Source: Saprospira grandis DSM 2844
Lineage (GTDB): Bacteria > Bacteroidota > Bacteroidia > Chitinophagales > Saprospiraceae
Reading direction: 5' to 3'
Assembly: GCF_000275825.1 (NCBI RefSeq)
Contig: NZ_JH719942.1
Coordinates: 2,665,694 to 2,706,089, forward strand
Length of the DNA stretch: 40,396 nt
Position 1 is the first letter of the stretch. Each line of letters starts with the position of its first letter. Shown here piece by piece: positions 1-40,396 of this stretch. A program made the translations under genes and the position numbers. The notes under the pieces were generated by a model. It saw only the letters and a program-made list of their open reading frames with translations. It ran no database searches and was not told the DNA's origin.

Positions 1-1728
<1,728 letters not shown>

Positions 1729-1842
1729 TTTTTCTTTCTTTTTTTAAAAGAAAGATCGATAATCAACGCACTTTTAAAATTCTATTACTTTCCGTATGTC
1801 ATAACGATATAGAGTTTATCCAAAGGGATAGACAAAGATTTA

Positions 1843-1950
1843 ATGGTGGTCATAGCGAGGGGGAGACACCTTTTCCCATTCCGAACAGAGCAGTTAAGCC
1901 CCTCAGCGCCGATGGTACTACGAAAGTGGGAGAGTAGGTCACCGCCAACC
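1843..1950 (+). rRNA. rrf: 5S ribosomal RNA
   Basis: About 108 nt with the 5S pattern: TGGTGGTCATAGCGAGGGGG at the start, CCATTCCGAACAGAGCAGTTAAG in the middle (about 1877-1899), GCGCCGATGGTACTACG, and a closing CACCGCCA. It follows the 23S gene after a spacer of about 115 nt that contains no tRNA, so the two are presumably co-transcribed as the end of an rRNA operon. End points are judged from the closing stem and may be off by a few bases. Confidence 0.95.
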
Positions 1951-1960
1951 TAATCTATAA

Positions 1961-1991
1961 AGCCTGTACAGCAATGTACAGGCTTTTTTTT
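1961..1991 (+). terminator. Intrinsic terminator of the rRNA operon
   Basis: A perfect 10-bp stem (AGCCTGTACA at 1961-1970, TGTACAGGCT at 1975-1984) with a GCAA loop is followed by a run of eight T. It begins 10 nt after the 5S gene. Confidence 0.93.
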
Positions 1992-2010
1992 GTTTAAAAA
2001 GGAAGGTTTT

Positions 2011-2190
2011 GCCCCGCAGGGGCTGGCGGCCTTGCCGCCAAAGAGGAGCGAAGCGAGGACGGCTGAGGGATGGATAAGGGTGGCCGCAGGCCAGACCCAG
2101 CTTTTGAGCAGAGCGAAAAAGCGCAGGGCCGAGCAAACCTGCGAGCCCTGACAGAGCCCGACCCGCCCGCAGGGCGGGGCAGCCCCAAAA
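2011..2190 (+). repeat. Modular boundary repeat, copy A (alpha subtype)
   Basis: First of 13 copies of a GC-rich modular repeat. Left arm hairpins occupy 2011-2060. The left block GGCTGAGGGATGG starts at 2061. Hairpin 1 is TGGCC-GCA-GGCCA. Hairpin 2 is GCTTTT-GA-GC-AGA-GC-GA-AAAAGC. The central block at 2126-2146 reads GGGCCGAGCAAACCTGCGAG, one base off consensus. The right block has GCCCGACCC, a third hairpin (GCCC-GCA-GGGC), and the end GCAGCCCCAAAA. It starts 20 nt after the rRNA terminator and lies 173 nt before the glycosyltransferase. No coding role is seen. Confidence 0.88.
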
Positions 2191-2267
2191 TAACAGCAGC
2201 AGAAATAGTACATTCCTGATTTTGAAGCGATTTGGGAAAACGACTCGAAAAATTGGGATAAAATAGA

Positions 2268-2275
2268 TACTTTTG
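2268..2275 (+). promoter_or_regulatory. Possible -7 promoter element for the glycosyltransferase
   Basis: TACTTTTG matches the Bacteroidota -7 consensus TAnnTTTG and lies 88 nt before the ATG at 2364. No TTTG stands 19-21 bp upstream, so this is only half a promoter. A short GGCC-TTTAG-GGCC hairpin with a T-run (2279-2298) follows and could attenuate the leader. Confidence 0.35.
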
Positions 2276-2363
2276 TGGGCCTTTAGGGCCTTTTTTTCGT
2301 CTATAAGGTAAAACTACCCTCTTACCGCTGCAGATCAGATAAGCAGCATATAAAAACAGACTC

Positions 2364-3134
2364 ATGGAACCACAGCCAAGAATTAAGAAGCTGAGCATTA
2401 TTATACCGGCCTATAATGAAGGTCGGACGATACACCGTATTTTGAACAAAGTGAGGGCCGTAGAGCTGCCCCTAGGTATAGCCAAAGAAGTGGTTATTGT
2501 TAATGATTGTTCTAAGGATGATACGGAAGAAGCCATCAAGCGGTATCAGGCGGCTCATCCAGACCTTCCTATTCAGTATTTGGCGCATGAGATAAACAAA
2601 GGAAAAGGGGCGGCCTTGCATACGGGAATTGAGCATGCTTCAGGGGAGTACCTCATCATTCAGGATGCGGATTTAGAATATGACCCTGAGGAATACAATG
2701 ATTTGCTCAAGCCGGTGCTTTCTGGTTTTGCAGATATTGTTTATGGCTCTCGTTTTATGGGGGGAAATCCGCATCGTATCTTATTCTTTTGGCATAGCAT
2801 CGGGAATAAGTTTCTGACCTTTTTGTCGAATATGTTTTCGAACTTAAATTTGACAGATATGGAAACCTGTTATAAATTATTTCGGACCGATATTATTCAG
2901 CAAATTGATTTGAAAGAGAACCGTTTTGGTTTTGAGCCAGAGGTAACGGCAAAAGTTGCTCGTATTCCTAATATTAGGATTTATGAAGTAGGGATTTCTT
3001 ATTATGGGCGGACCTATGAAGAGGGCAAAAAAATTGGTTGGCGAGATGGATTTAGAGCCATCTATTGTATTTTGAAGTACAATATTTTTACTGCTAAGCG
3101 AAAAATGTTTAAAAATGGAGTCTTCCAAAGCTAG
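2364..3134 (+). CDS. Family 2 glycosyltransferase, polyprenol-phosphate (DPM1-like)
   Basis: The 256-residue protein is a GT-A fold, family 2 transferase of the dolichol/polyprenol-phosphate-mannose synthase type. It likely moves a sugar from a nucleotide donor to a lipid phosphate carrier at the inner face of the cytoplasmic membrane. Visible motifs are [10 protein letters not shown] (11-20), VNDCSKDDT (47-55), the NKGKGAAL loop (about 79-86) and the metal/substrate motif DADLEYDP (101-108), then METCYKLFR and a late [10 protein letters not shown]. It lacks the C-terminal membrane helices found in some relatives. The ATG at 2364 comes just before the conserved N-terminal strand. Its 3' end overlaps the start of a decayed methyltransferase, and a YfhO-like gene follows. 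That trio suggests cell-surface glycan or glycolipid work, but the sugar is unknown. Confidence 0.88.
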
Positions 3135-3777
3135 GCTTAATTTAGCAGAGGCGCTAAGGGGAGCGCAGATTAGAGTGCTTTCAATTGGCTAAGGACTTTA
3201 GCTACTGGATAAATCACTGCATAGCGCTCTATTGTCTGTCTTCCTGTTTAGAAAAAGGCAGTGATTTAGGGGCTAATATCTCTCTGCATTTTACTGGGCC
3301 CAAGAGGAGTTTTTTTTGACTAATTTGCGGCAGTTGTTTGGCTAAGGCAGCTAGTCCTAGAGGCGATAGATGTTGAGCTGCAAGACTTGGGTTTAATGGA
3401 GTAATTTGCTTCTGGTTATGCACTAAACATCTTAGAGCATATAGCCGCAGATCGGCAAGCTTTGGAAAATTGCTATAAATTGATTCGAAAAGGGGGAAAT
3501 CTAGTTATCTTAGTTCCTGCTTATAAGTTTCTTTATAATGGCTTAGATGAGGCCTTGGCTCATTATACCTCAGCTATTTGGGACTAAAGGTCCTCAAGGC
3601 GGAATATTGGAATGCTGTGGTCATAGGCTATTTTGTAGTGGTATGACCAAAGATAGAAAGAGAGGGTTGCCAGCAAGTCCCTTAAAACCTTATAATCAAC
3701 TTTTACCAATCATTAAGTTCTTAGACTGTTGTCTTTTTTGCAAATTGGTAATTCGGTGCTCATTTTGGCCCTAAAAA
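3115..3777 (+). pseudogene. Decayed class I SAM-dependent methyltransferase
   Basis: No open frame covers this stretch, but pieces of one protein can be read in order on the plus strand. A possible start ATG at 3115 overlaps the glycosyltransferase end and gives EALRGAQIRVLSIG, resembling motif I. From about 3424 one frame reads NILEHIAADRQALENCYKL then IRKGGNLVILVPAYKFLYN and GLDEALAHY, a typical motif II/III region. It stops near 3574. A second frame gives LPASPLKPYNQLLPIIKFLD at about 3670-3729, and a third gives IGNSVLILALKN ending near 3777. Multiple stops and frameshifts show it is broken. The section 3180-3330 is not recognisable. The length fits a methyltransferase of about 220 residues in an operon with its neighbours. 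Confidence 0.72.
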
Positions 3778-3807
3778 ATTAAACTTAGTTTAGATACAGC
3801 TATTGCT

Positions 3808-6558
3808 ATGAAAATTACGAACGCACTTTCGCATTTTGCCATTGTCGCTATTTTGCTCTTTGCGGCTATACTTTACTTTAAACCAGTTGCCTTAGATAAT
3901 AAGTCGCTGCCCGAGAGTGATAATAGCCAAGCCCGCGGTATGCAGGCAGAAATCCAAAAATATAAAAAGGCAGAGGGTGATGCTCCCCTTTGGACCGATC
4001 AGGTCTTTGTTGGGATGCCTTCTTACCAAATTTATGGAGAGTACAATAATAACGTTATCCAAAAGTTATTTCTCTATGTTGTCCGTTTAGGGACCCCTGT
4101 CAATACTCCACACATCATTTTGTTTATGATGATGTTGCTGGCTTATTTATCGTTGATTATGTTTGGGGTAAATAAATGGATGGCCGCAGTAGGAGGGCTT
4201 GCCTTTGGTCTGATGACCAATAATTTGGTCCTTTTTGAGGCAGGACACTCAACAAAGTTGCATGCTATGACCTATATGGCGCCTATTTTGGCCGCCGCCA
4301 CAATGGCTCTTCGAGGGAAGCGGATGCTGCTGGGGGCTAGCCTAATGGGCTTTTTCTTGGCTGGACAGATTTCGGCGAACCACCTTCAAATAACCTATTA
4401 TACCTTTATGATGCTGGCCTTTATTGGCGGAGCATTTTTGGTCAATGCCTTACTAAAGCGCGAGCAGCTAATGACCGTCGTTAAGGGGGGGAGCTTGCTG
4501 ATTATTGCAGCGGCCTTGGCCGTAGGAGCCAACTTATCGGCGCTTTGGACTACCTATGAGTATTCTAAAGAAACTATTCGGGGGAAGTCGGAGCTAACCG
4601 CCTACACCTTAAATGAAAGCGATGCTCGGACCTTGGCCCAAGAAGGAATGCCAGCCGAAAAAATTGCGCAGTTGCAGCAGGCCAGAATTCTTAATGAGCC
4701 GATTAAAACGGAGACAATTTTCATCAATCGATTAAAAAATGTAATTGGTCCTGATTATGTAAATGCAAATAAAGAGCGCATCTTGGCCCTAGCTTCTAGC
4801 CAACAACAAGATGGCTTGAACAAAGAATATATCTTTGGTTGGAGCTATGGGAAAATGGAAACCTTTACGCTTTTGGTGCCTCACTTCTATGGAGGCGCTA
4901 ATGGAATGTACTTTGCCGACGACCAATCAAAGAGTGGGATTCAGCTCAGTAAAGAATCGGCTACCGGAAAGGTGATCCAGAAAATGATGCGCAATGTACA
5001 AGACCCCAATCAAAGTCAGCAAATTGCCAATCAATTGCTGCAAATGAGTACGCAGTACTGGGGCGCTCAACCTTTTACTAGTGGCCCAGTATATTTTGGT
5101 GCCGTGATTTGCCTGCTCCTGATTTTAGGCCTCTTTTTGGCAGAGGGCCCCTTGCGTTGGGGCCTAGGTTTGGCCTTGCTTTTCCTTACTGTTTTGGCTT
5201 GGGGCGATAACTTTAAGGCCTTTAACTATTTTATGGTGGATAATTTCCCCATGTATAATAAGTTTCGGGCAGTGAGTATGGCCCTTTCGGCTGCGCAGGT
5301 TTTGGCCGCACTCTTAGCTATTTTGGGCTTGCAAGGGTTCTTTAATTTAGAAGATACGGCCAAGCGAGAGAAGCTGCTTTATCTAGCCACTGGAATTACG
5401 GCAGGCCTAGCTGCTTTTGCCCTAGTTTATAGTTTTGTAGGCGACCTTTCGGCTCCCAATGATGCTCGCTTAGAGGCTATGGTAGCTCAGGCTCCTCAGT
5501 GGGCCGAATACCTAGAAGCCCTAAAAGAAGATCGGGCTAGCCTGATGCGCTCGGATGCACTTCGCTCTTTGGTCTTTGTTCTTTTGGCTGCCGGAAGCCT
5601 TTGGGCCTTTAACAGAGGTTACTTTAAGGAGAAACTGATTGCAGTGGCTATCTTGGGCCTTTTGAGTTTGGTCGATTTGGTGGGCGTAGACCTAAATTAT
5701 GTCAATAAGGAAAGCTTCCAACGTAAAAAAGATGTGGCTAGCGCTCCGCCTATGACAAAAGCCGATCAACAGGTGCTCTCTGATAAAGATCCCCACTTCC
5801 GCGTTTTTGACCTGATTGCTGGCGCCCGCCGTGGCGGCTCTCCCTCAAATTCTTTTGCCAACTCAGAAGGGGCCTATTTTCATAAGGTGATCGGAGGCTA
5901 TCATGCGGCCAAACCCATCTTGTTGCAAGAAATGGTAGAGGGCTATTTTACCAATAATGAAATTTTGACCGATAAGCGGCATTTGATCGAAATGCTGAAC
6001 GTGAAGTATGTAATGCAAAGCCCCGAAAATGCGGTCCAAATTGGTAACTTAGGAAATGCTTGGTTGGTAGATCAGGTCAAGCAGCTAGAAGATGCCGATG
6101 CCGTTTATACCGCCTTGGCCACTTTTAATCCAAGAGTAGAGGCGATCACAACAAAAGCTAATGCAGCTTATCTGGATGGCTTAGCGAATACAGCAAGCTC
6201 TGGGGATTATATCCGCCTGAAAAGCTACCATCCCGAAAAACTCGTCTATGAGTCGCAAACCCAAAATGAGCGCTTTGCCGTCTTTTCTGAAATCTATTAT
6301 CCCGCTAGCAAGGGCTGGCATCTTTACATTGATGGACAAAGAGCAGATCAAGATTTTATTAAGGTGAATTATCTGTTGCGTGGAGCCAGAATTCCCGCAG
6401 GCCAACATAAAATCGAAATGGTTTTTGAACCTAATTCTTATTATACTGGCGAAACCCTGGCCCTAATTAGCTCTTTGCTGATTCTTCTGGCCCTTTTGGG
6501 CACTGGCTTTCTAGCCTATCGCCAAGCTCAACTTAAAGCAGAAGAAAGTCTAATCTAA
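3808..6558 (+). CDS. YfhO-family multi-pass membrane protein
   Basis: The 916-residue protein has a first membrane helix at about residues 8-27, then a long extracytoplasmic loop with LWTDQVFVGMPSYQIYGEY, then many hydrophobic helices to about residue 650. A soluble section follows (about 660-880) with GGYHAAKPILLQ, LIEMLNVKYVM and YYPASKGWHLYIDG, and a last helix near 880-905. This order is that of the YfhO family, which is related to GT-C transferases and linked to glycosylation of surface polymers. It lies downstream of a GT2 gene and a methyltransferase remnant, so it probably acts on the lipid-linked sugar made by the GT2 enzyme; this is inference. The final residues are a charged tail. 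Confidence 0.85.
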   Translation: MKITNALSHFAIVAILLFAAILYFKPVALDNKSLPESDNSQARGMQAEIQKYKKAEGDAPLWTDQVFVGMPSYQIYGEYNNNVIQKLFLYVVRLGTPVNTPHIILFMMMLLAYLSLIMFGVNKWMAAVGGLAFGLMTNNLVLFEAGHSTKLHAMTYMAPILAAATMALRGKRMLLGASLMGFFLAGQISANHLQITYYTFMMLAFIGGAFLVNALLKREQLMTVVKGGSLLIIAAALAVGANLSALWTTYEYSKETIRGKSELTAYTLNESDARTLAQEGMPAEKIAQLQQARILNEPIKTETIFINRLKNVIGPDYVNANKERILALASSQQQDGLNKEYIFGWSYGKMETFTLLVPHFYGGANGMYFADDQSKSGIQLSKESATGKVIQKMMRNVQDPNQSQQIANQLLQMSTQYWGAQPFTSGPVYFGAVICLLLILGLFLAEGPLRWGLGLALLFLTVLAWGDNFKAFNYFMVDNFPMYNKFRAVSMALSAAQVLAALLAILGLQGFFNLEDTAKREKLLYLATGITAGLAAFALVYSFVGDLSAPNDARLEAMVAQAPQWAEYLEALKEDRASLMRSDALRSLVFVLLAAGSLWAFNRGYFKEKLIAVAILGLLSLVDLVGVDLNYVNKESFQRKKDVASAPPMTKADQQVLSDKDPHFRVFDLIAGARRGGSPSNSFANSEGAYFHKVIGGYHAAKPILLQEMVEGYFTNNEILTDKRHLIEMLNVKYVMQSPENAVQIGNLGNAWLVDQVKQLEDADAVYTALATFNPRVEAITTKANAAYLDGLANTASSGDYIRLKSYHPEKLVYESQTQNERFAVFSEIYYPASKGWHLYIDGQRADQDFIKVNYLLRGARIPAGQHKIEMVFEPNSYYTGETLALISSLLILLALLGTGFLAYRQAQLKAEESLI

Positions 6559-6589
6559 AGACTTTTTAAGCCATAAGAGGATACAAATT

Positions 6590-6626
6590 TAGGCCTCTAC
6601 GCTTCAGCGTAGAGGCCTATTATTTT
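6590..6626 (+). terminator. Intrinsic terminator after the YfhO gene
   Basis: TAGGCCTCTACGC pairs perfectly with GCGTAGAGGCCTA across a TTCA loop and is followed by TTATTTT. It starts 31 nt after the stop codon. Confidence 0.9.
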
Positions 6627-6658
6627 GCGGTCTAGCAGGGCCGAAGGGCCGCAGGCAA

Positions 6659-6821
6659 CAGCCAGATTTAAACGCACTCACTTTTATAGTTTGCAGCAAT
6701 TTCCCGCTAGTCGGCCCTATTTTCCTCGGCCATAGCAAAGGCTATGCCCTTAAAAAAATAGCTGGCTTAGCAGAAAATTCATAGCAAACCATGGCCAAAG
6801 CAGCGCGATTAAATCTGGCTG
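6659..6821 (+). repeat. 163-bp inverted-repeat unit, MITE-like, splitting copy B of the boundary repeat
   Basis: CAGCCAGATTTAAACGC at 6659-6675 faces the near-perfect inverted partner GCGCGATTAAATCTGGCTG at 6803-6821. The interior has an extra hairpin (GGCCATAGC/GGCTATGCC, about 6729-6750). Left of it, at 6627-6654, is GCGGTCTAGCAGGGC followed by a hairpin and GCAGG; this matches the outer arm that directly precedes the GGCTGAGGG block in copy I. The unit therefore appears to have separated the outer arm from the body of copy B. No transposase is encoded. The right end overlaps the GGCTG of the repeat, so exact junctions are unsure. Confidence 0.5.
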
Positions 6822-6950
6822 AGGGATGGATAGCAGTGGCCGAAGGCCAGACCAAGCTTTTTGAGCAAAGCGAAAAAAGCGATGGGCCGAGCAGACCTGC
6901 GAGCTGCGACACAGCCCGACCCAGCCGCAGGCTGGGGCAGCCCCAAAAAA
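6817..6950 (+). repeat. Modular boundary repeat, copy B (alpha subtype)
   Basis: The left block GGCTGAGGGATGG starts at 6817. Hairpin 1 is TGGCC-GAA-GGCCA. Hairpin 2 is GCTTTTT-GA-GC-AAA-GC-GA-AAAAAGC. The central block GGGCCGAGCAGACCTGCGAG is at 6884-6903. The right block reads ACAGCCCGACCC, followed by hairpin AGCC-GCA-GGCT and the end GGCAGCCCC plus six A. It lies between convergent genes; its A-run end is 7 nt from the caspase stop codon, so for that minus-strand gene it appears as a T-run. Confidence 0.88.
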
Positions 6951-6957
6951 CTAAATC

Positions 6958-8214
6958 CTATTGCTTAAAATAAAAATCATCCTCAATAGAAGAGAGCTCC
7001 CAAGGAATTTGCACGCCCTCAGAGGCCTTGCGAACATTTCTGCGAACCCTCTTGAAGATGTCTTCTAACTGGATGTTGGGCTGCCGCATCTGTGCCAACA
7101 ATTCCTCCACATAAAGACTGTGCTCCCCCTTGGGGTTGTTCTTGGCCACCGCCCCCGGAGAGGTCGAAAAGGCAATGAAGGAGTTGTAAGGGGCCGAGTT
7201 GATGGAGGCCAATCCGTTGTGGGTGTTGCGGCTGGATTTAAATTCTTTTTTGTAGGGATTGTCCCGACAAGCATCCAAAATGACAATGTTCAATTCATTG
7301 TCCGCATAATCCATCTCCACCAAAACACGGCCCAAATCTACCGACTCAAATTCAATGTCTTGGGCCTTGCGAATATCAGCATTTACAGGCACCAAATAGT
7401 TGCGCCCATCGGCCTGCAAACCATGGCCCGTATAGAAAAATAGGCCAATGCCGCCCTCTTCCTTGAGCTTTTGTCCAAAATCCCGAATCGCCCGCTTCAT
7501 GTCCTCTTGCTTGGCATTGGTATAAAGCAGAACCTCAAATCCAGAACGCTGCAGTTCCTCCGCCATAGCCAAAGCATCCGATTGAGGGTTTTTCAACGGC
7601 TTGTGCTTGTAGGTCGAATTGCCAAAAACTAGGGCCAAACGCTTTTTTCCCCTAGGGATATTGCTCAGCGCAGGCAAGACCAAACCCTTAATATCACTGG
7701 GGTCCAGCTTGTTTTCTGCAAAAGGATCACTGGCCTTGCTCTCAGTCTTGGGCTCCTCTTTTACTAAGGTCGAAATCGTCTCAAATTGCCCATTATTCCA
7801 GCGAACTCGAGCCGTAGAACCATCCGCATAGCTGTAAATTCCCTCCCCAACAATCTGATTATTCTTGAAAACACCACTGAAACTCTCGCCATTGGTCCAT
7901 TTGTAGGTCCCTTCTCCCTCTCGCCAATTATTTAGATATTCGCCAATGTATTGCTCCCCATTAGCATGAAAAAAATGCCCGTAACCATGCCGCTTGTTGG
8001 CCCTAAATTGCCCCTTGTAAACATTGCCATTCTTAAAGGTATAATTGCCCCGACCATGCATCTGGCTCTCCTTAAATTCCCCAATGTACTTATCGCCATT
8101 GTCAAAAATAAAACGCCCTTTACCGTTCTCACAATCGCCAACAGTACAGCCTTTTTCTTGGGCCAAAAGGAAAAAAGGCAAAAAAAATAAGCTCAAAAGT
8201 AGTCTGTGTTTCAT
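6958..8214 (-). CDS. Secreted MORN-repeat caspase-like (peptidase C14) protein
   Basis: With the start at 8214 the protein has 418 residues. An upstream in-frame ATG at 8241 exists, but the second Met directly precedes a clean signal peptide (MKHRLLLSLFFLPFFLLAQ), so 8214 is preferred. Residues about 33-140 contain four to five MORN repeats of the form YxGEFxxxxxHGxGxYxxxNG. A linker follows, then a caspase p20-like domain from about 188: KKRLALVFGNSTYKH, the catalytic His in FFYTGHG (His264) and the catalytic Cys in ILDACRDNP (Cys316). Both catalytic residues are intact. It would work outside the cytoplasm, in the periplasm or at the surface. MORN repeats bind lipids or serve as scaffolds in other proteins; the target here is unknown. 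The gene stands alone, convergent with the YfhO gene and divergent from the copper ATPase. Confidence 0.85.
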   Translation of the reverse strand: MKHRLLLSLFFLPFFLLAQEKGCTVGDCENGKGRFIFDNGDKYIGEFKESQMHGRGNYTFKNGNVYKGQFRANKRHGYGHFFHANGEQYIGEYLNNWREGEGTYKWTNGESFSGVFKNNQIVGEGIYSYADGSTARVRWNNGQFETISTLVKEEPKTESKASDPFAENKLDPSDIKGLVLPALSNIPRGKKRLALVFGNSTYKHKPLKNPQSDALAMAEELQRSGFEVLLYTNAKQEDMKRAIRDFGQKLKEEGGIGLFFYTGHGLQADGRNYLVPVNADIRKAQDIEFESVDLGRVLVEMDYADNELNIVILDACRDNPYKKEFKSSRNTHNGLASINSAPYNSFIAFSTSPGAVAKNNPKGEHSLYVEELLAQMRQPNIQLEDIFKRVRRNVRKASEGVQIPWELSSIEDDFYFKQ

Positions 8215-8267
8215 AGTAGCTGCAATTTGTAAAATAATCATAATGGGGGGCTTCCCGCAGCCCTTTA

Positions 8268-8410
8268 ATTTGGGGCTGCGGGCGCTATGCTGCGGGGCTC
8301 GCTATTCGCTCGGCCCTTCGGCGCTAGCGCGCCTCGGTCTGCCCCTCTGGGGCACCCACTCCGCAGCGCTAAGCCATTTGGCCCTGCGGGCCAGGCGGCT
8401 TCGCCGCCCA
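8268..8410 (-). repeat. Modular boundary repeat, copy C (gamma subtype, variant core)
   Basis: Read on the minus strand. The left block GGCTTAGCGCTGCGG begins at 8375, with outer arm hairpins out to 8410. Hairpin 1 is TGCCCC-AGA-GGGGCA. The linker is GACCGAG. Hairpin 2 is GCGC-GCTA-GCGC. The central block GGGCCGAGCGAATAGCGAGC (8297-8316) is the rarer core. The right end reads CCCGCAGCATAGCG then CCCGCAGCCCCAAATT at about 8266-8280. Between divergent genes, it places its AAA end 54 nt before the caspase start. Confidence 0.82.
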
Positions 8411-8513
8411 ATAGACCAAAATCGAGCCAAGAGAATTTAACTTATTAAATATAGTTTAAAGTAACTTTAGCCCTTCTTTCTCTAGGAATAAGCCCTTAGA
8501 TTTATTCTAAATA

Positions 8514-10742
8514 ATGAAATCAATGTCTAAATATACAACAACTTCTTACCTCATAGAGGGAATGTCTTGCGGGGCCTGTGCCCAAAGTGCAGAAAAAATT
8601 CTCTCCCGCCAAAAACAACTCAGCCGAGTATCGGTCAATTATGCCAGCAAAAAGGTCCAAATTACCGCAGAGCAATCGCCAGATTTAGAGCAGCTCAATG
8701 CCGCCCTCAAAAAAGCAGGTTTTCAGTTGCTTCCCCCCGCTCCCGATCAAAGAGCAGCCGCCCGAGAACGGGCCCAAAAAAAACAAAAACAAAGTTTCCG
8801 CCAGTTATTTTTAGCCAGTTTATTTGCCCTTCCTCTTTTTGTCGTCTCTATGCTGATGCCGCCTTTTGCAGGCGATAATTACCTCATGCTATTTTGGGCC
8901 TCCATGATTTTGTTTGGCCCCGGACGACAGTTTTTTATCAAGGCTTGGCAACAACTGAAAGTAGGCCAATCTAATATGGATACCTTGGTGGCCCTAGGTA
9001 CCGGAACCGCTTATGTATACAGTCTTATCGCTACTTTTTTGCCCAATTGGTGGAGCAGCCAAGGCCTTAGCCCCCATGTCTATTTTGAAACAGCCGGCCT
9101 GCTGCAAACCTTTATCCTTTTGGGCCGCTATTTAGAAGGACGGGCCAAGGCCAAAGCCTCCAAAGCCTTAGATGCCCTGCTAGATTTACAACCCCCTACG
9201 GTCCAAATTTGGCAGCATGAAATCTGGACCGAAATGCCCCTAGCCGCAGCCCAAGCAGGCGACCGCCTGCTCATCCGCCCAGGCGAACAAATTCCCCTAG
9301 ATGCTACTATCCTCGAAGGCGAATCAGAGGTAGATGAACAGCTATTGACCGGAGAATCTCTGCCCCAACACAAACGAGTAGATGACCCCATTTGGGCGGG
9401 CACACTCAACCAAACAGGCCGCTTGGTGGTAGAGGCCAAAAAAGGAGCCGACCAAAGCCGTTTGGCCCAAATTATTGAGCTGGTCGAGACGGCCCAAAGC
9501 TCTAAGGCGCCTATTCAAAAATTGGTGGATAAGATTTCGGGGGGTTTTGTGCCTGTTATTTTGGTTTTGGCCCTGCTTACGGCTTTAATTTGGTTCTTTT
9601 TTGGCCCAACTCCAGTCTGGAGCCATGCGCTAAATAATATGGTGGCCGTTTTGGTCATTGCTTGCCCCTGCGCCCTAGGACTAGCCACTCCCATGGCCAT
9701 TATGCTCGGCATTGGCCGAGGGGCCAAATTGGGTTTGCTGCTCAAAGGGGCCGAGAGTCTAGAAGCTGCCCAAACTATAGATGCTTTTGTCTTTGATAAA
9801 ACAGGCAGCCTTACCGAGGGCCAAATGAAACTCCAAGCAGATGAATGGCGCCAATCTATGGCCCATTATTGGCCCGCACTTTATGCTTTAGAAGAAAATT
9901 CAGAACATCCACTCGCCAAGGCGTTACTAAACTTGAGCGAACGCCCCAGCCATTTGCCCAAAGTAGATCGCTTTCAGGCCCGCTCTGGCCGAGGCGTTTT
10001 GGGCCAGATTGCTGGACAAACTTATGCGGTGGGCAATCGCCAGTTATTAGTAGAGCAAGGGCTTGCCCCTAAGGATTTAGCCAATGGCCCCTGGCAAGCT
10101 TGGGAGGCCGAAGGCCAATCGGTCCTCTTTTTTGCCGTAGAACGGCAGCTCATTGCGGCCTTTGCCTTTTCTGATGTACTAAGAGTAGGGGCCAAGGAAA
10201 CGGTAGCGGCCCTACAAGCTCGAGGCATCAAAACTTATATGCTGAGTGGAGACCAAAAAGTGGTGGTGGACCGCCTAGCCAATGAGTTAGGTATTGCCCA
10301 TGCTCAAGCCGAACTCTTACCAGAAGATAAAATCAATTTTATTAAGGAGCTGCAGGCCCAAGGATTAAGAGTGGGCATGCTCGGCGATGGCCTAAATGAT
10401 GCCCCCGCTTTGGCCCAAGCCGATTTAGGGGTGTCGCTAAATGCAGGAACGGGGGTGGCCTTAGAAGCTGCAGAAGCCTTGTTGCTCAAGAATGAACCCT
10501 GGCAGCTGATTCAATTACTTGATTTGGGCCAAGCCAGCATGAAAATTTTGCGACAGAATTTATTTTGGGCCTTTGCCTATAATTTGCTGGGGATTCCCAT
10601 TGCCGCAGGATTGCTTTATCCTTTTACGGGCTATTTATTAGATCCTATGCTGGCTGGCGCAGCGATGGCTTTTAGTTCGGTTTCGGTGGTGCTCAATAGT
10701 TTGCGCCTGCTCTCTTGGCCCATTTCCAAAATGACGGCCTAG
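8514..10742 (+). CDS. copA: Copper-exporting P1B-type ATPase
   Basis: The 742-residue protein carries one N-terminal heavy-metal-binding domain with GMSCGAC (Cys19, Cys22). The membrane metal site is CPC at 384-386 in IACPCALGLATP, which in this family marks Cu+ transport. Actuator TGES is at 279-282, the phosphorylated Asp428 is in DKTGSLTEG, HP is at 465-466 in EENSEHPLAKAL, and the hinge GDGLNDAPA begins at 624. The C-terminal MAFSSVSVVLNSLRLL is typical of CopA. It should pump Cu+ out of the cytoplasm. The phosphorylation motif has Ser430+2 (DKTGS) where nearly all P-type ATPases have Thr. A second start, Met4, is possible. No CopZ chaperone or CueR-type regulator is next to it. TAACTTTA at 8462-8469 is one base from the -7 consensus. 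Confidence 0.93.
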   Translation: MKSMSKYTTTSYLIEGMSCGACAQSAEKILSRQKQLSRVSVNYASKKVQITAEQSPDLEQLNAALKKAGFQLLPPAPDQRAAARERAQKKQKQSFRQLFLASLFALPLFVVSMLMPPFAGDNYLMLFWASMILFGPGRQFFIKAWQQLKVGQSNMDTLVALGTGTAYVYSLIATFLPNWWSSQGLSPHVYFETAGLLQTFILLGRYLEGRAKAKASKALDALLDLQPPTVQIWQHEIWTEMPLAAAQAGDRLLIRPGEQIPLDATILEGESEVDEQLLTGESLPQHKRVDDPIWAGTLNQTGRLVVEAKKGADQSRLAQIIELVETAQSSKAPIQKLVDKISGGFVPVILVLALLTALIWFFFGPTPVWSHALNNMVAVLVIACPCALGLATPMAIMLGIGRGAKLGLLLKGAESLEAAQTIDAFVFDKTGSLTEGQMKLQADEWRQSMAHYWPALYALEENSEHPLAKALLNLSERPSHLPKVDRFQARSGRGVLGQIAGQTYAVGNRQLLVEQGLAPKDLANGPWQAWEAEGQSVLFFAVERQLIAAFAFSDVLRVGAKETVAALQARGIKTYMLSGDQKVVVDRLANELGIAHAQAELLPEDKINFIKELQAQGLRVGMLGDGLNDAPALAQADLGVSLNAGTGVALEAAEALLLKNEPWQLIQLLDLGQASMKILRQNLFWAFAYNLLGIPIAAGLLYPFTGYLLDPMLAGAAMAFSSVSVVLNSLRLLSWPISKMTA

Positions 10743-10800
10743 CCTTACTGCTGTTAGAGCGGTATTCGTCGCTACGCTCCTCATGCGTTTTCATGACCCG

Positions 10801-11010
10801 CCCACCCACCCCTCTGCGGGATTCCCTAGGGAATCCCTTGGGGGAGGCTGGGCCATTTTTGCAGCAGACAGGCGGCGAAGCCGCCGCAGGCCTAGCGATG
10901 TGCAGGGGGGCGGCGCAGCCGCAGACCGAGGCAGCTTGCTGCCGAAGGGCCGAGCAGACCTGCGAGCCCCGAAACGTAGCGCCGCAGCTTTGCTGCGGAG
11001 GCCCCAAAAA
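10801..11010 (+). repeat. Modular boundary repeat, copy D (beta subtype)
   Basis: Outer arms (10801-10888) include GATTCCC-TAG-GGAATC and GGCGGC-GAA-GCCGCC hairpins. The left block GGCCTAGCGATGTG starts at 10889. Hairpin 1 is GGCGGC-GCA-GCCGC. The linker is AGACCGAG. Hairpin 2 is GCAGC-TT-GCTGC. The central block is at 10947-10967. The right block is CCCGAAACGTAGCGC, then hairpin CGCAGC-TTT-GCTGCG, and the end GAGGCCCC plus five A. It fills most of the 376-bp gap between the ATPase and pheT genes. The rest of the gap holds the pheT promoter. Confidence 0.88.
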
Positions 11011-11057
11011 CCTCAAAATAAGTCGCTCAACAAAAGCGGCTTTTGCAGAACAAGCCT

Positions 11058-11065
11058 TATATTTG
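11058..11065 (+). promoter_or_regulatory. -7 promoter element upstream of pheT
   Basis: TATATTTG matches TAnnTTTG exactly, 54 nt before the pheT ATG and 48 nt beyond the A-run of repeat copy D. A TTTG lies at 11042-11045, but 12 bp is shorter than the usual spacing, so the -33 part is weak. Confidence 0.5.
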
Positions 11066-11118
11066 CGCCCAAATTCTATTGCGAAACCGCTCATTGAGCT
11101 GCAGAATATATACTAAAC

Positions 11119-13614
11119 ATGAAAATCTCACTTAACTGGTTGAAGCGTTACCTAAGCTGCGACCTATCTCTAGATAAAATTAGCGAAAGACTGACCGACA
11201 TTGGATTAGAAGTAGATGGAGTAGAAACCACAGAAACAATTCCCGGTAGTCTGCAAGGGCTAGTTGTTGGCTATGTAGAAAGCTGCGAAAAGCATCCCGA
11301 TGCCGATAAACTTTCTCTTACTCAAGTAAATGTAGGAGCCGAGGAATTACTTCCCATTGTTTGCGGCGCACCCAATGTAGCCCAAGGTCAAAAAGTAGTT
11401 GTGGCTACTGTGGGCACCACCCTCTATCCCGAAAAAGGCGATGCCTTCAAAATTAAAAAAGGAAAAATCCGTGGTCAAGTTTCTATGGGCATGATCTGCG
11501 CCGAGGATGAAATTGGTCTAGGCCAATCTCATGCGGGCATTATGGTTTTGGACCAAGATGCGCCTGTTGGTAGCCCTATGGCTGATTATATCAATGGCAT
11601 TGGAGGCTATAAAGGCAAAAAAGCCGAAACCGACGCATTGATTGAAATTGGTTTGACCCCCAACCGTTCAGATGCCACTAGCCATTATGGTGTTGCTTTT
11701 GACCTAGCTGCCGCTCTTAACTTTGAAGAGGAGGGAAGTGCCAACCTAGAACTACCTGCTGTAGCAGACTTTGCCCTAGGCACCTCAAAATTGGCCATGG
11801 GACTAGAGGTGAAAGCAACAGAAAAAGTGGTCCGCTATTCGGGCTTAGTCATTGAAGGAATAAAGGTTCAGGATTCTCCCGAATGGTTGCAGCAACATCT
11901 TAAAGCCATTGGGATTCAGCCAACCAACAATATCGTAGATATTACCAACTTCGTTTTGCATGAAATGGGCCAGCCCCTACATGCTTTTGATTACGAGCAG
12001 ATTAAAGGCGCCAAGATTCAGCTAGATTGCCTAGCCGCCGATACGCCCTTTTTGGCCTTGGATGGCCAAGAATATCCACTGCGCGCCGAGGATCTCATGA
12101 TCTGTGATGCGGAGGGCCAAGCCCTTTGTATGGCTGGCGTTTATGGGGGAAAAGATTCTGGGGTGAGTGAAAAAACAGTGAACATCTTCCTAGAATCGGC
12201 TTGTTTTGATGCTCAAAGCATCCGCCAATCAAGCATGAAGCATAATTTACGGACCGATGCCGCCACTCGCTTTGAGAAAGGCAGCGACCCCAATGCTACT
12301 ATCTATGCGCTTCAACGTGCCGCCCTCTTAATTAAAGAGTTGGCCGGTGGAGAATTGGGCAGCGAATTGATGGATTACTATCCGCAGCCCGTAGCCCGCC
12401 CAGAAGTAAAACTACGCTACAAGCGCCTCAATGGCCTTATTGGCGTAGATATGCCCCAAACAGAGGTCAAAAGAGTATTGGCCCTTTTGGATATGCCTAT
12501 TGTCTCTGAAGATGAAGAGCAACTCATTGTTGCCGTACCCACCAACAAGACCGATGTCTTGAGAGAAGTGGATATCATTGAGGAAATCCTCCGCATCTAT
12601 GGATTCAATAAGGTACCCAACTCCGATAAAGTAGCCTACAACCTTAGCTTCCCCAAAAAGCCAGAGAGCCTAAAACTCCGCCATCGCTTGGCCGAAAACC
12701 TAGCCGCCGCAGGCTATACCGAAATGATGGCCCTCTCGCTCTCTAAAAATAGCTATTATGAAACCCTCTATCCCATTGCTGCAGCGCAATTGGTAGAAAT
12801 TCACAATACCTCTAATCAAGAGCTGAGCCTCATGCGCCCCTCTATGCTCATGGGCGGCCTAGAAGCCATCTTGCACAACCAAAATCGCCAACAAGATAAC
12901 CTTCGCTTTTTTGAGTTTGGCAAAACTTACCGCAGAGATGAACAAGGCGCTTTTGTAGAAACCGAACGCCTAGCGTTCTTCCTCACCGGAAAAAAACAAG
13001 AGGAAAGCTGGTTGCAGCCTCAAACCGAATTGAGCTACTACGACCTCAAAGCAGTAGTGGAAAATAGCCTAGCCAAATTGGGCATTGATCTCAACGCCCG
13101 CAATATCCAACAGCAAGTTATTGAGGATGAAAAACCTTGGGCCTACGCCCTCCAAGCCAATATCCGTATGGGCAAAACTGCCGACGAACTATTGGTTATG
13201 GGCCGAGTAGACCCCGAACTCCTCTATGAATTCGGCATCAAAAAACCCGTCTACTTTGCTAGCCTCAATTGGGATACCCTCATGAAGGTGGTGGCCAAGA
13301 AAAAGGTCAAATATCAACCGATTAGCAAGTTCCCCGCTATGCGTAGAGACCTCGCTTTAGTCGTGGATAAGGCTGTTCGCTTTACTGAAATTGTAAAAAT
13401 TGCAGAAAAGCAGGCAAAAAAATGGCTAAAAGCTGTAAATTTATTCGATATTTATGAAAATGAAAGCCAACTCGGAGAAGGCAAAAAGTCTTATTCTGTT
13501 AGCTTCATTTTTCTAGATGAAAATAAAACCTTGAAAGATAAAGAGGTGGATAAGGTAATGAAACAGCTTATGCAGCAGTACGAAAAACAACTGCAAGCGC
13601 TCATTCGCCGCTAA
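11119..13614 (+). CDS. pheT: Phenylalanine--tRNA ligase beta subunit
   Basis: The 831-residue protein is a full-length bacterial PheRS beta chain. With PheS it charges tRNA-Phe in the cytoplasm as an alpha2beta2 enzyme. It opens with MKISLNWLKRYL, the family's usual start. The EMAP-type tRNA-binding domain lies at about 40-150 (HPDADKLSLTQVN, PIVCGAPN, GQVSMGMICAEDEIGLG). The B3/B4 editing region is at about 220-400 (IVDITNFVLHEMGQPLHAFD). The B5 domain is at about 424-495. A catalytic-like core follows, and the C-terminal ferredoxin-fold anticodon-binding domain starts near 731 (SKFPAMRRDLALVVD). pheS is not in the window, so the two subunits are not adjacent here. The gene heads a probable operon with a coiled-coil gene, zapA and rny. 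Confidence 0.97.
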   Translation: MKISLNWLKRYLSCDLSLDKISERLTDIGLEVDGVETTETIPGSLQGLVVGYVESCEKHPDADKLSLTQVNVGAEELLPIVCGAPNVAQGQKVVVATVGTTLYPEKGDAFKIKKGKIRGQVSMGMICAEDEIGLGQSHAGIMVLDQDAPVGSPMADYINGIGGYKGKKAETDALIEIGLTPNRSDATSHYGVAFDLAAALNFEEEGSANLELPAVADFALGTSKLAMGLEVKATEKVVRYSGLVIEGIKVQDSPEWLQQHLKAIGIQPTNNIVDITNFVLHEMGQPLHAFDYEQIKGAKIQLDCLAADTPFLALDGQEYPLRAEDLMICDAEGQALCMAGVYGGKDSGVSEKTVNIFLESACFDAQSIRQSSMKHNLRTDAATRFEKGSDPNATIYALQRAALLIKELAGGELGSELMDYYPQPVARPEVKLRYKRLNGLIGVDMPQTEVKRVLALLDMPIVSEDEEQLIVAVPTNKTDVLREVDIIEEILRIYGFNKVPNSDKVAYNLSFPKKPESLKLRHRLAENLAAAGYTEMMALSLSKNSYYETLYPIAAAQLVEIHNTSNQELSLMRPSMLMGGLEAILHNQNRQQDNLRFFEFGKTYRRDEQGAFVETERLAFFLTGKKQEESWLQPQTELSYYDLKAVVENSLAKLGIDLNARNIQQQVIEDEKPWAYALQANIRMGKTADELLVMGRVDPELLYEFGIKKPVYFASLNWDTLMKVVAKKKVKYQPISKFPAMRRDLALVVDKAVRFTEIVKIAEKQAKKWLKAVNLFDIYENESQLGEGKKSYSVSFIFLDENKTLKDKEVDKVMKQLMQQYEKQLQALIRR

Positions 13615-13633
13615 ACCTCCTAGCCTTATCATT

Positions 13634-13891
13634 ATGAGTCTTTTAGACGAAAAATTAAGCGAAGTTCTACAAAAAGTTCAGCTCTTGTTGCAAGAAAACC
13701 AATTGCAAAAACAAGAGCTGCAGCGCCTTCGTCTACAAAACGAAGAACTTCGGGCCCAACAGGATCAACTGCAAGAAGAATTGCAGGCCCAATCGGCCCA
13801 AAATGCTGACCAACAACAACTTCAATCACAGGTTTCGAAATATATAGAGGATATTGATTCTGCCATCGAATGGCTGAAAGCACTCGATTAA
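13634..13891 (+). CDS. Small coiled-coil protein upstream of zapA
   Basis: The 85-residue protein is almost entirely one coiled coil: heptad-like Leu spacing with many Gln and Glu from about residue 5 to 60 (VQLLLQENQLQKQELQRLRL), then a short tail with IEDIDSAIEWLKALD. No signal peptide or membrane helix is seen. It starts 19 nt after pheT and ends 3 nt before zapA, so it is translated in the same operon. Size, composition and position recall ZapB-like division proteins, but no specific motif proves this. The downstream partner ZapA makes a division or cell-envelope role reasonable. Confidence 0.75.
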   Translation: MSLLDEKLSEVLQKVQLLLQENQLQKQELQRLRLQNEELRAQQDQLQEELQAQSAQNADQQQLQSQVSKYIEDIDSAIEWLKALD

Positions 13892-13894
13892 ACT

Positions 13895-14194
13895 ATGTCG
13901 AAAGAAAATCTCCATAGCATCAAAGTAGAAATAGCCGGACGTAGCTACCCGCTTTTTGTAACCGACAAAGAGCGAGAGGTCGTCCTGTTGCTCGGAGAAA
14001 AAATTAACGAAGAGATTAACGATCTGCATGCTCGCTATGCCAATAGCCTAGTTAAACAGGATATTATGGCCATGCTACTACTTACCTACGGCAAAAAAAT
14101 GCAAGAATTAGAAGAAAGTACTAGCCTGCCCTCCATAGAAGATAAAATCAATCAACTCCAAAACCTTTTATCCGAAATCCCCCTTGAAGATTAA
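13895..14194 (+). CDS. zapA: Cell division protein ZapA
   Basis: The 99-residue protein has the ZapA layout: an N-terminal beta-strand region (SIKVEIAGRSYPLFVTDKE), a REVVLLLGEKINEEIND stretch matching the 'aa..in' helix, then a long C-terminal helix with QDIMAMLLLTYGKKMQELEE. ZapA bundles FtsZ filaments at the division ring. It follows a coiled-coil gene by 3 nt and precedes rny by 105 nt. That gap contains a GCCCAG-CTCG-CTGGGC hairpin (14247-14262) and TACTTTTA (one base off the -7 consensus), so rny may have its own promoter. No 6S RNA is evident after it. Confidence 0.88.
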   Translation: MSKENLHSIKVEIAGRSYPLFVTDKEREVVLLLGEKINEEINDLHARYANSLVKQDIMAMLLLTYGKKMQELEESTSLPSIEDKINQLQNLLSEIPLED

Positions 14195-14299
14195 GCACTT
14201 TTTGTAAAATTTCCCTTGTCTAAAAGTTTGTACCGCATTTTGTTGCCCAGCTCGCTGGGCCCTACATACTTTTACTATTCTTTTTAAATTATAACGACA

Positions 14300-15937
14300 A
14301 TGGAAATCATCATAGCCCTTCTGGGCCTTGCCATCGGTTCTGGCCTAGGGTACTACCTCGGTACTAAGGTCCTGAACAAAACGGTGCGCGACAAAGAAGA
14401 GGACCTGGAATCTAGAATCCAAGATATCCTCCAACAAGCTAAAGATAAAAAAGCCGAGGCCGAAGCCGACGCCCGCCAAGCCGCTTCCAAAATTATTGAG
14501 GACGCTAAACGCAATGGCGAAAATATTAAACGCAAGAAAATTAAAGAGGCTAAAGATCTCTATAATAAAAAGAAATCCGAATTCGAGGCCAAGGCCAACC
14601 GCCGCGACCAACAACTGAAAAGTGCCGAGCATAAGGCTAAGGAAAAAGAAAACCAATTCCGCCAAGAAGAAGGAAAACTTAAAAAAGAGGCCGAGGCTAA
14701 TGCTAAACTCCGCCAAGAATTAGAACAGAAAATTCAAGATACTACCGCCAAAGCTGAAGCTATGGCCCAACAAGAAGAGCAGTTCCGATTTGCACTCGAA
14801 AAAGTCGCCAAAATGTCGGCCCAAGAAGCCAAAGAAGAACTGATCAAAAATATGCGCGATAAGGCCGAATCCGAAGCTATCGCTCTCGTCAAAGACCGTA
14901 TCGAAGAAGCTAAGCTCACCGCCAATAAGGAAGCCAAAAAGATTGTGATCCAAACCATTCAACGAATGGCCGCAGAACACACAATCGAAAATACCGTCTC
15001 TGTCTTTCACCTCGATTCTGATGACCTCAAAGGCCAAATTATCGGTAGAGAAGGCCGAAATATCCGTACCCTAGAAGCCGCTACCGGCGTAGAGGTGATC
15101 GTAGACGATACCCCCGAAGCCATCATTATCTCTAGCTTCGACCCCGTCCGCCGTGAGGTCTGTCGCCTCTCCCTACAACGACTTGTCGCCGACGGACGTA
15201 TCCACCCCGCCCGAATCGAAGAAGTAGTGGCCAAAACACGAAAACAAATCGAAGAGCAGATTATGGAAATCGGCCAACGTACCGTGATCGATCTCAATAT
15301 CCACGGTATGCAACCCCAACTTATCCGTATGGTGGGCCGCATGCGCTTCCGCTCCTCTTATGGCCAAAATCTACTCAAACACTCTATCGAAACCGCCAAG
15401 CTTTGCGCTACTATGGCCGCCGAATTAGGCCTATCGCCCCGAGAAGTTAAAATGGCCAAAAGAGCCGGCCTCCTACACGATATCGGAAAAGTATCTGAAG
15501 AGGAAACCGAACTCTCGCACGCTATCCTCGGTATGAAGCTTTGCGAAAAACATGGCGAAAAAGCACCCGTGATTAACGCCGTTGGTGCCCACCACGATGA
15601 GGTCGAAATGAAGTTTATTATCTCGCCCATTATCCAAGCTTGTGATGCCATTTCTGGAGCCCGCCCCGGCGCCCGCCGAGAAATTCTCGAAAGCTATATC
15701 CAACGAATCAATGAACTGGAACAACGCGCGCTCTCCTACGATGGCGTCCAAAAAGTTTACGCTATGCAAGCCGGCCGCGAACTCCGCGTGATCGTAGAAG
15801 CCGATAAGGTGAGCGACCAAAAAGCCGACGAACTGTCTTTCCTCATCTCTCAACAGATCCAAAACGAAATGCAGTACCCCGGCCAAATTAAAATTACGGT
15901 GATCCGTGAAAAACGTGCCGTGGCTTTCGCCCGCTAA
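14300..15937 (+). CDS. rny: Ribonuclease Y
   Basis: The 545-residue protein is a full-length RNase Y, a membrane-anchored endoribonuclease that starts mRNA decay. A single N-terminal helix lies at about residues 2-21, then a long charged coiled coil (about 30-230). A KH RNA-binding domain starts near 243 with [20 protein letters not shown]. An HD metal-dependent phosphohydrolase domain follows, with [11 protein letters not shown] and the metal pair His393-Asp394 in [10 protein letters not shown], then [10 protein letters not shown]. The C-terminus ends in [15 protein letters not shown], typical of the family. A strong terminator follows within 21 nt, closing the pheT-rny operon. Confidence 0.96.
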
Positions 15938-15957
15938 TAAGTAGCATTTGCTATATC

Positions 15958-15991
15958 GCCCCTCCGCAATTTGTGGAGGGGCTTTTTTTTT
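15958..15991 (+). terminator. Intrinsic terminator of rny
   Basis: GCCCCTCC at 15958-15965 pairs with GGAGGGGC at 15975-15982, and the stem extends by two pairs toward an AATTT loop. Nine T follow. Repeat copy E starts 4 nt downstream. Confidence 0.93.
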
Positions 15992-15994
15992 GCC

Positions 15995-16133
15995 TTTTTT
16001 GGGCCCGCGGCCAACTAGGCTTTGCCTAGCTGGCCGCCGCTATGCTGCGCCGCTCGCAAGTCTGCTCGGCCCTGCAGCCGCCGCAGGCGGCCTAGGTCTG
16101 GCCCTGCGGGCCACGGCTGCGCAGCGCTGGGCC
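15995..16133 (-). repeat. Modular boundary repeat, copy E (gamma subtype)
   Basis: Read on the minus strand. The left block GGCCCAGCGCTGCG starts at 16133. Hairpin 1 is TGGCCC-GCA-GGGCCA. The linker is GACCTAG. Hairpin 2 is GCCGCC-TGC-GGCGGC. The central block at 16052-16072 has one change (GACTTG). The right part is GCAGCATAGCGGCGGCC, then a CTAGGC-AAA-GCCTAG hairpin and the end GGCCGCGGGCCC plus six A. Its A-run end lies against the rny terminator. An isolated GGCCCAAAAAAC at about 16180-16191 may be a fragment of a further copy. Confidence 0.85.
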
Positions 16134-16327
16134 GCTCATCTTCTGTACTTTCTCTATACGATCTGCTCCGGCCCCCCTGGCCCAAAAAACAATTTTCTAG
16201 GCCTGTGCATCAAGATAAAGCATATAGCTGCTTCCCACTCTTAGTTTTATGAGCAATCCTCCCCACCCTATACCGCTTATTAAAAGGCCTGAGCAACTGA
16301 CTATAGAGGCTAATCTACTGGACCAAG

Positions 16328-16496
16328 TGCAGGCGGCTTTGCCGCCTGCAAAGGGCCGAAGGCCCAAGGCTGAGGGGCTGTAGCAGGGCCGCCAAAGGCG
16401 GCAGACCAAAGCGGCTTTTGCCGCTGCAGGGCCGAGCAGACCTGCGAGCTGCGAAATGGCCCGACCCGCCCAAAGGGCGGGGCAGCCCCAAAAAAA
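16328..16496 (+). repeat. Modular boundary repeat, copy F (alpha subtype)
   Basis: Outer arm hairpin GCAGGCGGC-TTT-GCCGCCTGC is at 16328-16350. The left block GGCTGAGGGGCTGTAGC starts at 16368. Hairpin 1 is GCCGCC-AAA-GGCGGC. Hairpin 2 is GCGGC-TTTT-GCCGC. The central block is at 16429-16449. The right block is GGCCCGACCC, hairpin GCCC-AAA-GGGC, then GGCAGCCCC plus seven A. It is inverted relative to copy E and lies 123 nt before the large secreted-protein gene. The stretch 16134-16327 between the two copies shows nothing else recognisable. Confidence 0.87.
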
Positions 16497-16619
16497 CAAC
16501 AGCAGAATCCAACCCCAACCAAAATTATCAGCCGCTTTAACCTCTAGTTAATAGTAGCTTAGTATCTTGAGTTCACTATCTTAGTCAAAATCACAAGCAC
16601 CCACCATAAAATAACTGCG

Positions 16620-19600
16620 ATGAAAAAACTTCTCCTCGGCCTCCTGCTCCTGCCTCTCAGCCTAGCCAGCCAAAGCCTTACCGACGATTTTAGCGATGGC
16701 GACTTTACAACCAACCCTAGCTGGACCGGCGACCAAGCCCAATATACCATCAATGCCAACAATGAACTAGCCATCAATGACCTCGGCAATAGTAGCAATA
16801 GCAGCCTTTATGTGGGCGCCAATATGCAAGATAGTACCGTTTGGGAGTTCCTGATTAAAACAAACCTGACGACCTCTGGACCCTCCAGCTCTAATAAGGT
16901 ACGCGTCTACCTCCAAATTGACCAAGCCGATGTTAGCGCTAACCTCAATGGCTATTATCTGGAGTTTGGCGAAAGTGGTAGCAATGACGCCCTAGAACTT
17001 TACCGAATTACAAACGGCTCTGCCGCTAGCCTGATCCGCGGAACAGATGGCCAAATGGCTGGCCCTAGCAATAATGTCCGTGTCCGCATTAGCCGAGATA
17101 ATGCCGGCAACTGGGAACTGAGCGCCGATTATAGCGGAGGAACTAACTTCGTCTCGGAAGGATCCACCCAAGATAATAGCCATAATGCAGGCAGCTTCTT
17201 TGCTATCCGCACTTATTATTCTTCTACCCAAGGCGACCGCTTTTCCTATGACGATATTTCAATTTCGCCCCTTTTTGTGGACCAACAAGCGCCCAGCCTG
17301 CTCTCGGCCTCTGCCGCCTCGGCAACTAGCGTAGCCGCCCTTTTTGATGAGGCCCTAGACCCCACAACTGCCAATAATGCCGCTAACTATAGCCTGAATA
17401 ACGGCCTGACCGTCTCCGCCGCTCAAATTGATGCCCAAAATCCCAATCAGGTGAACCTGACGGTAAGCAGCATGCAGTCGCAAACAAGCTATCAGCTAAG
17501 CGTGAATAATGTGGAGGACCTCTCGGGCAATGCCCTGAGCAACCAAAATACTACCTTTACTTATGTTCAGCTGGTCACGCCCGCTTATCAAGATCTTATC
17601 TTCAATGAACTGATGATCGATCCCTCTCCCGTAGTCAATTTACCCGAAGCCGAGTTTATCGAGATCTATAACCGAGGAACAGGAGCCGTGGACCTCAGCA
17701 ATTATGAGCTGATCCACCGCAGCGCTAGCAGCGGTACCGAAACTAGCCGCAGCCTAGCCAATTATATCCTCTTGCCCAATGAATACCTAATTCTGCACAA
17801 TGATGCCGCCTATACAACGGCTAGCAATCAACAGCAAATAGCAGGCTTTCCCTCTCTAAATAATACTAGCGCCTACCTGCTGCTCAAAACAGCCGCCGGC
17901 CAATTGGTCGATAGCATTTTGTATAGCAACGATTGGTACCAAGATGAGAATAAAGATGCCGGCGGCTGGACCCTAGAGCTAATCAATCCCAATTTGGTCT
18001 GTAAAGGCGGCAATAACTGGATCGCCTCCAACGATCCTAATGGCGGAACCCCAGGCGCCCCCAATTCGGTCCTAGATAATACCGTAGATACTACGGCCCC
18101 AGTCATTCTTCAAGCCCGTCAGGCCTCTGTGAATCAGGCCGTTTTGGTTTTTGATGATATTTTAGATGCCCTAGCCGCCACCAATATCGCTAACTATAGT
18201 ATAGATAATGGCCTGAATCTCGTTTTTGCCCAGCTCTTGGACCAATATACCGTTGAACTGACCTTTAATAGCAATATGCAAAGCCCAAACACCTATACTA
18301 TTACGGCCAATAATGTGGGCGACTGTGTCGGCAACCTGGCCAATAGAACAGCTAGCTTTGTCTATTATGAAGTGGAAGCCGCCGAACATTATGATATCCT
18401 AATCAACGAAATCTTGGCCGATGCCTCTCCCTCTGTAGGCTTGCCAGAACTCGAGTTTGTAGAGCTTTATAACCGCTCCAATAAGTATATCAATCTCTTT
18501 AATTATCGCTTCAGCGATGGGACAAGTAGCCGAGATGCCGTCTTCCCTTTCTATATCTTGGCCCCCGGCGAATACCTCATCATTAGCGGAGAAGAACAGG
18601 GCCAATCTTATAGCAGTTTTGGCTCGGCAATTAGCTTCACGAGCTTTCCAGACCTCAACGCTGGGGGAGAGCTCATTAGCCTGAGCGCAGCAAACGGAAA
18701 TATTATTGATGCCGTAGACTTTAGCTCCGACTGGTATAGCGAAAGCAGTAAGGCCGATGGTGGCTGGACCCTCGAACGCATCAATCCTAACCGCCCCTGT
18801 GAAGGCGCGAGCAACTGGATGGGCTCCATCGCCCAACCACCCAATTATGCTACGATTGGGGGAACGCCCGGACAAGAAAATTCGGTCTATCAAGATAATC
18901 CCGACCAATTCGCTCCCGACCTTATCCGCGCCTATCCTTTTGGGGCCAGTGTTGCCGCCAATGGCGATAGCATCCGCCTCTTTTTCTCAGAGGCTTTGGA
19001 TGATAGCACAGCCGTTAACTTGGCCAACTTTAGTCTGGATAATGGCCTGATGGTCCAAGAGGCCTATCTGGAAGCCCCCAACTACAATACTTTGGTCATT
19101 GTTACTGATCAAGGACTAAGCGCTAATACGATTTATACAGTTAGCCTAACTAATGGTCTGACCGATTGCGTGGGCAACCCCATCGGCCTGATCAATAGTA
19201 CCCAATTTGCCCTGCCCCAAAGCATTGCCGCTGGCGATCTCCAACTCAATGAGGTCCTTTTCAATCCAGCTACGGGCGGTAGCGATTTTGTGGAAATCTA
19301 TAACGCTTCGGAAAAGGTGCTCAACCTCGGCGACCTCTGGATCGCCAACACCACCGAAGAAAGTACTTTGCTAGATGATGCCAATCGAGTAGTGGGCAAT
19401 TTGCTCGTTTTCCCCGGAGATTATGCCGTACTCACTGAGGGAGCCGCCGCTCTGGCCCGCCAATATGCCCGCCCAGTGGGCCAACCAACTCCCGATTTAA
19501 GCAAGATGCTAGAAACAGACCTGCCTTCTTATAATGATGATGAAGGAACGGTTTTGATTTATAGCGTAACGAATAATCAGGCGGTCTTTGTGGACCAATT

Positions 19601-20099
19601 TGATTATTCTGAGGATTTCCATAATGAACTGCTCGATGAGGTGGATGGCGTTTCTCTAGAACGCATCGACCTAAATGCGCCTACCAATGATCCTAATAAC
19701 TGGCATTCGGCTGCGCAGGCCGCTACCTTTGCCACTCCAACTTATGAGAATAGTAGCGCTTTGCGCAATGAGGTCTTGGGCCAAGAATTATTAGAGTTGC
19801 CCAATAACACCTTCTCGCCCGATGGCGACGGCTTTGAGGATTTTCTATTGATTAACTATAGTTTGCCCGGCCCCGATTATGTGGCAGAGGTTGCCGTCTA
19901 TGATGCGCATGGCCGCTTTATTAAGCAGTTGGTGCAGGGCGAAAGTCTCTTGCAAGAGGGCTTTTTGCAATGGGATGGCAGCAATGAAGCCGGCGAAAAG
20001 GCCCTTGTGGGTCCCTATGTTATTCTGGCCAAGTTGGTCTCTCCCTCTGGAGATACAAAAGTGGAAAAGAAGACTTGTGTGCTGGCCGCCAAGTTTTAA
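16620..20099 (+). CDS. Secreted modular protein: three Ig-like/lamin-tail pairs and a FlgD-like C-terminus
   Basis: The 1159-residue protein begins with a signal peptide (MKKLLLGLLLLPLSLASQS). Residues about 20-218 resemble a beta-sandwich (lectin/laminin-G-like) domain. Three tandem pairs follow. Each has an SbsA-type Ig-like domain (about 222-316, 490-580, 762-855; LFDEALDPTTANNAANYSL, LVFDDILDALAATNIANYSI, FFSEALDDSTAVNLANFSL) and then a lamin-tail domain (about 322-470, 590-745, 870-1035; FNELMIDPSP, INEILADASP, LNEVLFNPAT). The last 100 residues (NTFSPDGDGFEDFL, AVYDAHGRFIKQL, WDGSNEAGEKALVGPYVILA) form a FlgD-like Ig domain like those at the C-terminus of type IX-exported Bacteroidota proteins. 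No enzyme active site is seen. A surface adhesion or matrix role is inferred. The gene is monocistronic. Confidence 0.85.
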   Translation: MKKLLLGLLLLPLSLASQSLTDDFSDGDFTTNPSWTGDQAQYTINANNELAINDLGNSSNSSLYVGANMQDSTVWEFLIKTNLTTSGPSSSNKVRVYLQIDQADVSANLNGYYLEFGESGSNDALELYRITNGSAASLIRGTDGQMAGPSNNVRVRISRDNAGNWELSADYSGGTNFVSEGSTQDNSHNAGSFFAIRTYYSSTQGDRFSYDDISISPLFVDQQAPSLLSASAASATSVAALFDEALDPTTANNAANYSLNNGLTVSAAQIDAQNPNQVNLTVSSMQSQTSYQLSVNNVEDLSGNALSNQNTTFTYVQLVTPAYQDLIFNELMIDPSPVVNLPEAEFIEIYNRGTGAVDLSNYELIHRSASSGTETSRSLANYILLPNEYLILHNDAAYTTASNQQQIAGFPSLNNTSAYLLLKTAAGQLVDSILYSNDWYQDENKDAGGWTLELINPNLVCKGGNNWIASNDPNGGTPGAPNSVLDNTVDTTAPVILQARQASVNQAVLVFDDILDALAATNIANYSIDNGLNLVFAQLLDQYTVELTFNSNMQSPNTYTITANNVGDCVGNLANRTASFVYYEVEAAEHYDILINEILADASPSVGLPELEFVELYNRSNKYINLFNYRFSDGTSSRDAVFPFYILAPGEYLIISGEEQGQSYSSFGSAISFTSFPDLNAGGELISLSAANGNIIDAVDFSSDWYSESSKADGGWTLERINPNRPCEGASNWMGSIAQPPNYATIGGTPGQENSVYQDNPDQFAPDLIRAYPFGASVAANGDSIRLFFSEALDDSTAVNLANFSLDNGLMVQEAYLEAPNYNTLVIVTDQGLSANTIYTVSLTNGLTDCVGNPIGLINSTQFALPQSIAAGDLQLNEVLFNPATGGSDFVEIYNASEKVLNLGDLWIANTTEESTLLDDANRVVGNLLVFPGDYAVLTEGAAALARQYARPVGQPTPDLSKMLETDLPSYNDDEGTVLIYSVTNNQAVFVDQFDYSEDFHNELLDEVDGVSLERIDLNAPTNDPNNWHSAAQAATFATPTYENSSALRNEVLGQELLELPNNTFSPDGDGFEDFLLINYSLPGPDYVAEVAVYDAHGRFIKQLVQGESLLQEGFLQWDGSNEAGEKALVGPYVILAKLVSPSGDTKVEKKTCVLAAKF

Positions 20100-20138
20100 T
20101 CTCTAAGCAAAATGAGCCGTTTAGGCGCTAGCTTTAGA

Positions 20139-20179
20139 TAAGCAATTAGTCATTTCTATGGCTAGTTGCTTATTTTTTT
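20139..20179 (+). terminator. Intrinsic terminator of the secreted modular protein gene
   Basis: A 14-bp stem with G-T pairs (20139-20152 with 20159-20172) and a loop of six is followed by seven T. The T-run is shared with the A-run end of repeat copy G. Confidence 0.88.
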
Positions 20180-20324
20180 GGGGCCCGCGGCCAGCTAGGC
20201 TCCGCCTAGCTTGGCCGCCGCTATGCTGCGGGGCTCGCAGGTCTGCTCGGCCCTTCGCTTTTTTTCGCTTTGCTCAAAAAAAGCTCGGTCTGGCCTTCGG
20301 CCACCCGCTCCGCAGCGCTGGGCC
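20173..20324 (-). repeat. Modular boundary repeat, copy G (gamma subtype)
   Basis: Read on the minus strand. The left block GGCCCAGCGCTGCGG starts at 20324. Hairpin 1 is TGGCC-GAA-GGCCA. Hairpin 2 is CTTTTTT-GA-GC-AAA-GC-GA-AAAAAAAG. The central block is at 20233-20253. The right block is GCAGCATAGCGGCGGCC, then hairpin CTAGGC-GGA-GCCTAG and GGCCGCGGGCCCC with seven A. It directly abuts the preceding terminator. Confidence 0.87.
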
Positions 20325-20425
20325 AATGCCCGCCTGGCCCATAAAAAAGGCTGGGCCTAAAAACAACCGATTTATAGTTATTGTTAAAGGCTAAAGCAGG
20401 CTGTACTGCTATTTTGGAGCAAGCA

Positions 20426-20456
20426 GAAAATAAAAATCCCCTCGCAGGGAGGGGAT
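20426..20456 (-). terminator. Intrinsic terminator of the minus-strand unknown gene
   Basis: On the minus strand ATCCCCTC pairs with GAGGGGAT across a 5-nt loop and is followed by TTTTATTTTC. It starts 29 nt after the stop codon at 20485. Confidence 0.85.
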
Positions 20457-20484
20457 AGTAAAAGTAATGATAAACGCCTGTTTG

Positions 20485-21489
20485 TTAGTTAGCTCCAAGG
20501 GCTTCATCATCTTCCAACACTTCAACTTCTACCTTAGCAGAGCTGTTTTCAGAATTCTCCAACACCAAGAGGCGATGTCCAAGCGGGAGCTGTAGACGAG
20601 CATTTTGGCTGTTATCTAGACGATAAATTTGATCGGGGGTATCTGCCGAATTAGCTACAGTATAATACTGAAGGTGGTCTCCTTCTAGCAGCTGTAGTCG
20701 AATAGTTTCTCCACCGGCAAGCAAGCCCTCTAGCTTGACAACTCGGCTTTGGGGGGCGAGATCAAATTCAAAGAGGTCGTAGTTTTCTTCTTCCTCGCTA
20801 TTGTTGTTGCTGCTGCTTGAGCGGCGACGGAAATACTTCAGTTCGTAGAAGTTGGTCACTCGGTGCAACTCTCTGTAGTAGTGCCCAATTAGGCGACCAA
20901 AGGCCCCAAAGAGTACGGTGGCCAATTCCTTACGCAAGGCCTCTAGGCTAGCAGAGTGAATGCTTTTTTGGCCCTCATTTCCTTGCTGTTCTTGGCGCAA
21001 AAGCTCTAGCTGCTGCCCAAAAGCAAGGATGTCTCCGCCCAATGTCCCTAGTTGCGGGTCCATGCTAAGGGCTTCTCCTAAGGTCATTACAGATTCAATA
21101 CGCATTTCATAAGCTCCTTTCTGGAAAGGGGTACGGCCATTAGGCAACAAAGATAGATACTTGCTCCCTTTTGCATCATAAGTCATCTGAATCTCTACAT
21201 CCCATTGACGGATTTTCTCGCTAGAAAGCAAGGCAGTCATATTTGTAAAATCAAGCGTCTTTAGACGATAAGCATTGATTTGGAGCGTCTTTGCTCGATA
21301 CTGGCGAACAAAGTTGCTATAGGCGGGCTGCACAAAGGTCAAGATGTCTTGAATGACCGCATCATTCGGGGCCTCTGCCATAAGTTTGTGAATGTGGTCC
21401 GTAGACATCAGGTACATTTTCTTTAAGCTGCTTTGAGTAGAGCTATTGACGAAGTTCTCAATCTTGCTCCAGTCTTCTCTATATCCCAT
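20485..21489 (-). CDS. Unrecognised cytoplasmic protein, 334 residues
   Basis: I do not recognise the family. There is no signal peptide or membrane helix. Residues 1-230 look largely helical (MGYREDWSKIENFVNSSTQS; LGEALSMDPQLGTLGGDILA; KELATVLFGAFGRLIGHYYR). A low-complexity acidic and Ser/Asn linker (RRRSSSSNNNSEEEENYD) lies at about 226-243. The last 90 residues look beta-rich (SRVVKLEGLLAGGETIRLQL; LLVLENSENSSAKVEVEVLE). The start at 21489 is the first ATG. Upstream on its strand, TTGACA and TAGTTTTA about 17-19 bp apart could be a promoter. It is monocistronic with a clear terminator, so it is a real gene. Confidence 0.8.
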   Translation of the reverse strand: MGYREDWSKIENFVNSSTQSSLKKMYLMSTDHIHKLMAEAPNDAVIQDILTFVQPAYSNFVRQYRAKTLQINAYRLKTLDFTNMTALLSSEKIRQWDVEIQMTYDAKGSKYLSLLPNGRTPFQKGAYEMRIESVMTLGEALSMDPQLGTLGGDILAFGQQLELLRQEQQGNEGQKSIHSASLEALRKELATVLFGAFGRLIGHYYRELHRVTNFYELKYFRRRSSSSNNNSEEEENYDLFEFDLAPQSRVVKLEGLLAGGETIRLQLLEGDHLQYYTVANSADTPDQIYRLDNSQNARLQLPLGHRLLVLENSENSSAKVEVEVLEDDEALGAN

Positions 21490-21714
21490 AAGTTTTGTGT
21501 TTAAATGGGGTTAATAAATAAATTACGTTATAAAACTAGGGATATACTTTTAAGTTGTCAAGCCTTTTGTAAAAAAAAATATAACTTTTTAACATTTGCT
21601 GTTTACGCAGCCCTATTTTTTGTAGTTGATCAACCAAATTTAGTACTGTACTATAGTAGAACAGTAGTTTTGAGGCAAGAGCTGAATGACAGCAGGGAAA
21701 AAGCTGATGTTTAG

Positions 21715-22060
21715 CGCTAATTTGCATTTGCAAAAAGGCTCTAAACGATGCCCGGAGCTAATTTGCATTTGCAAAACAGCTCTAAACGATGCCCGGAGCT
21801 AATTTGCATTTGCAAAACAGCTCTAAACGATGCCCGGAGCTAATTTGCATTTGCAAAACAGCTCTGAACGATGCCCGGAGCTAATTTGCATTTGCAAAAC
21901 AGCTCTGAACGATGCCCGGAGCTAATTTGCATTTGCAAAACAGCTTTAAACGATGCCCGGAGCTAATTTGCATTTGCAAAACAGCTCTAAACGATGCCCG
22001 GAGCTAATTTGCATTTGCAAAACAGCTCTGAACGATGCCCGGAGCTAATCTGCAGTTTAC
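21715..22060 (+). repeat. Tandem array of 41-bp hairpin-forming units (8 full copies plus a partial)
   Basis: Units end at 21755, 21796, 21837, 21878, 21919, 21960, 22001 and 22042, an exact 41-bp period, and a decayed ninth begins at 22043. Each unit contains GAGCT-AA-TTTGC-ATTT-GCAAA-AC-AGCTC, which folds into a two-step hairpin, then TAAACGATGCCCG. Copies differ almost only at one base (CTCTAAAC or CTCTGAAC, once CTTTAAAC); the first copy differs more. The array sits in the 1220-bp gap between divergently transcribed genes, 225 nt from the minus-strand start and about 650 nt from the lipoprotein start. There are no variable spacers, so it is not a CRISPR array. Confidence 0.95.
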
Positions 22061-22209
22061 AAATCCCTCTGGGCATATCTATAATGTCCTATCTTTTTTT
22101 TCTGGACCGACCCTACTACAGTTTAGGGATAGGCGCTTAGCAGCGAAATATGGAAGGCGGCTGTATTTTGGGGCTAAACATCCTGCAGTCTAAAGGCCTG
22201 TTGGGCCGA

Positions 22210-22418
22210 GCTGTAGGTTGAAACCTACAGCCAATTAACGAATGCAATTTAATATAGTATGGAAGGTTAAAACCCTCCATAAACAAACATCTTCTAGGCT
22301 GCCCAAATCATAAATGCAGCAGTTATGAGGGCCGTTAAAAGCGGTAGAGGATTTTAATCCTCTCCGCACTATAGATGTAGTATATAATTGTTGTATGGCT
22401 GTAGGTTTCAACCTACAG
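22210..22418 (+). repeat. Cluster of four short palindromes of the GGTT-xx-AACC type
   Basis: The palindromes are 22210-22231 (CTGTAGGTT-GA-AACCTACAG), 22259-22280 (ATGGA.GGTT-AA-AACC.TCCAT), 22341-22367 (AGAGGATT-TT-AATCCTCT with a flanking GCGG/CCGC stem) and 22399-22418 (CTGTAGGTT-TC-AACCTACAG). The last is the exact reverse complement of the first, so 22210-22418 is also a large inverted repeat. Arms differ between copies but stay complementary. Two more members occur near 38655 and 38684. No T-run follows, so they do not look like terminators. Confidence 0.75.
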
Positions 22419-22447
22419 TTATCGCCGAAGCGCCAGGACCTCCATTC

Positions 22448-22574
22448 GGCCTAGCGATGTGAAAGGGGGCGGCGAAGCCGCAGACCAAGGCCGTCAGGCC
22501 GCAGGGCCGAGCAGACCTGCGAGCCCTGAAACGTAGCGCCGCAAGGCGAAGCCGCAGCGGAGGCCCCAAAAAAA
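22448..22574 (+). repeat. Modular boundary repeat, copy H (beta subtype)
   Basis: The left block GGCCTAGCGATGTG starts at 22448. Hairpin 1 is GGCGGC-GAA-GCCGC. The linker is AGACCAAG. A short GCC-GTCA-GGC hairpin 2 follows. The central block is at 22504-22524. The right block is CCTGAAACGTAGCGC, then a GC-rich arm and AGGCCCC plus seven A. It lies 135 nt before the lipoprotein gene, oriented with it. Confidence 0.87.
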
Positions 22575-22709
22575 CAACTAAATCATAGCGTCCTTAAATA
22601 GGAGAGGGGAGAAAGAGAAAAGAGATAAAACTTGGAGCGGGGCTAGATTGGAACTATTTTAGCGCAAAGAGTAATATTCCCCCAACAACCCCATTAAAGT
22701 GAAAAGACT

Positions 22710-23438
22710 ATGTGGAAAAACTATCTTTATTTGGCTTTGGCCCTATTTATTTTGACCGCCTGTAATTCGGATAAGCCGAGCAGCAAACCTGCGGTATTAG
22801 TAGACACCGATAAGTCGGTTCAAAGAGGCGAAAGCCTTATATCTGAGGCAGAAGCAACGGCTATGGCGGTACAAACGGCCATCAAAGAAGGCTTGAGTAG
22901 TGGAAAAAGCTTTAAGGAAGCAATTCCGGGCTATCAATTTGGTATGCAAGCCGAGGATATCAAGAAGGCGCATAAGAAGTTGGCCCGCAAAGGGAAAGCA
23001 GATCGCTTTAAGTCGGGCAAAAGCCGAAAAGAGGGAGCTTATGCCTATCGGTTGCCGGTGGCGGGAGAGGCCTTGCCTATTATTTTTGACTTTGAGTATA
23101 GCGAAGAGGCTGGCCTTTATGCGGGCAAGGGGCTAATTCGTTTGGAAGAGGGGCAAAATAGTACAGATGTCTTAAACGTAACGGCTGATTTGTTTAATGA
23201 ATGGTATGGACAGCCTTCTTTTGAGCTGCCCGTACACAACTATTGTAAGCGTTATTTGTGGGTAGAAGGCAACCGTTTGGTTGATTTGGCCTGTGAGCTA
23301 GATGGCGTGCAAGTTTGCTTTTATAATCTAGAAGAAGGTATGCCTAATTTATTTGAGGAAAAAGGCAAAACGCCAGAAAAGTCAAAAGAAGAAATGGAAT
23401 TGCAGTTAGGGGAAGAGTCTACTCCTTTGACGCAGTAG
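22710..23438 (+). CDS. Unrecognised lipoprotein, 242 residues
   Basis: A lipoprotein signal is clear: MWKNYLYLALALFILTAC with the lipidated Cys18, then a Ser/Pro-rich tether (NSDKPSSKP). The mature protein has a helical section (about 45-100) with basic residues (KKAHKKLARKGKADRFKSGK), then a mixed section (about 105-215) with LPIIFDFEYSEEAGLYAGKG, LFNEWYGQPSFELPVHNYCK and LDGVQVCFYNLEEG. Three Cys lie in the mature part (CKRYLW, LACELD, VCFYN). I do not recognise a family. It is probably anchored in the outer or inner membrane facing the periplasm. It precedes a small beta-barrel gene by 120 nt, with a terminator between them, so co-transcription is doubtful. Confidence 0.82.
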   Translation: MWKNYLYLALALFILTACNSDKPSSKPAVLVDTDKSVQRGESLISEAEATAMAVQTAIKEGLSSGKSFKEAIPGYQFGMQAEDIKKAHKKLARKGKADRFKSGKSRKEGAYAYRLPVAGEALPIIFDFEYSEEAGLYAGKGLIRLEEGQNSTDVLNVTADLFNEWYGQPSFELPVHNYCKRYLWVEGNRLVDLACELDGVQVCFYNLEEGMPNLFEEKGKTPEKSKEEMELQLGEESTPLTQ

Positions 23439-23464
23439 GATTTAGGCAAAATAGGATGAAAAAG

Positions 23465-23496
23465 GGCCGATAAGTTGAACTGACAACTTGTCGGTC
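23465..23496 (+). terminator. Probable terminator after the lipoprotein gene
   Basis: GGCCGATAAGTTG pairs with CAACTTGTCGGTC (two G-T pairs) across AACTGA. The following tract TTTGCTTTG is only moderately T-rich, so termination may be partial. Confidence 0.7.
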
Positions 23497-23558
23497 TTTG
23501 CTTTGATTAGCATTGTTTTTGCCCTAGTAGGTTGATTATTTAATTAAACAAAACAAGC

Positions 23559-24191
23559 ATGAAAAAGCTATTATTTTTTGTATTGACACTATTTGCCGTA
23601 CAGGCACAAGCGCAAATTGGCCAAGGACTATTTGCTGGTGGAGGACTAGGGCTCACTGTAGAGAGTGGTAAGTCGGAGTTTGGCAATCTAAGTGTTGAAG
23701 GACCTACAACAACGGGTTATTCTTTTGCTCCAAAAGTAGGGTACTTTTTTACGGACAATATTGGTGCAGGGCTAGAGCTTATGGTATCGGGTGTAAATGT
23801 ATCACTTGATGATGACAAGACCACTTCAACTATTGTAGGTGTGGGTGTATTTGGTCGTTATGCTATTGGTTTGGGTGAAGAGGAAAAATTTGCCATTGTT
23901 GGAGATTTGAATCTTCGTTATATGAGCCAAACTGGAGAAACAAAAACAGGGAATGTTACTGTAGAAGATGATCCCATCAATACAGTAGCTGTAGGAATTG
24001 CCCCTAGTTTGTTGTATTTCCCTACGCCTAAGATTGGTCTAGAAATGGGCTTGGGTAATATTATCTCTTATGAGAACCAAGTGGAAAAAGTCAATGGTGG
24101 TGATGATAAAATCATTAGCAATACTTTTGAGTTGTTTAATTTGAATAGCTTGAACCTAAACATTGGAGCGAGTTATTACTTCAATCGCTAG
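23559..24191 (+). CDS. Small outer-membrane beta-barrel protein
   Basis: The 210-residue protein has a signal peptide (MKKLLFFVLTLFAVQAQAQ) and then alternating amphipathic strands with Gly/aromatic turns: GLFAGGGLGLTVESGK, YSFAPKVGYFFTDNIGAGLE, VGVGVFGRYAIGLGEEEKFA, VAVGIAPSLLYFPTPKIGLE. It ends in LNLNIGASYYFNR, a terminal aromatic strand as expected for BamA-dependent insertion. This is the OmpA-like/OmpW-like 8-strand barrel type (the 'outer membrane beta-barrel' domain common in Bacteroidota). The substrate or partner is unknown. The ATG is preceded by an AT-rich leader containing TTTG and TTAATTAA, a poor promoter match. Confidence 0.85.
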   Translation: MKKLLFFVLTLFAVQAQAQIGQGLFAGGGLGLTVESGKSEFGNLSVEGPTTTGYSFAPKVGYFFTDNIGAGLELMVSGVNVSLDDDKTTSTIVGVGVFGRYAIGLGEEEKFAIVGDLNLRYMSQTGETKTGNVTVEDDPINTVAVGIAPSLLYFPTPKIGLEMGLGNIISYENQVEKVNGGDDKIISNTFELFNLNSLNLNIGASYYFNR

Positions 24192-24281
24192 GATTAAGGA
24201 GGGATTGTTCAGGATTTTGTGTATCTGAATAAAATTTGGGCTTTTAGCTTGACGTTTAAAAGCAGGATTCAGCCAATTATC

Positions 24282-24449
24282 GCCTAGGGACAAGCCCCTA
24301 GGCTAATCTAAATGGAGTCAGTCCTAAGAAGGGCCTCAACGGCTTATATAGAGGGCTTTGCTTAGTTGTTATAGCAGATAATAACCTTATCCAAAGGCCC
24401 TCTTTAGAGGGCTGTCCAAAAAAGCTAGCCTAGGGGCTTGTCCCTAGGC
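24282..24449 (+). repeat. 168-bp inverted-repeat unit with perfect 24-bp ends, MITE-like
   Basis: 24282-24305 is the exact reverse complement of 24426-24449. Each end is itself a hairpin (CCTAGGG...CCCTAGG). Inside, AGAGGGCTTTG (24350-24360) faces CAAAGGCCCTCT (24392-24403), and GTTGTTAT faces ATAATAAC around an AGCAG loop, so the whole unit can fold into one long stem. A further GCCCTCT-TT-AGAGGGC hairpin lies at 24397-24412. No ORF or clear target duplication is seen. It fills most of the 360-bp gap between the convergent barrel and alaS genes. Confidence 0.75.
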
Positions 24450-24492
24450 AGCAAAAAGGGGAAGCACAAAATCTTAAACCGTCTCGCTAAGG

Positions 24493-24533
24493 GCAAAAAA
24501 AGAAGGGGCTGTCGGATCATCCGACAGCCCCTT
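24493..24533 (-). terminator. Intrinsic terminator of alaS
   Basis: A perfect 14-bp stem (24503-24516 with 24520-24533) has a TCA loop. On the minus strand it is followed by TTCTTTTTTTGCCC. Its plus-strand side has only TTTA, so it mainly serves alaS, whose stop is at 24552. Confidence 0.93.
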
Positions 24534-24551
24534 TACTATATCTGTATGGCC

Positions 24552-27179
24552 TTAGTTTTCTTCTACCAAGTCTTTAACTTCGGCCAAAGCGGCGGGGATG
24601 CCCGCTGGGTTCTTGCCACCTGCGGTAGCAAAGAAAGGCTGTCCGCCTCCGCCACCTTTAATGTGTTTAGCGGCTTGTTTGATCCATTTGCCTGCATTCC
24701 AGCCTTTTTCTTGAGCTAGCTCTCTGCTCATAGAAATCGTGAGGCTAGCCTTTGCGCCATCGGCGGCGGCTAGAGCGACTACGGCTCTGGGCAGTTGTTG
24801 GCCAATCTCTTGACAAATCTGTTTGATGGCATCTTTATCGGAAACCGAGAGTTGACCGCTCACGAGCTGCACATCGCCAATTTCTTGGGCTTGGGCCAAA
24901 AGGTCTGCCTTTTCGGCTTGAGCTTGTTGGAGCAAGAGCTGTTCTAATTCCTTTTGTAGGGCTTTTTGGTCCTCAAGGAGCTTATCAATAACCGTCAAAA
25001 GCTTTTTAGGATTATTAAAGCGGCTTTTCACCTCTGTCAATTCTTGGCTTTCCTTGCGTAGGTACTCTTCTGCCACATCGGCAGTGAGGGCCACAATACG
25101 GCGAACGCCTGCGGCTACAGAGCTTTCTTCCCGAATCTTAAACAGGCCAATTTTACCGGTAGCCGAAACATGGCAACCGCCACAAAGTTCTTTAGAATAG
25201 CTATCGTCAAAGGTAATTACTCGGACCTGATCGCTGTATTTTTCGCCAAATAGCATCATTGCGCCTTCTTCTTTGGCTTGCTCAATGGGCAAATCTCTTT
25301 GCTCCTTAAGGCTGATATTTTCCCGAATCTTTTTATTGACCAAACGCTCTACCTCTACGACTTGCTCGGCGGTCATTTTCTCAAAATGCGAGAAATCGAA
25401 ACGGAGCAAATCTGCATTGACCAAAGAGCCTTTTTGTTGTACATGATGGCCCAAGACTTGGCGCAAAGCGGCATGCAAGAGGTGCGTAGCCGAGTGGTTG
25501 TTTTCGGTGAGTCGGCGTTTGGGGGCGTTAATCTCTGCCCGTACGACTTGGTCCAATTGCTCGGGCAACTTCGTCGTAATAGAAATGATGAGATCATTTT
25601 CTTTGAGCGTATTGATCACCGGGATTTTCTCCTCGCCAAAGAAGAGTAGGCCGGTATCGCCTACTTGTCCCCCACCTTCAGGGTAGAAAGGCGTTTGTTC
25701 TAGGACCAATTGGTATTGGGTTTTCTTTTTCACCACCAGCTTGCGGTACTTGAGCAAGCGACTTTGGCAGCTATCTTTTTCATAGCCTACAAATTCGGTT
25801 TGTCCTTCTTCAAGGATCACCCAATCGGCTACATCTTTGGCGGCATCTGCCTGCGAGCGTTTTTTCTGCTCGGCCAAAGCGGCCTGAAAGCCCTTGAGGT
25901 CTACGGTCCAGCCTTTCTCTTTGGCAATGAGCAAGCTCAAGTCAATAGGAAAACCAAAGGTATCAAAGAGTTCAAAGGCGGTTTGGCCGGGCAGCTCATT
26001 ATTTTGGATCTCCAATTGCTCAATTCGCTTGAGTCCATTGGCCAAAGTGCGCAAGAAGGCCTCTTCTTCCGATTTTACCATTTTGCAAATGAAATCTTCT
26101 TGGGCGGCCAACTCTGGAAACACCTCCTTAAACATTTCAGCAACCACGGGCACCAACAAATGGATCATGGGTTCTTGGCGGTTAAGGAAGCTAAAATAAT
26201 AGCGGACGGCTCGGCGCAGTACGCGGCGGACCACATAGCCGGCCCCAGTATTAGAGGGCAGTTGTCCGTCGGCAATGACCAAAGCCACCGCCCGAACATG
26301 GTCGGCAATAACACGCATGGCAATATCGCTCAACGCTTTGGGCGAATAATCATCCTTATATTCAAAACCACTGAGCGCCTCAATCTTTTCGATAATCGGG
26401 CTAAAGAGGTCGGTCGTATAATTAGAGGTTTTATTTTGCAGCACCATACAAAGGCGCTCTAGGCCCATGCCCGTATCAATATGTTTATTTTTGAGCGGGA
26501 CCAATTTGCCATCGGCCATGCGGTTAAACTGCATAAAGACCAGGTTCCAAATCTCAATCACCATGGGGTCGTCCATATTCACCAGCTCCTTGCCATCCTT
26601 AGCGGCCCGTTCTTCCTCCGAACGCAGGTCAATATGAATCTCGGCACAGGGGCCACAAGGTCCCTGATCGCCCATTTCCCAAAAATTATCTTTGCGGTCA
26701 AAGCGCAGGATGCGATCTTTGGGCACCCATTTCTCCCACATTTTTTCGGCCTCCTCATCGGCGGGGAGATCATCGGCTTCATCGCCGCCAAAAACAGTAA
26801 TATAAAGGCGTTCGGGGTCAATGCCGTAGCGTTCTGTGAGCAGTTCCCAAGCCCAATCAATGGCTTCTTGCTTAAAGTAGTCGCCAAAAGACCAGTTGCC
26901 CAACATCTCAAAAAGAGTTTGGTGGTAGCTATCTCGGCCCACATCTTCCAAATCATTATGCTTGCCCGATACCCGCAAACACTTTTGGGTATCGGCAATT
27001 CTGGGCGAGGGACTTTCCTGATTGCCCAAAAAATAATCTTTAAACTGTGCCATGCCTGAGTTGATAAACATCAGGGTTGGGTCATTTTGGTTAACGACAG
27101 GAGCGGAGGCTACAATTTGGTGGCCCTTACTTTCAAAAAAGTCTAGAAACTCTTGTCGGATCGCTTTTGCTGTTTTCAT
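24552..27179 (-). CDS. alaS: Alanine--tRNA ligase
   Basis: The 875-residue protein is a full-length AlaRS, charging tRNA-Ala in the cytoplasm. The class II catalytic core occupies about 1-260 (IRQEFLDFFESKGHQIVASA, DPTLMFINSGMAQFKDYFLG, DNFWEMGDQGPCGPCAEIH). The tRNA-recognition region follows, then the editing domain with zinc-type ligands His562 and His566 (NHSATHLLHA) and Cys666 and His670 (ELCGGCHVSATG). The C-terminal C-Ala domain ends with GGGGGQPFFATAGGKNPAGI. The motif reads CGGCH where most bacterial AlaRS have CGGTH; the usual ligand positions are kept. The ATG at 27179 precedes the conserved N-terminus. The gene is single and closed by a strong terminator. Confidence 0.97.
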   Translation of the reverse strand: MKTAKAIRQEFLDFFESKGHQIVASAPVVNQNDPTLMFINSGMAQFKDYFLGNQESPSPRIADTQKCLRVSGKHNDLEDVGRDSYHQTLFEMLGNWSFGDYFKQEAIDWAWELLTERYGIDPERLYITVFGGDEADDLPADEEAEKMWEKWVPKDRILRFDRKDNFWEMGDQGPCGPCAEIHIDLRSEEERAAKDGKELVNMDDPMVIEIWNLVFMQFNRMADGKLVPLKNKHIDTGMGLERLCMVLQNKTSNYTTDLFSPIIEKIEALSGFEYKDDYSPKALSDIAMRVIADHVRAVALVIADGQLPSNTGAGYVVRRVLRRAVRYYFSFLNRQEPMIHLLVPVVAEMFKEVFPELAAQEDFICKMVKSEEEAFLRTLANGLKRIEQLEIQNNELPGQTAFELFDTFGFPIDLSLLIAKEKGWTVDLKGFQAALAEQKKRSQADAAKDVADWVILEEGQTEFVGYEKDSCQSRLLKYRKLVVKKKTQYQLVLEQTPFYPEGGGQVGDTGLLFFGEEKIPVINTLKENDLIISITTKLPEQLDQVVRAEINAPKRRLTENNHSATHLLHAALRQVLGHHVQQKGSLVNADLLRFDFSHFEKMTAEQVVEVERLVNKKIRENISLKEQRDLPIEQAKEEGAMMLFGEKYSDQVRVITFDDSYSKELCGGCHVSATGKIGLFKIREESSVAAGVRRIVALTADVAEEYLRKESQELTEVKSRFNNPKKLLTVIDKLLEDQKALQKELEQLLLQQAQAEKADLLAQAQEIGDVQLVSGQLSVSDKDAIKQICQEIGQQLPRAVVALAAADGAKASLTISMSRELAQEKGWNAGKWIKQAAKHIKGGGGGQPFFATAGGKNPAGIPAALAEVKDLVEEN

Positions 27180-27234
27180 AAACGCTCTAAAATACTAGTA
27201 CTAAGTTTTCGGATTTAGATGATCTACAGGATGA

Positions 27235-27384
27235 TTTGGGGCTGCCCCTCGCCTTTGGCTCGGGTCGGGCTGTGTCAGGGCTCGCTGTTCGCTCGGCCCT
27301 GCGCGGGCTTTGCCCGCTTGGTCTGGCCTTCGGCCCCCCTTATCCATCCCTCAGCCTGCGGGCGCTTCGCGCCCTGCTAGACCG
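27235..27384 (-). repeat. Modular boundary repeat, copy I (alpha subtype, variant core)
   Basis: Read on the minus strand. The outer arm (GGTCTAGC then GGGCGC-GAA-GCGCCC) starts at 27384. The left block GGCTGAGGGATGG starts at 27356. Hairpin 1 is GGCC-GAA-GGCC. Hairpin 2 is GCGGGC-AAA-GCCCGC. The central block GGGCCGAGCGAACAGCGAGC is at 27280-27299. The right block is ACAGCCCGACCC, hairpin GCC-AAA-GGC, then GGGGCAGCCCCAAA. It lies between divergent genes with its A end 55 nt from the alaS start. Confidence 0.86.
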
Positions 27385-27465
27385 TTAAAAAAGACGCCGA
27401 AAGATAGGGTTTTTCAGCTCAAAAAAGGCCCTAAGTAGTTAAATCCCTGCCTTAAAGCGCTAAAA

Positions 27466-27496
27466 TTTGTCCTTTAAGTGAATATTCTTAATTTTG
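27466..27496 (+). promoter_or_regulatory. Bacteroidota-type promoter of the M23 peptidase gene
   Basis: TTTG at 27466-27469, then 19 bp, then TAATTTTG at 27489-27496, match the TTTG/TAnnTTTG consensus exactly. Transcription would start near 27503, after an in-frame ATG at 27478 but before the ATG at 27526. This decides the start of the next gene. Confidence 0.72.
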
Positions 27497-27525
27497 CTTG
27501 GCATTTTCGCAAAATTAGAAATCAT

Positions 27526-28503
27526 ATGTCTAAGGATAAGTATATATATAACCCGCAGACCCTGCGTTACGAGAAGGTAAAGGTCTCTAAGCGCAAGCGG
27601 TATTTGCAGTTGGCTCTCTTTTTTGTCATGATTGTCGGTTTTTCTATCGGCATTGTATATTTGGCTTCGGCCAAGCCAACAGATGATAAGCAAGAGGCGC
27701 ATGAGTTGAAGCTCATTAAGTCTAGGTATGAGGAGATGACTGACCAATTGGACCTGATGGAGGAAGCGCTAGAAAACCTACATGAGAGAGATGTGGCTAT
27801 CTATCGCCAAGTGTTGGAGCTCGACCCGAATGACGAAGCCTATTGGACAGGAGGGCGAGGCGGCAGCAATAAATATGCGGGCCTAGAAAATCTATCGGAT
27901 GCAGAGCTCATTAAAGAACTTTTGGAGCGGGTCTTACAAATGCGCCAGCGGCTGGCGCTTATGGCCAAAGCTCAGGAAGAAGTTTTGTTAGCCGCCAAAG
28001 AGAAACAAGAACTTCTACAAGCTATTCCCTCGATTCGTCCGCTGCGCAGACTACAGCGCCGCATCGAGTATCTTTCTGGTTTTGGTTACAGAAAGCACCC
28101 TATTTACAAGATCTTGAAGATGCATACGGGCATTGACTTTGGGGCACCGATTGGCACGCCTATTTATGCTACGGGCAACGGAAAAGTGGCCAAGGTGGTC
28201 CTTAAGCGGACGGGCTATGGTCGTCATGTTATTATTGACCATGGACATGGCTACAAAACCCTCTACGCACATATGTCTAAGGTAGAAGTAAAGGCTGGTG
28301 AGAAGGTAAAGCGGGGAGAAATTATTGGTCGAGTGGGCAATACTGGGGCTTCTACGGCGCCGCACCTTCATTATGAGGTGGTATATAAGGGCAAAAAAGT
28401 GAATCCCTTGCCCTTTTGCCGAGATGGTCTAGATAATCAGGAGTATAAGGAGTTTATTCGCTATGCTTCGCAGCAGAATCAGGCCCTATCGATACATAAG
28501 TAG
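27526..28503 (+). CDS. M23-family (LytM-type) metallopeptidase, membrane-anchored
   Basis: With the start at 27526 the protein has 325 residues and begins MSKDKYIYNPQTLRYEKVK. An upstream in-frame ATG at 27478 would overlap the promoter and adds an atypical extension, so it is rejected. One membrane helix lies at about 26-46 (LALFFVMIVGFSIGIVYLAS), a coiled coil at about 55-90 and 125-165, and the M23 domain at about 190-305. The zinc-site motifs HTGIDFG and HLHYEV are both present, with the catalytic His in LYAHM. It should cut peptidoglycan cross-bridges or act in division or shape control from the periplasmic side. A MerR-type regulator gene follows on the same strand. Confidence 0.92.
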   Translation: MSKDKYIYNPQTLRYEKVKVSKRKRYLQLALFFVMIVGFSIGIVYLASAKPTDDKQEAHELKLIKSRYEEMTDQLDLMEEALENLHERDVAIYRQVLELDPNDEAYWTGGRGGSNKYAGLENLSDAELIKELLERVLQMRQRLALMAKAQEEVLLAAKEKQELLQAIPSIRPLRRLQRRIEYLSGFGYRKHPIYKILKMHTGIDFGAPIGTPIYATGNGKVAKVVLKRTGYGRHVIIDHGHGYKTLYAHMSKVEVKAGEKVKRGEIIGRVGNTGASTAPHLHYEVVYKGKKVNPLPFCRDGLDNQEYKEFIRYASQQNQALSIHK

Positions 28504-28524
28504 GTCCTTTTGTTGCGGTTTTGC

Positions 28525-28746
28525 AGGCCCTTTAGGGCCGCAGGCCACAACAAGCCCTTTAGGGCGCAGTTCGACGACCGAAGGAAGTAACCGATGTGTA
28601 GCAGAAGGCGCGCAGCGCCTGGCCTAGCGATGCGACAGGGTGGCGCAGAGCGCCAGACCGAGCCAGCTTGCTGGCGAAGGGCCGAGCAGACCTGCGAGCC
28701 CTAAAGCGTAGCGCCGACGACCGAAGGGAGGCGGAGGCCCCAAAAA
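28525..28746 (+). repeat. Modular boundary repeat, copy J (beta subtype)
   Basis: Outer arms (28525-28620) include GCCC-TTTA-GGGC hairpins and GGCGC-GCA-GCGCC. The left block GGCCTAGCGATGCG starts at 28621. Hairpin 1 is TGGCGC-AGA-GCGCCA. The linker is GACCGAG. Hairpin 2 is CCAGC-TT-GCTGG. The central block is at 28679-28699. The right block is CCTAAAGCGTAGCGC, then an arm and GGAGGCCCC plus five A. It ends 23 nt before the MerR start; reading through it would give that protein a false N-terminal extension. Confidence 0.87.
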
Positions 28747-28769
28747 TCTATCATAAAAAAACGATTAGG

Positions 28770-29096
28770 ATGAAGCCCAAGGAGTTAGCAGAAAAGTTAG
28801 ATGTATCAACGGCCACCTTGCGTAATTGGGCCAGAGAGTTTGCCTTTTTTCTTGGAAAAAAGGGGCGAAAGGCAACGGATTACACCGAGCATGGCGTGCA
28901 GCGCATGTTGGTGGTCAAATACCTTTTGCATGAAAAGGGCTTCACGGTAGAGGGGGCCAAAAAAGAGATTCATCGGCGGGCAAATTTGGACCAAAGTCAG
29001 AAGCAGATGATCGCAAAGCTAGAGGAGATTCGCCATTTCTTATTGGGCCTACAGGCTGATTTGGCGGCTCAGGAAGGGCAGGAGAAGGGCATTTAG
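28770..29096 (+). CDS. MerR-family DNA-binding regulator
   Basis: The ATG at 28770 gives 108 residues. A longer in-frame reading from 28668 would start inside repeat copy J and is rejected. The N-terminus is a MerR-type winged helix-turn-helix (MKPKELAEKLDVSTATLRNW at 1-20; the wing region with TDYTEHGVQRMLVVKYLLHE), then GFTVEGAKKEIHRR and a C-terminal coiled coil (LEEIRHFLLGLQADLAAQE). It would bind DNA as a dimer. No Cys-based metal site or effector domain is seen, so the inducer is unknown. Pairing with an upstream M23 peptidase suggests a link to envelope control. Its last 48 nt overlap the convergent hydrolase gene. Confidence 0.87.
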   Translation: MKPKELAEKLDVSTATLRNWAREFAFFLGKKGRKATDYTEHGVQRMLVVKYLLHEKGFTVEGAKKEIHRRANLDQSQKQMIAKLEEIRHFLLGLQADLAAQEGQEKGI

Positions 29097-29828
29097 GGCT
29101 GTTCTGGCTTGAATATGCGGACTATGGCCGCAGTTGGGCAAAAGATGTTGTTCTTTGTCTGTACTCCCCAAACCTTCAAAAATATCGCTGAGGTGCTTGG
29201 GGCTAGCATATTCATCCGCCTCGCCTTGCAAGACAAAAGCGGGGGCTTGAATTTGGGGCAAAAGTGGAGTGATATTCCAAGATTTAAAATCGGCGCGCAG
29301 CCAAGTATCGGCCCAAGCCGAGAAAATGCGGGGGCTTTCGGCCCCATGATATTTCCCCAGTTTCTGAATAATTTTCGGAAGCTGGGGATTGTTTTTTACG
29401 GCACGAATGCCGGCCAGCGTTAGCTCCTCCACATAAATATGAGCGGCCAAAACGGCCAGGGCCTTCAGTTTGTATTGGGCCGCATAGGCTAGGGCAATGC
29501 TGCCGCCATCGCTATGACCGATAAGGATAGGCTGTTGGACCTTTAGGGATTGGAGCAAAGCGTATAGTTCTTCCACCCCATCTTTTTCGAGATAATTTTT
29601 GGGGCGGGGGAGAGGCAAGGGATCTGATTGGCCATAGCCTCTGCGTTCGTAGAGCAGGATGGGGCAATCTAGCGCTTTGGCTAGTTCTTGGGGCCAGCCC
29701 TTCCAGAGTGGCAAAGCCCCTAGGCCTTCATGCAAGAAGACCAAAAGGGGCTTTTGGGGGGCAAAGTTGCCAATCAGTTGATAATGTAGTTGATAATCTT
29801 GGATGGGAAGAAAGGTAGAATGGCTCAT
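29049..29828 (-). CDS. Alpha/beta-hydrolase fold protein
   Basis: The ATG at 29828 gives 259 residues and overlaps the LRR gene stop by one base (TAATG), a translational-coupling arrangement; a longer upstream frame lies inside the LRR gene. The catalytic triad is visible: nucleophile Ser106 in GHSDGG, Asp205 in QGEADEYAS, and His235 in CGHSPHIQ. The oxyanion-hole region HEGLGALPLW is at about 33-42. No signal peptide is present, so it is cytoplasmic. Substrate cannot be told from sequence; esterase, lipase-like or C-C hydrolase roles are all possible. The 3' end runs 48 nt into the 3' end of the MerR gene. Confidence 0.88.
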   Translation of the reverse strand: MSHSTFLPIQDYQLHYQLIGNFAPQKPLLVFLHEGLGALPLWKGWPQELAKALDCPILLYERRGYGQSDPLPLPRPKNYLEKDGVEELYALLQSLKVQQPILIGHSDGGSIALAYAAQYKLKALAVLAAHIYVEELTLAGIRAVKNNPQLPKIIQKLGKYHGAESPRIFSAWADTWLRADFKSWNITPLLPQIQAPAFVLQGEADEYASPKHLSDIFEGLGSTDKEQHLLPNCGHSPHIQARTALNALLLPFLSRQISL

Positions 29829-30931
29829 TATTGAATAATCGTTTCGATAGAATTGGCTCGTAAAAAGGGGCGTTTTTCGCCTGGGGCGCCCCAATAGATG
29901 CGGGTATTGGGTAATATTTTTTTCAGGGCCTTAATGGCCTGTTCATTAACGCCATTTTCCTCTTGCCAGATGAGCACCTTTAGGTGTTTGAAGCGCTCGA
30001 TGCTTTTGGGGAGGGTTTGGCGGCCTAAGAAAGAGATATCGAGGACCTCTAGATGGGGTAATTGGGCCAACAATTTAAGATTGTTATCTAGGGGGAGTTG
30101 GTAGCAGCCGGCAATGCTCAGTACTCTGAGCGATTTCATTTGTTGGACATTTATGGCAAACTGCTGTAGGGGCAAGCGTTGCAAAAGTAGCTTTTCCAGT
30201 TTGGGGAGGCGATAAACGGCGCTAGGAAGATAGCGAAAATTATTGTAGGCGCCAGCCATAGAGCGGTGGCTATTGCTGAGGTCTAGGCTGCGCAACTCTC
30301 GGAGTTGAGAAAAGCCAGTGGGGAGAAACTTCAGTTTATTATCTCTTAGGCTGAGATTTTCGAGTTTTCGGAGTTGATAAATAGAATTGGGGAGCTCTTG
30401 CAATTGGTTAGAGCTAAGGTCTAGACGTTTGAGGGCCTTACATTGGTAGAGGCTAGTAGAAAAGCGTTGGATCTTATTATACTTGAGTAAAAGTTCTTCT
30501 AGAGATTGGAGACGGCCCAATTCATAGGGAATCTCTTTGAGTCCACGACTAGAGAGGTTGAGGTAGCGTTTTTGGGCCATAGCGCTGGGGCGCATAGGGA
30601 TATTCAGGCCCATCAGGTAGCGAATGCGGGCCCTGCGTTTGCTTTCTAGTTGATAGAGAAAGAACTGCACTTCCTCTTCGCTTTTGCCGTAGGGATAATT
30701 AAAGTCCTCTTGGCTTTGGAGCAGGGCAAAAATGCTATCGCTATAATTGGGATAGGCATTATGGATGTAATCGGGATGATCGGGGCGCAAAGGGTGCCCT
30801 CTCCAAAGGCTATCCTTTGGATATTGGTAGATAGTTGGTTCTTCCACCAAGGCAACGGGCTCGGCAGGGGGGCTGGTTTGGCAGGCCCAAAGGAGCAGGA
30901 GCTGGCTAGCTAGCCAGCTCCTGCGGGCCAA
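29828..30931 (-). CDS. Leucine-rich-repeat lipoprotein, TTG start
   Basis: The 367-residue protein has a short N-terminal signal (ARRSWLASQLLLLWAC) with probable lipidated Cys17, though Trp in the lipobox is unusual. After a 100-residue section of no known type, about nine LRRs of the LxxLxxLxLxxNxLxxLP kind run from about 120 to 345 (LEELLLKYNKIQRF, LKRLDLSSNQLQELP, LENLSLRDNKLKFLP, LRSLDLSNSHR). LRRs bind protein partners. No ATG is available; the start is TTG at 30931, 14 nt after the M1 peptidase stop, suggesting coupling. The signal-peptide codons include a 30-bp perfect palindrome. The hydrolase gene follows with one base of overlap. Confidence 0.8.
   Translation of the reverse strand: MARRSWLASQLLLLWACQTSPPAEPVALVEEPTIYQYPKDSLWRGHPLRPDHPDYIHNAYPNYSDSIFALLQSQEDFNYPYGKSEEEVQFFLYQLESKRRARIRYLMGLNIPMRPSAMAQKRYLNLSSRGLKEIPYELGRLQSLEELLLKYNKIQRFSTSLYQCKALKRLDLSSNQLQELPNSIYQLRKLENLSLRDNKLKFLPTGFSQLRELRSLDLSNSHRSMAGAYNNFRYLPSAVYRLPKLEKLLLQRLPLQQFAINVQQMKSLRVLSIAGCYQLPLDNNLKLLAQLPHLEVLDISFLGRQTLPKSIERFKHLKVLIWQEENGVNEQAIKALKKILPNTRIYWGAPGEKRPFLRANSIETIIQ
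30895..30924 (-). repeat. 30-bp perfect palindrome inside the LRR gene's signal-peptide codons
   Basis: The left half GCAGGAGCTGGCTAG is followed directly by its exact reverse complement CTAGCCAGCTCCTGC. On the mRNA it begins 7 nt after the TTG start codon and could form a stem of about 13 bp, which would hinder ribosomes unless translation is coupled to the upstream gene. Confidence 0.85.
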
Positions 30932-30944
30932 TCGCTTGATTGTT

Positions 30945-33569
30945 TTAATTGACTTTCCAGTTTTGATAGAGATTCTTCAAATTACTATTTTCTTCCTTCT
31001 CTATAACCGTCTTTAGGGCCTTTTGAATTTCCTCATAGGGCGATTTTTCAAAATAAGCCTTTTGCAAATCGTAGAGGGCGTTGGCTGCGGCATAGCGGTG
31101 CCAGAGGTCATTTTTGGGGTTGCTGCCAATTTCTTTTAGTGTTTTGACCTTTTCTAGGGTCAAATTATCATCGGCAATAGCGAGCAGGAGTTTTTGGTAT
31201 TGGCTAAAAAAGCTAATGGCTCCATAGTTCTCTGTTTTTTTCCAGTTAGTATCAAAGAAGGGCAGATATTGTCGGTCGCCAGTTTGGCCATAGAGCTCGG
31301 CAATGCCCATGAGTAGGGTGGGGTTTTGTTCTTGTTCTAGTTCTTTGGCTAGTTCAAGGGCCAAGTTTTGGTCAATTTGCTGAATGGCCTTAAAGGCGCC
31401 ATAGATGACGCTATAGGCTTCTTCCTGATTGCCCATAATTTTTTTGATGGTGGGGAGAATGCTGGCATCGCCTATGCGGCCAAGTTGTTGGAGGGCGGCC
31501 ATGCGCACCTGAGAGTGGGGATCTTCCTCGGCCATTTTGCTCAATTTGGCGATCAGGCTTTTTGTCTCTTCATCAGATTGTGCTTTTACATAATCGCAAG
31601 CCATAGCGCGGATGGGCCAGGCGGGATCTTGCAGGGCGGTCCAGAAAAGCTTGCGCATATTTTCTTCGCCTTGGTCGTATTTGATCTTTTGCAAGGCATC
31701 GTAGCGATCTTGAAAGCGGGGTGAAAAGCGATATTGGGCGGCCCATTCTTCCTTGCTTTGTTCCTCGGCACGTTCGGCTAGGAGCATGCGTTCTTGATCT
31801 ACGGCCACCCAAGTAGGGGCTTCATCGAGCGGGAACTCAAAGCGCTGCTTTTGTTGGTCCATACGGATCTGCTTAATGATGGGCAAATCGCCAGCAGAAG
31901 GGGTATAGATGGCCAGTTCCATGGGCAGGATAAAGACCGTACTTTGGGTATAGTCTTGGGTTTGTTCTAGCTCTAGCACTAGGGTTTTGCTACTATCCGA
32001 ATAGCTGCGTTTGATATTGAGCTTGGGGTGTCCCGCCTTATAGAACCATTGGTTAAAGAACCAGTTGAGGTCTTCTCCGGTCACTTCTTCAAAGGCGAGG
32101 CGAAGCTCATCGGCTTCGGCGGCGCTATATTCATTTTTGTGCAAATAGTGTTTGAGGCCTTCAAAGAAAGCATCATCGCCCAAATATTTGCGGAGCATAT
32201 GTAAAATGGCCCCTCCTTTATTGTAGCTATGGGCATCAAACATATCTTCTTTATCCTCATAGCCGTAATGGATAAGGGGGTGGGCATCATCTTGCAAAAC
32301 GGCTTGGTTCATATAGCCACGGACCTCATTCATGCGCTTGTAGTCGGCAAAGTCGCGGCCATAACGGTGTTCAAACCAGAGGTATTCGCCATAGTTGGCA
32401 AAAGATTCATTGAGGGGGAGATTGGCCCAGCTCTCGCAGGTGACCAAATCGCCAAACCAATGGTGCATCATTTCATGGGCCACTACGCCTTCATTGCTGG
32501 TATTATCGATAAGTTCTCGGCTAGTTCTCTGCATATACTCGCCAAAGATAACGCCGGTGGTATTTTCCATGGCGCCAGAAACATAATCGCGGACCACCAC
32601 CTGCGAGTATTTGGGCCAGGGGTATTCATAGCCTAGGCGGGCTGAAAAGAAGCTGAGCATTTCTGGAGTTTGCGGAAAAATGGCCTTTGCATGTTCTGCA
32701 TATTCGGCTTCTACATAATATTCGAGCAGTTTGCCGTTCCATTCTTCGGTACTACGGGCAAATTCTCCAATGGCCATCATAAATAGGTAGGGCGCATGGT
32801 CTTGCTCCATTTTCCAGTGGTCGGTTCGGCTGCCGTCTTCATTTTTTCTGCTGCTAATGAGTAGGCCATTAGAGAGGGTCTGAAAACGATCTTGAACGGT
32901 AATTTTAATTTCTTGGGTGGTCCTTTCGTTGGGGCGGTCAATAGTAGGGAACCAGCAAGAGCTAGATTCGGTCTCGCCTTGGGTCCAGATTTGCTGCGGT
33001 TTATCGGGGTTTTTGCCATCGGGGTTAATAAAGTAGAGGCCTTTGTCTGCCGTAATGGCGGCGCTTCCGCCAATGGGCAATTCATCGGGTTTGGCGGTAT
33101 ATTCTACCAAAATTTGGTAGCTTTCTTCTCGGCTATAACTGCGGTCCAATTGAATAAAGAGGTTCTTTTGGTCCTCATATTTATATTGCAGCTTTTTTTC
33201 TTGCCCAGCTTGCAAAATGGCTACATTCTGAATATCAAAGCCCTTGGCATCTAATCGCAGAGAGTCGGTGGGGTAAAAAAGCGGCTTGATGGTCAATTTT
33301 GCTTTGCCCAAGAGGTATTTTTTATTCCAATCAAAGCGAACCTCCAAATCGGTATGCAGCAAATCATTGCGGCGGGTATAGCTGGGGTTATAAACGGCCC
33401 GATCAAAATCTAGGCGGTTGGCGGTTACTTCTACGGGGGCTAGTTCATAGTCAATGTACTCGACTACTTCTTCTTTTTTTACTTTCGAGCTGGTTTTGCA
33501 GCTTGTTCCCATCATGGCTAGGCCCATGAGGCTCCCCCAAAAGAGGGCTTTTTTAGAGATCTGTACCAT
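30945..33569 (-). CDS. M1-family aminopeptidase with HEAT-like C-terminus, lipoprotein
   Basis: The 874-residue protein starts with a lipoprotein signal (MVQISKKALF, GLAMMGTSC, lipidated Cys24). The M1 N-terminal beta domain lies at about 60-270 with CWFPTIDRPNER. The substrate motif GAMEN is at 332-336. The zinc site is HEMMH (His365, His369) followed 18 residues later by Glu388 in LNESFANY. All catalytic residues are present. The last 250 residues carry HEAT-like helical repeats (AMACDYVKAQSDEETKSLIA, RMAALQQLGRIGDASILPTI). It removes N-terminal amino acids from peptides at the periplasmic or surface face, fitting nutrient peptide use. It heads a probable operon with the LRR lipoprotein and the hydrolase. 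Confidence 0.94.
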   Translation of the reverse strand: MVQISKKALFWGSLMGLAMMGTSCKTSSKVKKEEVVEYIDYELAPVEVTANRLDFDRAVYNPSYTRRNDLLHTDLEVRFDWNKKYLLGKAKLTIKPLFYPTDSLRLDAKGFDIQNVAILQAGQEKKLQYKYEDQKNLFIQLDRSYSREESYQILVEYTAKPDELPIGGSAAITADKGLYFINPDGKNPDKPQQIWTQGETESSSCWFPTIDRPNERTTQEIKITVQDRFQTLSNGLLISSRKNEDGSRTDHWKMEQDHAPYLFMMAIGEFARSTEEWNGKLLEYYVEAEYAEHAKAIFPQTPEMLSFFSARLGYEYPWPKYSQVVVRDYVSGAMENTTGVIFGEYMQRTSRELIDNTSNEGVVAHEMMHHWFGDLVTCESWANLPLNESFANYGEYLWFEHRYGRDFADYKRMNEVRGYMNQAVLQDDAHPLIHYGYEDKEDMFDAHSYNKGGAILHMLRKYLGDDAFFEGLKHYLHKNEYSAAEADELRLAFEEVTGEDLNWFFNQWFYKAGHPKLNIKRSYSDSSKTLVLELEQTQDYTQSTVFILPMELAIYTPSAGDLPIIKQIRMDQQKQRFEFPLDEAPTWVAVDQERMLLAERAEEQSKEEWAAQYRFSPRFQDRYDALQKIKYDQGEENMRKLFWTALQDPAWPIRAMACDYVKAQSDEETKSLIAKLSKMAEEDPHSQVRMAALQQLGRIGDASILPTIKKIMGNQEEAYSVIYGAFKAIQQIDQNLALELAKELEQEQNPTLLMGIAELYGQTGDRQYLPFFDTNWKKTENYGAISFFSQYQKLLLAIADDNLTLEKVKTLKEIGSNPKNDLWHRYAAANALYDLQKAYFEKSPYEEIQKALKTVIEKEENSNLKNLYQNWKVN

Positions 33570-33626
33570 ATTATTTTCTGCACTACTTTTTCAATGCGTT
33601 TTGATTTTGCCGTTTTGGCTGCTCTT

Positions 33627-33634
33627 CAAAGATA
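33627..33634 (-). promoter_or_regulatory. -7 promoter element of the M1 peptidase gene
   Basis: On the minus strand TATCTTTG matches TAnnTTTG exactly, 58 nt before the start codon. No TTTG is at the right upstream distance. It lies between repeat copy K and the gene. Confidence 0.5.
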
Positions 33635-33663
33635 CAAATTTCTGCAAGAAGTAGATAGGGGCT

Positions 33664-33804
33664 TTGGGGCCCGCGGCCGCCCCTAAAAGGGCGGGCGGCC
33701 GCCGCTATGCTTTGGGGCTCGCAGGTCTGCTCGGCCCTGCGTTTTTTTCGCTGCGCTCAAAAAACTTGGTCTGGCCTACGGCCACCCCGCCGCAGCGCTG
33801 GGCC
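33664..33804 (-). repeat. Modular boundary repeat, copy K (gamma subtype)
   Basis: Read on the minus strand. The left block GGCCCAGCGCTGCGG starts at 33804, directly after a terminator T-run. Hairpin 1 is TGGCC-GTA-GGCCA. Hairpin 2 is TTTTTT-GA-GC-GCA-GC-GA-AAAAAA. The central block is at 33717-33737. The right block is GCATAGCGGCGGCCGCCCGCCC, a TTTTA loop, its partner arm, then GGCCGCGGGCCCCAAA. It fills most of the 294-bp gap before the M1 gene. Confidence 0.87.
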
Positions 33805-33834
33805 AAAAAAAGGGGCTGCAATGCTTGCAGCCCC
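33804..33834 (-). terminator. Intrinsic terminator of the first Cys-rich paralog
   Basis: GGGGCTGCAA pairs with TTGCAGCCCC over a 3-nt loop, and seven T follow on the minus strand. The stem is the same as that of the terminator at 34423-34454. Confidence 0.92.
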
Positions 33835-33863
33835 CGAGTTCAAAGCGAAAAATGTTGATCCGC

Positions 33864-34397
33864 TTACTCTTTAGCCCTTTCTTTAAAGGCTTGCATTTCG
33901 TCGCCAAAGTCATTAAACTTTTGAAAAATTTCTGGTCCATGCTCATCGGGGCAGTTTTTGGCTAATAAGCTACTCAGAATAGCGGTATACTTTTGTCTTT
34001 CTAGGGCAGGATTACCGGCCATTTCTAGTAGTTCTTGTGAAGAGGCAGCGCTTAGATTATTTTTCTTTGCATCTCCAAAACATTGGCTAAAGGGCCGAGT
34101 ATTTAGCATAATTGTACGTACTTCTAGCAGCCTCTCCTTAGGATTTAGCTCTTCTTTGTTTTGGGCTTCTTGGAGCAAGGCAATTGCTTTGTCTAAGGAA
34201 AGTTGTAGCGTTTTCCCCTCTTGCTGTAGGCAGTTACAAATGTCAAGAGCCATGCTGTCTAGTTCTGCTTGGGCGCCTGGACTTAGCTTAGCTATATCTG
34301 TTTCAACAGAAGAGCTGTCCTCTTTTTGGGCCAAGGCTTTTTGGGGGCTGGCCAGCAAGAAAAAGCTAATGATCAGGGCTGTAAATAAGAAACGCAT
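33864..34397 (-). CDS. Secreted Cys-rich small protein, paralog 1
   Basis: The 177-residue protein has a cleavable signal peptide (MRFLFTALIISFFLLASPQK, cut near ALAQ) and no lipobox. The mature part is mainly helical and acidic, with a Cys pattern: ICNC near 53-56, FSQCF near 103-107, and KNCPDE near 148-153. It ends in FQKFNDFGDEMQAFKERAKE. It aligns along its whole length with the next gene upstream (same length, same Cys positions, same C-terminal motif), so the two arose by tandem duplication. I do not recognise the family. The Cys placement would allow disulfides or metal binding in the periplasm. It has its own terminator. Confidence 0.83.
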   Translation of the reverse strand: MRFLFTALIISFFLLASPQKALAQKEDSSSVETDIAKLSPGAQAELDSMALDICNCLQQEGKTLQLSLDKAIALLQEAQNKEELNPKERLLEVRTIMLNTRPFSQCFGDAKKNNLSAASSQELLEMAGNPALERQKYTAILSSLLAKNCPDEHGPEIFQKFNDFGDEMQAFKERAKE

Positions 34398-34422
34398 AAT
34401 TGTCTTGGCTTAAGGTATAAAA

Positions 34423-34454
34423 CAAAAAAGGGGCTGCAAGAATTGCAGCCCCTT
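34423..34454 (-). terminator. Intrinsic terminator of the second Cys-rich paralog
   Basis: GGGGCTGCAA (34430-34439) pairs with TTGCAGCCCC (34443-34452), and six T follow on the minus strand. The duplicated stem sequence suggests the tandem duplication included the terminator. Confidence 0.92.
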
Positions 34455-34480
34455 AATAGGTTTAGGCATAAAGTATATGC

Positions 34481-35011
34481 TTACTCTTTACCTTTATTCT
34501 GAAGCGCTTCCATTTCTTTACCGAAGTCCATGAACTTCTGGAATACCTTCTGTTCTTTGGGGCAGTTTTTACCCAAGAAAGCGTTGATGATTTCCATCTG
34601 CTTCTTTTCTTTTACTTTACCGTCAGCGTCTTCGCCGATGATTTTCTTCATTTCTTCGTCTAGAAGCTCTTCGTTAACATTGTCGCCTACTTTCTGGAAA
34701 CATTCGCCGAAGGCTTTCATTTTGGCCATAGAGCCCATAAGCTTACCCATTACTTCCATGGGGTTAGCATCTTCTTTGGTTTGAGCTTCTTTGAGCAAAG
34801 GAAGAGCTTCATCTACAAAAGCAGTGAGCTCATCACCGTGATTGCTAAGGCATTCGCAAGCACCGGTAGACATTTTGTCCATTTCGGCTTTGGCTTCATC
34901 GCTCATTTTTGCGATGTCGGGATTGCTAGCTGTGGGATCTCCACCTCCACAAGACATGAGGAAAAAGCTAGTCATAAGAGCGATAAGAAGGCTACTGCTA
35001 AATAAACGCAT
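34481..35011 (-). CDS. Cys-rich small lipoprotein, paralog 2
   Basis: The 176-residue protein has a lipoprotein signal (MRLFSSSLLIALMTSFFLMSC, lipidated Cys21, then GGG). The rest parallels paralog 1: PDIAKMSDEAKAEMDKMSTG matches TDIAKLSPGAQAELDSMALD, then ACECL, FGECF, KNCPKE and FQKFMDFGKEMEALQNKGKE. It is Lys/Glu-rich and helical. The pair differs in anchoring: this copy should be lipid-attached, the other soluble. Function is unknown. The 5' region (35012-35100) is AT-rich without a clear promoter match. Confidence 0.84.
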   Translation of the reverse strand: MRLFSSSLLIALMTSFFLMSCGGGDPTASNPDIAKMSDEAKAEMDKMSTGACECLSNHGDELTAFVDEALPLLKEAQTKEDANPMEVMGKLMGSMAKMKAFGECFQKVGDNVNEELLDEEMKKIIGEDADGKVKEKKQMEIINAFLGKNCPKEQKVFQKFMDFGKEMEALQNKGKE

Positions 35012-35314
35012 AATTGTAAGAATTAAAATGATAAGATATAATAGGGATTGAGTACAATTAGAACAATGGTTTTGCGCTTGAGCAATCAGCCCAGAAACTC
35101 CAAAAACATGGGTGGATAACTGTCTCAGTTTTTAACAAAACCAAATATAAGGCTTTCGGATTATAGCTGCCAGTTTTTTTAAGAAAAGCTTAAATATTAT
35201 TTTCTAGTCAGCTTTAAATTGAGTAGTTTGTTTTAATTTATTTTGGAATAAAACTCCTTTAAAATCAAAGTTATAGGGAGGGCTATATCTTTAAAAAATG
35301 CTTGGGGCAGATTT
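35012..35314. other. AT-rich intergenic stretch, no gene seen
   Basis: This stretch between the Cys-rich lipoprotein and repeat copy L holds no convincing ORF, RNA or hairpin. It must contain the promoter of the minus-strand lipoprotein gene, but only a loose TATATCTTAT is visible near its start. A lone TGGATAA (35113-35119) resembles part of a DnaA box. Confidence 0.6.
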
Positions 35315-35436
35315 GGCCTAGCGATGTGCAGCAGTGGCCCGCAGGGCCAGACCGAGCCGCTGAAAGCGGCGAAGGGCCGAGCGAATAGCGAGCTGTGGAA
35401 CGTAGCGCCTGCCGCAGGCAGGAGGCCCCAAAAAAA
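35315..35436 (+). repeat. Modular boundary repeat, copy L (beta subtype, variant core)
   Basis: The left block GGCCTAGCGATGTG starts at 35315. Hairpin 1 is TGGCCC-GCA-GGGCCA. The linker is GACCGAG. Hairpin 2 is CCGCT-GAA-AGCGG. The central block GGGCCGAGCGAATAGCGAGC is at 35374-35393. The right block is TGGAACGTAGCGC, then hairpin CCTGCC-GCA-GGCAGG and AGGCCCC plus seven A. It ends 38 nt upstream of the cytidine deaminase promoter. Confidence 0.88.
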
Positions 35437-35473
35437 CAGCAGATAAACATCAGCATATAGGGGGCAAAATAGT

Positions 35474-35504
35474 TTTGTATAGCCTAGTGAAAAGTCTATC
35501 TTTA
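35474..35504 (+). promoter_or_regulatory. Promoter of the cdd operon
   Basis: TTTG at 35474-35477, 19 bp, then TATCTTTA at 35497-35504 (one base off TAnnTTTG). Transcription would begin near 35511, giving a 70-nt leader to the ATG at 35581. Confidence 0.62.
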
Positions 35505-35580
35505 CAAGCTTTTCTATTGTGAACAACCTTGAGCGCTTAGTGGGACAAGCTTTGGGTTCAAGTAAAAGGAAAATTAGACG

Positions 35581-36066
35581 ATGGGCAAAAAGATTGAGAT
35601 TCGGGCCGACTATGAACTATTTTCTAAGGCGGAGGAGCTGCCAGCGATTGAGGCGGAGCTTTTGGCTAGGGCGCATGCGGCCTGTGACACGGCCTATGCG
35701 CCATATAGTGAGTTTAGAGTGGGGGCTGCGGCGCTTTTGGAGAATGGGGAGATTGTATTGGGGAGTAATCAGGAAAATGCGGCATATCCGTCTACCATTT
35801 GTGCAGAAAGAGCCGCTGTTTTTGCGGCGGCGGCACAATTTCCGGGGGTAGTTATTCGGGCGGTGGCGATTCGGGTAAAAACGGCTGGGGAGCGGGTAGA
35901 GCGTCCTATATCTCCTTGTGGGGCTTGTCGGCAGGTATTATTTGAGTTTGAGTGGCGGCAAGAAGCGCCCATACAATTATTATTGCAGGGGGACAAAGGC
36001 GATATTTATCGGATAGCTTCGACCAAATCGCTTTTACCACTTTTGTTTGACCCAAGTTTTTTATAG
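35581..36066 (+). CDS. cdd: Cytidine deaminase
   Basis: The 161-residue protein is a homotetrameric-type cytidine deaminase, converting cytidine and deoxycytidine to uridine forms in pyrimidine salvage. The zinc site is complete: Cys74-Ala-Glu76 in TICAERAAVF (Glu76 catalytic) and Cys113/Cys116 in SPCGACRQVL. The substrate-binding YAPYSEFRVGAA is at 39-50 and the NQENAAYPS loop at 63-71. Length is normal for the short class apart from an N-terminal extension of about 20. The first ATG is used, 70 nt after the predicted transcription start. It heads a five-gene operon with gaps of 3-11 nt. Confidence 0.95.
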   Translation: MGKKIEIRADYELFSKAEELPAIEAELLARAHAACDTAYAPYSEFRVGAAALLENGEIVLGSNQENAAYPSTICAERAAVFAAAAQFPGVVIRAVAIRVKTAGERVERPISPCGACRQVLFEFEWRQEAPIQLLLQGDKGDIYRIASTKSLLPLLFDPSFL

Positions 36067-36069
36067 AAG

Positions 36070-36975
36070 ATGTTAAGTAGAAATTTCCGTATTCGGGAGG
36101 GCTTATTGGCCCTAGATTATTCTTTGGCAGATGAGCAATGTTTGCGTTATTTGCAATTTTTGCAGCAGTATGTGCGCATAGATCGTTTAGAATTGATGCA
36201 TGTGGTAAAAAAGTCGGGCTTTTTTGAGCAACTTTTTGCGGCTGATGCGGAGCGGATGCGGAAACTTTTTCCTTCTGCGGAAGAGCAGCGGCAGCGTATG
36301 CAGGCTTTGGCGGAGGTTCATTTGGGGCAGACGAATATTCAGTTGGCCTATGAGGTAGAGAATGGGCAGCCATTGGAGGAATTGTTGGAAGAATTGGAGG
36401 AGCAGCGGACAGATTTGTTGGTTTTGGGCAAAAAGCCTTTGGCCCAGGGGGCTGGGGTTTTGAGTCGAAACTTGGCTCGTCGCTCGCCTTCCTCTTTGCT
36501 TTTTGTGCCTCCTTTGGCCGAGCAATTGAAGTTGGGCCGTTTTATGGTGCCTGTAGATTTTTCTGAAAACTCGGCTTTGGCTTTGCAGGCGGCTTGTGCT
36601 TTGGCTCGACGTCTGCCGCAGCCGCCGCAAATAGACTGTGTGCATGTGTATCGCATGCCCGATCCGCATATATATAATATCAATCAAACGCAGGCGGAGT
36701 TTGAGGAGCTGCTTTTATCGAGTACCAAGGAGGCTTATGAGAATTTCTTGGACAGCTATCTGCCTAAAGACATGCCTCGGATGGAGCTGCAATTGATTCA
36801 GCGAGGACGCTTGAGTACGGCGGGGCATTTATATGATTGGGCGGAGGATCATCTACCCGACCTCATCTTTTTGGGGGCCAAGGGGCATACTGCGCTCAAG
36901 ACGCTTTGGTTGGGCAGTGTTAGCGAAAAAATTATTCAACTCAATGAAGCTTTCCCCTGTTTCATTATTAGATAA
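36070..36975 (+). CDS. Tandem-domain universal stress protein
   Basis: The 301-residue protein has two UspA-type domains. The first (about 1-150) is divergent, with LLALDYSLADEQCLRYLQFL and DLLVLGKKPLAQGAGVLSRN. The second (about 155-301) is closer to consensus, with FMVPVDFSENSALALQAACA and the ATP-binding loop LGAKGHTALKTLWLGSVSEK near 272-291, ending PCFIIR. The protein is cytoplasmic. USPs help survival under stress, and the G-x2-G-x9-G-(S/T)-like pattern suggests nucleotide binding by the second domain. It starts 3 nt after cdd. Confidence 0.88.
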   Translation: MLSRNFRIREGLLALDYSLADEQCLRYLQFLQQYVRIDRLELMHVVKKSGFFEQLFAADAERMRKLFPSAEEQRQRMQALAEVHLGQTNIQLAYEVENGQPLEELLEELEEQRTDLLVLGKKPLAQGAGVLSRNLARRSPSSLLFVPPLAEQLKLGRFMVPVDFSENSALALQAACALARRLPQPPQIDCVHVYRMPDPHIYNINQTQAEFEELLLSSTKEAYENFLDSYLPKDMPRMELQLIQRGRLSTAGHLYDWAEDHLPDLIFLGAKGHTALKTLWLGSVSEKIIQLNEAFPCFIIR

Positions 36976-36986
36976 GTTATTGGATT

Positions 36987-37433
36987 ATGGGCAAACAGAT
37001 AGATGCCGAGCAGTTGCGGGGGCTTTTGCTCCCTTTGGGTTTTATTGAAGAGCAGGGCACGAAAGAGGAGGCCCTTGTATTTTGGCGCCGATTGGAGAAC
37101 CGAGATTTGCGTTCTCCCTTTGCGTTTAGTCATGTTCGGGCTTCTTTGGACCAATATGTCTTTCGCTTAGAGGCTTGGAATCAGGGGCGTTTGAAGAAGG
37201 CGGCCAAGGCGGATTTGATCGTTTTGGAAAGCCCTGAAGATTTGGAGCCTTATAAAGAAATTATTTTGGAGAAAAGCCGTGCCGCTGCCGAGCAATTGCC
37301 TGCTTTTATTGGCTTTTTTGCCCAGCAAATGCAGGCTTTAGAAGAAGAGAAATTGAGTAGCCCAATTTATAAGGCGGCACTCAAAAATTTGGAACTGATG
37401 GCTCAAGCGGCCAATCAGGTAGATTTAGAATAA
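36987..37433 (+). CDS. Unrecognised protein, 148 residues, in the cdd operon
   Basis: I do not recognise a family. The protein is soluble and helical: MGKQIDAEQLRGLLLPLGFI, then an aromatic/basic section with FWRRLENRDLRSPFAFSHVR and YVFRLEAWNQGRLKKAAKAD, then long helices (PYKEIILEKSRAAAEQLPAF, ALKNLELMAQAANQVDLE). There is no signal peptide. It starts 11 nt after the USP gene and ends 7 nt before the Sua5/YciO gene, so it is co-transcribed. Codon use matches its neighbours. Confidence 0.8.
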   Translation: MGKQIDAEQLRGLLLPLGFIEEQGTKEEALVFWRRLENRDLRSPFAFSHVRASLDQYVFRLEAWNQGRLKKAAKADLIVLESPEDLEPYKEIILEKSRAAAEQLPAFIGFFAQQMQALEEEKLSSPIYKAALKNLELMAQAANQVDLE

Positions 37434-37440
37434 GGAAGTT

Positions 37441-38064
37441 ATGTTATTAGAAATTCATCCCGAGAACCCTCAAGCTCGAAAGATTGAGCAGGTTTTGAAG
37501 GTCCTAAAAAATGGGGGCGTGATTATTTACCCCACCGATACTGTTTATGGTTTGGGCTGTGATATTACCCAGCCTCGGGCCATCGAACGCATTTGCCGCA
37601 TCAAGGGGATTCAGCCCAAAAAGGCCAATTTATCATTTATTTGCGCCGATCTTAGCAATATTTCTAATTATTGCCGCCCTTATTCTACCAGCATTTACAA
37701 ATTGATGAAGTCGGCCCTGCCTGGTCCTTTTACCTTTATTTTGGAGGGGAACAGCAGCTTGCCCAAATTGCTCAAAAACCGCAAGAAAACCTTGGGGGTT
37801 CGGGTGCCCAATAGTCCCATTGTACGTGATTTAGTCTTGGGCCTTGGCCAGCCTTTGCTCTCTTCTTCCATCAAAAACTTAGATGAGGAAGATGAGATTA
37901 GAGAATACCCTACGGATCCCTACGAAATCCATGAACAATATGAGCATCTGGTCGATTTGGTGATTGATGGTGGCATTGGTGGCCATCAGCCTTCTACGGT
38001 AGTGGATTGTACGCAAAACCCGCCCGATTTGATCCGCCAGGGTTTGGGCAAATTGAACTTCTAA
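37441..38064 (+). CDS. Sua5/YciO/TsaC-family protein (threonylcarbamoyl-AMP synthase type)
   Basis: The 207-residue protein has the YrdC-like fold: GGVIIYPTDTVYGLGCD (25-41), RICRIKGIQPKKANLSFIC (about 51-69), SALPGPFTFILEG (about 91-103), and TLGVRVPNSPIVRDLV. It then has LLSSSIKNLDEEDEIREYP and IDGGIGGHQPSTVVDCTQ. The family makes the threonylcarbamoyl-AMP used for t6A37 in tRNA. The SSSIKNLDEEDE stretch in place of STSAN is closer to the YciO branch, whose exact role is less certain than TsaC. No Sua5 C-terminal domain is present. It lies in the cdd operon, 7 nt after the previous gene and 3 nt before the DUF423 gene. Confidence 0.87.
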   Translation: MLLEIHPENPQARKIEQVLKVLKNGGVIIYPTDTVYGLGCDITQPRAIERICRIKGIQPKKANLSFICADLSNISNYCRPYSTSIYKLMKSALPGPFTFILEGNSSLPKLLKNRKKTLGVRVPNSPIVRDLVLGLGQPLLSSSIKNLDEEDEIREYPTDPYEIHEQYEHLVDLVIDGGIGGHQPSTVVDCTQNPPDLIRQGLGKLNF

Positions 38065-38067
38065 GTC

Positions 38068-38463
38068 ATGAAAAAGGAAAAATGGATTTTGGGCCTTGGG
38101 GCCATTTTTGGCGCTTTGGCCGTTATTTTAGGTGCTTTTGGGGCGCATGCACTCAAGGCGCAAATTACGCCCGATCGTCTAGAGATTTATCAGTTGGGGG
38201 TGAGCTATCAGTACTATCATGCCTTGGCCCTTTTGGCGACTGGCCTTTGGGCGCGTTTGGCTGGAGCTCCAGCATTAAAATGGGCGGGCATCAGCTTTGC
38301 CATGGGCATTTTGCTTTTTTCGGGCTCGCTTTATCTCTTGGCTTTGCGCGATGTAATGGGCATTTCGGGCGGGGTATTGGCCGTTATTGGCCCATTAACT
38401 CCTGTTGGCGGCCTCTTTTTTATTGGCGGCTGGTCGGTACTGGCCATTAAAGCGTTTAAGTAG
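38068..38463 (+). CDS. DUF423-family small membrane protein
   Basis: The 131-residue protein has four hydrophobic helices (about 8-28, 46-65, 72-92, 98-124). The first contains the family's GALAVILGAFGAHALK. Later it has YQYYHALALLATG and GPLTPVGGLFFIGGW, both typical of DUF423 (YgdD/TMEM256-like). Function is unknown; it is an inner-membrane protein. It is the last gene of the cdd operon. No separate hairpin terminator is seen; the T-run of repeat copy M begins at the stop codon. Confidence 0.9.
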   Translation: MKKEKWILGLGAIFGALAVILGAFGAHALKAQITPDRLEIYQLGVSYQYYHALALLATGLWARLAGAPALKWAGISFAMGILLFSGSLYLLALRDVMGISGGVLAVIGPLTPVGGLFFIGGWSVLAIKAFK

Positions 38464-38618
38464 TTTTTTTTGGGGCTGCCCCAGCCTTTGGCTGGGTCGG
38501 GCCATTGCGCAGCTCGCAGGTCTGCTCGGCCCTGCGCGGGCTGCGCCCGCTGGGTCTGCCGCCTGCGGCGGCCCTGCTACAGCCCCTCAGCCTGCGGCGG
38601 CTTTGCCGCCTGCAAAAC
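38464..38618 (-). repeat. Modular boundary repeat, copy M (alpha subtype)
   Basis: Read on the minus strand. Outer arm GCAGGCGGC-AAA-GCCGCC is at about 38599-38614. The left block GGCTGAGGGGCTGTAGC starts at 38592. Hairpin 1 is GCCGCC-GCA-GGCGGC. Hairpin 2 is GCGGGC-GCA-GCCCGC. The central block is at 38512-38532. The right block is GGCCCGACCC, hairpin AGCC-AAA-GGCT, then GGGGCAGCCCC and eight A. It starts immediately after the DUF423 stop codon and could supply its transcript with T8 plus a following GC hairpin. Confidence 0.88.
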
Positions 38619-38654
38619 CGTTTAGAAGTGGTATTGCTTATCAATGAGATATAA

Positions 38655-38704
38655 ATGAGGGTTGAAACCCTCATGAATTTAAACTTAGGTTGAAACCTAC
38701 AGCC
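38655..38704 (+). repeat. Two short palindromes of the GGTT-GA-AACC family
   Basis: 38655-38674 reads ATGAGGGTT-GA-AACCCTCAT, a perfect inverted repeat around GA. 38684-38704 contains TAGGTT-GA-AACCTA followed by CAGCC, matching the right half of the palindrome at 22210. A further pair of arms ATGAGG and CCTCAT frames 38737-38784. The rest of the gap up to 38885 shows nothing else. Confidence 0.7.
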
Positions 38705-38885
38705 AGATGTGGTATTGCTTCGCAATCTTATATAAATGAGGTTACTGCAGCCTAAAGGCCGCAGCCAATCTTGCTGGTCCTCATTTTTCTTGCCGCAGGA
38801 GCTTAAAAGCGCCTGCTTCTGATGTTATGGAGGACAACTGTTTTTAAGTCCAGCGGCTTTTGGAATGCAGGAATGGCCGAAGGTC

Positions 38886-38924
38886 CAAAAAGAACAAAGC
38901 CCCAAACTCTCGTTTGGGGCTTTG
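38886..38924 (-). terminator. Intrinsic terminator of the minus-strand unknown operon
   Basis: CAAAGCCCCAAAC at 38895-38907 pairs perfectly with 38912-38924 over a 4-nt loop. On the minus strand TTCTTTTTGG follows. It begins 4 nt after the stop codon at 38928. Confidence 0.92.
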
Positions 38925-38927
38925 AGA

Positions 38928-39923
38928 CTATCTAAGTTTTTTGCTAATAATTACATTGGTAGAGCTAAGAATTTGAGGCATAAGTAGTATAGGGCTATCC
39001 TTATCAAGTATTTTTGATGAGAATGAGAGACTGACAATTTCATCTCCAGCATCATTTAGGCCCTTATAAACTGATTGAAGGTCAATTTGAAAATGAGCTA
39101 TACTTTGCTTTTGTTGGCTCGGCTCTATTTGGCCCCTTAGCTCATCCATTTCTCCCTCTGAGGCCTCTCGAATTAGATATTCTTCTTTTTTTTGCTTGAT
39201 GACAAAATCCGTCTTCTTCTTGCCTTCAATGCCTTTTATCACATTATCCGTGGCAACTTCTTCATTTGTGGGATCTCGTTCAATGGCTTCTTTAATTTTA
39301 ACCACTGTAGCTTGTTCTTTGTACTTTTGCTTTTCTGTGGAAAAAACCTGGGCCAATGGCTCATTGATTATGATGGTAAAAGAACTGCTTTCGGTAATTA
39401 TATTTCCCTTTTCTTCTACAGAAAAGGTTGTGGGTGTACTAGATGGCAACTCATACTGCTTACTACTGGCTTTGTCGCCAGCTTTTGTGAGCATCATGCT
39501 TAGTTTGGCGGCTTTAAAATAAGGCTTTTGTTTAGCTGCTGGAATAAGAAGACTATCTATGCTGATAGAATAGATCTGGCCCTCAGCAGTAGCAAAATGA
39601 ATATGGAACTGTTGCTCTCTTTGAAAGAAACTCCTTTTTGGAGGAAGTGTAGCTTGTTTAAAAGCATCTTTGTAGGAGTCTATGGCCAGGAAAGCGGTAT
39701 GCGCCCGACCACTTAGGTTGCGCCAATTCTTGGAGTTGTGTTTAACGGCTTCTTTATAGTATAGTGCCTCTATTTTTTTGTCATCAAACTGGCTTAATTC
39801 GGCTAAAAGGGCGGCCTGTAAGTCTGCTCTTTTGATCTCTTTAGCTAGTTTTTCTACGGCCTTGGCAAAGGCTAGGGGAACAGCACTTTCTAAGGGGCCA
39901 ACAATTTCGGCCAAAAAATACAA
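38928..39923 (-). CDS. Unrecognised protein, 331 residues, TTG start or frameshifted continuation
   Basis: I do not recognise a family. The protein is rich in Lys, Glu and Ser. It has a helical N-terminus (VPLAFAKAVEKLAKEIKRAD), a beta-rich middle (FHIHFATAEGQIYSISIDSL; ITESSSFTIIINEPLAQVFS), a charged helix (KKKTDFVIKQKKEEYLIREA) and a late IVSLSFSSKILDKDSPILLM. There is no ATG near the beginning: the first possible start is TTG at 39923, and the frame stays open upstream into the preceding gene. It may be a separate gene coupled to the upstream stop (39928-39930), or the second half of one gene split by a frameshift. A strong terminator follows. Confidence 0.7.
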   Translation of the reverse strand: MYFLAEIVGPLESAVPLAFAKAVEKLAKEIKRADLQAALLAELSQFDDKKIEALYYKEAVKHNSKNWRNLSGRAHTAFLAIDSYKDAFKQATLPPKRSFFQREQQFHIHFATAEGQIYSISIDSLLIPAAKQKPYFKAAKLSMMLTKAGDKASSKQYELPSSTPTTFSVEEKGNIITESSSFTIIINEPLAQVFSTEKQKYKEQATVVKIKEAIERDPTNEEVATDNVIKGIEGKKKTDFVIKQKKEEYLIREASEGEMDELRGQIEPSQQKQSIAHFQIDLQSVYKGLNDAGDEIVSLSFSSKILDKDSPILLMPQILSSTNVIISKKLR

Positions 39924-39927
39924 CTGC

Positions 39928-40396
39928 TTAAGGCAGAAGCAGACGATCCATTTCTTTGGGAATCTCTTTTGAAGCGATGAGCTTTTCTAAGGATTTTATC
40001 GCAGGATGAATCTGCTCTTTCCATGCTGTTAATCCGTAGCTAAATCCTAGGTGTTTAACTTTTAGGCCAAGACCATTGATTTCTTCTTGAAATTGATAGA
40101 AGGTAAATGCATACCCTAACTCTTTTTCTGCTGCTCTAAGCGAGTTATTTACTTTGACCTTAGCTAAACTTTGAGCAAAGCAATCCTCAATAGTATTGAG
40201 TTGAATGAGCCCTAGTTGAGCTCCCGATAGCTGTGCAATTAAACCCTCAATTAGTGCTTTAGCCATAGGACTTTGGCTAGCTTTAGCTAAGCTATTTAAG
40301 CTGTCTAAAAGCTCTGCCTTTTGCCAAATAAAATCGGCCAGCGACAAAGTACTATCAAATTCTAGTTTAACCTGGGCTAAATATTCCTCTTCTTCT
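39928..40396 (-). CDS. Unrecognised protein, 5' end outside window
   Basis: The frame is open to the window edge, with EEEEYLAQVKLEFDSTLSLA preceding a TTG that could be misread as a start, so the gene is partial at its N-terminus. The visible 155 or so residues are helical: ELLDSLNSLAKASQSPMAKA, ALIEGLIAQLSGAQLGLIQL, LGYAFTFYQFQEEINGLGLK, and WKEQIHPAIKSLEKLIASKE, ending MDRLLLP. No known motif is seen. It ends 4 nt before the next ORF and is surely co-transcribed with it. Confidence 0.7.
   Translation of the reverse strand, partial: EEEEYLAQVKLEFDSTLSLADFIWQKAELLDSLNSLAKASQSPMAKALIEGLIAQLSGAQLGLIQLNTIEDCFAQSLAKVKVNNSLRAAEKELGYAFTFYQFQEEINGLGLKVKHLGFSYGLTAWKEQIHPAIKSLEKLIASKEIPKEMDRLLLP

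What the first reader, a model, noticed from the sequence alone, without database searches (positions are those of the whole stretch)
2011..38618. Thirteen-copy modular repeat family marking operon boundaries
Seen: copies at 2011-2190, 6817-6950, 8268-8410, 10801-11010, 15995-16133, 16328-16496, 20173-20324, 22448-22574, 27235-27384, 28525-28746, 33664-33804, 35315-35436 and 38464-38618. Conserved blocks (left block, GACC(A/G)AG linker, GGGCCGAGCAGACCTGCGAG core, right block ending in GGCCCC or GCAGCCCC and usually an A-run) alternate with three hairpins. Hairpin stems differ in sequence from copy to copy (TGGCC/GGCCA, GGCGGC/GCCGC, GCCGCC/GGCGGC, TGGCGC/GCGCCA) but remain self-complementary, which is covariation. 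Inference: the folded form (RNA or single-stranded DNA) is under selection. It could be a REP/BIME-like mobile element, a structured RNA, or a nucleoid/insulator site. Density is about one per 3 kb, so several hundred may exist genome-wide.
Basis: seen in the sequence. Interest (0 to 1): 0.9.

Follow-up and report, generated by a model that had tools for sequence, protein, structure and literature searches.

The report
Thousand-copy folded repeat in Saprospira
A marine predatory bacterium carries about a thousand scattered copies of a short DNA element whose sequence keeps changing while one intricate folded shape is preserved; neighbouring copies mostly point in alternating directions along the chromosome, and what the element does is not yet known.

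Summary
The core 21-mer (up to 3 mismatches) occurs 953 times in the 4.5-Mb genome, 0 in the reversed control. Covariation is strong: over seven genera 22 of 28 pairs change on both sides, 158 double-change cells against 45 shuffled. G·T outnumbers A·C 189 to 4, so one strand folds. No Rfam family matches; 23 of 298 Saprospirales genomes have hits. In Saprospira copies hardly move: 38 of 39 anchored sites (of 123) keep place and orientation at 47% fourfold divergence. New here: 201 of 238 neighbours alternate, mostly because same-orientation copies are rare within 3 kb. RAYT and RVT_1 mobilisation are not supported. "Operon boundary" fails on an annotated plasmid. Best reading: a new structured interspersed repeat family, mobile in origin, now fixed and maintained. 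Function and machinery unproven.

The parts
2061..2187 (+). element copy 1 (P1 GGCTG/CAGCC), downstream of the 5S rRNA gene
   Evidence: 97.4 bits; reader start 2011 includes flanking hairpins; 5S
6817..6945 (+). element copy 2 (P1 GGCTG/CAGCC); preceded by a ~160-nt stretch (6657-6816) absent from G001 and G005, present in G002
   Evidence: 110.2 bits
8246..8375 (-). element copy 3 (P1 GGCTT/AAGCC)
10889..11006 (+). element copy 4 (P1 GGCCT/AGGCC)
   Evidence: 111.4 bits
15999..16133 (-). element copy 5 (P1 GGCCC/GGGCC); its A-run lies beside the T-tract of a terminator-like hairpin
   Evidence: 91.4 bits; sequence
16368..16490 (+). element copy 6; with copy 5 forms a -+ pair (5' ends facing)
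   Evidence: 90.8 bits
20179..20324 (-). element copy 7 (P1 GGCCC/GGGCC); A-run overlaps a terminator-like T-tract
   Evidence: 95.0 bits; sequence
22448..22568 (+). element copy 8; the 248 nt just 5' of it (22200-22447) are absent in G005, present in G001
   Evidence: 103.0 bits
27237..27356 (-). element copy 9
   Evidence: 90.6 bits
28621..28742 (+). element copy 10; a 74-nt stretch just 5' of it (28547-28620) is absent in G005 and G002 and partly absent in G001
   Evidence: 109.2 bits
33665..33804 (-). element copy 11
   Evidence: 103.0 bits
35315..35430 (+). element copy 12
   Evidence: 101.7 bits
38471..38592 (-). element copy 13
   Evidence: 83.1 bits

Best explanation
The 13 copies belong to a new family of interspersed structured elements of the order Saprospirales. 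The unit is about 95-150 nt: a closing helix P1, helices P2 and P3 below it, hairpin P4, a linker pairing with the core, hairpin P5, a conserved core hairpin, hairpin P6, then P1' followed by CCC and, in Saprospira, G018, G089 and others (not all), A's. SHOWN: one specific strand folds and its pairing is under selection; copies exist in many genera; in Saprospira they stay in place and orientation over long times while modules inside change in a coordinated way. INFERRED: the element arose as a non-autonomous mobile unit that spreads through its folded + strand (RNA or single-stranded DNA), lands with its 3' end next to genes, has ceased to move in Saprospira, and is kept there by selection plus gene conversion among copies. 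Same-orientation copies closer than about 3 kb are rare, most simply because recombination between close direct repeats deletes the genes between them; that leaves a mostly alternating order. The machinery that copies it is unknown.
For: Fold: RNAalifold on an unfitted MAFFT alignment of the 13 copies gives 28 pairs, 14 with double changes; A2 (150 copies) 748 double-change cells vs 243; A3 (29 copies, seven genera) 22 of 28 pairs, 158 vs 45 cells, 94.9% paired vs 31-49% when slid. One strand: G.T vs A.C 189:4, 46:1, 123:6. Mobile origin: in G089 three of six 99-nt copies are identical, a fourth differs at 1 base, two at 4 and 7; patchy spread, 23 of 298 genomes, 19 of 140 genera, one to ~1,000 copies. 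Fixed in Saprospira: same place and orientation in 40 of 40 anchored sites (G005), 38 of 39 (G002), 61 of 66 (G005 vs G002); a second method gave 42 of 42 and 36 of 37. Maintained: P3 changed on both sides and still paired in 13 of 38 orthologous pairs with G002. Ordering: 201 of 238 neighbours alternate; same-strand pairs number 1, 2, 8 and 29 per kb bin from 0 to 4 kb, then 26-50; 28 of 35 alternate in another genus.
Against: No clean empty site, target duplication or linked transposase was found: the two sites absent in G002 look like decayed copies. No recent insertion was seen in Saprospira. The four closest G089 copies also share patches of flank, so the mobile unit may be longer. Element identity to G002 (79%) is only modestly above its own flanks (71-72%, which may hold genes; shuffled baseline 49%), and 3' spacers are as stable in length as elements (2 vs 2 of 37), so retention is shown better than sequence constraint. 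Pruning of direct repeats is not shown; deletions were not tested. A slot null and a rotation null reach mean alternation 0.73-0.75, so much of the alternation follows from same-strand exclusion and gene-facing position. Counts on A2-A4 lean towards the fold because those alignments were fitted to it, and on A2 one of five measures (pair types) did not exceed shuffles (177 of 500).
Confidence: 0.55

Rival explanations
1. Host-function punctuation: the folded + strand works for the cell at the ends of gene blocks, for example as an RNA structure formed by transcription entering a block from outside (insulation, processing or mRNA protection), or as a site for a nucleoid protein. Position, orientation and fold are kept because the cell needs them.
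For: Near-complete retention at 47% fourfold divergence; 5' spacers change length by >=40 nt more often than elements (12 vs 2 of 37 pairs with G002); 3' end nearer a gene than the 5' end (median 108 vs 314 nt from the core; in G018 nearer in 32 of 47); all 39 two-element gaps are -+; alternation also in G018 and on plasmids, 21 of 21 and 19 of 20 neighbours (counted).
Against: No link to gene strand: the gene faced by the 3' end is on the same strand in 123 of 240. Copies of both orientations lie inside the co-directional pur run of a plasmid, awkward for a transcription block. No hit in most Saprospirales genomes (capped search) nor in two genomes of the same genus, G003 and G004. No shared promoter motif. 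Flanks nearly as conserved. Odds lowered from 0.25 on re-checking.
Confidence: 0.22
2. Bacterial SINE-like retroelement: element RNA with its A-rich 3' end primes on T-tracts (such as terminator U-tracts) and is reverse-transcribed into the site.
For: CCC followed by A's at the 3' end in Saprospira, G018 and G089; 56 of 112 copies facing a gene end are followed by a terminator-like hairpin of the converging gene vs 19 of 117 facing a start (11 of 240 not parsed); + strand fold with G.U.
Against: No A-run after CCC in several other genomes (L116, L119, L122, L129). RVT_1 has no match in 6 of 12 element-bearing genomes searched, among them G018 and G089. No target duplications seen by eye. Half the copies face gene starts. 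Odds lowered from 0.10 on re-checking.
Confidence: 0.07
3. REP/BIME or REPIN elements moved by a RAYT (Y1 transposase).
For: High-copy, intergenic, hairpin-rich; close pairs are inverted, as REP doublets are (PMC3116915, passages read).
Against: Y1_Tnp presence does not follow the element: 0 in G018, 1 in the own genome, present in many genomes without it. Unit about 95-150 nt with long-range helices. Positions static.
Confidence: 0.04
4. A transcription terminator or attenuator in mRNA leaders or 3' ends.
For: GC-rich helices next to A/T runs beside genes.
Against: The run after the fold is A, not U, in the folded strand; sense and antisense placement are equal.
Confidence: 0.04
5. GC-rich low-complexity drift, no feature.
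For: Matches are GC-rich (0.54-0.79).
Against: 0 reversed-control matches against 953; slid and shuffled controls.
Confidence: 0.01

Closest known systems
BOX elements of Streptococcus pneumoniae (PMC3049150: abstract and section 6 read)
   Same: Short, modular, intergenic, strongly structured, multi-copy (86 BOX in the two contexts of its Table 1), slow-moving; module number varies between strains; judged parasitic by the authors.
   Different: About half of BOX, RUP and SPRITE insertions are present in all sequenced strains of one species; here 38 of 39 anchored sites persist between genomes with 47% fourfold divergence. One multi-helix fold with cross-genus covariation, roughly ten times more copies, chromosome-wide alternation, reach over an order.
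REP / BIME / REPIN with RAYT (PMC3116915 passages read; PMC2817692 abstract start in search listing only)
   Same: Hundreds of intergenic palindromic copies; inverted doublets; alternating orientation inside a BIME.
   Different: REPs are short palindromes (size recalled); alternation in BIMEs is within one cluster, here it runs over kilobases with genes between; no Y1 link.
Candidate structured RNA classes (Rfam 15)
   Same: Multi-helix fold supported by covariation and G.U pairs on one strand.
   Different: No Rfam match; not tied to a gene strand; copy number far above typical cis-regulatory RNAs (that last comparison is from general knowledge).

Membership tests
REP/BIME/REPIN-RAYT | Y1 (RAYT) transposase in genomes that carry the repeat | tested here: not met
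   PF01797 0 matches in G018 (150 of 150 scored candidates are elements); present in 47 of 60 genomes irrespective of the element. G089 was not searched for it
REP/BIME/REPIN-RAYT | unit is a short (about 20-40 nt, recalled) palindrome | tested here: not met
   95-150 nt unit with eight helices in the consensus
REP/BIME/REPIN-RAYT | close copies arranged as inverted pairs | tested here: met
   39 of 39 two-element gaps are -+; 31 of 31 neighbours with gap <700 nt
BOX-like interspersed repeat | modular, intergenic, structured, multi-copy, no own gene | tested here: met
   but 58 of 240 cores lie in ORFs >=100 aa if such ORFs are not masked
BOX-like interspersed repeat | sequence homology to boxA/B/C | not tested
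   no BOX sequence was compared
Known Rfam family | match to a covariance model | tested here: not met
   (only rRNA at gathering score; one miRNA match in 42, one miRNA and one chrB-b match in 88, all far below their cut-offs)
SINE-like retroelement | resident reverse transcriptase | tested here: not met
   RVT_1 no match in 6 of 12 element-bearing genomes; other RT families not searched
SINE-like retroelement | A-rich 3' end | tested here: inconclusive
   present in Saprospira, G018, G089; absent in L116, L119, L122, L129
SINE-like retroelement | RNA intermediate | not testable with these tools
   needs experiment
Invertible or site-specific recombination sites | inversion of segments between inverted sites | tested here: not met
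   G005 vs G002: 213 kb plus-strand alignment, one 492-nt minus block. G000 vs G005: 144 kb plus, eight minus blocks of 6.7 kb in all; the two best (1.1 and 1.6 kb, 97% and 93%) are not bounded by an element at both ends. G000 vs G002: 135 kb plus, one 551-nt minus block
Structured RNA | transcription as a discrete or defined RNA | not testable with these tools
   no RNA-seq; no TAnnTTTG enrichment upstream of P1

The most novel reading that the evidence does not exclude
A chromosome-wide system of folded, strand-specific elements that punctuates a bacterial genome: each tends to point its 3' end at a gene block, neighbours alternate with at least about 3 kb between like-oriented copies, and position, orientation and fold are conserved across species and the ordering across genera, so the elements act together as an architectural or RNA-level boundary system unlike any described bacterial repeat.
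Probability: 0.2. Interest if true: 0.93.

Novelty: new variant of a known kind. Interest (0 to 1): 0.78.

Why it matters
A cultured, sequenced bacterium devotes roughly 4% of its genome (about 1,300 copies of ~130 nt, extrapolated) to one structured element that Rfam and the papers searched here do not name. It offers about a thousand natural variants of one fold in one genome, so structure, conversion between copies and retention can be measured directly. The roughly 3-kb exclusion between like-oriented copies is a clean, testable trace of either direct-repeat deletion or an unknown function of alternating order, and relatives with no hit, tens and about a thousand copies allow comparison.

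Tried and rejected
RAYT/Y1 mobiliser: distribution does not follow the element. Reverse transcriptase RVT_1: no match in half of the element-bearing genomes searched. Rfam, permissive search: chance hits only. Cis-regulatory UTR element: no gene-strand preference. Own promoter: no conserved motif or TAnnTTTG peak upstream of P1 (224 copies with P1 located). Invertible cassettes: no block inverted between two elements. Terminal inverted repeats in G089: four of eight copies seemed to share longer flanks, the others did not, so dropped. More variable DNA inside -+ intervals: not consistent. Subtype tied to strand or gene end: not seen. Missed copies as the cause of same-orientation neighbours: a relaxed search found one extra copy, of the same orientation, in 37 intervals; 8 of the 37 contain masked stretches, against 5 of 181 alternating ones. 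Neighbouring genes of low-copy elements: eight of ten proteins had ordinary Pfam families, none shared, two had none.

Orthology used only sites with unique anchors (40 of 123, 39 of 123 and 66 of 77; the rest had no anchor, many because the fetched stretches do not overlap). Fourfold divergence is from 12 window genes. Some A-runs were placed inside P6 by my pattern. Candidate caps and stricter filters make counts for other genomes lower bounds and absences provisional. 'Not in print' rests on eight searches of open-access papers, seen as listings except PMC10508125 (whole text), PMC3049150 (abstract, section 6), PMC3116915 (passages) and PMC2267715 (abstract, outline). The two S. grandis genome papers were not held.
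Full report
OBSERVATION. Aligned without reference to structure, they share a left block, a GACC-N-AG linker, the core and a right block ending in CCC plus A's. RNAalifold on that alignment gives 28 pairs in one multi-branched fold, 14 of them with double changes. The fold has a closing helix P1 (5 bp) between the left and right block, P2 and P3 below it, hairpin P4, a CC/GG pair between linker and core, hairpin P5, the core hairpin and hairpin P6. P3 is the cleanest separate test: the 4-mer before P4 and the 4-mer after the core are fully paired in 203 of 232 parsed copies, against a mean of 72.5 and a maximum of 85 in 200 shuffles.

COPY NUMBER AND HOST. The window lies in a 4.5-Mb genome (G000:C2); the core 21-mer with up to 3 mismatches occurs 489 + 464 times, 0 in the reversed control. 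In 800 kb I found 240 cores with both core variants and 242 model hits in the own genome's stretches, plus one each in L042 and L043: about 1,300 genome-wide if uniform. Three same-genus genomes hold 913, 486 and 844 cores at the same mismatch limit. The chromosome length of G001 equals S. grandis Lewin (NC_016940.1) and the contig lengths of G005 equal S. grandis WH (4,250,550 and 53,161 bp; PMC10508125), so the window is from Saprospira or very near it. Two other genomes filed in the same genus, G003 and G004, have no hit.

A WIDER FAMILY. The model finds the same architecture in other Saprospirales: 23 of 298 genomes, 19 of 140 genera (12 candidates scored per genome). Copy number varies greatly: G018 150 of 150 scored candidates, G014 80 of 150, G035 19 of 150; others one to a dozen (lower bounds). 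In 414 kb of G018, 58 copies were found. No Rfam family matches.

SELECTION ON THE FOLD. On 150 Saprospira copies 96.7% of cells pair (77.2% shuffled), with 748 double-change cells against 243; one of five measures, pair types, is not above shuffles (177 of 500 reach it). On 29 copies from seven genera 94.9% pair, 22 of 28 pairs have double changes, 158 cells against 45, no shuffle of 500 reaching any of the five measures; slid controls pair 31-49%. These alignments were fitted to the model, which favours the fold; two searches were not. Wobble-type cells are G.T, not A.C (189:4, 46:1, 123:6), so the + strand is the one that folds, as RNA or single-stranded DNA, not a symmetric cruciform.

STABILITY. 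Sites with unique flanks keep the element in the same orientation in 40 of 40 (G000 to G005; 83 of 123 had no anchor), 38 of 39 (G000 to G002, one opposite; 84 without anchor) and 61 of 66 (G005 to G002; three opposite, two absent; 11 without anchor); the reverse runs gave 38 of 38 and 39 of 39. A second method gave 42 of 42 and 36 of 37. The two absent sites carry what look like decayed remains, not clean empty sites. Fourfold-site difference is 0.153 to G005 and 0.467 to G002. Orthologous copies are 86% and 79% identical, other copies 67%, yet in 12 of 40 and 18 of 38 another copy in the fetched stretch is closer than the ortholog, which suggests conversion between copies. The flanks are nearly as similar (G002: 71% on the 5' side, 72% on the 3' side, possibly including genes; shuffled baseline 49%), so the sequence itself is not strikingly constrained; presence, orientation and pairing are. 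At the same locus P3 has changed on both sides and still pairs in 5 of 40 (G005) and 13 of 38 (G002), against 4 and 8 changed and not fully paired. Spacer length 5' of the element differs by >=40 nt in 6 of 38, 12 of 37 and 16 of 59 pairs; element length in 4, 2 and 3; 3' spacer in 1, 2 and 5. At the loci aligned, stretches just 5' of P1 come and go while the element stays. By contrast about half of pneumococcal BOX, RUP and SPRITE insertions are present in all strains of one species (PMC3049150, section 6).

PLACEMENT AND ORDER. Elements are found in 199 of 287 gaps >=150 nt between called genes (element-overlapping ORFs left out, see limits). The 3' end is close to a gene (median 108 nt from the core; 5' end 314), and that gene is on the same strand in 123 of 240, so gene direction does not matter. 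In G018 the 3' end is the nearer one in 32 of 47. When the A-run faces a gene end, the next 45 nt often fold as that gene's terminator (56 of 112 at MFE <= -8, against 19 of 117 facing a start). All 39 two-element gaps are -+, with 3' ends outward. Along the chromosome 201 of 238 neighbours alternate; among intervals with genes 162 of 199. Same-strand pairs number 1, 2, 8 and 29 per kb bin from 0 to 4 kb and 26-50 per kb from 4 to 12 kb. A rotation null that keeps each strand's spacing gives 0.747 +/- 0.024 (maximum of 2,000: 0.849) against 0.845 observed, and a slot null with gaps >=300 nt gives 0.733, maximum 0.794: most of the alternation follows from like-strand exclusion, with a modest extra -+ excess. 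G018 shows 28 of 35 (p = 5e-4). On two S. grandis plasmids 21 of 21 and 19 of 20 neighbours alternate (counted; the plasmids are related to each other). Against the annotated plasmid genes, copies lie between paaA and paaB and in four gaps of the co-directional pur run, in both orientations, so 'operon boundary' is not a rule.

MECHANISM. Mobility is implied by the patchy distribution and by near-identical dispersed copies in G089, three identical, one at 1 base and two at 4 and 7 of 99; the four closest share patches of flank, so the moving unit may be longer. The usual machines do not track the element: Y1 transposase has no match in G018 (G089 was not searched for it) and RVT_1 none in 6 of 12 element-bearing genomes. 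The A-run is not universal: several other genera lack it after CCC. I commit to a new structured interspersed family of mobile origin with unknown machinery, now fixed and maintained in Saprospira, its order shaped by loss of close direct repeats. The last step and the source of the maintaining selection are inference; strains compared here show no block inverted between two elements and deletions were not tested. A host function at the edges of gene blocks is the leading rival.

VERDICT. Real, strongly structured, spread over an order and, as far as eight literature searches and Rfam show, undescribed. As a kind it stands nearest to BOX and REP/BIME repeats, but it fails the RAYT and size tests of REPs and matches no Rfam family.

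Noticed in passing
window 21634-22125: A 41-nt tandem array (nine overlapping matches of a 164-nt reference at 41-nt steps); its 3' part and flank (about 21720-22200) match many places in related genomes.
   Followed up: no
window 6617-6816: A ~200-nt 5' extension joined to the element; the composite matches dozens of places in G001, G002 and G005, and most of it is missing at this locus in G001 and G005.
   Followed up: partly
window 28547-28620 and elsewhere: A second small repeat (CAGTTCGACGACC..GGGAGTAA type, up to 3 mismatches) nested in or beside elements: 47 matches in 800 kb, 41 within 400 nt of a core.
   Followed up: partly
window 22210-22232 and elsewhere: Small hairpins of GGTTTCAACC/GGTTGAAACC type, 87 matches in 800 kb, 70 within 400 nt of a core.
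   Followed up: no
window 22203: An isolated GGGCCGAGC with no element around it; not a copy.
   Followed up: yes
L099 near 5351 (G005) against L109 15348-16357 (G002): In G005 one element lies inside what looks like the signal-peptide region of a gene, and by eye the reading frame stays open through it; G002 has only a short remnant-like stretch there.
   Followed up: partly
L171 and L172 (S. grandis plasmids): The ~53-55-kb plasmids carry 22 and 21 elements in 50 kb each, about 1.4 times the density in the 800 kb of chromosome examined (other method), among purine and phenylacetate genes.
   Followed up: partly
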